Under the pieces are notes generated by a model that worked only from the letters and a program-made list of their open reading frames with translations, was not told where the DNA came from and did no database searches. The position numbers were made by a program, and so were the translations under genes. Positions 1 through 64,000 of a DNA stretch of 64,000 bases are shown here, piece after piece; positions within the stretch are counted from its first letter, which is position 1, and every line of letters starts with the position of its first letter. Source of the DNA: a virus; the IMG/VR virus record IMGVR_UViG_3300030202_003006, positions 90,055-154,054 of that record, one strand, 5' to 3'.

Positions 1-1
1 T

Positions 2-205
2 TGGAAAGATGTTTATTCACAAAAACCAGTTGAATACTTAGAAGCAATTTCTAAAGGATTAGACCCAGTTTGGGATTCAGAACAAAAAAAGTATGTTTAC
101 GACGACCCAAACAGTGTTAGTAAAGCTACAACTACAAGTACATTAGGTTCTACCTCTACTGACCCACAAGCAAACGACCCACAAGACGAAGATTTACCAT
201 TTTAA
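2..205 (+). CDS. C-terminal part of a single-stranded DNA-binding protein (5' truncated by window)
   Basis: This reading frame is open from the first bases of the window and its start lies upstream. The visible 67 residues are a Thr/Ser/Asp-rich linker ending in DPQDEDLPF. An acidic tail closing in D-x-x-P-F is the hallmark of SSB proteins, where it recruits other replication proteins; T4 gp32 has an acidic tail with the same job. The gene sits 9 bases ahead of uvsX, which fits a gp32/SSB role in the replication and recombination complex. The DNA-binding OB fold is outside the window, so the call rests on the tail motif and the neighbourhood. Confidence 0.6.
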   Translation, partial: WKDVYSQKPVEYLEAISKGLDPVWDSEQKKYVYDDPNSVSKATTTSTLGSTSTDPQANDPQDEDLPF

Positions 206-214
206 TTAGGGGAT

Positions 215-1219
215 ATGGCATTGAAAAAAAGAACATTCTCGGAGTTAAAAAACAAATTTTCAAAGAAAGCTAACTTTAAACCAGAAAGATTTTTTGATTT
301 AGGGAAAGCTTTCCTTGATGCAACAGGGTTACCTGGACCAGCAATGGGCCATTTACAAATGTTTCTTGGCCATTCTGACACAGGAAAAACTACCGCATTA
401 ATTAAAGCTGCGGTAGACGCACAGAAAAAAGGTATACTTCCAGTTTTAATTATAACGGAACAAAAGTGGGGTTTTGAACATGCTAAACTTTTAGGTTTTG
501 ACTGTGAAGAGGTTGTGGATAAAACAACTGGTGAAGTGGATTGGGATGGATTCTTCCTATTCAATAATGATTTTCAGTACATAGAAGAAATTACTGACTA
601 TATTAACACATTATTAGATGCACAAGATAAGGGTGAATTACAATATGATTTACTATTTTTATGGGATTCTGTTGGTTCAGTACCTTGTAAAATGACTTTT
701 GAAGGTAAAGGTGGTAAAATGCATAACGCAGCAACTTTAGCAGATAAAATAGGTATGGGTCTAAACCAAAGGATAGGTAAATCAAGAAGACAAGATTCAA
801 AGTATACAAATACACTTGTAGTGGTAAATCAACCATGGGTAGAATTACCAGATAATCCGTTCGGACAACCTAAAATTAAAGCAAAAGGTGGGGAGTCTTT
901 ATGGTTAAACTCTACGTTAGTGTTTAGATTTGGTAATCAAAAAAATGGTGGAACAACAAATATTACGGCCGTAAAAGAAAAACGAAAAGTAAAATTTGCC
1001 ACTAGAACTAAAATTACCATTATGAAAAACCATGTTAATGGTTTGGGTTATGAGGATGGAAAAATACTTATAACACCTCATGGTTTTATAGCTGGTAGAG
1101 AAGCTAGTGAAGAAAAAAAATCAATAGAAAAGTATAAACAAGAAAACGCTACCTTTTGGTCTGAGCAATTAGGGGTTGGTGGTGATTTCGATTTAAAAAT
1201 AGAAAAAGAAAATGACTAA
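215..1219 (+). CDS. uvsX: UvsX/RecA-like recombinase
   Basis: This is a 334-residue strand-exchange ATPase that would form filaments on single-stranded DNA for recombination-dependent replication and repair. A Walker A motif GHSDTGKT spans residues 52-59. A hydrophobic strand ending in LFLWDSVGS is the Walker B region, and TLVVVNQPWV followed by KAKGGESLWLNS matches the RecA core and the L2 region. Length is close to T4 UvsX (about 390) and to RecA (about 350). It lies 9 bases after the SSB-like gene and overlaps the next start by 8 bases, so the three are probably co-transcribed. The call is firm at the RecA/UvsX family level, and the T4-like context favours UvsX. Confidence 0.9.
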   Translation: MALKKRTFSELKNKFSKKANFKPERFFDLGKAFLDATGLPGPAMGHLQMFLGHSDTGKTTALIKAAVDAQKKGILPVLIITEQKWGFEHAKLLGFDCEEVVDKTTGEVDWDGFFLFNNDFQYIEEITDYINTLLDAQDKGELQYDLLFLWDSVGSVPCKMTFEGKGGKMHNAATLADKIGMGLNQRIGKSRRQDSKYTNTLVVVNQPWVELPDNPFGQPKIKAKGGESLWLNSTLVFRFGNQKNGGTTNITAVKEKRKVKFATRTKITIMKNHVNGLGYEDGKILITPHGFIAGREASEEKKSIEKYKQENATFWSEQLGVGGDFDLKIEKEND

Positions 1220-1646
1220 ATTAAAAACAGGAGACAAAGTAAAAGTGCATTATGTTGGCACATTAAAAGACGGTACAGAATTCGATAGTTCAAGAACAAG
1301 AAATGAAGAACTAGAATTTTCTATCGATGATGGAAAACTACTAAAAGGATTTAATGATACAGTTAAAGAGTTAAGTGTAGGTTCTAAATCTACCGTAGAA
1401 CTACCAGCAAAAGAAGCGTATGGTGAGTATGTGGAAGAGGCGGTTATGGAAGTTAACAAAAAAGACTTTCCAGCAGACATGAAATTTGAACTTAATAGTT
1501 TTGTACAAGGACAAGACAATAATGGAAGACCAGTACAAGCACAGATAATTAAAATTAATGAAGAAACTGTTAAATTAGATTTGAATCACCCATTAGCTGG
1601 AGAAGATTTAAAATTTGAAATAGAATTAGTTGAAATAGTAAAGTAA
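1212..1646 (+). CDS. SlyD-like FKBP-type peptidyl-prolyl cis-trans isomerase
   Basis: The 144-residue protein begins with a classic FKBP strand (GDKVKVHYVGTLKDGTEFDSS) and continues with LLKGFNDTVKELSVGSK, the core of the isomerase active site. An inserted 'flap' region at about residues 70-120 and the C-terminal LDLNHPLAGEDLKFEIELVEI are typical of SlyD-type enzymes, which combine prolyl isomerase and holdase activity. The metal-binding His-rich tail of E. coli SlyD is absent. The gene overlaps uvsX by 8 bases. FKBPs are unusual in phages; it may help fold replication proteins or the very large proline-rich tail proteins encoded further on. Confidence 0.9.
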   Translation: MTKLKTGDKVKVHYVGTLKDGTEFDSSRTRNEELEFSIDDGKLLKGFNDTVKELSVGSKSTVELPAKEAYGEYVEEAVMEVNKKDFPADMKFELNSFVQGQDNNGRPVQAQIIKINEETVKLDLNHPLAGEDLKFEIELVEIVK

Positions 1647-1675
1647 AAAATTGTTTAACCTTTTAGACCTATACT

Positions 1676-2704
1676 TTGACAAGAACATTATTAGTTGACG
1701 GAAACTCCTTATTAAACACTGGTTTTCACGGAATAAAAAATCTGTATAATGGTGACGACCATATTGGTGGTTTGTATCATTTTTTAAATACACTGAGAAA
1801 ACATATTGACGGTTATTTAATAACTAAGATAGTAGTTTTTTGGGACGGTAAAGAAAACACCCACCCAAGAACAAAGTTTTATCCGGAATATAAATTAAAT
1901 AGGAGGTTAAAAAAGAAATCTACAGATGAACTACAGTCTTATGCCCGACAAAAATTAAGGGTACAAGAATATCTTGAAGAATTATATGTTAGACAATCTA
2001 CGTTTGATTTATGTGAAGCCGATGATTGTATAGGTTATTATATAGAAGAGTCTAAGAACGAAGAAATTATAATTTTAACTTCAGATAGAGACCTACTACA
2101 ACTAATATCTGACCATGTATCAATACATATATTATCACTAAATAAAATATTTAAGAATGGAGATAAAGTACCATTAAATGGTATTTATATACCACCATGT
2201 AACGTTAGGGTTGTTAAAACTATTTGTGGTGATTCTTCAGATAATATATATGGTATAAAAATGGTTGGCGTTAAATCCCTAATAAAAATAATACCTGAAA
2301 TCCTAGAAGAAAAAATAACCTTAGAAGATATTATAAATAAAATAAAGGTAAAAGATAAAATTACCAAAAAAGAAAGTAATATTTTAGAAGGCGTGACCCA
2401 AAAAGAACCAAAATTATTAACTAATGAGGTAAAAAATATCACCACATTAGAAATAAATTACAAAATAATAGGTTTGGGAAAACAATTCTTAACTCTAGAA
2501 GCAATAGAAGGAATAAAAGAATTGTCAAAAGAAGCGATAGACCCAGAAGGAAGACACTGGAAAAACGCTTTAGACTTGATGATGTCAGATGGAATTCTTA
2601 ATATTTTACCTAAGAAAGATGATTCTTGGGTGGATTTTGTAAGACCATTTTTAAGATTAACTAGAATAGAAAAAGATTTTTATAAAAATAAAAAAGATGA
2701 ATAA
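1676..2704 (+). CDS. 5'-3' exonuclease / flap endonuclease (T4 RNase H-like)
   Basis: This 342-residue protein is a FEN/PIN-domain nuclease that would remove RNA primers and flaps on the lagging strand. It opens with the acidic strand TLLVDGNSLLN. A second acidic cluster is in CEADDCIGYY and a third in TSDRDLLQL. The helix-3-turn-helix DNA-binding motif appears as GDSSDNIYGIKMVGVKSL. An in-frame TAG at 1664 lies only three codons upstream and there is no nearby ATG, so TTG at 1676 is the forced start. Size and position beside uvsX and the helicase match T4 rnh. Its end overlaps the next start by 8 bases. Confidence 0.88.
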   Translation: MTRTLLVDGNSLLNTGFHGIKNLYNGDDHIGGLYHFLNTLRKHIDGYLITKIVVFWDGKENTHPRTKFYPEYKLNRRLKKKSTDELQSYARQKLRVQEYLEELYVRQSTFDLCEADDCIGYYIEESKNEEIIILTSDRDLLQLISDHVSIHILSLNKIFKNGDKVPLNGIYIPPCNVRVVKTICGDSSDNIYGIKMVGVKSLIKIIPEILEEKITLEDIINKIKVKDKITKKESNILEGVTQKEPKLLTNEVKNITTLEINYKIIGLGKQFLTLEAIEGIKELSKEAIDPEGRHWKNALDLMMSDGILNILPKKDDSWVDFVRPFLRLTRIEKDFYKNKKDE

Positions 2705-3155
2705 AATAAAACACAAAGGAGACAACACACAAAAATGTGAATTTGTACTAACACTAGGAAAAAATATCGTATGTCAAAGATTTTTTTCTGTCAGAAACTT
2801 TAACCCAAAAGCTGCACAATCTTTAGATTTACATTATATGGTAAAAGATATTATGGTAGATTTAACAGAAGATTTAAAGTGGAAAACTTTATTATTACTA
2901 GAAAGTAGTTTTAGAGAAAGTAATAATGAACTCTCTAGAGACTCAGAAGAGGAATATTTTACAATAACAATCAAAAAGGGTAATAAGATTATTTTGACAA
3001 GAAGTTTACAAGCTACAATGTTCCCACCCAAAGTTAGATATACAGTTGACATAAGACCTAGAATTACTACAATTCTAAGAGAATTAACAGATGTACTATC
3101 CAGTAAAAAAGTTGACAATTACTACCAAGATTATTGTCTAATTGTTAACGAATAA
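2697..3155 (+). CDS. Hypothetical protein in replication cluster
   Basis: I do not recognise this 152-residue protein. It is rich in beta-type alternation (CEFVLTLGKNIVCQRFF, YFTITIKKGNKIILT) with a helical middle, has no signal peptide or membrane segment, and looks like a small cytoplasmic alpha/beta protein. It overlaps the 5' nuclease gene by 8 bases and is followed after 27 bases by the helicase, so it probably belongs to the replication operon. Confidence 0.75.
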   Translation: MNKIKHKGDNTQKCEFVLTLGKNIVCQRFFSVRNFNPKAAQSLDLHYMVKDIMVDLTEDLKWKTLLLLESSFRESNNELSRDSEEEYFTITIKKGNKIILTRSLQATMFPPKVRYTVDIRPRITTILRELTDVLSSKKVDNYYQDYCLIVNE

Positions 3156-3156
3156 T

Positions 3157-3171
3157 GTATTTATTACAAAA
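3157..3171 (+). promoter_or_regulatory. RTATTTAT promoter-like motif before helicase gene
   Basis: GTATTTATTACAAAA lies 26 bases upstream of the helicase ATG in the short gap after the previous gene. It is one of twelve exact RTATTTAT sites placed 13-26 bases before start codons in this window, and is read as a phage-specific -10-type promoter element. Confidence 0.5.
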
Positions 3172-3182
3172 CAGATTTATAG

Positions 3183-4562
3183 ATGAGTGAAAATAAGAAT
3201 TTTGGATACCTAGGATATAGTTTTCAGTTAAAATTACTTAATTTAACAATTACTGATAATGCATTTTTTCAGTCAATAATAGACGCTATATTACCTAAAT
3301 ATTTTGATAATCAATATTTTAAATTAATTATGCAATTAATTAAAGAATATTATGAAAAATATAACACCGCACCATCGTTTGACGCTTTAGACCAATTAAC
3401 TAGAATTGAGATTTCTTCTGAAATGGCAAGAAAATATATATTTGATATGTTAAAAGAGATAAAAGACGCTGATTTTGCTGACCATTTATTTATTAAAGAA
3501 AAATCCATTAAATTTTGTAAACAACAAGAATTAAAAAAGGCCATTAAAAAAGTTGAAAATATAATGGAAAAAGGTGATTTTGAGAGTTACGATAAATGTG
3601 AGGAGTATATTAGAGATGCTATTAAAATAGGTGATGGTGATTTAGGTAGTTTTGAAATTTTTACAGAATTGGAAAAACTATTAGAAGATGATTATAGACA
3701 TCCGATACCTACTGGTGTGGATGGGTTAGATAATATATTGAATGGTGGACTAGCTAAAGGTGAAATAGGGGTTGTATTAGCACCTACTGGGGTAGGAAAA
3801 ACAACTATGCTAACTAGATTTGCAAATACCGCATTCAACATGGGATATAATGTTCTACAGATATTTTTTGAAGACAATCCAAAAATTATACAAAGAAAAC
3901 ATTTTACTTGTTGGACGGGAATACCAAATGACGAATTAAGTAACCACAAAGAAACTGTATTAGATAAAGCAGATGAAATGAAAAAAACTGGAGGTAAATT
4001 AATATTAAAAAAATTACCATCAGATGAAATGACAATGTTACAAATTAAAAACCAAGTAAGAAAAATTATTTCTGAAGGTACGAAAATAGACATTGTTCTT
4101 ATAGATTATATAGATTGTATATTACCAGACCGTTCATTTAATGATGAATGGAAGGGAGAAGGTTCTGTCATGAGAAAATTCGAAGGTATGTGTCACGAGT
4201 TAAATATTGCTGGTTGGACAGCAACACAAGGTAATAGGAGTTCAATATCATCAGATGTTGTAACTACTGACCAAATGGGAGGCTCAATTAAAAAAGCACA
4301 AGTTGGACACGTAATAATATCTGTAGCTAAAACTTTACAACAAAAAGAAATGGGATTAGCTACCATAGCAATCGTTAAATCCCGATTAGGAAAAGATGGT
4401 GTTATATTTGAAAATTGTAAATTTGATAATGGAACTTTAGAAATAGACACCGAAACTACACAAACTTTCTTAGGTTTTGAGGAGGAAAAAACAAATAGAA
4501 ATAGAGAGAAAATTGCTCGTGCTCTACAAAGACGACAACAAGTAATAAACAAAAATAATTAA
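3183..4562 (+). CDS. Replicative DNA helicase, DnaB/T4 gp41 family
   Basis: The 459-residue protein is a RecA-fold hexameric helicase that would unwind the fork together with the primase encoded at 42850. The N-terminal ~150 residues are helical, as in the DnaB/gp41 collar. Walker A is APTGVGKTTML at residues 200-210. The Walker B strand is IDIVLIDYIDCI, and later come TATQGNRSS and VGHVIISVAKT, which match the conserved Gln- and Arg-containing motifs of the family. Length is close to T4 gp41 (475). It is preceded by a GTATTTAT promoter-like motif and followed after 14 bases by the ribonucleotide reductase. Confidence 0.9.
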   Translation: MSENKNFGYLGYSFQLKLLNLTITDNAFFQSIIDAILPKYFDNQYFKLIMQLIKEYYEKYNTAPSFDALDQLTRIEISSEMARKYIFDMLKEIKDADFADHLFIKEKSIKFCKQQELKKAIKKVENIMEKGDFESYDKCEEYIRDAIKIGDGDLGSFEIFTELEKLLEDDYRHPIPTGVDGLDNILNGGLAKGEIGVVLAPTGVGKTTMLTRFANTAFNMGYNVLQIFFEDNPKIIQRKHFTCWTGIPNDELSNHKETVLDKADEMKKTGGKLILKKLPSDEMTMLQIKNQVRKIISEGTKIDIVLIDYIDCILPDRSFNDEWKGEGSVMRKFEGMCHELNIAGWTATQGNRSSISSDVVTTDQMGGSIKKAQVGHVIISVAKTLQQKEMGLATIAIVKSRLGKDGVIFENCKFDNGTLEIDTETTQTFLGFEEEKTNRNREKIARALQRRQQVINKNN

Positions 4563-4576
4563 TAAAAGAAAAAAAT

Positions 4577-6481
4577 ATGGAAGTATCAAATAAGATTCTG
4601 TCGGATATTACTGTCTACATGAAGTACGCAAAATATATACCGGAACTAAATAGAAGAGAAACGTGGGAAGAATTAGTTACCCGAAATAAAAAAATGCATC
4701 AGAAAAAATACCCTAATTTAAAGGAAGAAATAGAGCAAAAATATAAGTTAGTGTATGATAAAAAAGTACTGCCATCAATGAGAAGTATGCAATTTGGTGG
4801 TAAACCAATTGAGATTAGTCCAAATAGAATCTATAATTGTGCTTACCTACCTATTGACCATATAGATTCATTTCCAGAAACTATGTTTCTACTATTGGGA
4901 GGAACAGGTGTTGGATACTCAGTTCAAAAGCACCATGTAAAAAAATTACCAGTAATCCAAAAACCATATCCAAAAAGAAAAAAAAGATTTTTAATTGGTG
5001 ATAGTATTGAAGGATGGGCAGACGCTATAAAAGTTTTAATGAAAACATACATGAATGGTGGTGGTAGTAGAGTAGAATTTGATTATTCAGATATAAGACC
5101 TAAAGGGGCAAGATTAATAACATCAGGTGGTAAAGCACCGGGACCTCAACCACTAAAAGAATGTTTAGTTAAAATAGAAGGTCTATTAAATCAAAAAGAA
5201 AATGGAGAACAACTTACAACTATTGAAGTACATGATATTATATGTCATATCGCAGACGCGGTACTTGCCGGTGGTATTCGTAGAGCAGCTCTTATTAGTT
5301 TATTTAGTGCTGATGACGACGCTATGATTTCTTGTAAAGCAGGAAATTGGTGGGAATTAAATCCACAAAGAGGTAGAGCAAATAATTCAGCTTGTTTAAT
5401 GAGACATAAAATTACTAAAGAATTTTTTATGGACTTATGGAAACGTGTTGAATTATCAGGAGCAGGAGAACCAGGAATTTATCTAAATAACGATAAAGAT
5501 TGGGGTACAAATCCTTGTTGTGAAATCGCATTAAGACCAAACCAATTCTGTAATCTTTGTGAGGTAAATGTTTCAAATATAGAATCACAAGAAGATTTAA
5601 ATGAAAGAGTAAAAGCAGCAGCCTTCATTGGAACACTTCAAGCAGGTTATACAGCTTTCCACTATCTAAGAGAAATATGGCAAGAAACAACTGAAAAAGA
5701 TGCTCTCATTGGTGTATCAATGACAGGTATTGGTTCAGGAAAAGTATTAAAATATGACATGAAAAAAGCTGCTAGTTTAGTTAAACGAGAAAATACCAGA
5801 GTATCTAAACTAATAGATGTTAACCCATCAGCAAGATGTACAACTGTTAAACCAGCTGGTACCACATCATTAACATTAGGAACATCATCAGGTATTCATG
5901 CGTGGCATAATGATTATTATATTAGAAGAGTTAGGGTAGGTAAAAATGAAGCAATTTATACTTACTTAAATATTAATCATCCAGAGTTAGTAGAAGATGA
6001 ATATTTTAGACCACATGACACAGCTGTAATTAGTATACCACAAAAGGCACCTGTAGGGTCTATATTACGAACTGAATCTCCATTTGATTTACTAGAAAGA
6101 GTAAAAAAGGTAGCTACAGAATGGGTAAGGTCCGGACATAGAAATGGGTCTAATTCTCACAATGTATCCGCAACAATTTCATTAAAAGAAAACGAATGGG
6201 ATAAAGCTGGGGAATGGATGTGGGATAATAGAAAAGCTTATAATGGGTTATCGGTTCTACCATATAATGGAGGTACTTACACACAAGCACCATTTGAAGA
6301 TATCACTGAAGAACAATATCACGAGATGATGAAATCTCTTAAAGAAGTTGATTTAAGTAAAGTTGTTGAATTAGACGACAATACCAACCTAACTGGTGAA
6401 CTTGCATGTGCTGGCGGTAGTTGTGAAGTGGATATCGATGTAAAAACTATGAAAAAAGAAAAAGAATTGAATGAGGCATAA
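4577..6481 (+). CDS. nrdJ: Adenosylcobalamin-dependent (class II) ribonucleoside-triphosphate reductase
   Basis: This 634-residue enzyme reduces ribonucleotides to deoxyribonucleotides for phage DNA synthesis and uses coenzyme B12 to make its thiyl radical. All key residues of the monomeric Lactobacillus-type class II enzyme can be placed. C88 (YNCAYLP) is the first redox Cys. N312-P-C314-C-E316 gives the radical Cys and catalytic Glu, and C325, exactly 11 residues after C314, is the partner Cys. C611/C616 (CAGGSC) is the C-terminal shuttle pair with the CxxxxC spacing. GGTGVGYSVQ lies in the substrate or effector region. No small subunit gene is nearby, consistent with class II. The end overlaps the next gene by 11 bases. 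Confidence 0.92.
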   Translation: MEVSNKILSDITVYMKYAKYIPELNRRETWEELVTRNKKMHQKKYPNLKEEIEQKYKLVYDKKVLPSMRSMQFGGKPIEISPNRIYNCAYLPIDHIDSFPETMFLLLGGTGVGYSVQKHHVKKLPVIQKPYPKRKKRFLIGDSIEGWADAIKVLMKTYMNGGGSRVEFDYSDIRPKGARLITSGGKAPGPQPLKECLVKIEGLLNQKENGEQLTTIEVHDIICHIADAVLAGGIRRAALISLFSADDDAMISCKAGNWWELNPQRGRANNSACLMRHKITKEFFMDLWKRVELSGAGEPGIYLNNDKDWGTNPCCEIALRPNQFCNLCEVNVSNIESQEDLNERVKAAAFIGTLQAGYTAFHYLREIWQETTEKDALIGVSMTGIGSGKVLKYDMKKAASLVKRENTRVSKLIDVNPSARCTTVKPAGTTSLTLGTSSGIHAWHNDYYIRRVRVGKNEAIYTYLNINHPELVEDEYFRPHDTAVISIPQKAPVGSILRTESPFDLLERVKKVATEWVRSGHRNGSNSHNVSATISLKENEWDKAGEWMWDNRKAYNGLSVLPYNGGTYTQAPFEDITEEQYHEMMKSLKEVDLSKVVELDDNTNLTGELACAGGSCEVDIDVKTMKKEKELNEA

Positions 6482-6656
6482 GGTATCTAAAGAGATACTA
6501 TACCATTTTAATTGTGGTAAATGTAATAAATGGTGGTCAATAGCTGACTACCATTTATTGTCTTTAAATAATACTAAAGATTTGACTTATGAACAAAAAA
6601 TAGTATGTCCTCATTGTGAACATAAAGAAAAAGTAATAGATATAAAAAATGAATAG
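6471..6656 (+). CDS. Small zinc-ribbon-like protein
   Basis: This 61-residue protein has two CxxC knuckles, FNCGKCNKWW at the N-terminus and VCPHCEHKEK at the C-terminus, which together would bind one zinc. Such mini zinc ribbons are often nucleic-acid or protein adaptors; the substrate cannot be told. The start overlaps the reductase end by 11 bases and the end overlaps the next gene by 8, so translation is probably coupled to nrdJ. Confidence 0.75.
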   Translation: MRHKVSKEILYHFNCGKCNKWWSIADYHLLSLNNTKDLTYEQKIVCPHCEHKEKVIDIKNE

Positions 6657-6858
6657 AAAAGATGATTGGATTTCGGAATTACATTATAAAGAATTTTTGA
6701 AACCAAAACTACAAGCAAATGATTTTTATTGGGAAAACGGAAGAATGGTTATGACAGCAGAATACCATAAAAGAAGAGGGTTTTGTTGTGGTAATGGTTG
6801 TAAACACTGTCCTTATTCCCCACCACACACCAAATTAAATAAAGAATATGGAAAGTAA
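6649..6858 (+). CDS. DUF5522-like small Cys-rich protein
   Basis: The 69-residue protein ends with the motif RGFCCGNGCKHCPYSP, characteristic of the DUF5522 family of small proteins that I associate mainly with Bacteroidota. The N-terminal half (FYWENGRMVMTAEYHKRRG) also fits that family. Four closely spaced Cys suggest metal binding; function is unknown. It overlaps the zinc-ribbon gene by 8 bases. It looks like a gene captured from a host and supports a Bacteroidota host. Confidence 0.75.
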   Translation: MNRKDDWISELHYKEFLKPKLQANDFYWENGRMVMTAEYHKRRGFCCGNGCKHCPYSPPHTKLNKEYGK

Positions 6859-6897
6859 TTTAATATAATACCCGTATACCATAAACTAAATTATCAA

Positions 6898-6913
6898 GTA
6901 TTTATTATAAAAA
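6898..6913 (+). promoter_or_regulatory. RTATTTAT promoter-like motif before gp25
   Basis: GTATTTATTATAAAAA lies 19 bases upstream of the gp25-like ATG, in a 58-base gap that opens the 35 kb tail module. This is one of the cleanest copies of the motif and is placed where a late promoter would be expected. Confidence 0.6.
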
Positions 6914-6916
6914 ACT

Positions 6917-7366
6917 ATGCCCAATCAAAAATATGGTATAAAATTTCCTTTTACTCAAAGTAGTGAAGGCTTCTTTCTAGGGTTAAATTCTAATCCTGAT
7001 GCTGAAGTTAGGTCAAATTTAATGCATTTAATATTAACCCAAAAAGGTTCTAGATATTTTTTACCAGATTTTGGCACTAATTTGATGAGGTTTTTATTCG
7101 AACCACTAGACTCAGGAACAATATCCTCGATAGATAAAGAAATAAGAAAATCCGTAGCAAAATATATACCTAATCTGGTAATTAACAATATAGAAATCAA
7201 AAATATGGATGAGGTTAGAGAAGAGGATACACTTCTAATTGGAGAAGATAATAGTTTTAGTTTTGCTGGTGAAAAAGAACAAGAATATACAGTAAGAATA
7301 AGAATAGATTATAGTATAGGTAGTTCGGTTTTCGAAACTAAAGATTTTGTTATAATAAATTTATAA
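6917..7366 (+). CDS. Baseplate wedge protein, gp25-like (lysozyme-like fold)
   Basis: The 149-residue protein matches the gp25/W0060 baseplate family. It contains IKFPFTQSSEG near the N-terminus and then the family signature NLMHLILTQKGSRYFLPDFG followed by TNLMRFLFEPLD. gp25 is a wedge protein at the sheath-baseplate junction, where it helps start sheath assembly and contraction. Length agrees with T4 gp25 (132). It begins the structural region and is followed after one base by the gp6-like gene, the usual baseplate order in contractile systems. Confidence 0.9.
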   Translation: MPNQKYGIKFPFTQSSEGFFLGLNSNPDAEVRSNLMHLILTQKGSRYFLPDFGTNLMRFLFEPLDSGTISSIDKEIRKSVAKYIPNLVINNIEIKNMDEVREEDTLLIGEDNSFSFAGEKEQEYTVRIRIDYSIGSSVFETKDFVIINL

Positions 7367-7367
7367 T

Positions 7368-9209
7368 ATGGCAGATAAAAAAGTAGCATATACGGAAAGA
7401 GATTTTTTAGGTATAAGAAATGAATTATTAAGAATAACCAATACCTATTACCCCGATTTAATACAAAATGCTAATGATTCGTCTATATACTCTATTTTTT
7501 TAGATTTAAACGCTGCCGTAGCAGACAATCTAAATTTCCAAATAGATAGGACATTTCAAGAAACAGTACTACAATTTGCTCAAGAAAGAAGTTCTCTATA
7601 TAACTTAGCAAAAACATATGGATTAAAAGTGCCAGGTAATAGACCATCAATAACCGTAGTTGATATTTCTGTTGTAGTACCGGTCCTAGGAGATAAAGAA
7701 GATTTTAAATATTTGGGGTTATTAAGGAAAGGTTCACAATTTAAAGGTGGTGGTAACATATTTGAATTAGTTAATGATTGTGATTTTTCATCTATCTATA
7801 GTATTGATGGTGTAAGAAATAGATTTAAAACACCAAACTATGACTCAAACGGAATTTTAAATAATTACACCATCACAAAAAGAGAAGTGGTTGTTAATGG
7901 AGTTACTAAAGTATTTAAAAAAGAAATTACAGATGTAGATAGTAAACCATTTTATAAATTGTTTTTACCAGATAAAAATGTTATAGGGGTTACATCTGTT
8001 ATACAAAAAGATGGCGTAGGGTATCAGTCTCTACCACCAAACAGTGAGTTCATGTCTAACTCTAGTAATAAGTGGTATGAAGTAGATGCTTTAGCTTTAG
8101 AGGATGTTTTCATAGAAGACCCATCATCTCCACCAGATAAAAGCGGTATAAAAGTAGGTAAGTATATACAAGCACCTCAAAGATTTGTCACTGAGTTTAC
8201 GCCAGAAGGATTTTTCTTTTTAACATTTGGTGCTGGAAATCAAACGTCTCAAGACCTTTTAGATTCATTTACAAGTTTAGGTGTTAAGTTAGATATGTCT
8301 AATTTTATGAATAATACATCATTAGGTAATATGGTGAAAGGAAACAGTACAATATTTGTACAATATAGAGTTGGTGGGGGTAGAGCTTCTAATGTTGGTG
8401 CGGGGGCGATTAATGGTATAGGTACTATAGATTTTGTTGTTGCTGGACCTAGTCAACAAATAAATCAAACAGTGGTTAACAGTTTAGCGGTAAGAAATGT
8501 TTCAGCAGCTATTGGTGGTGCCGACCCAATGAGTACAGAAGAAATTAGAAATTATATTTCTTTTAATTTTGCTGCACAACAAAGAGCTGTTACAATTAAC
8601 GATTATGTAAATAAACTTAGAACTATGCCCGCTACTTTTGGTGCAGCGGCAAAAGTAGGTGTCACAGAAATTGAAAATAAAGTTGAGGTTAATGTGTTGT
8701 CCTATACACCAGATGGTAAATTAACTTCTAGTGTTAGTAATACATTAAAAAATAATATAGCTAATTATCTTTCTAATTATAGGATGTTAAATGATTATAT
8801 TATGGTAGGGGCAGCAAAAGTAATAGACTTGGGTTTTGATATCGATTTAATTTTAGAACAATCCGTAAATCAGGGTTCTATTATAACTGAAGTCATAAAT
8901 AAAGTAACGGATTATTTTGATACTAATAAGATAGAAATGGGACAAGACCTATCTTTAGGTGATTTAAGGGGTCAAATAATGAATCAACCAGGAGTTGTAA
9001 ATATAGTAGACCTTAGAGTACATAATAAAGTAGGTGGACAATATTCCCAATCGGTAACAAATCAACCATTCACTAATGACTTAACCAACCAAATTGGTTT
9101 AATTAATGATACAGTTTACGCTCAACCAAATGAGATTTTACAGATAAGATTTCCACAAAAAGACATCTCAATACGAGTCCAAAGGCCTGTTAAACCAGTA
9201 TTCGCGTAA
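7368..9209 (+). CDS. Baseplate wedge protein, gp6-like (baseplate J family)
   Basis: The 613-residue protein has the size and position of T4 gp6. It begins VAYTERDFLGIRNELLRITNTYYPD, continues with the DSSIYSIFLDLNAAVADNLNFQIDR segment and has GGADPMSTEEIRNYISFNFAAQQRAVTINDY near residue 385, all typical of baseplate J/gp6 proteins. gp6 forms the wedge ring that couples receptor signalling to sheath contraction. It follows gp25 directly. Confidence 0.88.
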   Translation: MADKKVAYTERDFLGIRNELLRITNTYYPDLIQNANDSSIYSIFLDLNAAVADNLNFQIDRTFQETVLQFAQERSSLYNLAKTYGLKVPGNRPSITVVDISVVVPVLGDKEDFKYLGLLRKGSQFKGGGNIFELVNDCDFSSIYSIDGVRNRFKTPNYDSNGILNNYTITKREVVVNGVTKVFKKEITDVDSKPFYKLFLPDKNVIGVTSVIQKDGVGYQSLPPNSEFMSNSSNKWYEVDALALEDVFIEDPSSPPDKSGIKVGKYIQAPQRFVTEFTPEGFFFLTFGAGNQTSQDLLDSFTSLGVKLDMSNFMNNTSLGNMVKGNSTIFVQYRVGGGRASNVGAGAINGIGTIDFVVAGPSQQINQTVVNSLAVRNVSAAIGGADPMSTEEIRNYISFNFAAQQRAVTINDYVNKLRTMPATFGAAAKVGVTEIENKVEVNVLSYTPDGKLTSSVSNTLKNNIANYLSNYRMLNDYIMVGAAKVIDLGFDIDLILEQSVNQGSIITEVINKVTDYFDTNKIEMGQDLSLGDLRGQIMNQPGVVNIVDLRVHNKVGGQYSQSVTNQPFTNDLTNQIGLINDTVYAQPNEILQIRFPQKDISIRVQRPVKPVFA

Positions 9210-9210
9210 C

Positions 9211-9273
9211 CTTTACTAAAAATTAGTAGTATCTATTATTAGTTTTACTACAATAAATATTTATTTAGTAAAG
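9211..9273 (+). repeat. Inverted repeats in the gap before the 1163-residue tail gene
   Basis: The 69-base gap contains a perfect 10-base inverted repeat, CTTTACTAAA (9211-9220) and TTTAGTAAAG (9264-9273), with smaller repeats inside (ACTAA/TTAGT, GTAGTA/TACTAC). The right arm overlaps the 3' half of the promoter-like motif. It could be an RNA stem-loop or a protein-binding site; no T-run follows, so it is not an ordinary terminator. Confidence 0.4.
9257..9272 (+). promoter_or_regulatory. RTATTTAT promoter-like motif before 1163-residue tail gene
   Basis: ATATTTATTTAGTAAA lies 22 bases upstream of the ATG at 9279. It shares the octamer and spacing with the other sites and overlaps the right arm of an inverted repeat. 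Confidence 0.5.
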
Positions 9274-9278
9274 CACAT

Positions 9279-12200
9279 ATGCCAAAATCATTTAGAGTAA
9301 GGACAGAAATAGGTAAAGAAAAAAACTTAACATTTGAATTAAAACAAGATTTTGATTTATTAGAAATATTAAGTTTGTCTTTAACACAACAAGATGTGTA
9401 TAGTAGGATGTGCTCAGATTTTGGAGTTGTGGTCGGTAGAGTTATATCTAATGGTGGTTTCGGTATACCAAACGCTAAAGTTTCTATATTCGTACCTTTG
9501 GACTCTGAAGATGAAACCAACCCAATCATAAAACAACTTTATCCTTATACTCAACCATATGACAAAGATGAACAAGGTAAAAGATATAATTTATTAAGTT
9601 CGGAAGAAAATTTTGACTGTCACGTTCCAGTAGGAACTTTTCCAAAACTTAGAAATGTTTTGAGTAATCAAGATGTTAGGTATGTCTATGACAAATATTA
9701 TAAATTTACGGTAAAAACTAATGAGTCTGGTGATTTTATGATATATGGTGTTCCTACCGGAGACCAAAATATTGTGATGGATGTTGACCTAAGTGACATA
9801 GGTTGTTTTTCTTTACTACCTGAAGACTTTAAACAGATGGGTTACTCATCAACAGACTTTGATGGCCCCAAGTTTAAAAGTGATTCTAGTATAGACAGTC
9901 TTCCCCAAATATTAAATCAAACAAAATCAATAGATGTCAGACCTTTTTGGGGCGATGAAGAATTATGTAATGCATCAATAACTAGAGTAGATTTTGATTT
10001 ACAAGATAGTGGATTTAAATTAAAACCTATGTCTATTTTTATGGGTAGTACAGCTACCGATACTGATAAAGACGCAGTTAACTTCTCTTGTAGACCCAGA
10101 AGAGCACAAGGAAATCTATGTAGTTTAGTTTCTCAACCAGGTCTGATAGACGCAATCAGATATACACCATTTTTTAAGCAAGATTCTAACGCTTATACCT
10201 CAACCACATCACCAGGACTTGCTGCTGGAGGTACAGTACCGATATTAGAAAGATACTATTTAGAGGATGGTGGTAGAGTTATTGATAGTACAGGAGCTTT
10301 CTTAGTCCATTTACCGATGAATTTAGACCATGTAATTACTGACGAATTCGGTAATTTGGTTAAGTCACAAGACCCTGAAAAAGGTGTGCCTACGAGAGGT
10401 AGATATAGATTTAGAATTAGACCGGAACAGTCAGCAGGAACAGCAAGAAATAGAAGAAGAGGGAGTTACCTAGTCCCAAACATTAGAGAGTATAATGATG
10501 ATGTTGGGGATAGTTCAGATGGTAACTGGACAAGCATAGACCCAAAATCCTACGCCTTTTCCATAGAATATAGTGATTATCACCCACACGCACAAACTAA
10601 TTTACTGCCTGGAGCATTAGATTATTTTTATGACATGACTTTTAATAGGGTTTATACGGTGTCACAATTTCATGACCATGTTAAACATAATGGTAGGAGA
10701 CAATTTCTAGGTGTTAAAGAAATATTGCCAGAAGAAGAACAACAATGTTCTACAACAGCAGTTCACTTTCCAGTTAACAGTGCTGTTAGAAGGGCAAAAT
10801 TTATTATCTATTTAAATAATTTATTAATAGATTTAATGGGTATTATTTTTATGGCTGTGTCATTAATAGTAGGTATTCTATCTTTTATATTTGGAATAAT
10901 ACTATTACCCATACTTTTATTTTTATATGCTTTATGTGCCATTTTAATATTAATTAATGATGTTATTAGTAGTTTACCTTGGGTAAGTGGACCTTTGGAT
11001 GGTTTAATAGCAGGATTAGGTTGTGATTGTATTTGTGTTAGTGGTAGTGGCTGCTTTGCTTGCGGGCCAGGAAATGTTAACTGTGCTTATTTTGGTTTCC
11101 CACTAGGGTTTGTATTATTTACTCTTAGACAAACCAAATATCCCGAATGTGAAAAATGTACATGTCGTAATACCGCAAATAGTGAAATGCAAGCATTAGC
11201 AAATAACTTCCCATGTCCAGGTGCTCCCCCAACTTATGACTCATCAGATTGTGAAGGTGGATTCTTTAGTAGTTTAGCTCAATGGGGTGGTAATGATTGT
11301 TGTGGAGCACAGGACGAGGCAAGAGTATGTTGTCCAGATTGGTATGGTTTTGACTCTACAACTACTGTAGGTGGATTGGGTGATGTTGATGGACCAGCAG
11401 GTGGGGGATGTTATGTTAAAGTAATGTGCTTTAACCCAGCATGTATCCTCGCAAATCTAAGTATGACAACATTCTTCCAATGGGCAAGAAGACAAAAAAT
11501 AGCAAGTGCTTTATGTAATGGTGTGATGAATTATTTCTGGGAAAACGCATGGGTAAGTGGATTTTTATATCAATTCCAATTTAAAATGAAATTAAAATAT
11601 AGTGTCGCAGATGATAGTTATAATGCAGATTCTAAATGGTGTAAAAAACTAGTTTACATACACCCATCAGAACATGTTGTATATTATAGGTCTACACCTT
11701 TTAAATGGGACTCAGCGACCAATACAGGATACTTTTTAGGTGATGAAGATGGTGTGAGAGGTGGTAACTCTAGTTCAGATAAACATTCTGATGGTGACAT
11801 GAGAAGACACATCCTTTTTCCGACCACAATAGTAGATATGGGTTCTAGAAATCAATGTATACAACAAATATGTTTAGACCCAAACTTTGCTGAAGAATGT
11901 TCAGTTACCGACCAGATAGGACATACCAGTTTCCAAGACTTTACAGAACTAGTTTCAGACATATATAATTTAAAAGCTAATTATTCATTAGCTGCCTTAG
12001 GTAGTTTCTTTACAAGACCAGAAAACGAAATAGGTGGAGATGTCGCACAAGCTATTATGCAAAACTGTATGGTGGGTGTTGTTGGTTATGAAAGTAATAT
12101 GAGTACTACCGGTTGTGTATGTCTTGATGATAATGGAAATTCCGGTATAAATACAGGTACTACACTTGGTGAGTTAATGGAATACCCATACCCTGGTGAT

Positions 12201-12770
12201 GGTAATAGTCCATTTAATGACCCCTATGTACAACATGGTGTTTATGGTGATGGTGCTAGAAGATGGATTCAATGGGAACCTATGTTATTTACAGCAGCTA
12301 CACAAACTATTATGTCCGGTGTTGATTTAATAGAATGTTTAACAGAAGATTTAAGAGCCTCTTCACAACCAGTACCTTATTATATATGGAATTTAGACGG
12401 TGCACCTGGAACACCATTCGGTAGTGATTATAATGATTGGTCAGGAACTTACGGAGACTATAGAAGAAAAACAGCTATTCCTATGAGTCCACTTGGGGCT
12501 ATAAATTTAGGACCAGTATCTACGAATATATGGCCAGAACCTAACCCCCTAACTAGCGATTACTTCCAAGGTTCAAATGCAGGAACTATGGGTGTTAACA
12601 ATAGTTTATTACAACCAGCTAATTACCCACCACTAACACCAACTAGTGCACCAACAATAAACATGACACAACCATTATTTTATTATTTTGGTTTAAGACC
12701 TGGACAAACATCTTACAATACGTTTTTAAGGTTATATGTCGATGAAGAATTAGCAGACGCGGTATTATAA
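9279..12770 (+). CDS. Large Cys-rich baseplate/tail protein with Ig-like domain and a hydrophobic membrane-type segment
   Basis: I do not recognise this 1163-residue protein as a known family. By position after gp25 and gp6 it could be the gp7-type wedge protein, but this is synteny only. An Ig-like/CarboxypepD-regulatory-type fold is suggested at about residues 50-170 (VGRVISNGGFGIPNAKVSIF, later ESGDFMIYGVPTGDQNIV). Residues about 505-565 form a long hydrophobic stretch (MGIIFMAVSLIVGILSFIFG and onward) with two to three membrane-type helices, unexpected in a baseplate protein. It is followed by a Cys-rich block (CDCICVSGSGCFACGPG and further pairs) to about residue 700. The rest looks like a globular virion protein. 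It is the first gene after its own promoter-like motif and overlaps the next start by one base. Confidence 0.8.
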   Translation: MPKSFRVRTEIGKEKNLTFELKQDFDLLEILSLSLTQQDVYSRMCSDFGVVVGRVISNGGFGIPNAKVSIFVPLDSEDETNPIIKQLYPYTQPYDKDEQGKRYNLLSSEENFDCHVPVGTFPKLRNVLSNQDVRYVYDKYYKFTVKTNESGDFMIYGVPTGDQNIVMDVDLSDIGCFSLLPEDFKQMGYSSTDFDGPKFKSDSSIDSLPQILNQTKSIDVRPFWGDEELCNASITRVDFDLQDSGFKLKPMSIFMGSTATDTDKDAVNFSCRPRRAQGNLCSLVSQPGLIDAIRYTPFFKQDSNAYTSTTSPGLAAGGTVPILERYYLEDGGRVIDSTGAFLVHLPMNLDHVITDEFGNLVKSQDPEKGVPTRGRYRFRIRPEQSAGTARNRRRGSYLVPNIREYNDDVGDSSDGNWTSIDPKSYAFSIEYSDYHPHAQTNLLPGALDYFYDMTFNRVYTVSQFHDHVKHNGRRQFLGVKEILPEEEQQCSTTAVHFPVNSAVRRAKFIIYLNNLLIDLMGIIFMAVSLIVGILSFIFGIILLPILLFLYALCAILILINDVISSLPWVSGPLDGLIAGLGCDCICVSGSGCFACGPGNVNCAYFGFPLGFVLFTLRQTKYPECEKCTCRNTANSEMQALANNFPCPGAPPTYDSSDCEGGFFSSLAQWGGNDCCGAQDEARVCCPDWYGFDSTTTVGGLGDVDGPAGGGCYVKVMCFNPACILANLSMTTFFQWARRQKIASALCNGVMNYFWENAWVSGFLYQFQFKMKLKYSVADDSYNADSKWCKKLVYIHPSEHVVYYRSTPFKWDSATNTGYFLGDEDGVRGGNSSSDKHSDGDMRRHILFPTTIVDMGSRNQCIQQICLDPNFAEECSVTDQIGHTSFQDFTELVSDIYNLKANYSLAALGSFFTRPENEIGGDVAQAIMQNCMVGVVGYESNMSTTGCVCLDDNGNSGINTGTTLGELMEYPYPGDGNSPFNDPYVQHGVYGDGARRWIQWEPMLFTAATQTIMSGVDLIECLTEDLRASSQPVPYYIWNLDGAPGTPFGSDYNDWSGTYGDYRRKTAIPMSPLGAINLGPVSTNIWPEPNPLTSDYFQGSNAGTMGVNNSLLQPANYPPLTPTSAPTINMTQPLFYYFGLRPGQTSYNTFLRLYVDEELADAVL

Positions 12771-14605
12771 TGAGTACAGATAAAAACATAAGAGCTCTTA
12801 GAGGTTCCGCGAGATTTGCGGGGTCAACAGATAAAGATGTTGGGTTACAAGCTTTTTTGGAGTCAGACAAAAGAAATTTAATAGAAGGGGATAGAAATTT
12901 AGTTTTAAATCTACAAGACCAGTTTAATTTTGAAAGACAGTATTCTACAACATATAGATTATACGGTAAAATAGATATGTTGTATCATAATGTAATTAGT
13001 GGTGAAACGACTAATGCAAACACCATAAAGAATATGTATTTTATACCGGATTTTAGGGGTTGTCCAGATTGTCTATTATATCCTGGACCATTTTGTGGGC
13101 CACCATGTAGTGGGTTACCACCAGCAGTTACTTTTGACATGATACCTAATAGAAGGTATGGTCCGGGTGGTGGAGCTGGTATAGGACCATTTAATTTCGC
13201 TACTGCGTACCAAGATAATTGGGTACTATATACCTCTTATATTTATTCCCATCAATCCGGACAAACAATGCAATTTCACATAGATTATACTGGTGGAACA
13301 TCTGGTTTAGATTTTGTTGCAGGAGATGGAATCCCATTTACATTAGAAACAGTAGTGATTGATGGTAAAGACACTTTAAGGTTTAGAACTAGAGCACGTC
13401 ACGGTATACAACCAGGTGAATATATAGAGATACAGTCCACAGCAACAAGTTTCGGTGGAGCCAATTTAATTACCACCATCCCGTTAACCTATTCTTTAAA
13501 TCTAGTGCCAACAACAAGATTTGAGACAATTTTTAAAATAGATTCCTTTGGTGATGGTACAACAAATTCAGAAGACTATGTTTTAAATGTGAATGTTAAA
13601 GGTATAGATAGCGGAAGTATACCTTCAAAATGTGTAGGTACCTTTAAAAGAATTATAAATATAGATAACATAGCCGAAACAAAATCACAATATTACGTAC
13701 ATCAACACAAATTAATAAGTAGGTCTAATGACTATACTTTAGATAGAACGGGATTCGAATTTGGTATTTACAATAGAAAGGGTAGAAATTTTAGTGATAA
13801 AAAAACACCTGACAGTATAGCAAAAACTGTTATTAAAGAAGAGTTTAAATCTTATGTGTATTGTTTTACACGAGATTTTGACGCGGAAAAATATTTTGAT
13901 AATTGGAATAGACCTGTATCAGAATTTTATCTTACCATGCTACCAACTAATAGAAATGCTATGTGGGACTATGAAGGTGATTCTGGGTTCGCCGCGGATT
14001 CTCCAGCTACCTATGGATGGAATTGGAATTTCCAACCTAACGGATTCCTAGACCCTTTTATCGATATAGATACTTTACCACACAACAAAGTAAATTTATT
14101 TCAAAGTACCCCCACAAATGGGGTAGACCCACTACCAACGAGTGGAGCTACATTTAGAGGTGCATTTGTAGAATGGAACCCTTATGAAATAAAAGAAAGA
14201 ATAATTTCAGAGATAGGACATGCCTTAAAACTTAATCCAACGGTATTAGTGGAAGGGGTTACCACCCAGGTCCCACCTGAAAAACATTCAATATACAAAT
14301 ATAAACCACATCACAGAATACTAATAAGGCCCTTCTCTAACACTATAAATTATAGTGATAGTTTAGAAAATTCACCACAATATGCTAGATATTTAGTTAG
14401 TGAAGAAACTTTTAGATGGAGAAATCAATTACCGGTTGAAATGTATGAGGATAATGGTTACGGTGTAAGTTATCCTTATTTAAATGACGCACATTACCCA
14501 CATCTTAGTGTTGAGTTTAAACACATACCAGTAGGACCGATTTTAAATAAAATAGAACCAATGTCAGCAATGACAATGTTAAATGAAATGATAGATGTCT
14601 GTTAA
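12770..14605 (+). CDS. Structural (tail/baseplate) protein, unknown
   Basis: This 611-residue protein overlaps the previous gene by one base (TAATG) and the next by 11, so it is translationally coupled within the tail operon. It has a Cys cluster at about residues 97-112 (CPDCLLYPGPFCGPPC), beta-rich Gly/Thr segments, and no signal peptide or membrane helix. I cannot assign it to a family; position and composition indicate a virion component. Confidence 0.75.
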   Translation: MSTDKNIRALRGSARFAGSTDKDVGLQAFLESDKRNLIEGDRNLVLNLQDQFNFERQYSTTYRLYGKIDMLYHNVISGETTNANTIKNMYFIPDFRGCPDCLLYPGPFCGPPCSGLPPAVTFDMIPNRRYGPGGGAGIGPFNFATAYQDNWVLYTSYIYSHQSGQTMQFHIDYTGGTSGLDFVAGDGIPFTLETVVIDGKDTLRFRTRARHGIQPGEYIEIQSTATSFGGANLITTIPLTYSLNLVPTTRFETIFKIDSFGDGTTNSEDYVLNVNVKGIDSGSIPSKCVGTFKRIINIDNIAETKSQYYVHQHKLISRSNDYTLDRTGFEFGIYNRKGRNFSDKKTPDSIAKTVIKEEFKSYVYCFTRDFDAEKYFDNWNRPVSEFYLTMLPTNRNAMWDYEGDSGFAADSPATYGWNWNFQPNGFLDPFIDIDTLPHNKVNLFQSTPTNGVDPLPTSGATFRGAFVEWNPYEIKERIISEIGHALKLNPTVLVEGVTTQVPPEKHSIYKYKPHHRILIRPFSNTINYSDSLENSPQYARYLVSEETFRWRNQLPVEMYEDNGYGVSYPYLNDAHYPHLSVEFKHIPVGPILNKIEPMSAMTMLNEMIDVC

Positions 14606-15479
14606 TAGAATACAAATAAAAGCTTCACTAGGGGAAAAACAAATTACTATCCCAATAGGACAAACCTTTGATGAGGTAGGTCGTGAACAATTAATACGTG
14701 ATTATGAAGTAGTAGAACAACAAGATAATGTAAATATTATACAAGATTATGAAACTACTAGATATTCTTTTAGTGGTGGTTCATTTATTCATTATGAATT
14801 TAAGTTTTATTCTGGTGGAACTTATTTTGATAAATTTAAACCACTAGGGTATAAAGACTACGAATTAGCTAAAAATAAAAAATCTTTTGTTAATAGTTTT
14901 TTTAAGTTTGATTATTGGGACTCACCATTAAGAAAAGAACAAAAATTAATGTTTTCTATAGTTATTCCAGCTAACAATTGTGATAAAGATTACCCAGCAA
15001 TGGTTAATATTGATGAAGACCCCTTAGAATACTTCTCACAACTAGCTTCTGGTGATTTAGCTCCTGGACAATTACCAGAATATGATATATACCACCCATA
15101 CATTACGGTAGGTCCCACTCAAGTTAGAAATGAGGGTTACTATATACAATGGTTAAAGGAAAGAAATTTGTTAGAAATAGATACATTTTATATGTCGTGT
15201 AATTTTTTTAATGCGGGTACAGGACAATCAACACGAATGATAAATAAAAATCCTTTAATTCCCTCAGGTAGTTGGGACCCAACAACCGACTTAGGAACTT
15301 ATGATTATCCAGAATGGTTCTACTACCAAGTTAAATTAACCATAAGAGAAGGTACAGAAACACCAAAGTATTACTATAATGTATATAACTATAGTAATAT
15401 GAATTTACAATACGGTATACAGGGTAGCTCAATAGGTACCCTAACCCCGATAATTTTTTATGAATACATTGAACCATAA
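14595..15479 (+). CDS. Structural (tail/baseplate) protein, unknown
   Basis: The 294-residue protein is Tyr- and Phe-rich, mostly beta-type, with no membrane segment (for example SFSGGSFIHYEFKFYSGG). Its start overlaps the previous gene by 11 bases and its stop touches the start of the giant Cys-rich gene by one base. It may be a connector or chaperone for that giant protein, but there is no direct evidence. Confidence 0.75.
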   Translation: MSVNRIQIKASLGEKQITIPIGQTFDEVGREQLIRDYEVVEQQDNVNIIQDYETTRYSFSGGSFIHYEFKFYSGGTYFDKFKPLGYKDYELAKNKKSFVNSFFKFDYWDSPLRKEQKLMFSIVIPANNCDKDYPAMVNIDEDPLEYFSQLASGDLAPGQLPEYDIYHPYITVGPTQVRNEGYYIQWLKERNLLEIDTFYMSCNFFNAGTGQSTRMINKNPLIPSGSWDPTTDLGTYDYPEWFYYQVKLTIREGTETPKYYYNVYNYSNMNLQYGIQGSSIGTLTPIIFYEYIEP

Positions 15480-18400
15480 TGGAAGTAAATAAATATGTAA
15501 TAAGAAGGTCCAACCCAGACGTGAGTTGGTCGATACCATGTTCAGGAGCTACTAATATGTGGCCTATTAATTATAGTACTAATTGTTCCGGTTCTACAAT
15601 GTATAGTTCTACAGCTTCACAAGTACTTAATGCGTTGAATGGAAATATGAATAATTTCCCAATGGAGTTAAGTGATTGTAGCCCTACAAACCCTTGTGTA
15701 ATATTATGGGACGTGAACCCACAACCTATTGGTACTGTAGGTAGATGTCAAGTCAATGACTTTGCATACATAGAATATAAAGGTTTTTGGTTAACTACAC
15801 CAGGGCCAGTAACACAACAAGTAAGTTATTCAGAACTTATAGGGTATTATGAAAGTAATAATTTTGATTTATCAACAAGTTTACAATCACAATCATCTTC
15901 TTACGCACAAATGAATAGAGCATGGTGTCTATGTGACAATCCACTAGGTGAATTCCTATATGATATTACATTTTCTTTACACCAAGATTTCAATGATATC
16001 GGTCATTATTCCCTATGGGATGGAAATATTGACCAAAAAGAAATATTCCAAAACTTTGTTGTTAGTGCAACTACAAATCCGGGGGGTATATACGACGGGT
16101 ATTATATACAAGTTTGGAATACCACAGATTTTGGATTCTACAAAACATTCCAAGACTCAGCTTATGTTATAGATTGGGGTGACGGTACACAATCTACATT
16201 ACAGTATCCTACTCTTATAGGAAACCATCAATACGCAGCAACAGCAGTACCAACATATAAACAAATAAAAATAACATATAACGCTCCTTGGGGACCAGTT
16301 AGTACTACCAAAACTATAGTAGTACCTAATTTAGATTTATTGGGGATAGTATCCCAACCCCCAGGACCATCACCTTTATTGGGTGGTATGCCACCTCAAC
16401 AAGTAAATTTAACAGGACCTACTAATACAGGCGGTCTACCTGTAGGTTCATCAACCGCGGGACATGCTGTATATGGTAATCCAGGTACGATGAGTTACAT
16501 GCCTTTAGATTCAGCAGTAGACATTAATGAATTTAGTGGGTTATCACCAATGCCATGTTTTACAGTGACTGGTATTACTGAAAGTATACTAGGTAGTTTC
16601 CAAACCTATTCAAATACCACTAATGCACCTGGATTATTAGAACCAGGTATGAACATTAGTAATACACCAGGACAATATGTAGTACCTATAGGTGGTGATG
16701 TTATCGACCCCGTAAGTAATGAACCCACACCAGGGTTAATGGGAGAAATAACAGCTGCGAACGGAGGTTATACAGCATACACAGTTTATGCACCTACTGT
16801 AGCTGGTAATATAACCCCTATAGAATACTACGATTTTGTTAACGGTATAACAATTTTTGTGGCGGAAAGTTGTGGGTTACCAGGTAATACTTTTCTAGAT
16901 AGTGCCGACTGTTTTCAATGTGAAATAGATGATTGTACTTATTGTGAAACCAAAGACGAATACTTTAATAGGGAGAGTGGTGTATTGGGTGGACCAACAG
17001 CAATTTCTGTAGGGACTAATTACGCAAATTTAGTTCCACCACAACAATGGAACTCTTTTACAAATTATAATATTGGTGATATAGTTTTTGACCGAACTTA
17101 TAATTTATGTTGTTGTTATATGGTAGTAAAAGATATTATACAATCTGGTGCTACTCCATCAGATTGGGCGGGTGTACCCCCAGCTATAACTGATGATGGT
17201 ATGTGGTATCCAGGATTAGATATTAATGGTAATACTTTACCTGGTCATCATATTTATGAACCATGTTGTAGACAACCAGATTGTGATTGTGGAACATGTC
17301 CACCAGGAACAGCAACACCATGTAATGACCCAACTAATCCTTGGAATTCTTATCCGTTAACATTACCTGTTGGACCAGCAGGACCGTGGGTAAATGGAAA
17401 TGTTTATAATGTGGGGGAATTTACCGAAGGTCCAAATGGTGGTTGTTATAGAGCTTTATCTACGGGTGCTCACCCATCACCAGTTACTGGTGCAGGAGCA
17501 TCCACCTATTGGGATTATGTAACCTGTGCAAGTTGGGCATGTCCGATAGACCCAACCGCTACTGGATGTCAGATGTATACGGGGTTAACCCAAGGAATAC
17601 CAGGAGCTTTTCCATTTTATAGTGATTGTGATACATTTTTTGCGGCAGGAGAATGTTTTGATACACAGTGGATTTGTGAAGACCAATATAATTGTAGTGG
17701 TTGTATAGAGATTAATTCTTCTCATAGTGGTTATACATTACCTATCGCACCACCAGTATTTTCAGCACAGGCAGAGTGTGAAGCTTGGTGTGACCCACCA
17801 CTATATTCTTGTGCAACCCCAACAACTAGTCCATGTTGTCTGTTTATGAGTTGTGATATACTACCAAACCTATATACCGCAGCTATGAATGATTATTTCA
17901 CTGCTTTTGGAGGTGGAGCACCAATAACAATACCTAATCTAAATTCTTTAGATTTATATTTAGATTCTTCCATTTGTGAAAGTGCATGTTGTGAAACACT
18001 AGGATACCAATGGACTTGTACCTATGGATGCCAAGAATTTCCTGGTTTAACACAAAGTTTAGCTGATTGTGTTGCTACATCCCCAGCTGGTACTTTTGGT
18101 TTATCAGCAGAGTGTGGGTATGATTGTGTAAATCCTTGTGTACCATATGTTCCGGGTGTTTCTAGTCCTTGTATGTCATGTACTGATTTAGGTATATTTA
18201 ACACCCCTGGTTGTGCACCATTCCAAACTGACGCTCAATGTGCTCAAAGTTGTACGGCTGATACATCTTGTTACAGATGTGATTGTTATGATACACAACC
18301 ATGTACTTTAGAATATCCATGTACAACACCTTCTGCCACGGTACCTGGTTGTACAGGACCTAATCCAGCACTTGGAACTTATGCAACTGCATCCGCATGT

Positions 18401-21400
18401 ACAGCATCTTGTATTTGTGACGCAGGTTGGGATTGTTACATTATAAATAACCCATATGACCCAAATTACGGTCAACCAGACGGTCAAGGATGTCGATATG
18501 TACAAGATTTAAACTTATTAGGTACCGGATTTACATTTTCATCTAATGGACCATTTTCAGCATTAACAGATTGTTGTTTAGATACTGGTTGTTGTACTGT
18601 AAATTGTGATGAAATTGATGCACTATATTATGACCCTGCTATAAATGGCTACACCCCAGCCAATTATATTGGGCCACCAAATCCTCCACCACCATTTGGT
18701 ACTGGTACTTATCCGTGTTATTATGAAACCGTTTCAAACACTAGTATAGGTTGTTATTCAGGCCAATCTGGTGGACCATATAATGCTGGATTTAGTTTAC
18801 CATTTTGTACTATGGCAGACTGTTTAAATTGGATAACTGCTGATGCTCCATGTCCTCCAGCTGAAGACCCATTGGGTAACCCAACAGGTTTTACATGTTG
18901 TGAAGAAGAAATAGAAATTACTTGTGATTGTGCGTGTAGTGGTACTACAGCGGCACTAATGATATCCCCACTCCCTTTAAATCATACTGGTGCTTTTGTT
19001 GCGAGTGGAACGGAGGGGTATACTATAGGGGATACCGTTACGTATGTAGATATAGATAGTCCGGTGTGTTGTTATGTTTGTAATTGTCCGGATAATGGTG
19101 GTGTTTTAGATTGTAATTCCTACACTCCAGATATGCCTTTACCTCCAGGACAAATAAATTGTTGGGAATCTTGTGGGTCTACCGAAGGAAGTGCACCGTC
19201 AGGGTGTACACCTTGTTTAGGTTATTCCGCAACACAGGATACATATCTATGTACAACTAATAATGGTTGTGTTGCTTCTGACGATATAATATTAAATCCA
19301 GGAGGTATGGGGGTACCATGTGTTATAAACCCACTGTTCACTCAAACACAACAAAATTGTTACACATCTTCTACCTGTGATTACGAATGTCAAGCAGGTT
19401 GTTATTGTGATGACCAAGGAACCCCTAACCCATTAGATGATATAACTGGTTGTGTTATGTTACAAGATGTCTTGAACGGTTTAACCCCTTTCGCTTCAAC
19501 CAATTACTTTGCATTATCTTTAGATAGTTGTAACACAGCAATAACTTTAGGTATGGATTGTTGTACGGGTGAAACTTTTTACTGTGACTATATAGATAAT
19601 GGGTCAGTTATTAATTGTGATTCTACAGGTACATTAGGTACAGGATGTCAATCTATATATGATGGACAACCAGGATATCCAGGACCTTACACATCTTTAA
19701 CCGACTGTCAACAAGCCTGTACTTGGGAATGTGATAGTAACGGGTGGCAACAATGTCAGTTCGTTTTAAATTCAACAGCACCAGTTACTTTCCCTAGTGC
19801 GAATGCTTGTTACGTGGCTAATACACAACCAACTAATTGTTATTGTCAACCATCAGCAACCACATCTTGGTATTGTGATAATTCAGGTCAATCCGGTCTA
19901 TTACCTGGCACAAGTAATTGTGTAACCAGTACCGTAGTTGCTGGGTATACTACCGCTCAACAACAACAAGTTTACGGTCAAGGACAAATAACTTATTTTG
20001 CTGGTGGAACAGGGTTCTTAAACCAAACATTTTGTGAAGAATTTTGTAGATATAAATGTTATGATACAAATGTAGGGTTAACCCCACCTAATACTCCTTG
20101 TGAATGTAGTTTAGATTGGGGTAATAACGGTGGAACAACAACTTCATTTTATGATTGTACCGGGTCTACTTTTTCTAATCTAGGATATTATCCTTGTTGT
20201 CCGACAGGAACTACTATATTTTGTTGTGACCCAATATTAGGTTGTCTAGGACCTTATACTCCTGGTAATCAACCAGCGGGTTGTCTAGGTACTTTTTCAA
20301 GTGATGCACAATGTAATACTGAATGTAATTTTGCTTGTGGAGATTGTTTTGGTACAGATAATTGTTTCTGTGAATTTTATTTTGGCCCACTAGTATGTAC
20401 CGGTGAAACCATATATAATACTATGGCTGATTGTCAAGCTAATTATACTCTAGGACAATTTAGTTCTACCGGATGTTGTGATTGTTATGATTGTGCTATT
20501 AATGGGGGTATAACTTGGACATATACACCATCAGATAATGCTACTACATGGATGTCTAATAGTACGTCAGTACCATCACCTCAAAACGGTATTTTAGGTG
20601 ACCCATGGTCTTCCGGCCAAGTGGGCGTACCTAATGGTGGGTATTTTGCTGGAGATACGGTTTTATACACTAATAGTGATGGTGTTACTTGTTGTTATGT
20701 TTTTGTTAATAAATGGAATACTTCATGGATTGATTTTACCATAGACCCACACACTTATTACACTTCTTACGTTAATGCAGTTGCTAATAATGACTTTTAT
20801 TTAGCATATTACTCACAAGTATGGATTGCGTGTGACCCTAGTTGTGCACCACCTAGTATAATCACTTGGGATTGTTTCCCAGGTACAGCAACTGATACTT
20901 GTCTAAATCTAACTAATTTCTTCCAAAATAGTGTAGGGAACCCAGTCCCTTATTTTGGTGACGCATTAGATGCTGTTCTAACAGGTTGGGGTAACCCCAA
21001 CGTAACCAACTCAGGTTTTCAAGCAGCAGTATTCCAAATGGGTCAATATGTAACGGAACTAATGGCTCCATTTGCACCACAAACACCAGGACACTGTCAA
21101 GGTCCTAATGGAGGTTACTTACATAAAGTTACAGGTATAAATGTATCCGGTGTAGCTACAAACCCATCAGCTCCAGCGTATTTACCTACAGTCGCTGCGG
21201 GAACACCATTTAGTTCTTGGAAAGGATTGATAGACGCTTTAAATGCAGACAACTGGATGTTAGGTAACGGTACATCACCAATTTGGAATGTTACAGACCC
21301 TCTGGTAGTATACAATGATTTTTGTATCTATAATGAAGGTGATTGTTTTGGTGCCAAATCAATAGCGTGTATTTGTGGTGGTAAACCATGTGACTGTCAA

Positions 21401-22843
21401 CCAGTATATGGTCCAGGTGGTCAGTACGCAACATCAGCTTCGTGTTATAGTGCATGTTGTGAAACATCCTATAGATGTCATGGTACACTATGTCAATGTA
21501 TAGATTGTGGTGGACCACAATGGCAAACCGGTTGTGCATATGCAAATTTAGGGCAGTGTCAAAATGACCCACTTACTTGTTGTAGTAGTGCTACTACTGA
21601 ATGGAGTTGTTATAATAATGGAGTTACGTGTGAATGTATACAGGCTCCAGGACCATATTCGTCTTTAACTCACTGTCAAACAGCTAACAATTGTTGTAAA
21701 CCACCAGACCCAACTGACTGTACCGATTGTCACGCTTTTTCAGCTTTAAATGATTGTGGACAATACTTTGTACTAAAAGACATAAACCAATGGATGTTAA
21801 CTGCATACGGTGGGTTGTATTCAGCATTAACAACACCTCTAGGTGTAAATCTTCACTGTGACCCTAATTATTATTTATATGACCCAGCCACTCAATGTTG
21901 TTGGATATGTGTGATGGACAAAGACGGTACTCTAGCTGGAAATAGAAACTTCCTAGGAGAAGACCCAAACCAAAGTGCGTGTTGTACAATATGGAAGGGT
22001 CAGTTATGGGGTAGTAGTCTCGCGATGGGTAATGGTTGTTGGTGCCAAGCGGACCAAAAATTTTACGATTCGGGGTGGATACCTTGTGGTGGGTCAGGAC
22101 AGAATTGTTTACCACCAAACTACGAAGAAACTTGGGATTGTGATATGCAAACACAAACGTGTTATGACCCCTTAAATGGTTCAGGTCAATACCATGCTGG
22201 AAACGGAGGATACTTGGCTTGTGTTCAAAACTGTATATCTCATGGTAACTGTAAAGATTGTGAAAATGCATTATCACCATTTTTAGACGCACCAGGAACA
22301 ATTACTATGATGGGACCATGGGACCCAGCACAATCTTATAGTCATAATGATTGTGTTACTATACAACACCATTTTGGGCCGATGCCATTACATGATGACC
22401 CAGAATGTTGTTATTGTTGTGTTAGAAAATCAGGAGGACCAGACCCTCAAGACGACGATGATGTTTTACATGGGTTGACACATAATTTAGATAACTATTA
22501 TCGTCTTTTAACTCAACAAAGTAACAAATCATTAAAAAGTGTGGATGCCTCTTTTGACGATGTTGTGTTATCGGACCCAGACGACCCTTTTAATTGTCCT
22601 ATAGGGTTTGACCCAAGTCAAGGAGGTAGTATGAATGGTTCACAATGGTTACCTTGTGGGATACAACCAAATGGTGACCCATGTGTGAAAAAGTGTAAAA
22701 AATGTTGCTGTAAAGGTAATCAACAAATACAATTAGCATCAACTACTAATCCTTGTGTATGTCCACAAGGTTGGAATGACTGTAGCTGTAACATTATTAT
22801 TGGACCTGGTGGCCCTGTAGGAATTGAACCAAGTGATGGATAA
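15479..22843 (+). CDS. Giant Cys-rich repeat tail/fibre protein with PKD-like and CBM5/12-like modules
   Basis: This 2454-residue protein is the largest in the window. The N-terminal ~470 residues are Cys-poor and include a PKD-like domain with D232-W-G-D-G and a later HQYAAT strand. From about residue 475 to the end it is extremely Cys-rich, built of about a dozen degenerate units of roughly 30-50 residues. The pattern is W-x-C, a few residues, C, then G-x-Y-x-S-L-x-x-C-Q-x-x-C; examples are GPYTSLTDCQQAC, APGPYSSLTHCQ and GQYATSASCYSACC. Interspersed are modules with W-x(5-6)-Y-x-x-G-D-x-V, resembling carbohydrate-binding module family 5/12, at about 524 and 637 and near 2279. There is no signal peptide, so the Cys probably bind metal or oxidise after release. 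It is probably a receptor-binding fibre or tail-surface protein. Confidence 0.85.
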   Translation: MEVNKYVIRRSNPDVSWSIPCSGATNMWPINYSTNCSGSTMYSSTASQVLNALNGNMNNFPMELSDCSPTNPCVILWDVNPQPIGTVGRCQVNDFAYIEYKGFWLTTPGPVTQQVSYSELIGYYESNNFDLSTSLQSQSSSYAQMNRAWCLCDNPLGEFLYDITFSLHQDFNDIGHYSLWDGNIDQKEIFQNFVVSATTNPGGIYDGYYIQVWNTTDFGFYKTFQDSAYVIDWGDGTQSTLQYPTLIGNHQYAATAVPTYKQIKITYNAPWGPVSTTKTIVVPNLDLLGIVSQPPGPSPLLGGMPPQQVNLTGPTNTGGLPVGSSTAGHAVYGNPGTMSYMPLDSAVDINEFSGLSPMPCFTVTGITESILGSFQTYSNTTNAPGLLEPGMNISNTPGQYVVPIGGDVIDPVSNEPTPGLMGEITAANGGYTAYTVYAPTVAGNITPIEYYDFVNGITIFVAESCGLPGNTFLDSADCFQCEIDDCTYCETKDEYFNRESGVLGGPTAISVGTNYANLVPPQQWNSFTNYNIGDIVFDRTYNLCCCYMVVKDIIQSGATPSDWAGVPPAITDDGMWYPGLDINGNTLPGHHIYEPCCRQPDCDCGTCPPGTATPCNDPTNPWNSYPLTLPVGPAGPWVNGNVYNVGEFTEGPNGGCYRALSTGAHPSPVTGAGASTYWDYVTCASWACPIDPTATGCQMYTGLTQGIPGAFPFYSDCDTFFAAGECFDTQWICEDQYNCSGCIEINSSHSGYTLPIAPPVFSAQAECEAWCDPPLYSCATPTTSPCCLFMSCDILPNLYTAAMNDYFTAFGGGAPITIPNLNSLDLYLDSSICESACCETLGYQWTCTYGCQEFPGLTQSLADCVATSPAGTFGLSAECGYDCVNPCVPYVPGVSSPCMSCTDLGIFNTPGCAPFQTDAQCAQSCTADTSCYRCDCYDTQPCTLEYPCTTPSATVPGCTGPNPALGTYATASACTASCICDAGWDCYIINNPYDPNYGQPDGQGCRYVQDLNLLGTGFTFSSNGPFSALTDCCLDTGCCTVNCDEIDALYYDPAINGYTPANYIGPPNPPPPFGTGTYPCYYETVSNTSIGCYSGQSGGPYNAGFSLPFCTMADCLNWITADAPCPPAEDPLGNPTGFTCCEEEIEITCDCACSGTTAALMISPLPLNHTGAFVASGTEGYTIGDTVTYVDIDSPVCCYVCNCPDNGGVLDCNSYTPDMPLPPGQINCWESCGSTEGSAPSGCTPCLGYSATQDTYLCTTNNGCVASDDIILNPGGMGVPCVINPLFTQTQQNCYTSSTCDYECQAGCYCDDQGTPNPLDDITGCVMLQDVLNGLTPFASTNYFALSLDSCNTAITLGMDCCTGETFYCDYIDNGSVINCDSTGTLGTGCQSIYDGQPGYPGPYTSLTDCQQACTWECDSNGWQQCQFVLNSTAPVTFPSANACYVANTQPTNCYCQPSATTSWYCDNSGQSGLLPGTSNCVTSTVVAGYTTAQQQQVYGQGQITYFAGGTGFLNQTFCEEFCRYKCYDTNVGLTPPNTPCECSLDWGNNGGTTTSFYDCTGSTFSNLGYYPCCPTGTTIFCCDPILGCLGPYTPGNQPAGCLGTFSSDAQCNTECNFACGDCFGTDNCFCEFYFGPLVCTGETIYNTMADCQANYTLGQFSSTGCCDCYDCAINGGITWTYTPSDNATTWMSNSTSVPSPQNGILGDPWSSGQVGVPNGGYFAGDTVLYTNSDGVTCCYVFVNKWNTSWIDFTIDPHTYYTSYVNAVANNDFYLAYYSQVWIACDPSCAPPSIITWDCFPGTATDTCLNLTNFFQNSVGNPVPYFGDALDAVLTGWGNPNVTNSGFQAAVFQMGQYVTELMAPFAPQTPGHCQGPNGGYLHKVTGINVSGVATNPSAPAYLPTVAAGTPFSSWKGLIDALNADNWMLGNGTSPIWNVTDPLVVYNDFCIYNEGDCFGAKSIACICGGKPCDCQPVYGPGGQYATSASCYSACCETSYRCHGTLCQCIDCGGPQWQTGCAYANLGQCQNDPLTCCSSATTEWSCYNNGVTCECIQAPGPYSSLTHCQTANNCCKPPDPTDCTDCHAFSALNDCGQYFVLKDINQWMLTAYGGLYSALTTPLGVNLHCDPNYYLYDPATQCCWICVMDKDGTLAGNRNFLGEDPNQSACCTIWKGQLWGSSLAMGNGCWCQADQKFYDSGWIPCGGSGQNCLPPNYEETWDCDMQTQTCYDPLNGSGQYHAGNGGYLACVQNCISHGNCKDCENALSPFLDAPGTITMMGPWDPAQSYSHNDCVTIQHHFGPMPLHDDPECCYCCVRKSGGPDPQDDDDVLHGLTHNLDNYYRLLTQQSNKSLKSVDASFDDVVLSDPDDPFNCPIGFDPSQGGSMNGSQWLPCGIQPNGDPCVKKCKKCCCKGNQQIQLASTTNPCVCPQGWNDCSCNIIIGPGGPVGIEPSDG

Positions 22844-22850
22844 TTAAAAC

Positions 22851-22908
22851 TCTTTTACTATTGGTGTAAAATAAAAAGTTATATGGATATTTATAGTAAA
22901 ATAAGAGA
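22851..22908 (+). repeat. Imperfect inverted repeat flanking the promoter-like motif
   Basis: CTCTTTTACTAT (22851-22862) is mirrored by ATAGTAAAATAAGAG (22894-22908) apart from a small bulge, so the gap could fold into a stem-loop. The right arm again includes the tail of the RTATTTAT motif, as in the gap at 9211-9273. Confidence 0.35.
22887..22901 (+). promoter_or_regulatory. RTATTTAT promoter-like motif after the giant gene
   Basis: ATATTTATAGTAAAA lies 21 bases before the ATG at 22908, in the 64-base gap following the 2454-residue gene. It probably restarts transcription for the second half of the tail module. Confidence 0.55.
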
Positions 22909-23129
22909 TGGGATTAGAAAAAGTTTATACTAGTGGGTGTATACCACCATTAACCAAAGAAGAGGTTTTAATGAATGTATGTGAAAGACCAGAAACTAGG
23001 TCTAATATATTTATTGAAAGGGGTAAAGTTACAGTTTTTGAAACAACACAAAGATTAGGGCAAATACCTAACTTGGGGGAGTTAACATTACACGGATATG
23101 GGTTTTATAAAATTAATAAACAAGCTTAA
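22908..23129 (+). CDS. Small hypothetical protein in tail module
   Basis: The 73-residue protein (start MGLEKVYTSGCIPPLTKEEV) is not recognised. It has two Cys and no membrane segment. It is the first gene after a promoter-like motif and ends 3 bases before the next start, so it belongs to the tail operon and may be a small structural or assembly factor. Confidence 0.7.
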   Translation: MGLEKVYTSGCIPPLTKEEVLMNVCERPETRSNIFIERGKVTVFETTQRLGQIPNLGELTLHGYGFYKINKQA

Positions 23130-23132
23130 AAT

Positions 23133-24059
23133 ATGGCATTAGGAGCATACGGAATAAAAAGACCATCAGATGTACTACCTGATGATGTGGAAATTATAGT
23201 TCATGGGCAACCAACTAGAGACGCTACATCACAATTTACATTAACCACGATTAATCCAGCAAGTAGTGTATTAACACCACATTATCATAATGCACAAACC
23301 AATGGTGCTGCTGGTGTGGAAATTTTAGGGGGTTTATATGATTTAAAATTACCATCTTCTATCTTTGCTAATAAAGGTATATATACTGTCTACATAAGAC
23401 CAGTAGAGATTAGAACACAAATATTAGACTGTGGTATACTATCATCACTACCAAACGTAAAAGGTCTTGTGTTTGACTTAAATAGTGTACCTTCACAATT
23501 TAGAAGTAGGTTTAGACCTAATTCATTAGTTGGGTATAGAATAGAATATTTACAACAATCTGGTGAAAAAATACATAATTTTTTCAGAATAGTGACATCT
23601 AATTTTTATTGTGAGGCAGTGTCAGCAAAATTATCTAACCCATCCCAAAAATCACCTAGATACATATATACAAATACAGAAACTAATTTAATTTTTTGTA
23701 CTTTAACACCTACTAGTGCACCTTCTAATAACCCTAACGCTATACCATTTATAGGTCAACCAGGACAAAATGTTATAGTTACAAATACCTTCTTTAACCC
23801 TATAGTACTAGATATTGAAATGGTAGACCATGATTTCGAAACCCTTGCATTTGCACTATACGGTAATCAGACTAAATCAATTGATGATGGAATTTATACT
23901 CTATATGACTTCAATACCCCTAATCCTAATATTTACGCACAATATGACTTATTTGAGGTTAGAGACAACTTCAATAATCAATTATTTGAAGTTAAAAGAA
24001 ATAGAGGTAACAATATAGATTTTAGTAAAAATTTCACCACTATAACCAGTAATCTATAA
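23133..24059 (+). CDS. Structural (tail) protein, unknown
   Basis: The 308-residue protein is rich in Pro, Thr, Asn and beta-type segments (GIYTVYIRPVEIRTQIL, YIYTNTETNLIFCTLTP), with no membrane helix or recognised catalytic motif. It is spaced 3 bases from the gene before and 6 bases from the gene after, so it is co-transcribed with tail genes. Function is not known. Confidence 0.75.
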   Translation: MALGAYGIKRPSDVLPDDVEIIVHGQPTRDATSQFTLTTINPASSVLTPHYHNAQTNGAAGVEILGGLYDLKLPSSIFANKGIYTVYIRPVEIRTQILDCGILSSLPNVKGLVFDLNSVPSQFRSRFRPNSLVGYRIEYLQQSGEKIHNFFRIVTSNFYCEAVSAKLSNPSQKSPRYIYTNTETNLIFCTLTPTSAPSNNPNAIPFIGQPGQNVIVTNTFFNPIVLDIEMVDHDFETLAFALYGNQTKSIDDGIYTLYDFNTPNPNIYAQYDLFEVRDNFNNQLFEVKRNRGNNIDFSKNFTTITSNL

Positions 24060-24065
24060 TTTATT

Positions 24066-27000
24066 ATGGCTAGTAATAGATTTAGATATCCACCAGCACC
24101 AGGACACGGAGGTGATACGTTTAGTGATAATCTAGTAGGTAATCAATACACAGACGGGTCATCTTTGATGACTTTGGGTACTTTTAGTGTAAGTGAAGAA
24201 TATAGTAGAACTGTTGCGACACAAACAAAAATTGGTGGTTTTTCCAGTCCTATTACGTTAGATAGTTTAAGTGAAGCTGACCTAACACTAAATAAAAATT
24301 TAAATAGTAACGATTTAAGGGTTTATGTTAATAACGATGTTAATGACCTATCTAGTTTTGTTCTTTATGGTTCCGCTAAAAAGAGATTAAATGTTGCGGT
24401 TGAAAATGTTATTAATAATTTTCCAGGAGCAATATATGTCGATGGAATAGACATATACCAGAACAGCGGTAATACCACAGCATATAATATCCAATATAAC
24501 CAAACTACAAAAGAAACAACATTTAGGGTTAATGTAAACTACCTATCCAATCCATTTAATATTGAGTTTACAACTAATGGTAATTTATTAGATGGTCATT
24601 TATCACCAGAACAAGTTTTAAATAATTTAGAAGAATTTGGTAATACTGCTAATACCATGGTAAAAATAGCAGAAAATAAAGTTTCATCTTTACGAAATCT
24701 AACCAAAGAATTTAAAAAATACTCGTTAACTTTTTCAGGTGGTGTCGGACAAGTAGAATATGATATTGTAAGTTTACAACCTCAAACCACCACTACTAAC
24801 TATATAGAAATAACTGTAAAAGGAAAACCGTTTAGTATATTAAACACAACGACTAATAAGTTTTATCTTAAACCAAACGCAACTGAAACTGAAATAGCTT
24901 TTAAAAATTTTGAAGGGGTAGAAGCTTTTCTGATGAATAGAGATGTAGCACCTATATATACAGCGACTTTTAATCTAATAAAAGAAACTATTAATGGTAG
25001 TACTTACATACAAAAGGTAAAAAAGATGTGGCCTTTACAGGACGCAATAAATATAGACACCACCACCCCAAACTATAATATTTATATAAATTCTTTAGCG
25101 GATTTAGGTGATGAATTAGACAAACAAAAAACTAATTTGGTTTCTAGATTTTTAACTACGCCAGCCCTCAAAGAATTTGATACCTCTGACCAAAAAGTAG
25201 AAAAAACGTTACAAGTTTATGGTAGAAGTTTTGATGATATTAAATTATTTGTTGATGGTATAGCTTATATGACTAATGTTAGTTATGATGGAATTAAAAA
25301 TATACCTAATAAGTTAATAAAAAACTTTGCTCAAACCTTAGGGTGGTCAACCCCTAATACACTATCTAATGATAAATTTATGGATAGTATTCTAGGTGTC
25401 TCAAAACCTATATATTCAGGTAGTAGTATAAGTAAGACCCCAGCAGAATTAGATATAGAACTATATAGACGTATATTAATGAATACGGCTTACCTATTTA
25501 AATCTAAAGGTAGTCGTAAATCAATAGAATTTTTACTTTCTTTATTAGGAGCACCTAAAGCTTTGGTGGAGTTTAATGAGTATGTGGTAATAGCTGACGC
25601 TAAACTTAATATGGAGAAGTTTGATAGGAATTGGGAACCAATTGAAGGTGGTAGTTATACTACAGGGAGTATTAAATATAGTGTAATTACGGGGCAATTC
25701 TATGTTAGTACCGCTACCACAACACACTCATTTACTAGAAGCGATTATCCTGTAAGTTCAATAGGGTACCCCCAAGTACCTAGAGAAAGTAATAACTACT
25801 TTTTCCAAAGAGGAGCTGGTTGGTTTGAAAGAACTAGTGAACATAAGTCAGAGTTAAAAGTTAAAACAGATTTCATAGAAGATTCTACTGGAGCGACCAC
25901 AACACCAACATCAGTATTGACAGGTTGTAACCCAACCATAATAACAGAATTTGCTCCTTTTACATGGGGTGGATTTTGGACAATGGGTAAATTTTCTAAC
26001 GACTTTAAAGCACCGTATTTAGATAGATTTTGGAGATTCCCACATATGCATTATGGTTTTGGTTTAAGAAGGATTATAGACGATAAAAAATCTTGGGTAA
26101 AGATAGGGGGTGGTAACTTACCTGAACTATTGTTTGATGATACACCCACATATCGTACCCCACATTCGATAGCAACCGCACCAGTAGGATTCGACCCAAA
26201 TATATTCCAAGAGAGAGTAGCTTCAGAAGATTGTTACCAACTAAGAGAGAGAAAAAAATTATTATTAGATAAATTTTTACAATTAACTGCGGCAGGAACC
26301 CACCCATTATGGAGAAAAATGTTAATTAGTAGGATTAAGTATATAGAAAAGATAGAAAAAAGAAGAGATTGTGCACCTGTAGACACTAGAAGTTTTAATT
26401 ATAAAGATAGAACATCCCACTATCAGACTACTGATGAAAGATTAGTTATAAATGTTAAAAATGTAGACTTAAATTTAAATGTGGGTCAAGCTTTAGTTTA
26501 TGATATTTGGGAACAATCTGTTAATTACGATTGTTTGTTTAGTGGTGGTACACTACCATATCCATACCCATCTACTGGTGGTAGATGGGATTCTACGAAT
26601 CCACAAATTAACGCTAAAACAATACCTTTTAAATCATTCTTACAACATTTTTGGAAATTTTTTATCGATACTAAAAATAGAATGACCATTAATGATGGTA
26701 AAACAGGTGGGTACCCAACCCTACAAAAAATGTATATTGATTATTTACAAAATAGTTGTGGTGAAAACAATAAATACACCTACAATAAAATGATTGGGTA
26801 CGCACAATCAATGGGAGATTATTGGATAAGAATTGTGGAACAAATGGTTCCAGCAACAACATTATGGACTAGTGGTGTTAAGGTTGAAAATTCTGTATTC
26901 CATAGAGATAAATTTGTTTATAGGTGTTTTAGTTTATCGGGTACAGCAACCCCTTCCGCTACTACAGCATCTATTAATACAGCTTTAAGTGGATTTAGTG

Positions 27001-27515
27001 CTACTCCCGCACCTCAGTATAGGAATGGTGTGTTTTCTTTCGCACCCCCATCAAACCCAACAAATGGTACTACCTACTATAATAATATTCGTAGTGGTGC
27101 AACAGCAAACCCACTATCAACTTACGCCAATTCATATAATATAAATAATCAAGGTAAAAAGTTTGGTAGTGAGTTAATTAGTATAGAAACAAATAAGTTA
27201 GCCAACGGGTACCAAACCAATCAGGATAAATTTACGGCACCTCCAACCTTTACAAAACAAGGAAGTACCGATAACCTTTTATGTGTGTACGGTTTTAAAG
27301 ATTTTGGTAATGAAGGACTAGAATGGGTCTTAAATTACAACTTGGGAACAAATAACCCACAACCAACATTGACCAACACTAACACTAATACTTCTTCACC
27401 ACAAACAAGTGCTGTAGGTGGAGGTGGCGGTGGTGCTACAACCACCACTACAGGTGGTGGTGGTGGAATGTCTTCTGGTGGTGGAAGCGTCGGAGGTGGC
27501 GGAGGTGGGTATTAA
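24066..27515 (+). CDS. Large tail protein with Gly-rich C-terminus
   Basis: This 1149-residue protein starts with a Gly/Pro-rich segment (PPAPGHGGDTFSDN). It has long helical and beta segments, for example SKGSRKSIEFLLSLLGAPKA and a KKLLLDKFLQLTAAGTHPLW region. It ends with about 35 residues of almost pure Gly, Thr and Ser starting near residue 1116. The Gly-rich tail resembles the flexible ends of phage fibre or adhesin proteins. No enzyme motif is seen. It is embedded in the tail operon, with 10 bases to the next gene, and is probably a baseplate or fibre-attachment component. Confidence 0.78.
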   Translation: MASNRFRYPPAPGHGGDTFSDNLVGNQYTDGSSLMTLGTFSVSEEYSRTVATQTKIGGFSSPITLDSLSEADLTLNKNLNSNDLRVYVNNDVNDLSSFVLYGSAKKRLNVAVENVINNFPGAIYVDGIDIYQNSGNTTAYNIQYNQTTKETTFRVNVNYLSNPFNIEFTTNGNLLDGHLSPEQVLNNLEEFGNTANTMVKIAENKVSSLRNLTKEFKKYSLTFSGGVGQVEYDIVSLQPQTTTTNYIEITVKGKPFSILNTTTNKFYLKPNATETEIAFKNFEGVEAFLMNRDVAPIYTATFNLIKETINGSTYIQKVKKMWPLQDAINIDTTTPNYNIYINSLADLGDELDKQKTNLVSRFLTTPALKEFDTSDQKVEKTLQVYGRSFDDIKLFVDGIAYMTNVSYDGIKNIPNKLIKNFAQTLGWSTPNTLSNDKFMDSILGVSKPIYSGSSISKTPAELDIELYRRILMNTAYLFKSKGSRKSIEFLLSLLGAPKALVEFNEYVVIADAKLNMEKFDRNWEPIEGGSYTTGSIKYSVITGQFYVSTATTTHSFTRSDYPVSSIGYPQVPRESNNYFFQRGAGWFERTSEHKSELKVKTDFIEDSTGATTTPTSVLTGCNPTIITEFAPFTWGGFWTMGKFSNDFKAPYLDRFWRFPHMHYGFGLRRIIDDKKSWVKIGGGNLPELLFDDTPTYRTPHSIATAPVGFDPNIFQERVASEDCYQLRERKKLLLDKFLQLTAAGTHPLWRKMLISRIKYIEKIEKRRDCAPVDTRSFNYKDRTSHYQTTDERLVINVKNVDLNLNVGQALVYDIWEQSVNYDCLFSGGTLPYPYPSTGGRWDSTNPQINAKTIPFKSFLQHFWKFFIDTKNRMTINDGKTGGYPTLQKMYIDYLQNSCGENNKYTYNKMIGYAQSMGDYWIRIVEQMVPATTLWTSGVKVENSVFHRDKFVYRCFSLSGTATPSATTASINTALSGFSATPAPQYRNGVFSFAPPSNPTNGTTYYNNIRSGATANPLSTYANSYNINNQGKKFGSELISIETNKLANGYQTNQDKFTAPPTFTKQGSTDNLLCVYGFKDFGNEGLEWVLNYNLGTNNPQPTLTNTNTNTSSPQTSAVGGGGGGATTTTTGGGGGMSSGGGSVGGGGGGY

Positions 27516-27525
27516 AATATAGATT

Positions 27526-30500
27526 ATGGCAGATAAAATATATAGAAGTAAAATAGATTTAAGAGTTTTAACAGATACGTTAGAATTTGTATTTTATGTT
27601 TCCGGTGATTACCCAGGAAGTGGTAAACAAACAGCTAAAGTTAATAAAAAAAAGTGGGCAACTTTTAAATACAATACCCAATATCCTGTAGAAGCTATTT
27701 ATAGAATTACAGATACAAATGAAAGATTATTTCTCAGATTTGAATCCAAAAGATTAAATGTAGTTAGAGATTTAGAGATATTACCACCATCACATACAGA
27801 TATCATATTAGAAGTTTTTAAGACCAATAAAGGAGTTTTTGGTTTTGAAACAGTTAAAGGTAGTGGGTGGGGAGCTTTTTTATCACACCCTAATTACTAC
27901 AACACACAAATATCTCCTACAGAAGATATAGGGGAAGGAGCTTTAAAATATTTTAAAACAACAGATAGAACAAATAGAGTTGGTAAGGTACATGCGTTAC
28001 AAATGGTACTTAATGATATGAATTACCCTAGTAATGGTTTTGAAAACCTATCATTTGATATGGATATACTAAGTGAAAACTGTGGACAATACGCAAAGTC
28101 TTTAGGATTCAAAATAAATTTAGAAAATACAAGTTTATTAGAGGGCGATGTAATTGATATAATACCTGTACAACAAGTAACTAGTAGACCTACGGATATA
28201 AGTTTAACAACTACATATTTGACACTTACTCAAAAAGACCTGGTGTCTAGAGAAGTTATATATGATTATAAAAAACAATTAACACCACAAGGAGCGGTTC
28301 CAGAGGTTATAGAACTAACCAATTCTCAAGTATATACCGTAGAAAACCCACTCAACCTAACAACCAATTTGTCTGAGTTAAACCTACCTACTAAAAACAT
28401 AGTAGAGATACCTTATAATATTTCTAGAGAAGTAGAGGATGGGAAAATTAAGGCGTCTAAAGAAATTATAAAGGACGGTAAAAAATTCTTCCCACTTAAT
28501 TGGGCAAATGAGTTAAGAGATAACGATATATTTTCTTCATCTAGAAAATGTTTAGACCTTTCTTTCGCAAATAAAGAACAACAGATTTCATTTATAGATA
28601 AATTAAAACAACAACAGATAGGGAGTATAGAAACCTTCCCGTTTGTGAGTGATTCTGGAGAATTACACCACTCTAATAGAAATTATGTTAAGTTAAGTCA
28701 ATGGATTAATAGAAGTAAATTAGATACATTTAATGATATAGATTTTTCTTACACAACTGATGGTTTAATTGATAGTGTTACAATATGTCCTAAGAAAAGA
28801 TGTATGGTAAATAAAGCGGGTGGGAGAGAAAATACACTAAAATCTAATGAAGCTCCAAGACCAACCCAATATCCAAATGGTAGTATAATACCTAATAACC
28901 TACCCCAATCTTACGGTAAACCTCAAGTAAAGGGTCAAAACTGTAAAAATTGTATATTCGCGAATGACGGTTATTGTAATAAATGGAGTGCTGTGGTACG
29001 TAACAATTACTGGTGTCAATCCTGGGGTGGTGGAGGTACTAATTCAGGTAATTATGCTCCGATAAGTGCAAATAGTAATTCAGATTTTTGTTTTACAACA
29101 TATAGTGAGTCAGGTAGTACTACAGTATACTCCTCTTTCACAACCAACGCTAGAAGTAAATACAAATCAAATCGTACGTATGATTTACATATAAGTGGTG
29201 AAACTTTTTCTGGGAATACTATCATACCTATTAGTGATATAGAGTCTCAAAAAAATGTAAAATTAATGGGTGATGACACGGAATTATATCGTGCATATGC
29301 CTTTAGTAATGTATATAGTAAAAATGGTGGGTATCTAAGAATTAACAATAATGATTCTAGTGATTATATGACTTATACGGTGTCAGCTACTGGTATATAT
29401 AGGTTAACTTATAAAGCTTATCTAGATATAGAATATAAGGATACAAAATGGTGTGACTACCTCGAAAGAAGCTACCCCACTAGTTTTGTAGGTAACTACC
29501 CAGCAACCGACTATCAAATTAAAAGATTAATTAATAAATCAATTATCCAAGAAGGGAAAGGAGAGAGAGAAAGAGTAATGCAGGATACTGGTTTTAAATT
29601 TAATCCAGGATATAGGTATAAGTCAGATGTACCATCTAGAGAAGATAAAATAGATATACCTAATAATACTGGGATAGAAAAATTTACATTTGAAGCCTCT
29701 ATAAGTAAAAAAGCAGCAACCGGTGGTACACCTACTAATTTAGCTTCATTTAGTGTATTAAGGTGTTCTTTAGATGGGTCAGCAAATCGTTATTTAACTT
29801 TAGAAGTAAATGAAAACGATAAAACTATTAGTGGTAGTAATGTATGTATTTCGGCTAATACTTCAGCCTCTACGATATTCACTAAAAGATTACCTGTTAT
29901 CGTGGACACAGGGTTTATAAATTTAAGTAGTGGTGAAACAGTAACCTTAAAATACGATTCACAATGGATAACAAGTTCCAAAGGAGGTTATTATGGACAA
30001 ACTGGAACAGCAAACCTTATTTTAAGGTTAGGCCATAAAAAAGATGATGAGGGTAATATAATTGAAAAACCATATTATAGAGTAATAAAGTCTTCTGACA
30101 CACAAGTAGGTAAAAAATTATTTTTTGACACATCTAAAAAATCTAAACCATTTAAAATGGTTATAGGGAATTATAGTAGAGAAATTTCTTTAGATGGTTC
30201 TTTATATATATCGGATACTTCTTGTGGTAATATAAGTACACCGATTATCAACTCTACAACATTTCCACAACAAAAATTTCTAGATACCACAGCTCCAGAA
30301 AATAAATTAGTGTGGGACGTAACATCCAATAAAAAACCAGTAAATCAATGGCAAAGTCTGGTAGAAGGTAATCAAGTTAAAGACTACACTGTAAGTAAAA
30401 ATAAAGGTAGTATGGTAGAAATGGGAAAAGACGGACTATTTTACTTTTATCTACCAACTTATAATGATTCTATAACCCCTACATGTAATTTTAATTTCCC

Positions 30501-31692
30501 ACAAATATCACAATCATATATTATAGTTAATACTTTCAAGAATTATTTTGGTAATTTATTGAAGCATTTTATAGTAGTTACACCTGGTTGTGAATTTCAT
30601 AAACCATGTTCTGGTTCTAAAGTTATTTCAGCTTACGATATAATTCACAATACCAGACCTGAAGATTGGAGAGTACAAAATGTAGACAAAAAATTAATGA
30701 TTAACGGTAGAGAAATTACGGTGGTAAGTAGTAAATCACACTACAATCCAGCCCCACTAACTTTACCTAAACAACGTACATGTAAATATTACTGTAGTTG
30801 TGGACAATCAGTCGCAGAACAATTAGGTATAAATCCAATATATGGGATAAGTAACATATTTACTGATTTAGAGGCTGAAAATTGTAATGACTGTTTAAAA
30901 GAAGCCAATATTTACTGTAAAAACTTAAATTCTGTATGTGAACCAGTTTTAGTTGGTGGATGTAGTCCAACCAATGCATTATTAAGTCAGTTAAATGAAA
31001 TTAATTCAGACCAAGAAATAAAAGTTAATTATAGTAAAGGTCGTATAAGAACTAATAAACCAAGTGTGGTGGTTGAGGGTGAAGGTAGAGGAAGAGGAAG
31101 AGTAAGATGTATAGAAGAAGGTGGTGATTTAGCAGGTTGTTGTCCGTGTTACGCACAAGACACTTTTTCTTTCGGTAGTCCAAGAGGTGGTACAGACCTA
31201 TCTGATTCATTAGATAGTGGAAGTCCTAGTAATATTATTGGTTGGGCTATAGAATGTTGTAGGGGTTATTATGATGATGACCCATCTAGGGGGTCAGATT
31301 TTGGGAGTGGTAAACCAAATGATGACGGTGACGATAGAGGTCGTGGAGTTGATAGTGACGACGGTACTACAGAAATAAAGTATTATAGTTGTAATGGGGG
31401 CGTGTGTATAGTAGACTCCAATGGTATATACTCTAGTTTAGAATCTTGTCAAAGAGCTTGTACAAAAGTAAAACCACCATCCGATGTTGATGAAGTGATT
31501 GATGAAGTTGTAGATAAGGATGTTGATGAAGTTATAGAAGAGCAATCAGAAGCGGTATACGATGAGTATAAAGAAATTTCTTCAATAGAAGAACTAGATT
31601 CAGATAAAGGTTTATGTCCAGATGCATATGAGTGGTGTGATGCGTTAGGGACATGTATACCAAATAATGAACCGTGTGGTAAATATAAGTAA
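27526..31692 (+). CDS. Large tail protein with HiPIP-like Cys motif and C-terminal Cys repeat
   Basis: The 1388-residue protein is a probable virion component. At residues 472-487 it has NCKNCIFANDGYCNKW, followed by NYWCQSW. This gives C473, C476, C484 and C497 in a C-x2-C-x7-C-x12-C pattern that resembles the [4Fe-4S]-binding part of high-potential iron-sulfur proteins. The last ~130 residues change character: an Asp/Gly/Arg-rich acidic stretch, then a Cys unit (YYSCNGGVCIVDSNGIYSS, then LESCQRAC) like the repeats of the giant protein at 15479. An acidic Val/Asp/Glu linker and a final four-Cys cluster (CPDAYEWCDALGTC, then IPNNEPC) complete it. It may interact with the giant protein or with the same surface ligand. 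Confidence 0.78.
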   Translation: MADKIYRSKIDLRVLTDTLEFVFYVSGDYPGSGKQTAKVNKKKWATFKYNTQYPVEAIYRITDTNERLFLRFESKRLNVVRDLEILPPSHTDIILEVFKTNKGVFGFETVKGSGWGAFLSHPNYYNTQISPTEDIGEGALKYFKTTDRTNRVGKVHALQMVLNDMNYPSNGFENLSFDMDILSENCGQYAKSLGFKINLENTSLLEGDVIDIIPVQQVTSRPTDISLTTTYLTLTQKDLVSREVIYDYKKQLTPQGAVPEVIELTNSQVYTVENPLNLTTNLSELNLPTKNIVEIPYNISREVEDGKIKASKEIIKDGKKFFPLNWANELRDNDIFSSSRKCLDLSFANKEQQISFIDKLKQQQIGSIETFPFVSDSGELHHSNRNYVKLSQWINRSKLDTFNDIDFSYTTDGLIDSVTICPKKRCMVNKAGGRENTLKSNEAPRPTQYPNGSIIPNNLPQSYGKPQVKGQNCKNCIFANDGYCNKWSAVVRNNYWCQSWGGGGTNSGNYAPISANSNSDFCFTTYSESGSTTVYSSFTTNARSKYKSNRTYDLHISGETFSGNTIIPISDIESQKNVKLMGDDTELYRAYAFSNVYSKNGGYLRINNNDSSDYMTYTVSATGIYRLTYKAYLDIEYKDTKWCDYLERSYPTSFVGNYPATDYQIKRLINKSIIQEGKGERERVMQDTGFKFNPGYRYKSDVPSREDKIDIPNNTGIEKFTFEASISKKAATGGTPTNLASFSVLRCSLDGSANRYLTLEVNENDKTISGSNVCISANTSASTIFTKRLPVIVDTGFINLSSGETVTLKYDSQWITSSKGGYYGQTGTANLILRLGHKKDDEGNIIEKPYYRVIKSSDTQVGKKLFFDTSKKSKPFKMVIGNYSREISLDGSLYISDTSCGNISTPIINSTTFPQQKFLDTTAPENKLVWDVTSNKKPVNQWQSLVEGNQVKDYTVSKNKGSMVEMGKDGLFYFYLPTYNDSITPTCNFNFPQISQSYIIVNTFKNYFGNLLKHFIVVTPGCEFHKPCSGSKVISAYDIIHNTRPEDWRVQNVDKKLMINGREITVVSSKSHYNPAPLTLPKQRTCKYYCSCGQSVAEQLGINPIYGISNIFTDLEAENCNDCLKEANIYCKNLNSVCEPVLVGGCSPTNALLSQLNEINSDQEIKVNYSKGRIRTNKPSVVVEGEGRGRGRVRCIEEGGDLAGCCPCYAQDTFSFGSPRGGTDLSDSLDSGSPSNIIGWAIECCRGYYDDDPSRGSDFGSGKPNDDGDDRGRGVDSDDGTTEIKYYSCNGGVCIVDSNGIYSSLESCQRACTKVKPPSDVDEVIDEVVDKDVDEVIEEQSEAVYDEYKEISSIEELDSDKGLCPDAYEWCDALGTCIPNNEPCGKYK

Positions 31693-31697
31693 AAAAT

Positions 31698-34600
31698 ATG
31701 GTAGATTATAGTATAGGAAATATAAAACTCATTGGATACAATATCACACACACCTTAACTGGTTCTTGTGACGGTAGTGTAACCAACGCTTATATATCAG
31801 GAGGTACTTCTCCTTATAGTATATATTGGTCTGGAACTAGTAGTTTTAGTGCTGAAACATTTGATGTTAGGGGTTTGTGTGAAGGGGTATATAGTGCTAA
31901 GATAACCGGGCTCAGCGGTAACACAGGTGTTACATACGTAACAATAAGTGGTTTCACAACACCATCAATAGATGCTAACCTAAGTAATAATGATTGTGTA
32001 TTGGACCCAAATAAATTAGGTGCCATAACAGTAGTAAGTTCCACCACTTCTACAGCAAGTTACAAATACGAATTAAAAAAAGAAGGTAAGTTAATTGATA
32101 GACATTTTGGTAACACAGCGGATACCTCATATACATTTGATAAGGTAGAAAATGGGTTATACACTTTAAGTGTTATTGAAGATAGACCTATACAAACGGA
32201 AAAAAGACCAAACAAAACAGGTTGTACATTAGCAGATTATACAGATGGTGGAAAATATAGTGGTTTATCACTTTCTAGTTTGTATGCGAAATGGACAGAT
32301 TATGTACCTTACGCACCTAAAACAATAAGATTTGCTAATGGTCTAGGTCCAAACAGTAGTGGGGTGATTAGGAGTTATAATAGTGGATTGGGAGGTAACG
32401 GTCAAATGTATAGTAATAATCCTTATGTGTGGTTTTACACGGGAGCTACAGCTAATAGAAAAACTGATAGTGGTAAAGATTGGTATTTGGGTACTAGTGC
32501 TATAACAATGGATGAAGGTGATAATCTTGGTTTTGGTGGTTTAGATAAAGCGGATGGTAATGTAGGAAGATTTTATTTTAATTCTACATTAGGAAAATAT
32601 GTGTTATTCTGGAAAAGTATGGGGTGGTCAACTACACCTAGTTTAGCTTATGGTTGGGTTACCGTTGACCCTAGAAGAGACTATGGGGGTAACGGTCCTA
32701 TGGCAGTTAGGTCAGTTACAGGGAGTTCATTCGGTATTACAAACGTAGATTTAGTAGCTACAGACTATACCGTCAATAGTAGTGGAAATGTCGCGGCAGC
32801 AACTAACGTAATAGCAAATGCATCCGGAAATGATAAATTTAAAATGCAAGCTAACAATGGAATACCTGTTGGGTTATTAAGTACTTGCTCCTACAATAAC
32901 TACACATGGCAACTATCGGTTAATTCTACAGATAATGATGATGATTATATAGCGGTGGTTTTAGCAGCTTTTAGAGATGACGAAGGTAAATATGGACCAT
33001 CGGGAGTTACTCACACTATAGATTTGGTATTAAATGCTAGGTCAGGTAGTACAGCAGTGTTCCAAAACTGGAATAAAGGTGCGTACGGGTTTAATAAAAC
33101 CACACCACCACTATTTGATGACTGTAATGGTGGGTGTATCACAGCACAAACAACTAACACATTTAATGTTAATAGGGGTAATACTATTATGATGAATACT
33201 GGTTCCGCTACACCCTATACCAAAAACTTAAATTGGGACGATAATGGGTCCACACGTATAAAGATAAAAAGGTGGGGGGAACTAGGTGAACACTTCAAAA
33301 TCTTCTTCACCGATACCATGTACGAGAACACCACACCAGCTGGAGTAACTAAAGGTGTGGGTGATGCTAATCCATATAATTCTGACTACGATATAGAATT
33401 TAATTTATTTGATAAAATTTCTTGGACAGGAAACACTAATTATTTAAATAACCCACAACAAGCACCTTCTTGGGCATCTCAATACTCCCTATGTAAATTT
33501 TTAGGGTCTAAAAAAATAGGTGTATGGGCATCATCACAAGAAGACACCAATTGGTACCACTTCCAGTTTACAGGTAGTTCATATAGAAATGAAGTCATAG
33601 CACCACTTTGTGGTTCAGTAGATGGGCCTACAACCACAGTTACTATTACCGCAACTACAGGAACAACATTAAATTTAACTGAAAGTAATACATGTAATGC
33701 ATATTTTGGGTGTGATAAAGGTGTCCCAAAAGTAAAACCTAGAGTAGTAGCAAAATTACAAAATATGCCATCACCTTCTTTAACGGTAAACGGTCTTTCC
33801 AGACCAAAAACCACATTAAAAGAAACACAAGGAGGTGTCCCAAAACTTAAAATTTATAATGTTAATGATAGTGAAGGTACAACACTAAAATTCTATTTTG
33901 CTGGTAAAACAGGGGACATGGCTTTTGATAATACGTACCCAACATTTAGAATATATCCTTATATATACCAAACAGAACAAGTTGCTACAATACCAGAATA
34001 TGAAGCCATATTTGATACACTACCAAGTTATGTAGACCCATTCACTAAATCTATAGTATTAAGTGCGGAAACTTATATTCCTTTTTCAGGTTTAGTTACT
34101 GGAAGTTCCTGGGAATACATAGTTAAACCAAGTTATTTATATAAAGATAAAATAGGTGTAGATACGGTTACAAATGTAAATCCAATAAGAAGTAGTATAT
34201 ACGATGTCTTAGGAAAAGAAACAATTAATGATGTTTGGGTTGATTCAGCAAAATACCCACCAGATAATACAGTCAATAATAATAAAGATTATTATATGGT
34301 TGTGGTAAGTAATCCAGAAATGCCTTACATCCAAAAAAGAGATATTCAAATTCCAGTTGAAGAATACGGTTTAAAAATAGAAAGTTCAACTATTTTTAAT
34401 ATGCCAGAGGTAACAGCAACAACTTATAGTTCTTACACATATGAATACACATTAGAAAATAACCGTGTTGGTGGTCCAGTAGTTGTAGTAAATGGCGTGA
34501 CTTTAACTGAGGGGGGTAGCGGTAGTACTTTAAGTGGACCACAAGGAGATTTTAGATTTATTAATGGTCAAACTATTAAATTCTACACCGATACCGTACA

Positions 34601-35297
34601 AAATGGTGATGTGTTACAAGTAATTTATGACGCGGGTATGGGTTCTTATATACAATCTTTAACAGTACCAGCGACTGTACCTAGTACTAGTGCTAATACA
34701 AGTATCTATCAGGAAAATGGTTATTACTATATTAAACTAGATAAACAAGCAGCAGGTGCAGTAATGGTATCATTAAATGGGGATATGTTATATAATGACA
34801 AAGATTACTATAAAGTTAGTGAAAATAGAATATTTTTAACCGGTTCTGGGTCTACAAAATACAATAGTGGTGATGTAATAAACCTATTTTATAGGACTAT
34901 ATATCAAGTTATTGGATGGTCAGCAACTAAAAACCCTATAGTACCAGTATATTACACTAAAAAACACCCATTAGAAGAAGAAGTTATAGTTACTTTAATG
35001 GACGTTAATGGTAACATCGTAAATACACAAAAAAGGGATATAGAAGCAACTAGATTAGGGTCGATACAGTTAGAATTTACATTAAGTACACCTACATTTG
35101 GAACTTTCTCTTACACAGTAAGTGTAAAGAGAAAATACCCCCTAATTAATGGGGAAACAATAAAAACGGAGACTAATTCAGAAAGGATATCATTTGAGAT
35201 AACCAGAGACGTATTCTATTCTCCAAGCAAATTAACAACTAGAATGCAGAGAGAACCAGGAAATTCTTCGGTTATGGGTAATGGGGCTGGTTATTAA
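31698..35297 (+). CDS. Large tail/fibre protein with N-terminal SprB-like repeat
   Basis: The 1199-residue protein begins with a segment at about residues 20-75 of the form C-x-G-x(5)-ISGGTSPYSIYWSG, then LCEGVYSAKITG and a final beta strand. This matches the SprB repeat of Bacteroidota gliding-motility adhesins (GGt-PY-y-W ... G-Y-v-v-t). A second Ig-like segment follows at about 85-150. The middle and C-terminal parts are beta-rich with repeated Thr/Gly/Ser. There is no signal peptide or enzyme motif. It lies 5 bases after the previous gene and ends the operon before a new promoter-like motif at 35320. A host-surface-binding or fibre role is likely. Confidence 0.78.
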   Translation: MVDYSIGNIKLIGYNITHTLTGSCDGSVTNAYISGGTSPYSIYWSGTSSFSAETFDVRGLCEGVYSAKITGLSGNTGVTYVTISGFTTPSIDANLSNNDCVLDPNKLGAITVVSSTTSTASYKYELKKEGKLIDRHFGNTADTSYTFDKVENGLYTLSVIEDRPIQTEKRPNKTGCTLADYTDGGKYSGLSLSSLYAKWTDYVPYAPKTIRFANGLGPNSSGVIRSYNSGLGGNGQMYSNNPYVWFYTGATANRKTDSGKDWYLGTSAITMDEGDNLGFGGLDKADGNVGRFYFNSTLGKYVLFWKSMGWSTTPSLAYGWVTVDPRRDYGGNGPMAVRSVTGSSFGITNVDLVATDYTVNSSGNVAAATNVIANASGNDKFKMQANNGIPVGLLSTCSYNNYTWQLSVNSTDNDDDYIAVVLAAFRDDEGKYGPSGVTHTIDLVLNARSGSTAVFQNWNKGAYGFNKTTPPLFDDCNGGCITAQTTNTFNVNRGNTIMMNTGSATPYTKNLNWDDNGSTRIKIKRWGELGEHFKIFFTDTMYENTTPAGVTKGVGDANPYNSDYDIEFNLFDKISWTGNTNYLNNPQQAPSWASQYSLCKFLGSKKIGVWASSQEDTNWYHFQFTGSSYRNEVIAPLCGSVDGPTTTVTITATTGTTLNLTESNTCNAYFGCDKGVPKVKPRVVAKLQNMPSPSLTVNGLSRPKTTLKETQGGVPKLKIYNVNDSEGTTLKFYFAGKTGDMAFDNTYPTFRIYPYIYQTEQVATIPEYEAIFDTLPSYVDPFTKSIVLSAETYIPFSGLVTGSSWEYIVKPSYLYKDKIGVDTVTNVNPIRSSIYDVLGKETINDVWVDSAKYPPDNTVNNNKDYYMVVVSNPEMPYIQKRDIQIPVEEYGLKIESSTIFNMPEVTATTYSSYTYEYTLENNRVGGPVVVVNGVTLTEGGSGSTLSGPQGDFRFINGQTIKFYTDTVQNGDVLQVIYDAGMGSYIQSLTVPATVPSTSANTSIYQENGYYYIKLDKQAAGAVMVSLNGDMLYNDKDYYKVSENRIFLTGSGSTKYNSGDVINLFYRTIYQVIGWSATKNPIVPVYYTKKHPLEEEVIVTLMDVNGNIVNTQKRDIEATRLGSIQLEFTLSTPTFGTFSYTVSVKRKYPLINGETIKTETNSERISFEITRDVFYSPSKLTTRMQREPGNSSVMGNGAGY

Positions 35298-35319
35298 TTT
35301 AAATAAATGAAAATAAAAG

Positions 35320-35334
35320 GTATTTATCATAAAA
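35320..35334 (+). promoter_or_regulatory. RTATTTAT promoter-like motif before 828-residue fibre gene
   Basis: GTATTTATCATAAAA lies 25 bases upstream of the ATG at 35345, in a 47-base gap. It would drive the last group of tail/fibre genes. Confidence 0.55.
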
Positions 35335-35344
35335 CAGAAATATT

Positions 35345-37831
35345 ATGGGTTATATAATTAAAAACAGTACACAAGGAGCGATAGTCGCTCGATTAACAGA
35401 CGCAGGTAGAAAAAAATTATCGGAAGGAAAACTAAACATATCACTATTTCAACTAGGAGATAGTGAAATGTGTTACGATTGCTATAGGACATTACCTGGA
35501 AATCCAACATCACCTAGTACCACTGATGGCATTAAAATTTTGCAAGCAGAACATAACGCACAGAACTTATTGGGTCTCCCAGAAAAAAATAAAGGACATG
35601 TTAAATATCCTTTTTTAGAAGATGATTCGTCAAGTAGTAATAATTTTGGACCAACAATACCACAACATACTTATGAAGAAGTATTTAATACAGCTACCCC
35701 TAGAGGATTCTTTAGTGGTACAACTAATAGTGATGGGTCTTATACCTCATTTACCGCTAGAACCAGTCAATTATATAATTTAAACCCAAACTGGTTATTT
35801 TGTGGTAGTGCAATGACAGGGAGTTCTATTATACAACTTATTAGTGCAAGTACAGCATGTCATGATATAGTACCGAACTATACACCAGTAAATGGGGACC
35901 TACTATCAGTAACTTATCAGTTTTCAGGGACAAATTGTTCCGAATTAAACTATTTAGGTGCAGCTCAAACTTTGTGGTACCAAGTTATTTCTGGTAATGC
36001 AAATAGTGGACAAACTAATGGTAAGGTATTTTTAACTTTAGATAGACAACTACCTAACTTTACAGGAGCAAGTTATTCAGCTTTATCAGCGACGTGTGCA
36101 CATGTAAGAGTTTATCCACCATATTCCGCCAATCCAATGACAACTACAAGTATCTATAGTTCAGCAAGTACAATTTCATATTGGTGTAACGATACTTTAT
36201 CTTTTAATAGTTGTTGTGATATTTCGACAAGTGATGTCAAAATATGGAATATGAATATAAATTGGACCCATCAAGTCGCGGGTGTATCCAGTCCTTCTAG
36301 TGGTATTTACGAAGGCGTAGATTACTACGGTTCAAGTGGATACTGTGGTTCTAAAGAATATTTTGGTTATGAGAGTAGTAATGGACAAACATTTAGTGAT
36401 TTACAAGTAGATAGTTATCACGATACAATTGTTAATGGTACATGGTATATAGATTCCTTTGGAAATACAAGAGTAGTTGAACCAGAAGAACAAAAATGTA
36501 TAGGAATTTGTCATTACACTAATAATACTACAACCGATTTTTATGGTGAAAAATTTGCTTTAAAATACCAAGGAAGTTTACCACTAGGTTCAACAATAGG
36601 GGAGGCAAAAAACTTTAAAGTTCATTTACCTTGGTTAATGTGGCATAAAAAGAGTAATAATGGTTCGGGTAATGGTACTGGAAAAGGGGATGAAACTATA
36701 ATGGGTCAAACATTTTATGTAGACCCACCTAATTTCCCTAACGCATTTCCAGCACAACCAGAAATTATGTACGCTTTACCTAATGGTGCAAACATGAATG
36801 ACGATGGATTAAGATATTATCATTTATATGATGATAACCCAGGTAACTCAAATTCTAATACACTACCTAATAGAGTTGGTAAAGTTTTTCCAGATTATAA
36901 ATTGTTTATTATAGACGACCAAGAACTATTGGCAGCGATGTCTTATAAGTCTAATAGGAGTTTTACTCTTCCATCACCTAAAACAGCTAAAATACCGGCA
37001 GGAACTGCTTGTGTTTCTTCAGCTTGTACAGCAGGTGTAGTATCAGGTGTGGGTGATAGAATATATTTTTCTTATCTATTTGTTAATAACAGTGGAATAC
37101 CAACAGGACTACACTGTAATAACTACGTTTGGGAAGAGTACGATGGGGTAGAACCTTTATTTGATGTAGCAATAACATTTGGGGCTGAATTTCCATATTT
37201 AAGACCACAAGGTGTTACAGGACCTGGAGTACCAGCAAATAATGGAACAGGTTGGGAAGCTGATAGATTATACCTATTAGTACAAGTAGTAACAAATGGG
37301 TCAACAGTAAACATGCAACCAGACCCAAGTAACTGGCAATGGAAAGATGTGACCAATCTAATACCTAATCATACTGTAGGAGATAAGATAGTAGCTACAA
37401 ATTTAGTAGACCATACATTCTATATTAATGGTAATGACACAACTAATTCTACTACTTGTCCAGCTTATACAGCTATGACAGCATACACACTTAATGATTT
37501 CATCAACGTACCAGTTGCATCTACAGGAGCAAATGATTTACAATTTGGTGACGAATATTTCTTATATGGTACAGTAGAGACAGATATTATGGCAACCATA
37601 TATGAAATGAAACATTTAATAAAATTAGACAGTGGACAATATGACGTATCTACAAATCCAACTTGGGTAGATTATAACACAACAAATAGTACGACAACAA
37701 CACCTAAATTAACAGAAATAGGATTGTTTGATAACGAGAATGGGTTTCCAGATTTAATGGCTATTGCAAAGTTCCAATCACCGGTACCAAGAACAGGAAC
37801 TCAGCAATTTACAATAGCTATTGATTTTTAA
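35345..37831 (+). CDS. Tail fibre-like protein (first of three sharing an N-terminal module)
   Basis: The 828-residue protein starts with a module containing ARLTDAGRKKLSEGKLNISL. This is shared in outline with the N-termini of the genes at 37831 and 38656 (L-[ST]-D-x-G-R-x-x-L-x-x-G). Its C-terminus (LTEIGLFDNENGFPDLMAIA, then KF, then a PVPRTG turn) matches the C-terminus of the protein at 41027. That IGL[FY]D...AxAK ending resembles ends seen in phage tail-fibre or collar proteins. A shared N-terminus suggests a common attachment site on the baseplate, with different distal parts. Its stop overlaps the next start by one base. Confidence 0.78.
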   Translation: MGYIIKNSTQGAIVARLTDAGRKKLSEGKLNISLFQLGDSEMCYDCYRTLPGNPTSPSTTDGIKILQAEHNAQNLLGLPEKNKGHVKYPFLEDDSSSSNNFGPTIPQHTYEEVFNTATPRGFFSGTTNSDGSYTSFTARTSQLYNLNPNWLFCGSAMTGSSIIQLISASTACHDIVPNYTPVNGDLLSVTYQFSGTNCSELNYLGAAQTLWYQVISGNANSGQTNGKVFLTLDRQLPNFTGASYSALSATCAHVRVYPPYSANPMTTTSIYSSASTISYWCNDTLSFNSCCDISTSDVKIWNMNINWTHQVAGVSSPSSGIYEGVDYYGSSGYCGSKEYFGYESSNGQTFSDLQVDSYHDTIVNGTWYIDSFGNTRVVEPEEQKCIGICHYTNNTTTDFYGEKFALKYQGSLPLGSTIGEAKNFKVHLPWLMWHKKSNNGSGNGTGKGDETIMGQTFYVDPPNFPNAFPAQPEIMYALPNGANMNDDGLRYYHLYDDNPGNSNSNTLPNRVGKVFPDYKLFIIDDQELLAAMSYKSNRSFTLPSPKTAKIPAGTACVSSACTAGVVSGVGDRIYFSYLFVNNSGIPTGLHCNNYVWEEYDGVEPLFDVAITFGAEFPYLRPQGVTGPGVPANNGTGWEADRLYLLVQVVTNGSTVNMQPDPSNWQWKDVTNLIPNHTVGDKIVATNLVDHTFYINGNDTTNSTTCPAYTAMTAYTLNDFINVPVASTGANDLQFGDEYFLYGTVETDIMATIYEMKHLIKLDSGQYDVSTNPTWVDYNTTNSTTTTPKLTEIGLFDNENGFPDLMAIAKFQSPVPRTGTQQFTIAIDF

Positions 37832-38607
37832 TGGGATATTTAGGCATAAACAATAACGAATTATCTGGTAACACCTTTAGAATTTATCTTTCTGACTACG
37901 GTAGAAATTTACTTGCTAGAGGTAGGGGTATTTATCACCACATAGAAAAATTTGGTTTATCGGATTTAGATATTGATTATAGAAAATTTTCACCAACAGG
38001 TAACTGTCATAGTCAACTAGGACTAAGTGCACTAACAGGTAGTTGTTTCTACGACTTACCAGATTTAAGAGGTGTGACTACAAGTATCTCTGCTGATTGT
38101 GGGACTAATCCAGCTGTAATGGTGGGACCCAGAACAACTTATATAAGTGGCAATTACACACAATACCAAACAACCCTAGGTTCTAATCCTATAAATTCAT
38201 CTCTATGGGCAAAGTGTACCAGTAATGAGGACACAAAAATAGAATCACCACCTGGAGGTATGAAAAGTTCTTGTTGGTCGCAGGCAAATTCTGTAAGTGA
38301 ATTTTTCCCAACTTATTGTACTACATGTGCGGACTTTAACCATGATGGTATGGTGGATTTACAAGACCTTAAGATGTTTATAAATTTAATAGGTAGTAAA
38401 ATAGGTAATCAGTCAGAATTAATAGGTGATTTTAATGGTGATGGTGTGGTTGATGATAAAGATTTACAAAGTTTTTTAAAGTGTATGAGATACTCTACAG
38501 GAGAAGATATATTAAACTATTGTGAAGATAAAGAAGTTTTTTGTGGATTATGTTTACACTTAGGTAGTAATTCACCTTGTAACGGAGATTGTATAACATG
38601 TATTTAG
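37831..38607 (+). CDS. Tail-associated protein with shared N-terminal module and dockerin-like Ca-binding repeats
   Basis: The 258-residue protein has the shared N-terminal module (FRIYLSDYGRNLLARGRG, then FGLSDLDIDY). Near the C-terminus are two EF-hand-type calcium loops: D168-x-N170-x-D172-G-x-V175-D176-x-x-D179 and D200-x-N202-x-D204-G-x-V207-D208-x-x-D211. Each is followed by a helix (LKMFINLIG, LQSFLKCM). Two such loops about 32 residues apart is the arrangement of type I dockerin, which binds cohesin partners in a Ca-dependent way. Several Cys flank the domain. It could clip another fibre subunit or a host protein onto the tail. Confidence 0.8.
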   Translation: MGYLGINNNELSGNTFRIYLSDYGRNLLARGRGIYHHIEKFGLSDLDIDYRKFSPTGNCHSQLGLSALTGSCFYDLPDLRGVTTSISADCGTNPAVMVGPRTTYISGNYTQYQTTLGSNPINSSLWAKCTSNEDTKIESPPGGMKSSCWSQANSVSEFFPTYCTTCADFNHDGMVDLQDLKMFINLIGSKIGNQSELIGDFNGDGVVDDKDLQSFLKCMRYSTGEDILNYCEDKEVFCGLCLHLGSNSPCNGDCITCI

Positions 38608-38655
38608 TATAAAAATAGTTTACAAGATAATTATATAATAATAGGATAAAAGAAT

Positions 38656-40581
38656 ATGGCATATATTTCAAGTGCAACAACAGCGACATTACAACTTACG
38701 TTAACGGATTATGGGCGTGAACGCCTTATAGTTGGTAGTAAGGGTATAGAAGTAACATTCGACAGATTTGGTATTTCTGATGGTGATATCGATTATAGGA
38801 ATACTCAAGCACATGCTGATACCACTAGTACAGCTAATAATTCAGCACAATTAGGATTTATCCCAGATGTTACTGGTAATAGAAGTAATTTTAGAAAAGC
38901 AGTTAATAATGGGTATAAACAAAAGAATTTCGTATATCAAACACCACAGAATACGAATTTAAATAGACGACAATCTTCACAAAAATTTGTTACTGTTGGT
39001 GTTAAGGGAACAAATAACGCGGTAGACTACTATAAAGATAATGTAGAAATAGCTTGTTATTTACACGATTATTATGTACTTAATAAATTATTAGCCGCAA
39101 GATATGTTGCCGACCATAAAGACACCATATCTTTCTCACCATCAACAATCGAAAGTTCATGTACCACATATTTCCAAGAAACATTGGGGATTAAAAATGA
39201 TGACCAATATATACAATTCTTAAATGATTTATCTAATTATGGTGTGGGTCAATACTTAGATTTTTGGGATAGTATAAAAGTTTATGATGGAAATAGTTTT
39301 GAAACTGAAAATATAAAATTAGTACCCGAAAAAGATTTTTCTTATTTTAATGCGGTAGCATTAGCAGGTGGTGGTAGTGTGGGTAGTAGAACCGGTAGAT
39401 TAGAAAATACTGGTATCGACTTTAGTCAAACTATACTAAAAGGTCTTAAAGTACCATCTCCATTCTCTCTAATGTTTTCACCAGGCCTAGCAACTAACAA
39501 TGTTTACATACCAGGAACTGGACCTGCGGGTATAGGTTTTGAGGCTTTCGATGTGGGTTACTTAAATGTTGGTGGTGAAGCACCTTGGAATAATTCAGCG
39601 GAACCGTACCCAACATTTACTATGACAAATGCGATAAACGGTTGGAGTACTAACAGAGAAATAACAAATAATGAAGAAACCGGGGAAAGAATCTCTAATA
39701 TGTTTATAGGTTTTGTTACTTCTGTAGATATGGAAACAGCTGTTCCTATGTCACCTGAAGGGTTTTTAAATCCAGGATACAGCAATTTCAATACAACAAT
39801 ACCAACTACAAGATTAGTTTTAAATGTTAATAATAATAATTCTAGTACAGCTTATTACCCACTTAAACTTAAAAGATTAACAAAACAAAAAGGTAATTTA
39901 GTAAATGTAAACAATCAAAATGCTAAAGGTATGAATATAACTTTAGCACACCCTAGTGATACTTTTGGTCTTTTAATAGGTTCACTACAATATGCTGCTA
40001 ATTGGAACGACTCTCAGTTAGGTTTAAAATCAGGAGCACCATATTTCACACTACAACCATCTAAAGATAACGGTGTGTATGTAAATGCGGATAGAGTAGC
40101 AACCAAACAAGACCCTTACTATACATTAGGTACACAAATGATGAAGATGGCAGATAATATATTTGTTAGTTTAGCTTCACAAAGTAATAGATATTGGAGA
40201 ACGGATACTTATTCCGGTGGTTACAAATCTGGTTTGAGTGGTACAGGGATATCCTCATATAATATCTCCATACCAATAACATGGAATGTACACTCTTTAA
40301 ATTCACCTACAGCTACACCATGTAAGGTTACGGTGAGATTTATATTTAATAAGGATGCCGTAAGACATTCAATCCCTTATGAAAATGTGTCATCACAAAA
40401 CTATTATAGACTTTTTGATAGTGGATTATTCTTATTTTATGGTGAAGATGGCCAATCACAAGCATCTAATTCTAGAGACCCTAGAGGTCATAACTACTTA
40501 AGTGGTAGTGCTACATATTCATGGCAAACAAGCGGTGGAAAAGCATTATTTAGAAAAGTAACAAGAGGAACAAAAATATAA
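38656..40581 (+). CDS. Tail fibre-like protein (third with shared N-terminal module)
   Basis: The 641-residue protein begins with LQLTLTDYGRERLIVGSKG followed by FDRFGISDGDIDYRN. This is clearly related to the N-terminus of the 37831 protein (FGLSDLDIDYRKF) and more distantly to that of 35345. The remainder is beta-rich and Asn/Ser/Gly-rich, as in fibres, without an enzyme motif. It is separated by 48 bases from the previous gene and by 4 from the next. A virion tail or fibre role is inferred from context and the shared module. Confidence 0.78.
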   Translation: MAYISSATTATLQLTLTDYGRERLIVGSKGIEVTFDRFGISDGDIDYRNTQAHADTTSTANNSAQLGFIPDVTGNRSNFRKAVNNGYKQKNFVYQTPQNTNLNRRQSSQKFVTVGVKGTNNAVDYYKDNVEIACYLHDYYVLNKLLAARYVADHKDTISFSPSTIESSCTTYFQETLGIKNDDQYIQFLNDLSNYGVGQYLDFWDSIKVYDGNSFETENIKLVPEKDFSYFNAVALAGGGSVGSRTGRLENTGIDFSQTILKGLKVPSPFSLMFSPGLATNNVYIPGTGPAGIGFEAFDVGYLNVGGEAPWNNSAEPYPTFTMTNAINGWSTNREITNNEETGERISNMFIGFVTSVDMETAVPMSPEGFLNPGYSNFNTTIPTTRLVLNVNNNNSSTAYYPLKLKRLTKQKGNLVNVNNQNAKGMNITLAHPSDTFGLLIGSLQYAANWNDSQLGLKSGAPYFTLQPSKDNGVYVNADRVATKQDPYYTLGTQMMKMADNIFVSLASQSNRYWRTDTYSGGYKSGLSGTGISSYNISIPITWNVHSLNSPTATPCKVTVRFIFNKDAVRHSIPYENVSSQNYYRLFDSGLFLFYGEDGQSQASNSRDPRGHNYLSGSATYSWQTSGGKALFRKVTRGTKI

Positions 40582-40585
40582 TATT

Positions 40586-41014
40586 ATGGATATCAACTCA
40601 ATTAGATGGTTTAGAAATAACGTGAATTACACAGAAAATAGTACAAAGGTTGGAAGAAATGGCATACCTTATGAGGACATGACAAAATCAGGTGCAAGAT
40701 ATAGATTTGTTGATTTTATGAAAGCAGCAGATGGATTAAGATACTATGGTACACCAGGTGAGTATTCAGCAATGTTTGAACCATCAAAATATATTTCAGT
40801 ATCTAGTTCACCTTCATTAGGTAAGGTAATGTACGTTAATTACCCAGCTAATCCTACATTAACAGAAAGAAAAGTATTTCCTGGGAGTGAATCCAACGGA
40901 GGTGGGGAAAGTTTTGCTGCACCACAACATATGATAAAACTTTACTTTGCGGGTAGAACATCATTAAGATTAAATACAGATGTTGGTTCCGCAGGATATA
41001 AAACATGGTCTTAA
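40586..41014 (+). CDS. Small tail-associated protein, unknown
   Basis: The 142-residue protein (start MDINSIRWFRNNVNY) is not recognised. It has a Gly/Ser/Pro-rich second half (PGSESNGGGESFAAPQHM) and a final LYFAGRTSLRL strand. It lies 4 bases after one fibre-like gene and 12 bases before another, so it is probably a small subunit or connector of the same structure. Confidence 0.72.
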   Translation: MDINSIRWFRNNVNYTENSTKVGRNGIPYEDMTKSGARYRFVDFMKAADGLRYYGTPGEYSAMFEPSKYISVSSSPSLGKVMYVNYPANPTLTERKVFPGSESNGGGESFAAPQHMIKLYFAGRTSLRLNTDVGSAGYKTWS

Positions 41015-41026
41015 TAATTAAAAAAA

Positions 41027-42202
41027 ATGGGAAAACTTAAAAAAATAGATAGTAATCATAAAAATTTAAAATCAGTTTTGGTACCTTATGGTTCTGATGG
41101 GTGGAGTACAGTAAGTGGTTCAACCCTAAGATTTACCTCAGCACAAAGAGTTGCTAATAATGGTAGAGCATTTTCTAATTTATATTCATCTTTTGGGATG
41201 CCAGCTATATCCGGAGATGTAACATCTTACTTATCTACATGGGCAAATACTGGGTTTAGTGGATTAGCACAAAATAATGTGGTAGTATGTGATATATCTG
41301 GGAGTACATATGGAGAATTAATAGATGGTAGGACTATAAAAATAACTATACCTACAATATCTGGAGGTGTATATACTTTATTTAGTTCTTATTATGAACC
41401 AGAACCATTTGCTTCTGATAATTCATTACAGGGTGAATATTTCGGTTCTCCAAAAATTGCTGGTAACGCCACCGGTAGACCAGGTGTAGGCTCTACAAAT
41501 ATAGCTTTCCTATTTAACGATTTTATTAAAAAACCGACACTAGCTTCTTCTAACACTAGTATAAGTAGTTGGTCTGATGGATGGCAATCTAGTATAACAC
41601 CAGTAGGTTATGATGGGGGTGGGACAGACAACTTTAGGTTTGTAGATGTTGTAACATCCTCAAACACACCAAAAGCTTATGCTGTAACACAAGATACACC
41701 AGTAGGAATTGCATACCTAGACAAAGGATTTTTGGTAATCACGGACCAAACTTTAGTAAATAATATACGTTTAACAGCGGGTACCACTAATGGAGCGACA
41801 GTTGCACACGACGTGTGGTCTGCAGCTACTGCATGTACACAAGTTTATTTTACGGCAAGTACTTCGGCTACCTGTGAATTCTATACTTTTGAGAAACAAT
41901 TTGAATTAACCCTTACTTTACAGGCAGACTCCAATGAGTTCTATGTTACCGAAAACCAAACAGCAGCTAGTTCTAGTGCACCTTTTTATGGAGCAGGTGG
42001 AGACGACACTGGAATGCAATTTGTAAGTAATTTTGGCGAAACATATAAGATATGGGATTTAAGTGATACTTCATCAGCATTTATCACTGAAATAGGGTTG
42101 TATGACCAATCTGGTATGTTAGTAGCTGTAGCAAAACCAGATAGACCTATAGAAAAACCAAAAGAAACTCCAGTAACTTTACTTTGTAAGTTAAGGTATT
42201 AA
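41027..42202 (+). CDS. Tail fibre-like protein sharing a C-terminal module with the 35345 product
   Basis: The 391-residue protein is beta-rich with Ser/Thr/Gly repeats. From about residue 350 it reads FITEIGLYDQSGMLVAVAKP, then RPIEKPKETPV, closely parallel to the end of the 828-residue protein at 35345. This ending seems to be a domain used twice in this tail. No catalytic motif is visible. It is the last gene of the tail module; 9 bases later the recombination module begins. Confidence 0.76.
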   Translation: MGKLKKIDSNHKNLKSVLVPYGSDGWSTVSGSTLRFTSAQRVANNGRAFSNLYSSFGMPAISGDVTSYLSTWANTGFSGLAQNNVVVCDISGSTYGELIDGRTIKITIPTISGGVYTLFSSYYEPEPFASDNSLQGEYFGSPKIAGNATGRPGVGSTNIAFLFNDFIKKPTLASSNTSISSWSDGWQSSITPVGYDGGGTDNFRFVDVVTSSNTPKAYAVTQDTPVGIAYLDKGFLVITDQTLVNNIRLTAGTTNGATVAHDVWSAATACTQVYFTASTSATCEFYTFEKQFELTLTLQADSNEFYVTENQTAASSSAPFYGAGGDDTGMQFVSNFGETYKIWDLSDTSSAFITEIGLYDQSGMLVAVAKPDRPIEKPKETPVTLLCKLRY

Positions 42203-42211
42203 ATTTAGTTC

Positions 42212-42808
42212 ATGGAAAAAATAGGAAAGAGCCCAAAAGTACTTGGGTTAGACATATCTACAAAAACAATTGGTTGGGCATTATTCGATATACAAAAGAA
42301 AAATTTATTAGAACTTACACATTTTTCACCTAAAACAAAAGAAAAATTAGAAAGTAAGATAGAAGAAATGTTGGTGAAAACTAATCAGTTTCAAGAAAAA
42401 TTAAAAGATTACCGTGAAGTAGGAATTACTAAAGTAATCATCGAGGAACCACTTTTAAATTCTAATAATATTAGAACAGTATCCACACTGATGAGGTACA
42501 ACTCTTTTATCACCAGAATAATTTATGAAACTTTAGGTATTGTACCAGAATATATATCAACGTACAATTCTAGAAAATACGCATTTCCAGAATTATTTAC
42601 CGAAAATAAAAAAGGTAGAAAAGTATTATTTGGTAATTACGATGTAGGTTGTGATAAAAAATATATTATTTGGCAAAAAGTTTCCGATGTAGAACCACAT
42701 TTAACTTGGACTTATACACGTAATAACACATTAAAAAAAGAAAATTTTGATATGTGTGACGCCTATACTTGTGTTTTAGGTTACATGAAAGAAAAATCAA
42801 TTTGGTAA
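42212..42808 (+). CDS. RuvC-like Holliday-junction resolvase
   Basis: The 198-residue protein has an RNase H-fold RuvC pattern. The first acidic strand VLGLDISTKTIGWALFD includes D14. The second strand KVIIEEPLL carries E78/E79, and the C-terminal helix FDMCDAYTC carries D180 and D183. This arrangement is that of RuvC-type resolvases, which cut four-way junctions before packaging, functionally replacing T4 endonuclease VII. It opens the second replication and recombination module and may share transcripts with the tail genes, as only 9 bases separate them. Confidence 0.82.
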   Translation: MEKIGKSPKVLGLDISTKTIGWALFDIQKKNLLELTHFSPKTKEKLESKIEEMLVKTNQFQEKLKDYREVGITKVIIEEPLLNSNNIRTVSTLMRYNSFITRIIYETLGIVPEYISTYNSRKYAFPELFTENKKGRKVLFGNYDVGCDKKYIIWQKVSDVEPHLTWTYTRNNTLKKENFDMCDAYTCVLGYMKEKSIW

Positions 42809-42849
42809 ACATATTGATTAACCTATAAAAATCCCATATATTTTAACAT

Positions 42850-43764
42850 ATGGAAGACTCACCACTATTATTAGAATTATTACAGGACGTTTTAGGGGAA
42901 ATAAACTCACATTATCCTAATAAGGGACAAATATCCTTTGATTGTCCCGTATGTTCCTACGATATTAAAGGTTTAGACAAGGGTGACGGTAAAGGAAATT
43001 TTGAAGTAAATTACCATCAAGGAGTCTATAAATGTTGGGCATGTAGTGAAACATACGGCACACACGGTTCTTTAAATAAACTATTTTTAAAATGGGGTAA
43101 TAGAAGAGCAAAATCTACATGGAAATTAATAGGTGGTGATTTTATAAAAAAAGTAGATAGAAAATATGAAGAAGTTAGATTACCTAAAGACTATATATCA
43201 TTTACTAAAGCAAATAAATTAACAATACCATATAAAGAAGCTTATAATTATCTAAGAAAAAGAAACATAGATGATAAATTAATCTCTAAATATTCTTTAG
43301 GATACACAACGGAAGGTAAATATAGAGGTAGGATTATAATACCTTCATTTGATGAAAGTGGAGAAATTAATTATTTTGTTTCTAGGTCCTATGTGGGACA
43401 TAAAAATAAGTATAAAAATCCCGAAGCTGAAAAGGATAAAATAATATTTAATGAACATTTAATAAATTGGGATAGTGATGTTTATTTAGTAGAGGGTGTG
43501 TTCGACATGTTCTTCATCCAAAACTCAATCCCTATATTAGGTAAGAGTGTTAGTGATAAATTATGGACAACATTATATGATAAATGCACTAAAAATATTA
43601 TAATATGTTTAGATGGTGATGCTTGGAACGACGCACAAATGTTGTATAGAAAATTAGAAGGTGGTAGACTCACAGGTAAAGTAAGACTACTTAAATTACC
43701 ACCAGATAAAGATGTGGGTGATTTAGGTGGGGTTGACGGATTAAAAGAAATAACACTATTATAA
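42850..43764 (+). CDS. DNA primase, T4 gp61/DnaG-like
   Basis: The 304-residue protein has an N-terminal zinc-binding domain with C32-P-V-C35 and C62-W-A-C65. A TOPRIM core has the acidic motif VYLVEGVFDMFF and the metal-binding NIIICLDGDAWNDA. These are the features of phage primases that lay down RNA primers with the gp41-type helicase. Length is close to T4 gp61 (342). The next gene starts one base after its stop. Confidence 0.88.
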   Translation: MEDSPLLLELLQDVLGEINSHYPNKGQISFDCPVCSYDIKGLDKGDGKGNFEVNYHQGVYKCWACSETYGTHGSLNKLFLKWGNRRAKSTWKLIGGDFIKKVDRKYEEVRLPKDYISFTKANKLTIPYKEAYNYLRKRNIDDKLISKYSLGYTTEGKYRGRIIIPSFDESGEINYFVSRSYVGHKNKYKNPEAEKDKIIFNEHLINWDSDVYLVEGVFDMFFIQNSIPILGKSVSDKLWTTLYDKCTKNIIICLDGDAWNDAQMLYRKLEGGRLTGKVRLLKLPPDKDVGDLGGVDGLKEITLL

Positions 43765-43765
43765 A

Positions 43766-44533
43766 ATGAAAATAACTAGAGAACTATCAAAGTTTAATAA
43801 CATAAAATTTCACGATAAAGAACATGTATACTATTTAGATGGTGTAAAAACTAAGTCAGTAACATCCGTAATTGGAAAGTACAAACATCCATTTGATAAG
43901 GATTACTGGTCACAAAAAAAAGCAGATGAAAGAGGTATCACTAAAGAAGAAATACTAAAAGAATGGAAATATAAAGCAGATTTTTCTTGTGAAAAAGGTT
44001 CTGCTTTTCACGAATACGCGGAAAACTATTTAACAAATAAATTATTTCCTTTTCCAGAACATCGTATTACTGAAGCATTAGGTAGTACAGAAAATATGTT
44101 AGAGTGTAAGGGTGCGGTGTTAAAATTAATGGAAATGTTTAATGACTTTTACGATAAATCTTTTGGTAAATTAATCCCAGTACGTGCAGAGATTGTGGTG
44201 GGGGATAAAGAATGGGGTGTGACTGGTATGATTGACCAACTATTCTATAATGAAAAATCTAAAAAATTAGAAATTTGGGACTGGAAAACAAATAAAGCTA
44301 TAAAAAAAGATAATAAGTGGCAACAGTTTAAAAAACCATTAAATCATTTAGATGTCTGTGAACTAAATACATATTCATTACAATTATCCTTCTATAAATT
44401 AATAGTTGAAAGAAATACAGAATTAGAATTAGGAGATTCTTACATAGTATGGTTTAACGAAAAAAACGACACCTATAAAATTATGAAATGTTATGATTTT
44501 AGAGATGAAATTTTAAAAATAATGTCAGTGTGA
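43766..44533 (+). CDS. PD-(D/E)XK family exonuclease (RecB/Cas4-like)
   Basis: The 255-residue protein has the RecB-like nuclease layout. GSAFHEYAENYL gives the upstream His motif. GMID157 is the first acidic residue, D172-W-K174 inside EIWDWKTN is the D-x-K catalytic pair, and LNTYSLQLSFYKLIVER is the Q-x(3-4)-Y helix. Such proteins process DNA ends during recombination or degrade host DNA. It follows the primase by one base. I cannot tell whether it acts as a 5' or 3' exonuclease. Confidence 0.8.
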   Translation: MKITRELSKFNNIKFHDKEHVYYLDGVKTKSVTSVIGKYKHPFDKDYWSQKKADERGITKEEILKEWKYKADFSCEKGSAFHEYAENYLTNKLFPFPEHRITEALGSTENMLECKGAVLKLMEMFNDFYDKSFGKLIPVRAEIVVGDKEWGVTGMIDQLFYNEKSKKLEIWDWKTNKAIKKDNKWQQFKKPLNHLDVCELNTYSLQLSFYKLIVERNTELELGDSYIVWFNEKNDTYKIMKCYDFRDEILKIMSV

Positions 44534-44562
44534 TTAATAAAAATAGAAAAAATATTTAACAA

Positions 44563-45384
44563 ATGAGTTTTAACAACAAAAAAGTTAATATAAAAGATAT
44601 CTGGTTTTTTTATGATGATGAACAACCAGATATACAATTCACCAAACCTTGGACTAAAGAATTTTGGCTTAAGAAAGAAAAAAATATAACTTTAAGGTTA
44701 CAAGAAAAATATAAAACCGAATTATTATCTAGTTATGATTGGGATGAATTAAAAAATAAAATAAAAAAAGAAGGTTATAAACCACTACAATACACTTATA
44801 TAAAAATTTGTAAAACTAACCCTGAAGTATACCCAAAACCCTACAGGGCATTAGATGGTAATCACCGTTTAAAAGTTATGAAAGAATTGTATGATGAAGG
44901 TTTTAAAATAGATGGTGTAGATAATGATGGTACAATTAACGTACTAGAAAAAGAAAGTAAACTATGGAACCAATTATTAAACATACCGATAAGATTTGCT
45001 TTAGTATTTTGGGTACCTGTTATATTTTATTTAAAATCAACACTTTTGGCTTTTCTTGGTATAATACTATTAAATTTAATAATACCAGATTATAAGACTA
45101 AGTTTAAAAACACCAAACACCCTATAAAAAGATTGGGTTGGTTATATAATATATCTACAACAAGTTATGAATGGGTTATAAGTTTGATAACCAATTTACA
45201 GTTTCTTTCTTTAGTTGTAATTCTCGGTTTTTATTGTTATTATATCCTAACTAACCATCTAATAGCTTTTCTATGTATGGTTGGTGGCCAAGTTATAGTA
45301 GAAACTTTATTAAGAACCACAAGTAATCCAGAAATAACATACAGAGAAGTATTTAACAAAATAGAAAAATGGTTGAAAAGATAA
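44563..45384 (+). CDS. ParB-like N-terminal domain fused to a multi-helix membrane domain
   Basis: The 273-residue protein is an odd fusion. The first ~120 residues include YRALDGNHRLKVMKELYDEG, the G-N-H/R-R-x-x-A/V loop of ParB/Srx-like proteins, which in ParB binds CTP or DNA. From about residue 145 there are three or four hydrophobic segments (FALVFWVPVIFYLKS, LLAFLGIILLNLIIP, FLSLVVILGFYCYYIL, LIAFLCMVGGQVIV). It would place a ParB-like head at the membrane. Its end overlaps the gp47-like gene by 16 bases. Function is not known; tethering replicating phage DNA to the membrane is a speculation. Confidence 0.7.
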   Translation: MSFNNKKVNIKDIWFFYDDEQPDIQFTKPWTKEFWLKKEKNITLRLQEKYKTELLSSYDWDELKNKIKKEGYKPLQYTYIKICKTNPEVYPKPYRALDGNHRLKVMKELYDEGFKIDGVDNDGTINVLEKESKLWNQLLNIPIRFALVFWVPVIFYLKSTLLAFLGIILLNLIIPDYKTKFKNTKHPIKRLGWLYNISTTSYEWVISLITNLQFLSLVVILGFYCYYILTNHLIAFLCMVGGQVIVETLLRTTSNPEITYREVFNKIEKWLKR

Positions 45385-46151
45385 TACATTATTCCGACTT
45401 ACATTTGAAACTTTATAAACAACATTCTAGAGATAGAAAAGTACTAGAACTTGCTTTGGAAAAATGGAAAAAGGCTCAACCAGATAGGATAGTTTTTACT
45501 GGGGACTTGGTTCACTCTAAAAATCAAATGACACCAGAATTAATTGATTTAATGTCATGGTGGATGACTGAAACAGCAAAAATATGTAAATGTGTTTATA
45601 TTATAGGCAATCATGATTTTTTAGAAAATAATTTGGATAGAATGGATGCTATATCTCCAGTTATACAGAGTTTAAATAACCCTAATATCACCTACTATAA
45701 AGATAGGGGTTGTTATGAAGATGAAAATATTCTATGGTGTGTTTACTCTTTAACCAGTCATAATACAAGCCCTAATATACCAGAAGTAACCGACCAATAT
45801 AAAATAGGTTTATTTCACGGACCTATAGAAGGAGCCTCAAATGATTTTGGTTTTGTCTTTACTGATGGGTATAGTATTGATAGATTTGATGGGTGTGATG
45901 TAGTTTTTGCTGGAGATATCCATAAAAGACAAACATTTAAAATACCAAGAAATAAAAAAGCTTATATGATAGGGTCTACTATAATACAAAATTTTGGAGA
46001 ATCGGTAAAAAACCACGGGTATGGAACGTACATAGTTAGTAAAGAAAAATATAGATTTACAGAACTAGAAAATAATCAACCATATCTTAATTTTAGGATT
46101 AGAGATATAGAAGATATAGAAAATGAAAAAGAAATTTTAACAAATGGGTGA
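45369..46151 (+). CDS. SbcD/Mre11-like nuclease, T4 gp47 homologue
   Basis: The 260-residue protein is a metallophosphoesterase with the motifs in order: HYSDLHLKLY, VFTGDLVHSKN, YIIGNHDFLENN, then GLFHGPIEG and VFAGDIHKRQTF. With its partner SbcC/gp46 (gene at 48941) it would resect DNA ends for recombination-dependent replication. It is shorter than T4 gp47 (339), as common in phages. The two subunits are separated here by 2.8 kb of unrelated genes rather than adjacent. Confidence 0.9.
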   Translation: MVEKIIHYSDLHLKLYKQHSRDRKVLELALEKWKKAQPDRIVFTGDLVHSKNQMTPELIDLMSWWMTETAKICKCVYIIGNHDFLENNLDRMDAISPVIQSLNNPNITYYKDRGCYEDENILWCVYSLTSHNTSPNIPEVTDQYKIGLFHGPIEGASNDFGFVFTDGYSIDRFDGCDVVFAGDIHKRQTFKIPRNKKAYMIGSTIIQNFGESVKNHGYGTYIVSKEKYRFTELENNQPYLNFRIRDIEDIENEKEILTNG

Positions 46152-46338
46152 AAAAGAATTAAAAAAATTAGTAAACCAACAAAGTAATGAAATTAATGAA
46201 CTAAACGTTGTTATAGACACTCTACAAACAGCTTTACGAACAACGAGTAATTACCTAAAAGACCATCCAGATTACGATAGTATTTTTACTACAAGTGCAA
46301 AGTGGTCCTTGAATTATAAACGAGGTGAAAAAATATGA
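46144..46338 (+). CDS. Small coiled-coil protein
   Basis: The 64-residue protein (MGEKELKKLVNQQSNEINEL start) is a short predicted coiled coil with no Cys and no membrane segment. It overlaps gp47 by 8 bases and the following gene by 4, so it is translationally coupled to both. Function is unknown. Confidence 0.65.
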   Translation: MGEKELKKLVNQQSNEINELNVVIDTLQTALRTTSNYLKDHPDYDSIFTTSAKWSLNYKRGEKI

Positions 46339-46793
46339 AAAGTATAAAAGAATTTTTAGGTAATACTATAAAAAAAGAGTTTGAAGATTATTGCAAACTT
46401 AATGAAATTGAAGATGTAGAACATTTTATAAAAAAATGTACTAAAGACGGTTTAACCTTAGACAAATATGGTGTAGCACCATTTCTACCTAAATCACAAA
46501 TACAAGAAGTTCCTGTTGAAAAGGAAATAATAAAAGAAGTGATTAAAGAGATACCGGTAGAAAAAGAAGTTATAATAGAAAAAATTGTAACAAAAGAAGT
46601 AAAAGATACCCAACTTATAGAAGAATTAGAAAAATTAAAAAAAGAGTTGGTGGAAAAAAATAATACAATAAACGAACAAAAAGAAGAATTAAAAAAACAA
46701 GAAGACGTGTTAGAACATTTCAAACAAGTAACAGTAAATAGAAGAACTAAGTATATGAAAACATCTAACCTAACAGACCCTTATTTAGATTAA
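46335..46793 (+). CDS. Lys/Glu-rich coiled-coil protein
   Basis: The 152-residue protein has an N-terminal globular half with two Cys. It is followed by VEKE-type repeats (VPVEKEIIKEVIKEIPVEKE and onward) and a long heptad coiled coil to about residue 135. Repeats of PVEKEVI type are common in phage and bacterial scaffold-like proteins of unknown role. It lies between a small coiled-coil gene and a membrane protein gene. No function can be assigned. Confidence 0.7.
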   Translation: MKSIKEFLGNTIKKEFEDYCKLNEIEDVEHFIKKCTKDGLTLDKYGVAPFLPKSQIQEVPVEKEIIKEVIKEIPVEKEVIIEKIVTKEVKDTQLIEELEKLKKELVEKNNTINEQKEELKKQEDVLEHFKQVTVNRRTKYMKTSNLTDPYLD

Positions 46794-46799
46794 AAAATT

Positions 46800-47114
46800 A
46801 TGGAAACACTTATATGGATTTTAGCAGCTTACGGAATGTCCCAGATACTAGTATTTGGTAGTATATTCGACACCACAAGAGAATGGATAACTAAAAAATC
46901 AACATTTTTTGGAGACTTATTGTCATGTATGATGTGTACATCGACTTGGGTGGGATTTTTCTTTTCCCTCGCATTTTATTCTCCGACATTATCAATGATT
47001 ACAATACCTTATAGTAATATATTTTTTGATGGTATGTTAGCGAGTGGTGGTGTTTGGGCTATTAATGCAATTATTGAATGGTTTGAAGAGAATAAACCAC
47101 CTAAAGAAGATTAA
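46800..47114 (+). CDS. Small membrane protein, DUF1360-like
   Basis: The 104-residue protein has two to three membrane segments, at about residues 3-20, 45-65 and 75-95. In the middle it has LLSCMMCTSTWVGFF, which recalls the L-x-C-x-x-C-x-x-x-W-x-G motif of DUF1360 membrane proteins found in phages and bacteria. Function is unknown. Its stop codon overlaps that of the convergent peptidase gene on the - strand by 4 bases. Confidence 0.65.
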   Translation: METLIWILAAYGMSQILVFGSIFDTTREWITKKSTFFGDLLSCMMCTSTWVGFFFSLAFYSPTLSMITIPYSNIFFDGMLASGGVWAINAIIEWFEENKPPKED

Positions 47115-47890
47115 CATCGAGCTTTTGGGTTACAAAATTTACCTAATTTGTTAACTTTTCCACCAGCTGGAATACTTAAACCATTAGGTAAGTAATTTAT
47201 TGGGTTTACCCTTTTACCACTTTTATCAAAAATGATATAGTGTAAATGAGCTCCCATAGAATTACCCGAACCCGGGTCTCCTCGTTCACCACCAGAAACA
47301 CCAATAGGAAATCCTTTAGGTACCTGTATACCATATAGATTTTTATTAACTACCTTCAAGTGACAGTAACCCACAGCATGACCACTATTACATTCTATTT
47401 TTATATATCCACCACAATCACCAGCATCATCCACAGCTCTAGTAACAGTTCCAGCACAAGCAGCTATTAAAGGTTGTGAGTCACCCTCTCCTTTTGTTTT
47501 TAAATCCACACCTGAATGACATCTATTCCATCTATGACCATAACAACTATTAATATAAGGGTCTACTAACGGTACAGGATATATATCTGGGGGTGAAGAA
47601 TTCATTAACATATTTATTGGGATATATTGTAATATTTCCTCTATTTGTTCTTTAGTTAAAGACCTTAAAAATAGAACATCTTTTTCGGTTGGGTTCTGTA
47701 ATTTTTCCTGTAACCTACCCACCAAACCACCCAACTTCTCAAAAGCTTCAGCCGTACCCTCAGGACCACCAAAAAGTTTTTCTAGACCACTAGCCATAAA
47801 TCTATCCAACCAACCTTTCCAGTCTTGTTCTACCAGTAAGTTACTCTCTACTAATTTTAGATATTGCCTTTCTTTTATAAGAATCTTCAT
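47111..47890 (-). CDS. M23 family peptidoglycan endopeptidase
   Basis: The 259-residue protein carries a LytM/M23 zinc peptidase domain at about residues 105-235. The motifs are H125-S-G-V-D129 (HxxxD), YCH177L, and H215-L-H217 (HxH), the full zinc and catalytic set. Such enzymes cut the peptide bridges of peptidoglycan, either for lysis or as part of the tail tip. The first ~100 residues (MKILIKERQYLKLVES start, then helices) form a separate N-terminal region, with no signal peptide. It is one of the few - strand genes and has its own RTATTTAT motif in the right orientation. A virion-associated lysin is as likely as an endolysin. Confidence 0.88.
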   Translation of the reverse strand: MKILIKERQYLKLVESNLLVEQDWKGWLDRFMASGLEKLFGGPEGTAEAFEKLGGLVGRLQEKLQNPTEKDVLFLRSLTKEQIEEILQYIPINMLMNSSPPDIYPVPLVDPYINSCYGHRWNRCHSGVDLKTKGEGDSQPLIAACAGTVTRAVDDAGDCGGYIKIECNSGHAVGYCHLKVVNKNLYGIQVPKGFPIGVSGGERGDPGSGNSMGAHLHYIIFDKSGKRVNPINYLPNGLSIPAGGKVNKLGKFCNPKARC

Positions 47891-47898
47891 TATATTGA

Positions 47899-47915
47899 TT
47901 TATAATAATAAATAT
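47899..47915 (-). promoter_or_regulatory. RTATTTAT promoter-like motif on - strand before M23 peptidase
   Basis: Read on the - strand the sequence is ATATTTATTATTATAAA, placed 25 bases before the peptidase start. The correct orientation for a - strand gene supports a directional element. Confidence 0.5.
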
Positions 47916-47929
47916 ACGATATTGTATAT

Positions 47930-48925
47930 ATGTCAATCAGTATCTCTTGCATAATAGTAAATAACCTTAATGATTCTTTTGTAAAAAAAAGACTAATACC
48001 TAGTATCCTAACTAACACAGATTCTGATGTAGATTTAGAGATTATTGTGGTAGACAATAGTCCCGAACAAAATTTTAAATATAAAAATATTAAAGTGGTT
48101 AAATCAGAACCTTTTCACCTACCTAAAGCATTTAATATAGGTGTTAAAAATAGCACTAAAAAATATTTAGCTTTTTTTCATGATGATTGTGAAATATTAG
48201 AAAAAAATTGGGTAAATAAATTAGTTAGTAATTTAACTAATGAAATAATTGCTGTAGGACCAGAATTACACACAGATGTTATACCATATAATAAAATAAC
48301 TTGTACAGAATACTTAAAGGAGGTTCCTCTGGTTATTAAGAAAAAAAACTTTTTAGATTTAGGTGGTTATAGTGAAGAATATTATTTTGGGTATGAAGAT
48401 ATTATATTAAGTGATAGCATTATAAAGTTGGGTAAGAAAATAAAAAAAATAGATATAGACTACAACCATTTTAATGGTATGAGTACAGTACTAATAAACA
48501 CTAAATATAACCCAGAAATTAGTGATGAAAAATACAAAAATATAAAAGAAAAATTTACCACCATTACTAGTTTAAAAAGTTTTAGGAAGTATGAAATAAA
48601 AATATTAAATTCGTTTAAAGTAAACATAAATACATTAATGATACCATTATGGGGTAAAATAATACTATGGTTTTTGTCTATATTTACTGGTAAAATTAAC
48701 ATAGGTAGGGGTTTAACCCACACTTTAGGTTATATGAAAGCATATAAGTATTGGGATGCTAAATACAATGAAATTCCCACAGAAATCATAACTGAATTAC
48801 AACCAAAAACTAAAAATGATATGGAAACTTTTTTAGAGGACGTAAGAACACACCAAAACGGGAAACTATATAATAAATTGGATAAATATAAAAATAAAAT
48901 ATTTGTGGAATATTTTAAAAAATAA
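47930..48925 (+). CDS. Family 2-type glycosyltransferase
   Basis: The 331-residue protein starts with SISCIIVNNLN and LEIIVVDNSP, the GT-A nucleotide-sugar binding strands. It continues with LPKAFNIGVKNS and YLAFFHDDCEI, whose H-D-D is the metal-binding DxD-type motif, and then has a YFGYEDIILSD acceptor-side motif. It would transfer a sugar from a nucleotide sugar to DNA, protein or host surface glycan; the acceptor cannot be told. A hydrophobic patch (IILWFLSIFTG) near residue 245 could be amphipathic or membrane-associated. It begins a + strand run, 39 bases from the divergent peptidase gene. Confidence 0.82.
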   Translation: MSISISCIIVNNLNDSFVKKRLIPSILTNTDSDVDLEIIVVDNSPEQNFKYKNIKVVKSEPFHLPKAFNIGVKNSTKKYLAFFHDDCEILEKNWVNKLVSNLTNEIIAVGPELHTDVIPYNKITCTEYLKEVPLVIKKKNFLDLGGYSEEYYFGYEDIILSDSIIKLGKKIKKIDIDYNHFNGMSTVLINTKYNPEISDEKYKNIKEKFTTITSLKSFRKYEIKILNSFKVNINTLMIPLWGKIILWFLSIFTGKINIGRGLTHTLGYMKAYKYWDAKYNEIPTEIITELQPKTKNDMETFLEDVRTHQNGKLYNKLDKYKNKIFVEYFKK

Positions 48926-48940
48926 ACCTATATTTTTATT

Positions 48941-51271
48941 ATGATTGCTAAAGATAAACTAGATAACCCTTTTATAAAAGTAACCTGGGAGGATATACCA
49001 GAAAACTTTACCCAAGAAAGAATAAAAAGAGCGAGAACCTACTTTCAAAGAAAATACAATTCTAAGAATGTTACGGTATTGACTAAAGCGATAGATAGAA
49101 AAGATGGTGACGAATTAGATTTAGATATCGAACAAAATGTCCTAGACCCACTATACCAAAGAAATTTAATGTCACAATTTGTAATGGCAAATGATATGGG
49201 TGTGGAATTAGATTTATTAAAAAGACTAGATGATAAAGTAAATGCAAAAATTGCGGATGAGGCAGAATCAGATATAAAGTATAAGAGAGTCTACATTAAA
49301 AAGATAAAATTTTCTAATTTTTTATCTTTTGGTGAGAATAATATATTGGACGTAAAAGAATTAGGTGGAATAACGGTAATAGATTCTAACCCACCTAATT
49401 TTGGGGGTAAATCGGTATTAGCTGTTGACTTAATATTATTTTTGTTTTTTAACACCACAACTAAGACTAGTAAGGCAATAGATATTTTTAACAGATTTAG
49501 TAAAAAAAATGAAGTTTTTGTACAGGGAGAAGTTGAAATTGATGGTAATGAATATATTATAGTTAGAAAAATAAAAAGAAAAAAAACTAAAAAGGGTGGT
49601 TGGTCAGTTAGTACTAGTCTAGAATTTTTAGAAAGAAAAAAAGACGGTTCATTACAAAATTTTACAGGTGAACAAAGAAGAGAAACAGAAAAGTTTATAA
49701 AAGAGTCGATAGGGACAATGAACGATTTTCTACTGACAGTTTTATCCACAGCATCCAATTTAGAATCACTAATAGAATCCAAACCAACCGAAAGAGGTAA
49801 CATACTGAGTAGATTTATAGGTTTAGAAATTTTAAAAGATAAAGAATCTATGTGTAAAAAAATGTATTCTGAATGGTCTAAAAAGTTAATATCAAACGTA
49901 TACAACGTAGAAGAATTAAAAGAGGAAATAAAAAATAATAATACACAAAAAGAAAATTTAACACAAATTAATGTAACCCATAATAGTAATTTAGAACTGT
50001 ATAATACCGAATTAAAAAGCAAAAACAACTTAAGAGACACCTTGATAAGTCAAAAAATTACAGATATAGATACTGAAATTCAGAATGTAAATCCACGACT
50101 AGTAGAAGAAAAAGTATTAGATGAAGAGAAAATTTTAGAGTCTTTAAAATTAAAGGTGAAAGCTTATGGTGATAAACAAATTCCGGAAGATATAGATTTA
50201 GAGTATTTTGGTAAAAAAACTAAAAATAGAGATGAAATACAATTAGAAAAAGTACAAAATATCACAAATTTAAAAAATCTAAATAAAACATTACAAAATT
50301 TAGTAGAGTCAGAAGTATGTCCTACTTGTAAACAAAATTTAAAAGATGTGGACCACACCGAAGAAATAAAAGAATTAAAAAATGAAATAAATACACTATC
50401 TAAACTCATAGAAGTAAATAAACAAAAATTAGAAAATCTAAATAAAGAACTTGAAGTACTAAACACCAAAAAAATAATTTTCGATGAGTACGAAAAAGAA
50501 ATGTTAAAAAAAGAACGACTGGTACTAGAGGTTGGGCAAAAAGAGTTAGAAGTAGAAAAATTAAAAAATAAGTTAATAAAGTGGAAACAGAATAAAGAAA
50601 GACTGGAAAATAATAGTAGAATAGAAAAAGAAATTTTAACTTTAGACTCCAATATAGACGTTTTAAAAAATAAAAAAGAAACCACATTTAAGGAAATAGA
50701 ATATAATACCAACCAAATACTCAATTGTGAAAGTGTGGTAAAAGATTGTACCACTAAAATAGGTAAAATTAAAAAAGAAAATGAGGTAGATAAAGTTTTT
50801 CGAGCTTATCTAACTATTTTTGGGAAAAATGGCATAATAAAAACTATTGTAAAAAGTGTGGTACCAAAGTTAAACAATGAATTAATGAGATTATTAACCG
50901 ATGTTACGAAGTTTATGGTAGAGATTAGAGTTAGTGATAAAAATGAAGTAGAGTTTTGGATGGTAGATAATGATTCTAGGGTTGAAAAACTACTAGTTAC
51001 TGGAAGTGGGTTTGAAAAAACATTAGCTTCACTAGCTATTAGAACTGTACTAACTAAAGTATCCTGCCTACCCAGACCTAATGTGACAGTATTTGATGAA
51101 GTTTTAGGGAAAGTTAGTAATGATAATTTAGATGAGGTTGGTGTATTTTTTAGTAGACTTAAAGATTATTTTGAAAATGTATTTTTAATAACCCATAATC
51201 CTTTAGTTAGAGAATGGGCGGATAATAATTTAACAATAGAAAAAGAAAATAACATTTCTAAGGTAAAATAA
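48941..51271 (+). CDS. SbcC/Rad50-like ATPase, T4 gp46 homologue
   Basis: The 776-residue protein is an SMC-type ATPase that pairs with the gp47-like nuclease. The head is split. After a ~125-residue N-terminal extension comes KIKFSNFLSFGENNI, then Walker A NPPNFGGKSVLAVDL. Two long coiled-coil arms are joined by the zinc hook C460-P-T-C463. The C-terminal half has the LVTGSGFEKTLASLAIR signature, Walker B TVFDEVLG and the LITHN switch. T4 gp46 is 560 residues, so this one is longer because of the arms and the extension. The Walker A has F-G-G-K-S in place of the usual G-x-G-K-S/T. Confidence 0.9.
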   Translation: MIAKDKLDNPFIKVTWEDIPENFTQERIKRARTYFQRKYNSKNVTVLTKAIDRKDGDELDLDIEQNVLDPLYQRNLMSQFVMANDMGVELDLLKRLDDKVNAKIADEAESDIKYKRVYIKKIKFSNFLSFGENNILDVKELGGITVIDSNPPNFGGKSVLAVDLILFLFFNTTTKTSKAIDIFNRFSKKNEVFVQGEVEIDGNEYIIVRKIKRKKTKKGGWSVSTSLEFLERKKDGSLQNFTGEQRRETEKFIKESIGTMNDFLLTVLSTASNLESLIESKPTERGNILSRFIGLEILKDKESMCKKMYSEWSKKLISNVYNVEELKEEIKNNNTQKENLTQINVTHNSNLELYNTELKSKNNLRDTLISQKITDIDTEIQNVNPRLVEEKVLDEEKILESLKLKVKAYGDKQIPEDIDLEYFGKKTKNRDEIQLEKVQNITNLKNLNKTLQNLVESEVCPTCKQNLKDVDHTEEIKELKNEINTLSKLIEVNKQKLENLNKELEVLNTKKIIFDEYEKEMLKKERLVLEVGQKELEVEKLKNKLIKWKQNKERLENNSRIEKEILTLDSNIDVLKNKKETTFKEIEYNTNQILNCESVVKDCTTKIGKIKKENEVDKVFRAYLTIFGKNGIIKTIVKSVVPKLNNELMRLLTDVTKFMVEIRVSDKNEVEFWMVDNDSRVEKLLVTGSGFEKTLASLAIRTVLTKVSCLPRPNVTVFDEVLGKVSNDNLDEVGVFFSRLKDYFENVFLITHNPLVREWADNNLTIEKENNISKVK

Positions 51272-51284
51272 ATATTTATATAAT
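51272..51284 (+). promoter_or_regulatory. RTATTTAT motif immediately before gene at 51285
   Basis: ATATTTATATAAT ends directly at the ATG, 13 bases from its first base to the start codon. This spacing is shared only with the site at 56221. If it is a -10 element, the transcript would be leaderless or nearly so. Confidence 0.35.
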
Positions 51285-51860
51285 ATGAGGAAACAAACAA
51301 GAAAATATTTGTTATATATGTTTGGTAATTGGAAAACCCAACAAATCAATAAAGATATGGTCAATAACATTAAAGATGTCATGGAGACCATAATATATGG
51401 TGATGAATTTAGTTTTGTTACCGGTGATAATGTTATAATAATGTGTCTTAAATCACAGATGAGTTTTGAGGAGATAGAAGATATTCTACATGAATTTTTA
51501 AATGAAAACATTAGTGCTTTTTTCATAATGCCTAAACCTAGAAAATTAGGTTATAGGTTAGAAAAAAATTTAGAGTCACATTTATTTAACCCTAAAGAAA
51601 TAAAACATAAAAAACTAAAGAAAAAAATAAGTCCTGAATTAAGTGAGGCGTTAACAGCACAACTAAAATCATTAGTAGATAGTAGACTCAAATTAATTAG
51701 GAATGTTTTAGAAAATCCACACCAAGTAAAACCAACCCAAAAAATGATTGTTCAAAGCTTTACTTTAGATTCATTATTAGATAAAATAAATGATACAGGG
51801 ATAGAAAGTTTAACTGAATCCGAGTTAGAATTTTTGAATAAATATAATGAAAAAGATTAA
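51285..51860 (+). CDS. Hypothetical protein
   Basis: The 191-residue protein (start MRKQTRKYLLYMFGNW) is not recognised. The first ~95 residues look like a small alpha/beta domain (DEFSFVTGDNVIIMCLKS). The basic middle (KEIKHKKLKKKISP) and helical C-terminus, ending LTESELEFLNKYNEK, suggest a DNA- or protein-associated role. It lies between gp46 and the glutaredoxin-like gene, which it overlaps by 14 bases. Confidence 0.72.
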   Translation: MRKQTRKYLLYMFGNWKTQQINKDMVNNIKDVMETIIYGDEFSFVTGDNVIIMCLKSQMSFEEIEDILHEFLNENISAFFIMPKPRKLGYRLEKNLESHLFNPKEIKHKKLKKKISPELSEALTAQLKSLVDSRLKLIRNVLENPHQVKPTQKMIVQSFTLDSLLDKINDTGIESLTESELEFLNKYNEKD

Positions 51861-52203
51861 AATGAATTTAGACACCACAAAATATAAATTAGCAATATGG
51901 ACAGAAAATGAGTGCGAAGGATGTCAAGAACTAAAGGTTAAATTAAAAGAATTAAAAATTCCATTTGAAAATAGATGTATAACAGTACCTAAAAATAAAT
52001 TAGGTAATCCAGATAGGTTATCTCCTGAAGCACAAAATAGATGGGATTTTATGGATACTGATAGAGATAATCCAGGTATTATAAAATACACACCAGTCAT
52101 AATAGTAGAAGATGTGGATGGAAACTCAGAGTACCTAAGTGCTGGTGGAGCATTTGAAACTACTGATGAAGCAGTAGAACTACTCAAAAAATACTGTAAA
52201 TAA
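51847..52203 (+). CDS. Glutaredoxin/thioredoxin-like protein
   Basis: The 118-residue protein has a thioredoxin-fold pattern. A first strand KLAIWTENECEGCQEL includes the C-E-G-C redox site, followed by a helix and the second strand IPFENRCI. The TPVIIVEDVDG segment contains the cis-Pro of the family. It resembles phage NrdC-type glutaredoxins, which hand electrons to ribonucleotide reductase, here plausibly the class II enzyme at 4577. An insert of about 25 residues (SPEAQNRWDFMDTDRDNPG) before the cis-Pro is larger than usual. Confidence 0.72.
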   Translation: MKKIKMNLDTTKYKLAIWTENECEGCQELKVKLKELKIPFENRCITVPKNKLGNPDRLSPEAQNRWDFMDTDRDNPGIIKYTPVIIVEDVDGNSEYLSAGGAFETTDEAVELLKKYCK

Positions 52204-52215
52204 AACACAAAAACA

Positions 52216-52247
52216 TTTGGTCTAGTCAAAATTATTTATTAATTTTG
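52216..52247 (+). promoter_or_regulatory. Bacteroidota host-type promoter before sigma factor gene
   Basis: TTTG at 52216-52219 and TAATTTTG at 52240-52247 match the -33 TTTG and -7 TAnnTTTG elements of Bacteroidota sigma-A promoters, separated by 20 bases, within the known range. A start point just downstream would give a leader of about 75 bases for the sigma factor gene. No RTATTTAT motif is present in this gap. Confidence 0.6.
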
Positions 52248-52263
52248 TATACAACAACAATAT

Positions 52264-52278
52264 CTGACAAAAAGTCAG
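52264..52278 (+). other. Short hairpin in the sigma-factor leader
   Basis: CTGAC-AAAAA-GTCAG forms a 5-base-pair stem with a 5-base loop in the predicted leader between the host-type promoter and the sigma gene. It is followed directly by AGGTTTACCT, a second small inverted repeat. The remainder of the 127-base gap shows no gene or tRNA. Confidence 0.4.
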
Positions 52279-52330
52279 GTTTACCTTAATGGTACACTTA
52301 TTGTAGTATTAATTAATAAATAAATAAAAT

Positions 52331-53131
52331 ATGGCGAAAAATACATTCATAAATCAAAGTGAAATATCACACTACTTAAAAGATGTTAGAAAAAGGAAAG
52401 TTTTAACAGCAGCTAGAGAAAAAGAATTAGCAAAATTAATACAAAATCCAGAAACTACACCTAGTGTAGTAGCAGAAGTACACAAAGAATTACTAGAAGG
52501 TAACCTAAGATTTGTTATTAGTGTAGCAAAAGACTACCAAGGACAAGGGGTTGATTTACCAGATTTGATAAATGAAGGTAATTATGGTCTTTTAAAAGCA
52601 ATTAATAATTTTGATTGGGATAAAGGATTTAGATTTATATCATACGCGGTCTGGTGGGTTAGACAATCAATTCTACAATGTCTTAATGAAAATGCAAGAA
52701 CTATAAGACTCCCAGTTAATATAATCCAAGAACTACAGAGAGAGAAAAAGAAAATAGGTCAAGAAATAGATAAATTTAATAGTAAATTAGCTCTTTTACC
52801 CACAACAATCAATTATGATAAACCAATAAATGAAGAAGGCGATACATTAATAGACTTAATTATCAATCCAGATGCGGATAGCCCAGAAGATGCTTTTAAA
52901 GATGAAGTTAACCTAAAAGATGAATTATACAAATTAATGAATGTTTTGGATAATAGGGAGAGAGACATAGTTGTTGATTATTATGGATTAAATGGTAATA
53001 CACCAATGACACTCCAAGAAATAGGTGATGAATTAAGTTTAACCAAAGAAAGAGTGAGGCAAATTAAAGAAAAAGCTTTAAGAAAATTAAGAAATGATAG
53101 TTACAATCTGTTAGACTATCTAAGTGAATGA
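52331..53131 (+). CDS. Sigma-70 family RNA polymerase sigma factor, Bacteroidota sigma-A-like
   Basis: The 266-residue protein redirects RNA polymerase to selected promoters. It lacks region 1.1 but has the rest. Region 1.2 is at about 8-40 (SEISHYLKDVRKRKVLTAA). Region 2 is at about 54-125, with NLRFVISVAKDYQGQG, DLPDLINEGNYGLLKA and FISYAVWWVRQSILQCL. A shortened region 3 follows, then region 4 at about 200-262 (MTLQEIGDELSLTKERVRQI). The sequence is strikingly like the primary sigma of Bacteroidota, not like T4 gp55, and suggests capture of a host rpoD. It is preceded by a host-type promoter and is the likely reader of the RTATTTAT motifs. Confidence 0.92.
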   Translation: MAKNTFINQSEISHYLKDVRKRKVLTAAREKELAKLIQNPETTPSVVAEVHKELLEGNLRFVISVAKDYQGQGVDLPDLINEGNYGLLKAINNFDWDKGFRFISYAVWWVRQSILQCLNENARTIRLPVNIIQELQREKKKIGQEIDKFNSKLALLPTTINYDKPINEEGDTLIDLIINPDADSPEDAFKDEVNLKDELYKLMNVLDNRERDIVVDYYGLNGNTPMTLQEIGDELSLTKERVRQIKEKALRKLRNDSYNLLDYLSE

Positions 53132-53146
53132 TATTTATCTATAAAA
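53131..53146 (+). promoter_or_regulatory. RTATTTAT promoter-like motif before membrane protein gene
   Basis: ATATTTATCTATAAAA begins at the base after the sigma gene's stop and lies 22 bases before the GTG at 53153. It would separate transcription of the downstream lysis and structural group from the sigma gene. Confidence 0.5.
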
Positions 53147-53152
53147 GTAATT

Positions 53153-54472
53153 GTGAAAAAAAGATTATTTCCATTGATAATAACATTAGCAGCGTTAGCG
53201 GTATCCGGTAGTGCAGCATTCTATTCTGTATTTGGACTGAGTAAATTGTTTGCAGGAGCAAGCACACAAGTAATCATAATGGCAGGTAGTTTAGAATTTG
53301 CAAAGTTAGTCGTTGCTTCTTTATTATATCAATATTGGGATACTATAAATAAAGCACTTAGAACTTACTTATCAATCGCATGTTTTATTTTGATAATTAT
53401 TACGAGTGGTGGTATTTATGGTTTCCTATCTGGAGCATACCAATCCACAGCAACTCAATCAGAGTTATTAGATAAATCATTAGCTATACTAAATCAAAAA
53501 CAAATTAGGTTTGAAGAAACTAAAGAAGACCTAACACTAGAAAAAACCCAATTAAATAAATCAATATCGGAGTTAAGAGTTTCACTCTCAAATCCAAGTT
53601 CGGTATCATATTATGATAAAGAAGCTGAACAAGTAATTACAACCACATCTAGTTCTACAAGAAGAGCATTACAAGCAGAATTAAAAAGTACAATTGAGGA
53701 TAGAGATGCAGTCAATATAAAACTAGAAGCTATATTAGACTCAATAAATAAAACAGATATAGCATTATTAGATAAAGAAATAGATAATGAAGCTGAAAGA
53801 GAATTAGGTCCCCTCAAATACCTTGCTGAAACTACTGGAAAACCTATGGGTCAAGTAGTTAATTGGTTTCTATTATTAATTATATTTGTATTTGACCCAT
53901 TAGCAATAGCATTAGTAGTAGCAGCTAACATGGCTTTCGCACAAATAAAAAAGAGAGAACCTGAAGTAAAAATGTCTGTACCAGATGGGTTAGAATTTAA
54001 TACACCATATACTATGGAAGAAGTGTCAGCAGCATTTGCTAGACAAGACGCTAAAAGAAAAAAAATAGAAAAAGAAGATTATTTTAGTGATTTAGAAGAT
54101 TATATTAAGGAAGATTTAGATATAGATGAAGAAAGAATGAATATCATAGGACAAAACGGAAATGACGGTCTACACTATGAAGAACCAAAAGAAAAAAATA
54201 TCATCACCTCAACAGAAAATTTAACAGAACAACAAATACAAGACTTAAGTAGGGAGATAGGTAAAAAAGAAAAACCAATAAAAGAAGACCCAATAAAACC
54301 AACTACAGAAGAACTTGAAAAATTAGCAGAAGCTCTTAATATTAGTTATAATGAAGATGATGTGCCGTTAGATAGGTTAACAGACACAACACAAACATTA
54401 ATACATAAGAATATAGAAAAAACACAAAGTGATGGTGAAGAAGAAAGAAATCTCAAGTATAAAGGTAGATAA
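53153..54472 (+). CDS. Multi-pass membrane protein with large coiled-coil loop
   Basis: The 439-residue protein starts at GTG. It has three N-terminal membrane segments (FPLIITLAALAVSGSAAFYS, VIIMAGSLEFAKLVVASLL, LSIACFILIIITSGGIYGFL), then about 110 residues of coiled coil. A fourth membrane segment (WFLLLIIFVFDPLAIALVVA) follows, then a charged cytoplasmic tail of about 165 residues. I do not recognise the family. The layout suggests an inner-membrane complex. It is the first gene after a promoter-like motif and overlaps the amidase-like gene by about 40 bases. Confidence 0.78.
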   Translation: MKKRLFPLIITLAALAVSGSAAFYSVFGLSKLFAGASTQVIIMAGSLEFAKLVVASLLYQYWDTINKALRTYLSIACFILIIITSGGIYGFLSGAYQSTATQSELLDKSLAILNQKQIRFEETKEDLTLEKTQLNKSISELRVSLSNPSSVSYYDKEAEQVITTTSSSTRRALQAELKSTIEDRDAVNIKLEAILDSINKTDIALLDKEIDNEAERELGPLKYLAETTGKPMGQVVNWFLLLIIFVFDPLAIALVVAANMAFAQIKKREPEVKMSVPDGLEFNTPYTMEEVSAAFARQDAKRKKIEKEDYFSDLEDYIKEDLDIDEERMNIIGQNGNDGLHYEEPKEKNIITSTENLTEQQIQDLSREIGKKEKPIKEDPIKPTTEELEKLAEALNISYNEDDVPLDRLTDTTQTLIHKNIEKTQSDGEEERNLKYKGR

Positions 54473-54995
54473 ACCAAAACAAATACTTTTGTGTAATACT
54501 AATAGAGAATACAAGTACTACACGAAAGGAATCAAGTACAGACTTAATGGCAAGTACCAAAGAATACCAAATTTTGTAGTTAAAAAAGATGGTAAAACAG
54601 AGTTTTTGAATAAAGAAGATGTCACCAGTTTTTTTCTGGAAGGTTACCACAAAAAAGATAGTATAATTGTAATAGCTTTAGAAAATAGGGGTTGGTTACG
54701 TAGAAGAAGTACTGACGGTAAGTACGTTGATTGGTTAGGTGATATTTATAATAATAAAGCTCATGAAAAAAAATGGAGAGGTGAACTATTTTGGGACGGA
54801 TACACTACTGAACAAATGAAGGAAGTAGCTAAACTTATTGACCTAATATGTGAAGTTAAAAAAACAGAAAAAAACTTTATAGGTCATAATGTTTTAGTAG
54901 ATGGTGTACAGGATTTTAAAGGAGTAGTTTCTCGAAGTAATTATAATGAATATTGGACTGATTTAGGTCCATCTTTTAATTTTGAAATATTATGA
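54432..54995 (+). CDS. Amidase_2/PGRP-like protein, probable lysis-related N-acetylmuramoyl-L-alanine amidase
   Basis: The 187-residue protein has the layout of Amidase_2 domains. PNFVVKKDGKTEFLN corresponds to the 'HFvIdrdG' strand. IIVIALENRGW corresponds to the 'IGIELEN' strand, YTTEQMKEVAKLIDLIC to the conserved helix, FIGHNVLVDG to the second zinc His, and WTDLGPSFNF to the DPGPxF acidic ligand. The first zinc His, normally in an HHT motif, appears replaced (ILLCNTNRE), so activity is uncertain. GTG at 54429 is possible, but ATG at 54432 is preferred. It overlaps the previous gene by 41 bases, and the next start overlaps its stop by 4 bases. Confidence 0.6.
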   Translation: MVKKKEISSIKVDKPKQILLCNTNREYKYYTKGIKYRLNGKYQRIPNFVVKKDGKTEFLNKEDVTSFFLEGYHKKDSIIVIALENRGWLRRRSTDGKYVDWLGDIYNNKAHEKKWRGELFWDGYTTEQMKEVAKLIDLICEVKKTEKNFIGHNVLVDGVQDFKGVVSRSNYNEYWTDLGPSFNFEIL

Positions 54996-55525
54996 AAAAA
55001 ACAACTAGAATAAAAGATTATACCGATTACGGAAATCAACAATACGATGAGATGAAGTCTCTTTTAAGTAAGTCTAAACAACTTTTTGAACAAACAGATG
55101 GTCAGACCATTCTGGATAGAGAAAAAGAGAAGACAGAAGAGTATGAGGTTTCTAGTGGTAAAATTGTAGTACATGGATACACAACTAATGATGTTACTTT
55201 AACCGATGAAGAAAAAAACAGCTATCAAGAAACTATGGATGATTTTGTAGAACAAGTTTCTGATTTAGTAGATTATAATTCCTTAAACATATATGAAAAT
55301 AATGTGGAGTGGAGTGGACAATTAGTAAAATTTGATGTGGAGTTCTTTTATACAGTAGGTGAAAGAAATGGGGTGTACATAAATGGTGAGATGATTAAAG
55401 TCGATAGTGAGTTCCTTGAAATGCTAAATAATTTAAAAGATTATTATCAAATATTTTCAGCAAAATGGGCATCAGTATTGGCCGATAGAAAGTCAACTAA
55501 AAAAATAGAAGCAGAAAATCAGTAA
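54992..55525 (+). CDS. Hypothetical protein
   Basis: The 177-residue protein (start MKKTTRIKDYTDYGNQQY) is acidic and mixed alpha/beta, with strands such as GKIVVHGYTTNDVTL and FDVEFFYTVGERNGVYING, and no signal or membrane segment. It starts within the stop of the amidase-like gene and ends one base before a small membrane protein gene. Position suggests a lysis or late role; function is unknown. Confidence 0.7.
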   Translation: MKKTTRIKDYTDYGNQQYDEMKSLLSKSKQLFEQTDGQTILDREKEKTEEYEVSSGKIVVHGYTTNDVTLTDEEKNSYQETMDDFVEQVSDLVDYNSLNIYENNVEWSGQLVKFDVEFFYTVGERNGVYINGEMIKVDSEFLEMLNNLKDYYQIFSAKWASVLADRKSTKKIEAENQ

Positions 55526-55526
55526 T

Positions 55527-55844
55527 ATGGAATTTTTAAAAAAATCATGGAAATGGGTAGTTGGGGTTATAGGGTTCTTTATAGGTTTTGTTTGGTTTAT
55601 GAACGCTAATAGTAGTAAAAAAGTTAAAAAGATTAAAAAGAAGATTAAATCTAATGAAAAGAAAACAAAAGAAGTCGATAAGAAAATAGAAAATGTAAAA
55701 AAGAAAAAGAAAGTCACCAAGAAAAAAATTGAGGAGACAGACAAAGAATTAAAAAAACTTAAAACCAAAAAACCTAAAGTAAAAAAGAAAACAGGAAAAC
55801 AATCAGCAAAAGCATTAAAAGACAGACTTAAAAAAAGTAATTAA
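55527..55844 (+). CDS. Small single-pass membrane protein with highly basic coiled coil (possible lysis accessory)
   Basis: The 105-residue protein has one N-terminal membrane segment (WVVGVIGFFIGFVWFMN) and then about 75 residues very rich in Lys with heptad-like spacing. A membrane anchor plus a soluble coiled coil is the topology of inner-membrane spanins. It lies just after the amidase-like gene and directly before a gene with signal peptide and C-terminal anchor. The very high Lys content is unusual for a periplasmic segment, so a cytoplasmic DNA-facing role is an alternative. Confidence 0.65.
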   Translation: MEFLKKSWKWVVGVIGFFIGFVWFMNANSSKKVKKIKKKIKSNEKKTKEVDKKIENVKKKKKVTKKKIEETDKELKKLKTKKPKVKKKTGKQSAKALKDRLKKSN

Positions 55845-55846
55845 CA

Positions 55847-56221
55847 ATGAAAAAATTAGTATTAATATTATTATTGCTTACTCCAGTATGGGCCTTTACT
55901 CAAACACATACTTTTACTGAAAAAGAAGTGGTTGAAATGGACTCATTATTCCAAGTGTACGAACAAACTGATAGTTTACAAAAACTAGAGATTAAGTTAC
56001 TTAGGAACCAAATAATAAACTATAGAACATTACATACCCAAGACAGTCTACATATTGCTTTTATGAATGAGAAGACAGACTTACTAAATCAAAGAATAGA
56101 ACTATATATAGATTTAACAAAAGAATTAAGGCCAAAATGGTACAATAAACCTGCAGTTCACTTCTTTTTAGGTGCAGCGACAATTGTTACGGCTTCTTGG
56201 GTCGTATCTAACGTTAAGTAG
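55847..56221 (+). CDS. Exported coiled-coil protein with C-terminal membrane anchor (spanin-like topology)
   Basis: The 124-residue protein starts with a clean signal peptide (MKKLVLILLLLTPVWAFTQ). It continues as a coiled coil (residues about 25-95) and ends with a membrane helix (AVHFFLGAATIVTASWVVSN). No lipobox Cys follows the signal, so it is not a classical unimolecular spanin. The extracytoplasmic coiled coil anchored in the inner membrane nevertheless fits a Rz- or spanin-type lysis role next to the amidase-like gene. The call is by topology and context. Confidence 0.68.
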   Translation: MKKLVLILLLLTPVWAFTQTHTFTEKEVVEMDSLFQVYEQTDSLQKLEIKLLRNQIINYRTLHTQDSLHIAFMNEKTDLLNQRIELYIDLTKELRPKWYNKPAVHFFLGAATIVTASWVVSNVK

Positions 56222-56233
56222 TATTTATAGTAT
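56221..56233 (+). promoter_or_regulatory. RTATTTAT motif immediately before gene at 56234
   Basis: GTATTTATAGTAT ends directly at the ATG, a 13-base spacing like the site at 51272. It starts at the final base of the preceding stop codon. Confidence 0.35.
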
Positions 56234-56476
56234 ATGGCATTAACTAATACTGATAAAAAAGAAATTGAAGTAATAGCTCGAAGAGAGATTAAAAATTTCA
56301 TGTCTAAACCCCAGTTTAAAAACGAGGTTCAAAAACTTGTTGCGGATGAGATTAAAAAAGGGAGAAACACTAGAAGTGAAATTGTAGATATAGTTAGTAA
56401 AGTTATGTTAGAACTATATAAAACATTCTGGTTTAGACGTAGTATGTGGCAATCAGAAATAAAAAGAGTTAGGTAA
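56234..56476 (+). CDS. Small helical protein, unknown
   Basis: The 80-residue protein (MALTNTDKKEIEVIARREIK start, ending FWFRRSMWQSEIKRVR) is predicted all-helical with a basic C-terminus. It resembles small conserved proteins of large marine phages in general character, but I cannot name a family. It is one base from the next gene, with which it is probably co-transcribed from the motif at 56221. Confidence 0.7.
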   Translation: MALTNTDKKEIEVIARREIKNFMSKPQFKNEVQKLVADEIKKGRNTRSEIVDIVSKVMLELYKTFWFRRSMWQSEIKRVR

Positions 56477-56477
56477 T

Positions 56478-57143
56478 ATGGGTATAGAAGCTTTAAAAAA
56501 AAATTTAAAAAAAGCCATTAATAAAAGTGGGGGTAATGTTATGAAGGTTAAAGACCTAGTTCCAAAAAACCTAAAAAGTGCGTATAACATGGAAGAAAAC
56601 AAAAAAAAGAAAAAAAAGGATGAAGAAATGGACGAACAAACTACGTCAGCGAGTGCCGGTGCATTTGTGGCTCCATTAGGTGTGGACCCTAGATTTAAAT
56701 CTAAAAAGAAAAAAAAGAAAAGACAGGAAGAAGTCGGTGAACAAACTACGGCAGCTAGTTCAGGTCAATACGTAACACCAAAAGCGTGGGCAAAAAATAA
56801 AAAAAATTGGAGGGGAGCAGCAAAGACCCAATTCCCTGGAGGCAGATTTGTTAAAATAAAAGATAAGTGTAAAACTTTCCCATACTGTAATCAAGGAGAT
56901 ATAAACGCATTAGATTTAACAGAGAATAAAAAAATTAAACAAGCCATCCAAGAAGTTAGTAAAAAAACAGGTAGAGATAAAAAATATGTAAGAGAGTTAG
57001 TGAAAAAAGAAATCGAGGAGATTATAAGAAGAAGTATATATAAGTCTCCTATAACCTCTATATTAGGACCAGAAACTAAAATGGATAAACCAATTGGTAA
57101 AATATTCACTATGGGGTCCAATGTTGGAGGCAAATACGAATAA
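56478..57143 (+). CDS. Lys-rich probable virion protein with duplicated EQTT motif
   Basis: The 221-residue protein contains two related segments, EQTTSASAGAFVAPLGVDPR and EQTTAASSGQYVTPKAW, each bordered by runs of Lys (KKKKKK). It continues with WRGAAKTQFPGGRFVKIKDKC, a short two-Cys stretch, and a helical basic C-terminal region. The motif E-[AQ]-T-T-x-A-S-x-G-x-[YF]-x-x-P recurs in my memory of marine T4-like phage proteins of unknown function, possibly head-internal or scaffold. No enzyme motif is seen. DNA contact is plausible from the charge. Confidence 0.72.
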   Translation: MGIEALKKNLKKAINKSGGNVMKVKDLVPKNLKSAYNMEENKKKKKKDEEMDEQTTSASAGAFVAPLGVDPRFKSKKKKKKRQEEVGEQTTAASSGQYVTPKAWAKNKKNWRGAAKTQFPGGRFVKIKDKCKTFPYCNQGDINALDLTENKKIKQAIQEVSKKTGRDKKYVRELVKKEIEEIIRRSIYKSPITSILGPETKMDKPIGKIFTMGSNVGGKYE

Positions 57144-57147
57144 TTAG

Positions 57148-57162
57148 ATATTTATAATAAAA
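57148..57162 (+). promoter_or_regulatory. RTATTTAT promoter-like motif before gene at 57170
   Basis: ATATTTATAATAAAA lies 22 bases before the ATG in a 26-base gap. It is a clean copy with typical spacing. Confidence 0.55.
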
Positions 57163-57169
57163 AGAAATT

Positions 57170-58126
57170 ATGTCAATATTAGCAACTAGTCCGGATTTAG
57201 ATAAAATTATATCAAAAGCAATCAACAGAATTGGTGAAAGTCACGCGTTAACTCGTGATAATTCTGGTGTAGAAATGAACGCAAAAGAAGTAGAAGAAGA
57301 TAGAGTAAAGTTTAGAAACGAATCTACAAATAAAGTTATCGAAGAATCACTAAAAGCTGCTGCTGATGAAATGGCAGAAAGAATGGTATTAGAGAATACA
57401 ATAGAAGGTATGATAAAAGATGTTGTTAGTAAACAACCAGAAAATAACAACCTTCAAGAAGATAAAGACAATGAAACTCCAGTGGTTAATGAGACTACAA
57501 AGGAAGTTATTAAAAAAATAGTAAATAAAAAATTAAAACAATCAATACAGGAAGTAAAGAAAGGAGATAAAGTACCTGGATATGATGCTTATGAAAAAGC
57601 ACATAAAAAGTCTAAACAAGAAACAGACCAATACCACAAGGACACAAAAAAGAAGTTTAGTGAATATGAAACTTTTGAAGGTAATGATAATCCAGATTTT
57701 CCACACCAAGAAATGTCAAAAACTAACAACAAGGGTGCTGACGGACAATACCAGTACTATAGAAATAATGATGAGGATGCTGAGTTTATAGAAGATTTTG
57801 CTCATCCAGGACTTATAGATTTTGATATTAATAATATAAACATGGAAAGACTAACTAGTTATTTAGAAGGTTCTTCTGAAACAGGTAACGCACAAAAAGA
57901 TGAAAATGGTGAAGATTTAGGTAATGTGGTTTCTAGTGATTTAGGTGAAAAAATGTTAAAATCGTCAGAGAGAAGAAAAGAAAAAATAGCCGCTAATAAA
58001 GCTTCTATGACAAATTTAAGAGGGTATACACCGGATGTACAAAAAGTAAAACAGGTTAAAGAAGATGTTACTACTGATATTGATAAAATGAAAAAATTGT
58101 GGATATACAATAAAACAACACAATAA
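57170..58126 (+). CDS. Charged helical protein, possibly virion-internal or scaffold
   Basis: The 318-residue protein is very rich in Lys, Glu, Asp and Asn, mostly helical, with no Cys, signal peptide or membrane segment. A less charged patch (DAEFIEDFAHPGLIDFDINN) sits near residue 210. Composition resembles phage scaffold or internal head proteins, but no family is recognised. It has its own promoter-like motif. Confidence 0.7.
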   Translation: MSILATSPDLDKIISKAINRIGESHALTRDNSGVEMNAKEVEEDRVKFRNESTNKVIEESLKAAADEMAERMVLENTIEGMIKDVVSKQPENNNLQEDKDNETPVVNETTKEVIKKIVNKKLKQSIQEVKKGDKVPGYDAYEKAHKKSKQETDQYHKDTKKKFSEYETFEGNDNPDFPHQEMSKTNNKGADGQYQYYRNNDEDAEFIEDFAHPGLIDFDINNINMERLTSYLEGSSETGNAQKDENGEDLGNVVSSDLGEKMLKSSERRKEKIAANKASMTNLRGYTPDVQKVKQVKEDVTTDIDKMKKLWIYNKTTQ

Positions 58127-58175
58127 GTCTTTACCTACACCCACTCTCATACCTATCTTTAATTAAATAAAAGAT

Positions 58176-58646
58176 ATGGAAAGTAAAAGATTACAACCAG
58201 AACAATTTTATAAGTATATAACCGAACCTATAGAGAAGGAAGAAATGGCTCTTTGGGTTAAAGCTTATAATATAAAATCTGAAAAAACTGAATTATTCTT
58301 TGACTTCATCAATTCTTTATTTACATTAATAAGGGAAACTTACTTAGGTGAAGATATCATGAAGAAAGAAGAAGACATTAAAGGACATTTTACTTGGTGT
58401 TGGGACAAAGTAGTCTCTAACTTTAAAAAAGAAAATATAAACTTTAATGAGGTTGGTAATCACTATGAATATTTCTGGAATTTTTTTTACGAATCCTTCT
58501 ATATAGCTAAAGAGGAGGAAACGATACCAAAAATTAGTATGTTTTTTAATAGGATGTTTAAATTATATATTCAAAAAACTAAATCAGAATTAGATTTATT
58601 ATCAGAAATGTATAGTATTTTGAATAGTAACTTGACAGACCGATAA
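58176..58646 (+). CDS. Hypothetical protein
   Basis: The 156-residue protein (start MESKRLQPEQFYKYI) is all-helical and rich in Trp, Phe and Glu (FTWCWDKVVSNFKKEN, YEYFWNFFYESFYIAKEEE), without membrane segments. The start lies inside a 7-base inverted repeat (TATCTTT 58154-58160 / AAAGATA 58170-58176). The 49-base gap upstream contains no RTATTTAT motif. Function is unknown. Confidence 0.7.
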   Translation: MESKRLQPEQFYKYITEPIEKEEMALWVKAYNIKSEKTELFFDFINSLFTLIRETYLGEDIMKKEEDIKGHFTWCWDKVVSNFKKENINFNEVGNHYEYFWNFFYESFYIAKEEETIPKISMFFNRMFKLYIQKTKSELDLLSEMYSILNSNLTDR

Positions 58647-58667
58647 TAATTTTTTAAAATTAACAGT

Positions 58668-58874
58668 ATGAGAATATTAAATATAGTAACTAACGAGTTT
58701 ATACTAGAAAAACAAAAACTAGAAGCTGAATTAGAAAGATGTTTAAATATACAAGATGAGGAGATGACATTAAAAATAGATAAACTGAAATCTCTTATTA
58801 ATAAACTGTCAGAGACTAACCAGAATATTATGACCTGGGAGTCCTACATAAATAAATTTAAAGAAGAAAAATAA
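58668..58874 (+). CDS. Small coiled-coil hypothetical protein
   Basis: The 68-residue protein (MRILNIVTNEFILEKQKLEA start) is a short helical hairpin or coiled coil with one Cys. It ends four bases before the histone-like gene. Nothing further can be said of its role. Confidence 0.62.
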   Translation: MRILNIVTNEFILEKQKLEAELERCLNIQDEEMTLKIDKLKSLINKLSETNQNIMTWESYINKFKEEK

Positions 58875-58878
58875 TAAA

Positions 58879-59052
58879 ATGGAAACATTAACAAGATTAG
58901 AAACATTAGTAACAGCAGTCAAAGTTGACGCTGAAAAATTCTTTGACAAGAAAAATAAAAGTGCAGGTATTAGAGCTAGAAAATCAGCTCAAGAACTAAA
59001 AAGTGTATTACAAGAATTAAGAAAAGAAATCCTAGAAGAAAGTAAGAAGTAA
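58879..59052 (+). CDS. Histone H1-like DNA-binding mini-protein (57 residues)
   Basis: This short gene encodes METLTRLETLVTAVKVDAEK and then FFDKKNKSAGIRARKSAQEL, followed by a basic helix ending RKEILEESKK. It closely follows the pattern of the small Bacteroidota histone H1-like proteins (two helices around a K-N-K-A-A-G-x-R-x-R-K loop), which bind DNA. It would package or regulate phage or host DNA. Its stop overlaps the next ATG (TAATG). It is under 60 codons and easily missed, but frame, start and family pattern all agree. Confidence 0.75.
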   Translation: METLTRLETLVTAVKVDAEKFFDKKNKSAGIRARKSAQELKSVLQELRKEILEESKK

Positions 59053-59231
59053 TGAGTGGTTGGTATTTTACATTAATTTTCGTTTTTTCACTTTTAGTGA
59101 TAAGTAAAAATATTTTTAATTTTATTTTAAAACTTATTGCTAGTGAACCAACAGAATATATTCTAAGTGAAAAAGAATTAATATTTTTAGGGGTTTGTAT
59201 TTCTTATAGTATTACTTATTTAATATATTAG
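59052..59231 (+). CDS. Small two-helix membrane protein (59 residues)
   Basis: The reading frame starts at the ATG overlapping the histone-like stop. It encodes MSGWYFTLIFVFSLLVISKN, a short linker, and a second hydrophobic helix (LIFLGVCISYSITYLIY). Two membrane segments in 59 residues resemble a small holin-like or accessory membrane protein; the role is unknown. It ends two bases before the next start, so it is part of a tight operon. Confidence 0.6.
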   Translation: MSGWYFTLIFVFSLLVISKNIFNFILKLIASEPTEYILSEKELIFLGVCISYSITYLIY

Positions 59232-59233
59232 AT

Positions 59234-59689
59234 ATGAGTTTATATAAAGAAATAAAAAAATTTGATAGTTATTTTAATAGTGTGAGAATACACGAAGGTC
59301 TATTAATTGTAGACGTGATACTGCCAACAGGTTGGGAAGATAAAAAAATTCTTGCTACAAAACAAAGTAATGTACAAATAAAATTGGGTGACGCAAATGA
59401 CAAACAAAAAATAGTTTCTTTTTTTAGTACTTTTGATGCTGATGGAGTAAACGAATTAACAGAAGCCATCCAAAATGTAATAAAGTGGAATAAAGATTTA
59501 GAAGAAAAAAATCAACTACTAAACCTAAAAATATTAGAACTTAAAAAAATGTTTTCTGAAAATGATGTAAACTCATTAAGGAAATTAGATTTTTCTTTTA
59601 ACAAATTAGATTTAGAGATAAATGGACAAGAACAACTTAGCAAATTGGTTCCAGAAGGAGTTAATCAAGGACAAAAAGGAAGTAATTAA
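59234..59689 (+). CDS. Hypothetical protein
   Basis: The 151-residue protein begins with a beta-rich part (VRIHEGLLIVDVILPTGWED), followed by helices with a coiled-coil feel (WNKDLEEKNQLLNLKILELK) and a polar tail. It is not recognised. It overlaps the following reading frame by 68 bases. Confidence 0.72.
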   Translation: MSLYKEIKKFDSYFNSVRIHEGLLIVDVILPTGWEDKKILATKQSNVQIKLGDANDKQKIVSFFSTFDADGVNELTEAIQNVIKWNKDLEEKNQLLNLKILELKKMFSENDVNSLRKLDFSFNKLDLEINGQEQLSKLVPEGVNQGQKGSN

Positions 59690-59813
59690 CCACAAAAAAA
59701 AACTTATTCGTGAAATAAAAAACGCGGGCGTAAAAGGTATTTTCTATAAGTCAAAAAAAAAGGAAAAAAAAGATAGTATATGGATGAAGTTGAAAAAAAT
59801 CTTAGGTTTTTAA
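59622..59813 (+). CDS. Small basic hypothetical protein overlapping its neighbours
   Basis: The 63-residue frame (MDKNNLANWFQKELIKDKKE start, ending IWMKLKKILGF) is strongly basic. It overlaps the previous gene by 68 bases in the +1 frame and the next by 34. It could be an independent gene or a C-terminal extension reached by +1 frameshifting. Coverage of the otherwise empty interval 59690-59779 favours a real gene. Confidence 0.5.
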   Translation: MDKNNLANWFQKELIKDKKEVINHKKKLIREIKNAGVKGIFYKSKKKEKKDSIWMKLKKILGF

Positions 59814-60013
59814 CGGACTGTGCAGAGATATCGGAAAAAATAAAATTAAATCCATTTCTAAAACAGACCACTATTACCGTACACATAGATTCCATAAACT
59901 ACCCTTATTTATTAAGTGAGGTGGAAGAGTTTGTAAAAATGAGAGTTGATAAGTCTAACCCTACAATATCAATAATGATTAATGACGTAGAATTTTTATT
60001 TGTAAAAACTTAA
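59780..60013 (+). CDS. Hypothetical protein
   Basis: The 77-residue protein (MDEVEKNLRFLTDCAEISEK start) has a beta strand block (KQTTITVHIDSINYPYLL, TISIMINDVEFLFV) and no known motif. Its stop overlaps the stop of the convergent - strand gene by 4 bases. Confidence 0.6.
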   Translation: MDEVEKNLRFLTDCAEISEKIKLNPFLKQTTITVHIDSINYPYLLSEVEEFVKMRVDKSNPTISIMINDVEFLFVKT

Positions 60014-60651
60014 TAAGTAAATTGTTTTCGTAAAAAAGACCTATTATACCCTACATTAACTAATATATCATATAATTGTTTTCTTTGTATTGTATTTGTA
60101 TCTGTAACAAATAAACAATCATAACGACCTACACTTAAAAATTCTAATTCTATTAGTTTTAATAGTCTTACAGCGTCAGATACCGTCTTTAAACTAAATA
60201 AATTAAATCTATCATCTTTTTGGACAATAAGTTTATTGTTAAGTGTAAATATTTGTTTAAATTCCCTATCAGATAATGATAAATAAGACTCTATAAGGGA
60301 ATCAAAAGATATTTTATTTTTAGTGGTGTGGTCATAAATTTTCTCTTCTTTCCAGTACGGTAACATTTTAATTATGTTATAATTAGAATTACCTATGTTA
60401 ACTTTCTTAGTTCTACCTATAGAATCTTTAACATACACACTCTCTTCACTATCTTCTGTAGTTACAATAGCCAACTCAAACATAACCTTTTTACGAGATA
60501 TATAATCTGTTATGAATTTAGGCTTTTTTTCTGTGATAAATTTATTATATTTCTCTAAAATACTTTTTTTATTGTTGGATGAAAAGAATACTTTTACTCT
60601 TTCACCATTCTTAAATAAAACTATTTTATATTTATTTCGATTATATGACAT
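60010..60651 (-). CDS. Hypothetical protein on - strand
   Basis: The 213-residue protein begins MSYNRNKYKIVLFKNGERVK with basic beta strands, and its C-terminal half is helical (SDAVRLLKLIELEFLSVGRY, TNTIQRKQLYDILVNVGY). It is not recognised. Its start codon abuts that of dnaJ on the opposite strand (CAT|ATG at 60649-60654), leaving no intergenic space. Confidence 0.72.
   Translation of the reverse strand: MSYNRNKYKIVLFKNGERVKVFFSSNNKKSILEKYNKFITEKKPKFITDYISRKKVMFELAIVTTEDSEESVYVKDSIGRTKKVNIGNSNYNIIKMLPYWKEEKIYDHTTKNKISFDSLIESYLSLSDREFKQIFTLNNKLIVQKDDRFNLFSLKTVSDAVRLLKLIELEFLSVGRYDCLFVTDTNTIQRKQLYDILVNVGYNRSFLRKQFTY
60628..60643 (+). promoter_or_regulatory. RTATTTAT promoter-like motif before dnaJ, inside the opposite gene
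   Basis: ATATTTATTTCGATTA lies 24 bases upstream of the dnaJ ATG within the 5' coding part of the - strand gene. The octamer and spacing match the intergenic copies although the sequence is also coding. Confidence 0.4.
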
Positions 60652-61635
60652 ATGAATAAAGATTATTATAAAACTTTAAATATCAATAGAAATGCCACTC
60701 AGGATGAGATAAAAAAGGCATTTAGAACTCTATCTAAGACTCATCACCCCGATAAAGGTGGTGATGAAAACACATTTAAAGAAATGTCAGAAGCTTATGA
60801 TACTTTAAGTGATGAAAAGAAGAGGCAAAAATATGATATGGGTGGAAAAAATCCATTTGGTGATTTTGGAGGCGGGGGTCCTTCACCGGACGACTTATTC
60901 AATCAATTTTTTGGGCGTAGACAACAAAGAAGACAGGTAAGAAAAGGAAGGAATCTTAATATCCCATTAAAGGTTACCTTAGAAGATGTTTACCTGGGTT
61001 CAGTTAAAACTTTAAGATATCGTAGAAATGTGGTGTGTAAAGACTGTACGGGTACCGGTGGGAGAACACAACAGTGTACTTTTTGTAATGGGAAAGGTAG
61101 AAAAGAAACTATTGTTGGTAACGCTTTCTTTAAACAAATGAGGACCGAAATCTGTAACCCTTGTAAGGGAACTGGTAGATTGGTTATAAAAGCATGTAAT
61201 TCTTGTGTTGGACAAGGTTATACAGACGAAGATAAAACGATAGATTTTAAAGTACCACATAATTTACAAACCGGTCAACAATACTCATTTAGATTAATAG
61301 GTGATGAAATAGTTAATGGTGAACCCGGTGACCTATTCCTAGAAGTGGTTATACTACCCCACCAACACTTTAAATTAATAGGTAAAGATTTAATATATGA
61401 ACCTAATATATCTGTTATCGATTTAATGATTGGTACACGAATAGATATCCCTCATTTTGATGGTAAAATAACTGCAACTGTTAAACCAGATAGTAACCTT
61501 CATGACTCTTTCCAAGTTAGAGGCAAAGGGATGTTAAATGGAAACCTCATCATTAAACCAAAGATTAGTTTACCAAAAAATTTAAATTCACAAGAAGTAA
61601 AATCGTTACAAGAGATTAAAATAAATCGACAATAA
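60652..61635 (+). CDS. dnaJ: DnaJ-type co-chaperone
   Basis: The 327-residue protein has a complete type I DnaJ layout. A J domain with H32-P-D34 (HHPDKGG) is followed by a Gly/Phe-rich linker (GDFGGGGPSPDDLFNQFFG). The zinc domain has four CxxC repeats (CKDCTGTGG, CTFCNGKG, CNPCKGTG, CNSCVGQG), and two C-terminal substrate-binding domains follow. It would stimulate host DnaK. With the FKBP at 1212 this phage carries two folding helpers. It is shorter than E. coli DnaJ (376). Confidence 0.92.
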   Translation: MNKDYYKTLNINRNATQDEIKKAFRTLSKTHHPDKGGDENTFKEMSEAYDTLSDEKKRQKYDMGGKNPFGDFGGGGPSPDDLFNQFFGRRQQRRQVRKGRNLNIPLKVTLEDVYLGSVKTLRYRRNVVCKDCTGTGGRTQQCTFCNGKGRKETIVGNAFFKQMRTEICNPCKGTGRLVIKACNSCVGQGYTDEDKTIDFKVPHNLQTGQQYSFRLIGDEIVNGEPGDLFLEVVILPHQHFKLIGKDLIYEPNISVIDLMIGTRIDIPHFDGKITATVKPDSNLHDSFQVRGKGMLNGNLIIKPKISLPKNLNSQEVKSLQEIKINRQ

Positions 61636-61852
61636 AGGATATTATTGTAATATAACCAATGATTATTGGAAACCACCCGAAAATAAAAACTAAAATATGT
61701 TCTTTAATGGTGTAATCGAATACCGATAAATCCAGATGTTCATCTACAAATTCTTTTCTTTTTTGTTTCATACCATTTAAAGTATCTTTAAAAGACGGTA
61801 CAAAATCTTTAATATTCTTATCTAATTTTTTCTTACAATTACTACAGCCCAT
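61616..61852 (-). CDS. Small membrane protein with N-terminal CxxC
   Basis: The 78-residue protein starts MGCSNCKKKLDKNIKDFV, with one CxxC. It continues with a charged helix and ends with a membrane helix (ILVFIFGWFPIIIGYITIIS). Its end overlaps dnaJ by 20 bases. It has its own - strand RTATTTAT motif. Function is unknown. Confidence 0.65.
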   Translation of the reverse strand: MGCSNCKKKLDKNIKDFVPSFKDTLNGMKQKRKEFVDEHLDLSVFDYTIKEHILVFIFGWFPIIIGYITIISFIVDLF

Positions 61853-61859
61853 ATTTTTT

Positions 61860-61875
61860 CTTTAAACATAAATAC
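61860..61875 (-). promoter_or_regulatory. RTATTTAT promoter-like motif on - strand before small membrane protein
   Basis: Read on the - strand the sequence is GTATTTATGTTTAAAG, 23 bases before the start at 61852. It is in the correct orientation for this gene. The rest of the 82-base gap to 61935 holds an A/T-rich stretch without a clear copy for the + strand gene. Confidence 0.5.
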
Positions 61876-61934
61876 TAAAATTTAACAAGTAAATAAAACT
61901 TGAAAAGCCTATTAAAATATCTTATTATTATACT

Positions 61935-63110
61935 ATGGGAGAACAAACAACAATATTTGACATTATAAAAAACGAAGAGGTTTTTGATTTTGAAGGTCAA
62001 AAACAAAATTTAATTAATAATCTAGACACATTAAAGTCTATGTCAGTACAAGAACAAACACTGTACAAAAAATGGCAAGAAATGAATAAGAATGGTAAAA
62101 TGTCTAAAATTAAGAAAAAACTAGCCACATACCAAAATAATTTATGGACACCAACAGATATTAGTAATGTAGAGGATACTATTAAAGAAATACAATCGTT
62201 AGAACCTTATGTAGAAATGGCAACACCAGGAAAGGGAGTTACTGAATGGGTAAACTATCGTAAACTTATTCACACAATGGAATGGGTTGCAAATCCTGGA
62301 CGTAATATGAAATTCTGGGTAAGAGATAGGAAAACGGACAAAGTACTTGGATTGATTTGTTTAGGGTCCGACGTTACAAGCATTAAAGTTAGAGATGCTT
62401 ACATAGGTTGGGATAAAACTAATAAATTCGACCAACACAAATTAAACAATACCGCTATCGCAACAACTATCTGTTCCACCCAACCAGGGGGGTATAATAT
62501 GTTAATGGGTAAATTAGTCGCAGCATTAACTACTTGTAAAGTTATTAGAGATGCGTGGGAAGAAAAATACGGAGATAAGTTAATAGCTGTTGGAACCACA
62601 TCTCTATACGGTATCAACTCAATGTATAATGGAATGCCACATTTTAAAACAATGGGTGAAACATCTGGTAAGGTTAGGTTAAAACCAGATGATAGTGCAT
62701 ACCTACCTTGGAATAAATGGTTAAAAGATAATCACCCAGAAGAACATAAAAAGGCTATAAGTGCTACAGGACCTAAACAGAACATACTTAATAAAGTTTT
62801 TAAACATTGTGGTATAAAGGCTTCAGACTATGACCACGGATTCAAAAGAGGTGTCTATCTTGCAATGATGTATGATAATGGTTGTGAGTTCTTACGAGGT
62901 GAGATAGAAGAAAAAGACCTAAAACTCAAGAAAAAATTCCAAGATGACATTCCATACACAGATAAATGGTGGAAAAAAAAGGCTATTAGGAGGTATAAAA
63001 ATATGTATGAACAAAATAGAATTAAACCAGAACAATTATTCTATTGGGATGTGATTGATTTATCCTGGGAAGAAACACAAAAGAAATATATAAAAGAAGT
63101 AGGGAGGTAA
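61935..63110 (+). CDS. DUF4338 (DruA-family) protein
   Basis: The 391-residue protein has a ~130-residue helical N-terminus and then a segment that lines up with DUF4338. It reads VLGLICLGSD, VRDAYIGWDKTNKF (the RDrwIGWs motif), KLNNTAIATT, GKLVAALTTCKVIRDAWEEK, TTSLYGINSMYNGMPHFKT and MGETSGK (the G-x-T-x-G end). This family includes DruA of the Druantia anti-phage system, and related proteins occur in T4-like phages of marine bacteria. Biochemical activity is unknown. It stands alone, with a small coiled-coil membrane gene after it, and no other Druantia genes are in the window. Confidence 0.62.
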   Translation: MGEQTTIFDIIKNEEVFDFEGQKQNLINNLDTLKSMSVQEQTLYKKWQEMNKNGKMSKIKKKLATYQNNLWTPTDISNVEDTIKEIQSLEPYVEMATPGKGVTEWVNYRKLIHTMEWVANPGRNMKFWVRDRKTDKVLGLICLGSDVTSIKVRDAYIGWDKTNKFDQHKLNNTAIATTICSTQPGGYNMLMGKLVAALTTCKVIRDAWEEKYGDKLIAVGTTSLYGINSMYNGMPHFKTMGETSGKVRLKPDDSAYLPWNKWLKDNHPEEHKKAISATGPKQNILNKVFKHCGIKASDYDHGFKRGVYLAMMYDNGCEFLRGEIEEKDLKLKKKFQDDIPYTDKWWKKKAIRRYKNMYEQNRIKPEQLFYWDVIDLSWEETQKKYIKEVGR

Positions 63111-63111
63111 A

Positions 63112-63306
63112 ATGTTACAAACAATATTATTAATATCGTTATTTATTCTAGAAATATTTGCTTTTGGGTGGTTAATCTGGGAAGCAAAAATAGGAAGAGA
63201 AAAAAGAGAACAAATAATTCAATTAGAAAATCAAATATTAAAACTAGAACGAGTTATCATCTCAATGGAAAAAACGATAATTAAAAAAATAGATAAAAAA
63301 AAATAA
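63112..63306 (+). CDS. Small single-pass membrane protein with coiled coil
   Basis: The 64-residue protein has one N-terminal membrane helix (ILLISLFILEIFAFGWLIW) and a basic coiled-coil tail. It is one base after the DUF4338 gene and one base before the HAD gene. Function is unknown. Confidence 0.65.
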   Translation: MLQTILLISLFILEIFAFGWLIWEAKIGREKREQIIQLENQILKLERVIISMEKTIIKKIDKKK

Positions 63307-63307
63307 A

Positions 63308-63868
63308 ATGGAAGAAATATTAATTTATACACAACATTACGCAAATAGTATAACAGAAGTTTATCTAACCGAAGACAAAAAAACAGTAATCCAAAAAAAA
63401 TGTCTTTACTCATCTTGTGGTGAATATAGATATGATATTGATGAATATCTGGATAAAAAAATGGTAGGATATAGACAAATCAGAAAACAAGTTAGTAAAA
63501 CTAATTATATTATAGATATTGATGGGACTATTTGTGACGACATCCCCAACGAACAATTCGAAAGAATGGCTAACGCAAAACCATACCATAATTCAATAGA
63601 AACAATTAATAAATGGTATGAAGAAGGCAATATAATTACCTTTTTTACATCTAGAAAAGAAGAACATAGAGAAGTTACCGAACAATGGTTAAGAGACAAT
63701 GAGGTAAGATGGCATTATATAATTTTCGGTAAACCAAGAATCCATGAAGACGTTACAGAGTATCATTACATAGATAACCATAAAGTTAGAGCTACTAGAT
63801 ATAAAAAAGATAGTGTCTGGGGTGATTTAGTAAGTACAACAAAAGAAATAAAAGTTTTTCCAAAATAG
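63308..63868 (+). CDS. HAD-superfamily phosphatase-like protein
   Basis: The 186-residue protein carries a small HAD fold from residue about 65: D70-I-D72-G-T (YIIDIDGTICDD) is the nucleophile motif, ITFFTSRKEEH gives the second motif, and the end HYIDNHKVRAT gives the acidic motif. Phage members of this type act on nucleotides or sugar phosphates, or as 3'-phosphatases; the substrate cannot be told. The first ~60 residues form a separate beta-rich region. Confidence 0.78.
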   Translation: MEEILIYTQHYANSITEVYLTEDKKTVIQKKCLYSSCGEYRYDIDEYLDKKMVGYRQIRKQVSKTNYIIDIDGTICDDIPNEQFERMANAKPYHNSIETINKWYEEGNIITFFTSRKEEHREVTEQWLRDNEVRWHYIIFGKPRIHEDVTEYHYIDNHKVRATRYKKDSVWGDLVSTTKEIKVFPK

Positions 63869-63892
63869 TACAATAAAATAATAAAAAAGTCG

Positions 63893-63900
63893 TATATTTG
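63893..63900 (+). promoter_or_regulatory. Possible Bacteroidota -7 element (TATATTTG)
   Basis: TATATTTG matches TAnnTTTG exactly, 12 bases before the next ATG. No TTTG or TTG is seen at the -33 position, so it is weaker than the promoter at 52216, and the transcript would be nearly leaderless. Confidence 0.3.
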
Positions 63901-63904
63901 TAGT

Positions 63905-64000
63905 ATGAAAGAAAGAAACACATCAAACTGGGATACAATGGATTTTCAAAACTGGGTAGTAAGAAATATACATCTACTTTTATCCGGTAAACAATTAGAT
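63905..64000 (+). CDS. Hypothetical protein, 3' truncated by window
   Basis: The frame begins at an ATG (MKERNTSNWDTMDFQNWVVR, then NIHLLLSGKQLD) and stays open to the window end, 32 codons. It is preceded by TATATTTG. Too little is visible to assign a function. Confidence 0.6.
   Translation, partial: MKERNTSNWDTMDFQNWVVRNIHLLLSGKQLD

Follow-up and report, generated by a model that had tools for sequence, protein, structure and literature searches.

A TATTTAT octamer upstream of phage genes, probably a variant of the T4-type late promoter

Twelve genes in the 64,000-nt stretch of viral DNA analysed here (the window) are preceded by the octamer RTATTTAT, thus raising the question of whether the octamer acts as a promoter and which sigma factor would read it. 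An initial annotation had proposed a phage-specific promoter set of the -10 type, similar to the T4 late promoters and read by the sigma factor encoded at 52331.

Distribution of the octamer

An exact-match scan of the window retrieved all twelve octamers on the strands and at the positions given in Table 1, and the distance from the first base of the octamer to the start codon was, as originally described, 19–26 bases in ten cases and 13 bases in two. Eleven of the twelve sites lie outside or mainly outside the called genes, again in agreement with the initial annotation, those at 53131 and 56221 sharing one base with the preceding gene, while the twelfth (60628) is within the minus-strand ORF 60010-60651. 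Among the targets named there, helicase, gp25 and DnaJ were recovered as such and the peptidase as an endolysin/metallo-endopeptidase PHROG match.

Table 1. Octamer sites of the window, the genes they precede and the occurrence of the motif upstream of orthologs (gap, nt between octamer and start codon).
Feature	Position	Strand	Gap	Gene	Motif upstream of orthologs	Remarks
Octamer	3157..3164	+	18	DnaB-like helicase, 3183-4562	32/38, 30 at gap 16-19	
Octamer	6898..6905	+	11	gp25 baseplate wedge, 6917-7366	73/90, 63 at gap 11-12 and 7 at gap 5	
Octamer	9257..9264	+	14	9279-12770 (1163 aa, downstream of two baseplate genes)	25/35, just 11 at gap 13-17 and 14 at gap 46-47	overlapped by minus-strand octamer 9253-9260
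Octamer	22887..22894	+	13	22908-23129	0/3, not conserved	
Octamer	35320..35327	+	17	35345-37831	fewer than 3 orthologs below 98% identity among the loci compared	complete RTATTTATNNTAAAA match
Octamer	47908..47915	-	17	metallo-endopeptidase/endolysin-like, 47111-47890 (-)	2/4	PHROG peptidase/endolysin matches
Octamer	51272..51279	+	5	51285-51860 (ATG)	9/14, every one at gap 4-5; antisense motif 5/14	predicted leaderless; overlapped by minus-strand octamer 51268-51275
Octamer	53131..53138	+	14	53153-54472 (GTG start)	17/79, poorly conserved	
Octamer	56221..56228	+	5	56234-56476 (ATG)	12/15, 9 at gap 4-5 and 3 at gap 15-17	predicted leaderless
Octamer	57148..57155	+	14	57170-58126	8/9; antisense motif 6/9	
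Octamer	60628..60635	+	16	DnaJ, 60652-61635	6/12, all gap 16	
Octamer	61868..61875	-	15	61616-61852 (-)	3/3	
RpoD-like sigma gene	52331..53131	+				Pfam Sigma70_r4 6.7e-17, r2 6.8e-16, r1.2 2e-5

The window holds 32 exact octamers in all, i.e. 20 besides those listed, against an expectation of 28.9 ± 4.9, and at least 32 were reached in 34 of 100 shuffles of the window. The total is thus about that expected by chance, the octamer as such is not over-represented, and the whole-window total was rejected as evidence. Indeed, the enrichment concerns the position of the octamer and not its overall abundance. The preference for intergenic sequence was evident, with 12 octamers in 1,689 noncoding bases (a figure based on our own gene calls) versus 20 in 62,311 coding bases (Fisher, both strands, p = 1.5e-11), the 12 being eleven of the listed sites together with the minus-strand octamer 9253-9260. 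The 45 nt before 56 window starts contained 12 sense and 4 antisense octamers; dinucleotide shuffles gave a mean of 1.22 and a maximum of 5, with 0 of 2000 reaching 12, and when 21 arrangements of the core letters were scored at the same starts TATTTAT obtained 12 and the runner-up 3. Starts within 100 nt of the stretch ends were left out of the counts, which also stop 1.8 kb short of the end of the virus record.

The same distribution was found in the part of the record unseen in the initial annotation (positions 1-90054, here termed held-out), where the intergenic preference was confirmed by 22 octamers in 6,136 noncoding bases versus 14 in 83,918 coding bases (p = 3e-17). A same-strand start lies within 60 nt of 19 of these 22 noncoding octamers, the other three having no called start within that distance. 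Sense octamers precede 17 of 82 held-out starts and antisense octamers 3 (shuffle mean 1.98, 0/2000 reaching 17); in 60-nt windows, antisense octamers near held-out starts exceed expectation (13 vs 3.8). Targets in this part include the genes for the terminase large subunit, head protease, tail sheath, tail tube and head-tail adaptor, the sheath and tube genes having long gaps of 39 and 41 nt; PHROG gave no match for many of the remaining targets.

Conservation in related phages

Among IMG/VR relatives, the motif was present in 187 of 302 ortholog upstreams of motif genes versus 11 of 675 for other genes, after dropping sequences of at least 98% identity and genes with fewer than 3 orthologs remaining, and upstream conservation was alike for the held-out motif genes. 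Antisense copies were found at 130 of 1357 starts of the relatives versus 200 sense copies, 397 of the original 1,754 starts having been removed for near-duplicate upstreams. That the octamer is a functionless artefact of A/T-rich composition, as the chance-level window total and the antisense copies somewhat above expectation near starts might indicate, is contradicted both by this ortholog conservation and by the held-out replication with its shuffles, and has in our judgement a negligible probability.

TATTTAT was also the top 7-mer before starts in the window, in the held-out part, in phage immuto without its middle third and in phage Mel-JY01 (37 kb), the same test leading to TATAAAT in T4 and to CTAAATA in P-HM1 (32 kb). 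Adding the middle third of immuto placed TTTAGGT first and TATTTAT ninth. In immuto the motif precedes the terminase (gap 18), portal, sheath and tube genes; in Mel-JY01 the gaps are 14–37 nt and 20 of 36 starts have sites resembling Shine-Dalgarno (SD) sequences.

Motif architecture and comparison with T4

The consensus of the sites is VTATTTAT(A), followed by an A/T-rich stretch with an A-run at positions 12–14 (first base of the octamer = 0). In the alignment of 30 of our record's 31 sites, no upstream column exceeded 0.25 bits; therefore no -35 element is visible. The results support a phage-specific promoter set of the -10 type resembling T4 late promoters.

The T4 late promoter TATAAATA spans -13 to -6 and is read by gp55. 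TATTTATA differs from it at the two central positions, changed from AA to TT. The two systems have in common a single A/T-rich -10-like octamer with A/T-rich sequence downstream and no -35, its location before virion genes, and a phage gene for a diverged sigma-2 protein; here, the virion and packaging genes preceded are those for terminase, protease, sheath, tube, adaptor and gp25. On the sense strand, TATAAATA itself preceded none of the 56 window starts and 6 of 82 held-out starts (3.4 expected), and since this consensus is not matched the octamer is classed as a variant and not as a genuine T4 late promoter. A further variant of the T4 late octamer, CTAAATA, has been described for phage Aeh1 (PMC1524935); its bases differ from TATTTAT, and P-HM1, where the same 7-mer ranked first, carries a gene annotated as gp55.

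Gaps also differ, being 4–5 or 11–19 nt at 27 of our 31 sites and 14–28 nt in T4 (7 of 13 genes examined), and SD-like sites were found at 17 of 23 T4 starts versus 9 of 141 in our record, as counted with a looser pattern substituted for a strict one that caught just 4 of the 23 T4 starts. At E<=10, DNA_PPF (gp45 clamp) had no match in our record, in the relative G001, in immuto or in Mel-JY01, the T4 control being positive, which would also fit a diverged clamp. The bacterial beta clamp (PF02768) had no match in our record, immuto, Mel-JY01 or T4.

Spacing and predicted leaderless genes

The modal gap, computed over 88 gene families, each taken once, was 3–6 nt in 23, 7–10 nt in 2 and 11–20 nt in 45 (not dereplicated, starts with gap >30 left out). 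In the terminase gene RTATTTAT lies exactly 4 or 5 nt before the ATG in 64 of 71 upstreams, 9 of 80 loci having been dropped because the start or upstream was off the contig. An A is present at positions 12–14 in 83–91% of 109 leadered sites (972 of 2,706 starts dropped for near-duplicate upstreams). Among our 31 sites, 7 are short-gap, and the predicted leader would be of about 5–15 nt at 20 and longer at 4.

In bacteria, genes with a -10 element some 10 nt before their ATG are regarded as likely leaderless (PMC3160421, PMC12340547), and this hallmark is present here in the terminase gene and in 23 of the 88 families. Leaderless late mRNAs are thus predicted for the class with gaps of 3–6 nt, terminase and the two window genes with a 13-base distance included, a consequence not drawn in the initial annotation. 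Here the promoter would be of a phage late type and the per-gene spacing is conserved over many relatives, a difference from leaderless bacterial genes. Leaderlessness of phage transcripts is in itself not new, since it is stated in passing to be frequent (PMC5312081). For Flavobacterium johnsoniae, leaders longer than 10 nt are reported in 87% of those transcripts for which a probable promoter was identified (PMC6847099). The motif is not bound to leaderlessness, as indicated by the gaps and SD-like sites of Mel-JY01.

Location near start codons at preferred distances would be expected also of a translation-initiation signal. On the contrary, the octamer is nearly missing where genes abut: it precedes 28 of 67 starts with at least 11 nt of upstream room and 1 of 71 with at most 10 nt (window and held-out), and in 78 loci of relatives 186 of 518 starts with upstream room versus 7 of 839 abutting ones. 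Moreover, the spacing is bimodal and reaches 41 nt, and by eye some octamers directly follow terminator-like hairpins. We therefore regard a role in translation instead of transcription as highly improbable.

Candidate reader of the octamer

The protein encoded at 52331, originally suggested as the reader, is RpoD-like and, having regions 1.2, 2 and 4, a complete phage sigma factor; a region-4 sigma match is present too in G001, a relative of 210 kb. However, immuto and Mel-JY01, both complete genomes bearing the motif, gave no region-4 match (PF04545, E<=0.001), and yet each has a gp55-like sigma; besides, a sigma with region 4 is expected to use a -35 box, none of which is visible before the octamer. 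On this co-occurrence the RpoD-like protein was rejected as reader, a role we now hold to be improbable. Its orthologs (n=16) have no motif upstream.

The -10/-7 element of Bacteroidota is TAHHTTTG, the -7 part ending in TTTG. Reading of the octamer by the host's own sigma, as a variant of this element, could be envisaged because both begin with TA and agree at some T positions and the host appears Bacteroidota-like, the top cultured matches of the terminase being Flavobacterium phages (27% identity) and SD-like sites being as scarce as reported above. Furthermore, the Microcystis phage Ma-LMM01, lacking gp55, is reported to have a late motif ending in TATTMT which is attributed to the host sigma (PMC5780444). 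Against this, an A replaces the second T of the host TTTG, and a G follows the octamer in 1 of 30 sites, it being understood that sites picked by the octamer rule out TTTG by themselves and leave only that following base free; a few separate TAHHTTTG-like sites occur before other genes (by eye), and the same motif is carried by Mel-JY01, a cyanobacterial phage. Recognition by the host sigma therefore seems to us very improbable. As to a phage-encoded RNA polymerase, no Rpb2_6 match was found in our record, nor any to PF00940 (RNA polymerase), a search in which the controls were also all blank.

A second, gp55-like sigma gene is located outside the window, at record positions 26645-27346 on the minus strand. 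Its group of 83 proteins was reduced by 18 at >=90% identity, and 28 of the remaining 65 were used. The group matched proteins of immuto (KNV73_gp118, E 2e-15) and Mel-JY01 (E 1e-14), and at E<=1 PHROG 234 (T4 late sigma) was matched by 26 of 28 members and Sigma70_r2 by 22 of 28, the best E being 4e-5 in both cases. Taken singly, our protein matched PHROG 234 at E 0.0075 and that of immuto at E 0.5, as third match, with no match for Mel-JY01. The group model had no match to T4 gp55 at E 0.001 (E 0.075), and hhalign gave a probability of 36. PDB sequence searches were weak, retrieving one unrelated match for our protein and, for the group, three SigA, gp55 and two unrelated entries. The predicted fold (pLDDT 67.6, best Foldseek E 0.04) appears sigma-2-like, T4 gp55 (7d7c_F) aligning at Z 7.2 and rmsd 7.6 over 130 residues; for helical folds, Z values close to 8 are moderate. 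Judged from these comparisons, the gp55 homology of the second sigma is remote.

Residues F86 and Y97 of gp55 read the promoter in T4. At the aligned positions all 28 IMG/VR members have the same two residues, F and Y, whereas gp55 T99 aligns with G in all 28, with Q in immuto and with S in Mel-JY01. Our sigma is longer than T4 gp55 (234 vs 185 aa), with a predicted extra helical C-terminal domain. The model of this domain (pLDDT 81.4) gave a best Z of 5.1 with mixed families, a sigma -35-binding domain (3hug_E) at Z 3.4 and no Foldseek E below 1.7, while with the full-length model ECF and other sigma matches extended over most of the domain at rmsd 11–19; sequence searches assigned it to no clear family, the PDB matches being unrelated. 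Of 83 loci, 1 has TATTTAT upstream of the gp55-like gene, while 78 have it in the 70 nt that follow the gene. Since immuto and Mel-JY01 have both this gene and the motif and no PF04545 match, the reader of the octamer is likely the gp55-like sigma and not the RpoD-like protein.

Proposed model and significance

The enrichment, strand, out-of-sample recurrence, conservation, bimodal spacing and co-occurrence with a gp55-like gene computed here are, as a whole, probably best explained by a variant of the T4-type late promoter, read by a gp55-like sigma and with one gene class leaderless; that the octamer is a promoter, that it acts late, which sigma reads it, where transcripts begin and that some are leaderless are inferences from these data. 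VTATTTAT would be the -10-like element of a late promoter without -35, to which the gp55-like sigma, itself without such a promoter, would most likely bring the host RNA polymerase, and virion, packaging, lysis and some other operons would thereby be transcribed late. Transcription would most likely start at an A at positions 12–14, and in the leaderless class (putatively the terminase large subunit gene, the gene directly after the sigma gene, those at 51285 and 56234, and others) this A would be that of the start codon. Applied to TATTTATA, the T4 frame places +1 at position 14, thus requiring genes with gap 4 to start 2 nt earlier.

More speculatively, and in our opinion rather unlikely, a widespread aquatic T4-like lineage may have rebuilt late transcription, with a fused late sigma (a gp55-type sigma-2 plus a C-terminal domain possibly replacing gp33/sigma-4), an altered octamer, no gp45-type clamp and many leaderless late genes, packaging motor included, suiting non-Shine-Dalgarno hosts. 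Why no fused late sigma is known is a question raised in a review on T4 late transcription (PMC2988020), and the extra C-terminal domain makes it testable.

In the listed titles and abstract openings of open-licence PMC papers on phage promoters, leaderless mRNA, and Flavobacterium and Bacteroides phages, no description of a TATTTAT late motif was found. The motif offers a late-promoter code that can be put to the test in aquatic T4-like phages of a large uncultured group, immuto, which grows on Flavobacterium sp. LMO8, being a cultured relative at hand. One gp55-like group goes with TATTTAT and classical gp55 with TATAAATA or CTAAATA, and this pairing would represent a natural specificity switch to compare with the known structure of gp55 on its promoter. 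For non-Shine-Dalgarno translation initiation, a packaging gene with conserved leaderlessness, if true, would be a clean system.

Among the genes preceded by the octamer, the helicase is an unexpected target for a late promoter.

Position of the octamer in the virus record

Twelve RTATTTAT octamers, which the initial annotation had read as a probable phage-specific promoter set, were confirmed in the window sequence in position, strand and spacing to the start codon. The total of 32 octamers in the window is at the level reached by shuffling (28.9 ± 4.9), so the claim rests on where the octamer lies. The suggested comparison of intergenic with coding sequence gave 12 octamers in 1,689 noncoding and 20 in 62,311 coding bases, that is, a noncoding density about 22 times the coding one. 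Within 45 nt before a start, the octamer was found in sense at 12 of 56 starts and in antisense at 4 of 56, and none of 2000 dinucleotide shuffles reached 12. Enrichment by position in the window is strong.

As an independent test set, the 90 kb preceding the window in the virus record (155,892 bases), unseen in the initial annotation, were used. They hold 36 octamers, 22 noncoding and 14 coding (5 sense, 9 antisense); a same-strand start follows within 60 nt for 19 of the noncoding ones, and the other three are listed in the table. Octamers within 45 nt of a start numbered 17/82 in sense and 3/82 in antisense (shuffle mean 1.98, 0/2000 reaching 17). The whole record contains 11 copies of a longer form, RTATTTATNNTAAAA, all of them on the + strand; the reversed-pattern control gave no match there. 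Among the starts of the record, the octamer precedes 28 of 67 having an intergenic distance of at least 11 nt and 1 of 71 having 10 nt or less; it thus marks starts with room upstream, which suits operon-head promoters and not a translation signal.

The targets in the window include the DnaB-like helicase, gp25, DnaJ and a peptidase/endolysin-like protein, and those in the preceding 90 kb the terminase large subunit, head maturation protease, tail sheath, tail tube and a head-tail adaptor match; many octamer targets have no PHROG match. From gene function we infer late timing of the octamer-bearing genes.

Features located in the virus record (L001, L002 and L004, stretches of the record outside the window)
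Feature	Position	Strand	Remark
Noncoding octamer	L001:563	-	no called start within 60 nt
Noncoding octamer	L001:16324	+	no called start within 60 nt; full RTATTTATNNTAAAA match, called start 120 nt further on
Noncoding octamer	L002:13277	+	no called start within 60 nt
gp55-like sigma, 234 aa	L002:7142-7846		contains Sigma70_r2 match (record 27044-27214, minus strand)
Small protein after late-sigma gene	L002:6748-7125	minus	counterparts in IMG/VR loci, N terminus M-x-R-P-x-K-K in most of them; no assigned function
Self-overlapping octamers	window 9253-9264 and 51268-51279	both	octamer and its reverse complement overlap (ATAAATATTTAT)
Divergent gene pair	L004:14028-14085 (record 72528-72585)	both	minus-strand gene: host-type TATCTTTG 4 nt before ATG; plus-strand gene: late octamer 5 nt before ATG
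Ribonucleotide reductase	window 4577-6481		match to B12-dependent reductase insertion domain PF21995

Anatomy of the motif and other phages

Flanks were aligned for 30 of the 31 start-proximal sites of the record, the core being fixed by the search so that only the flanks are informative. They show an A/T-rich stretch and an A-run at positions 12-14 (first octamer base = 0), with A at 87%, 83% and 91% in the 109 leadered sites of a pooled dereplicated set; upstream of the octamer no column of the 30 aligned sites exceeds 0.25 bits. When only TATTTAT was asked for (78 loci of relatives, gaps up to 30 nt between motif and start codon), the preceding base was A in 133 cases, G in 25, C in 19 and T in 3. 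Set in the T4 frame, TATTTATA and T4 TATAAATA are identical except for the two central bases.

TATTTAT was the most enriched 7-mer before 147 starts of Flavobacterium phage immuto (L016 and L018) and 39 starts of Microcystis phage Mel-JY01 (37 kb), whereas it was TATAAAT before 28 T4 starts and CTAAATA before 36 starts of Prochlorococcus phage P-HM1 (L105). Aeromonas phage Aeh1 is reported to have a late motif resembling the latter, which differs from that of T4. HTATTTAT is present at the immuto terminase, portal, sheath and tube genes. With the middle stretch L017 added (own gene calls, 45-nt windows), TTTAGGT ranked first and TATTTAT ninth in immuto; we regard the TTTAGGT block as early-type. 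In L017 (immuto record 50001-100000) many small genes have in common a second promoter-like block, found around TATATTTAGGTATCAATAATTAAAAC and preceded by GTTG, which is probably an early promoter of immuto. Across L016-L018, TTTAGGTA precedes 16 starts and AGGTATCA nine.

Conservation in relatives

Two IMG/VR scans yielded 160 loci around the window genes, in which orthologs below 98% identity were counted. VTATTTAT lies within 60 nt upstream in 187/302 orthologs of octamer-bearing genes against 11/675 of octamer-less ones, draws that shared ancestry makes non-independent. The gap tends to be kept (gp25, 11-12 nt in 63/73; helicase, 16-19 nt in 30/32). Conservation is weak or mixed at 22887 (0/3), 53131 (17/79), 60628 (6/12), 47915 (2/4) and 9257, where 11 orthologs have gaps of 13-17 and 14 of 46-47. 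For octamer genes of the preceding 90 kb, the motif was found in 13/14, 7/10, 65/77, 49/50, 31/46, 8/15, 12/13 and 10/10 relatives; most octamer-less genes there had it in none, with exceptions such as 16452 (8/18), 12414 (5/62) and 5142 (3/14).

Candidate sigma factors

The protein at 52331, initially proposed as the reader of the motif, is a full RpoD-like sigma. Sigma70_r2 is matched a second time in the record, more weakly, within a 234-aa protein; the top PHROG of that protein, at E 0.0075, is the T4 late sigma family (PHROG 234). With a diverse alignment of this gp55-like group and E up to 1, PHROG 234 was matched in 26/28 and Sigma70_r2 in 22/28 (best 4e-5 each). The immuto protein reached PHROG 234 at E 0.5 only, that of Mel-JY01 did not match it, and the group's model did not find T4 gp55 at 0.001. 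Against PDB sequences, the six weak matches listed for the group profile were three SigA, T4 gp55 and two unrelated proteins. Confidence in the structure model is low (pLDDT 67.6); the structural matches listed are nearly all sigma factors, among them sigma-E (Z 8.2) and T4 gp55 (Z 7.2), values rated middling for helical folds. The promoter-reading residues of T4 gp55 described in PMC7892883 include F86, Y97 and T99; F and Y are found at the first two in 28/28 members, and G at the third. The C-terminal domain gives a fairly good model by itself (pLDDT 81.4) but no clear match (best structural Z 5.1), so that a natural fused late sigma can be put forward only as a possibility.

Both immuto (complete genome, 160 kb) and Mel-JY01 (complete genome, 190 kb) encode the gp55-like protein, and neither gives a PF04545 match. 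Co-occurrence with the motif separates it from the RpoD-like 52331 as candidate reader. In 83 loci, 65 of them less than 90% identical to each other, the 90 nt before the gp55-like gene contain TATTTAT in one locus and the 70 nt behind it in 78; judged from this arrangement, the regulator is apparently not under its own promoter and the next gene is. No gp45-type clamp (Pfam DNA_PPF) was found in the record, the 210-kb relative G001, immuto or Mel-JY01, and no bacterial beta clamp in the record, immuto or Mel-JY01, searches that diverged clamps would escape.

Spacing and the predicted leaderless class

The 31 gaps of the record fall at 4-5 nt (7), 11-19 nt (20) and 27-41 nt (4), with none at 6-10. 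Modal gaps of 88 gene families in 334 loci were below 3 in 2, 3-6 in 23, 7-10 in 2, 11-20 in 45 and 21-30 in 16; under an even spread over 3-20, the probability of so few at 7-10 is 5e-6 and of so many at 3-6 is 0.027. RTATTTAT precedes the terminase large subunit at gap 4 or 5 in 64/71 loci, the remaining seven having CTATTTAT at gap 5 (one), gap 10 (two), gap 33 (one) or none (three). In 73/83 loci a gap of 4, 5 or 6 nt separates the motif behind the gp55-like gene from the first ATG, and the N terminus read from that ATG is mostly of the type M-x-R-P-x-K-K. Orthologs of several families switch between gap 4-5 and gaps of at least 11.

The T4 late octamer occupies -13 to -6 according to PMC1524935, and this spacing predicts +1 at position 13 under one alignment of the octamers and at 14 under another; the F. 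johnsoniae rule given in PMC6847099 (start 4-5 nt after the -7 element) leads to nearly the same prediction. In gap-5 genes the A of the ATG stands at position 13. In gap-4 genes transcription would need to start one or two bases earlier, and their conserved ATG and N termini speak for such a start. Earlier work has likewise deduced leaderless mRNA where a -10 box lies about 10 nt upstream of the ATG (PMC3160421, PMC12340547), and phage transcripts without a leader are described as common (PMC5312081); among F. johnsoniae transcripts with a probable promoter, 87% are reported to have leaders exceeding 10 nt (mean 33; PMC6847099).

Among selected starts, not whole genomes, SD-like sites were found at 9/141 in the record, 2/36 in immuto, 17/23 in T4 and 20/36 in Mel-JY01. 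The few SD-like sites, together with immuto as best-listed cultured terminase match (27% identity), suggest a Bacteroidota host.
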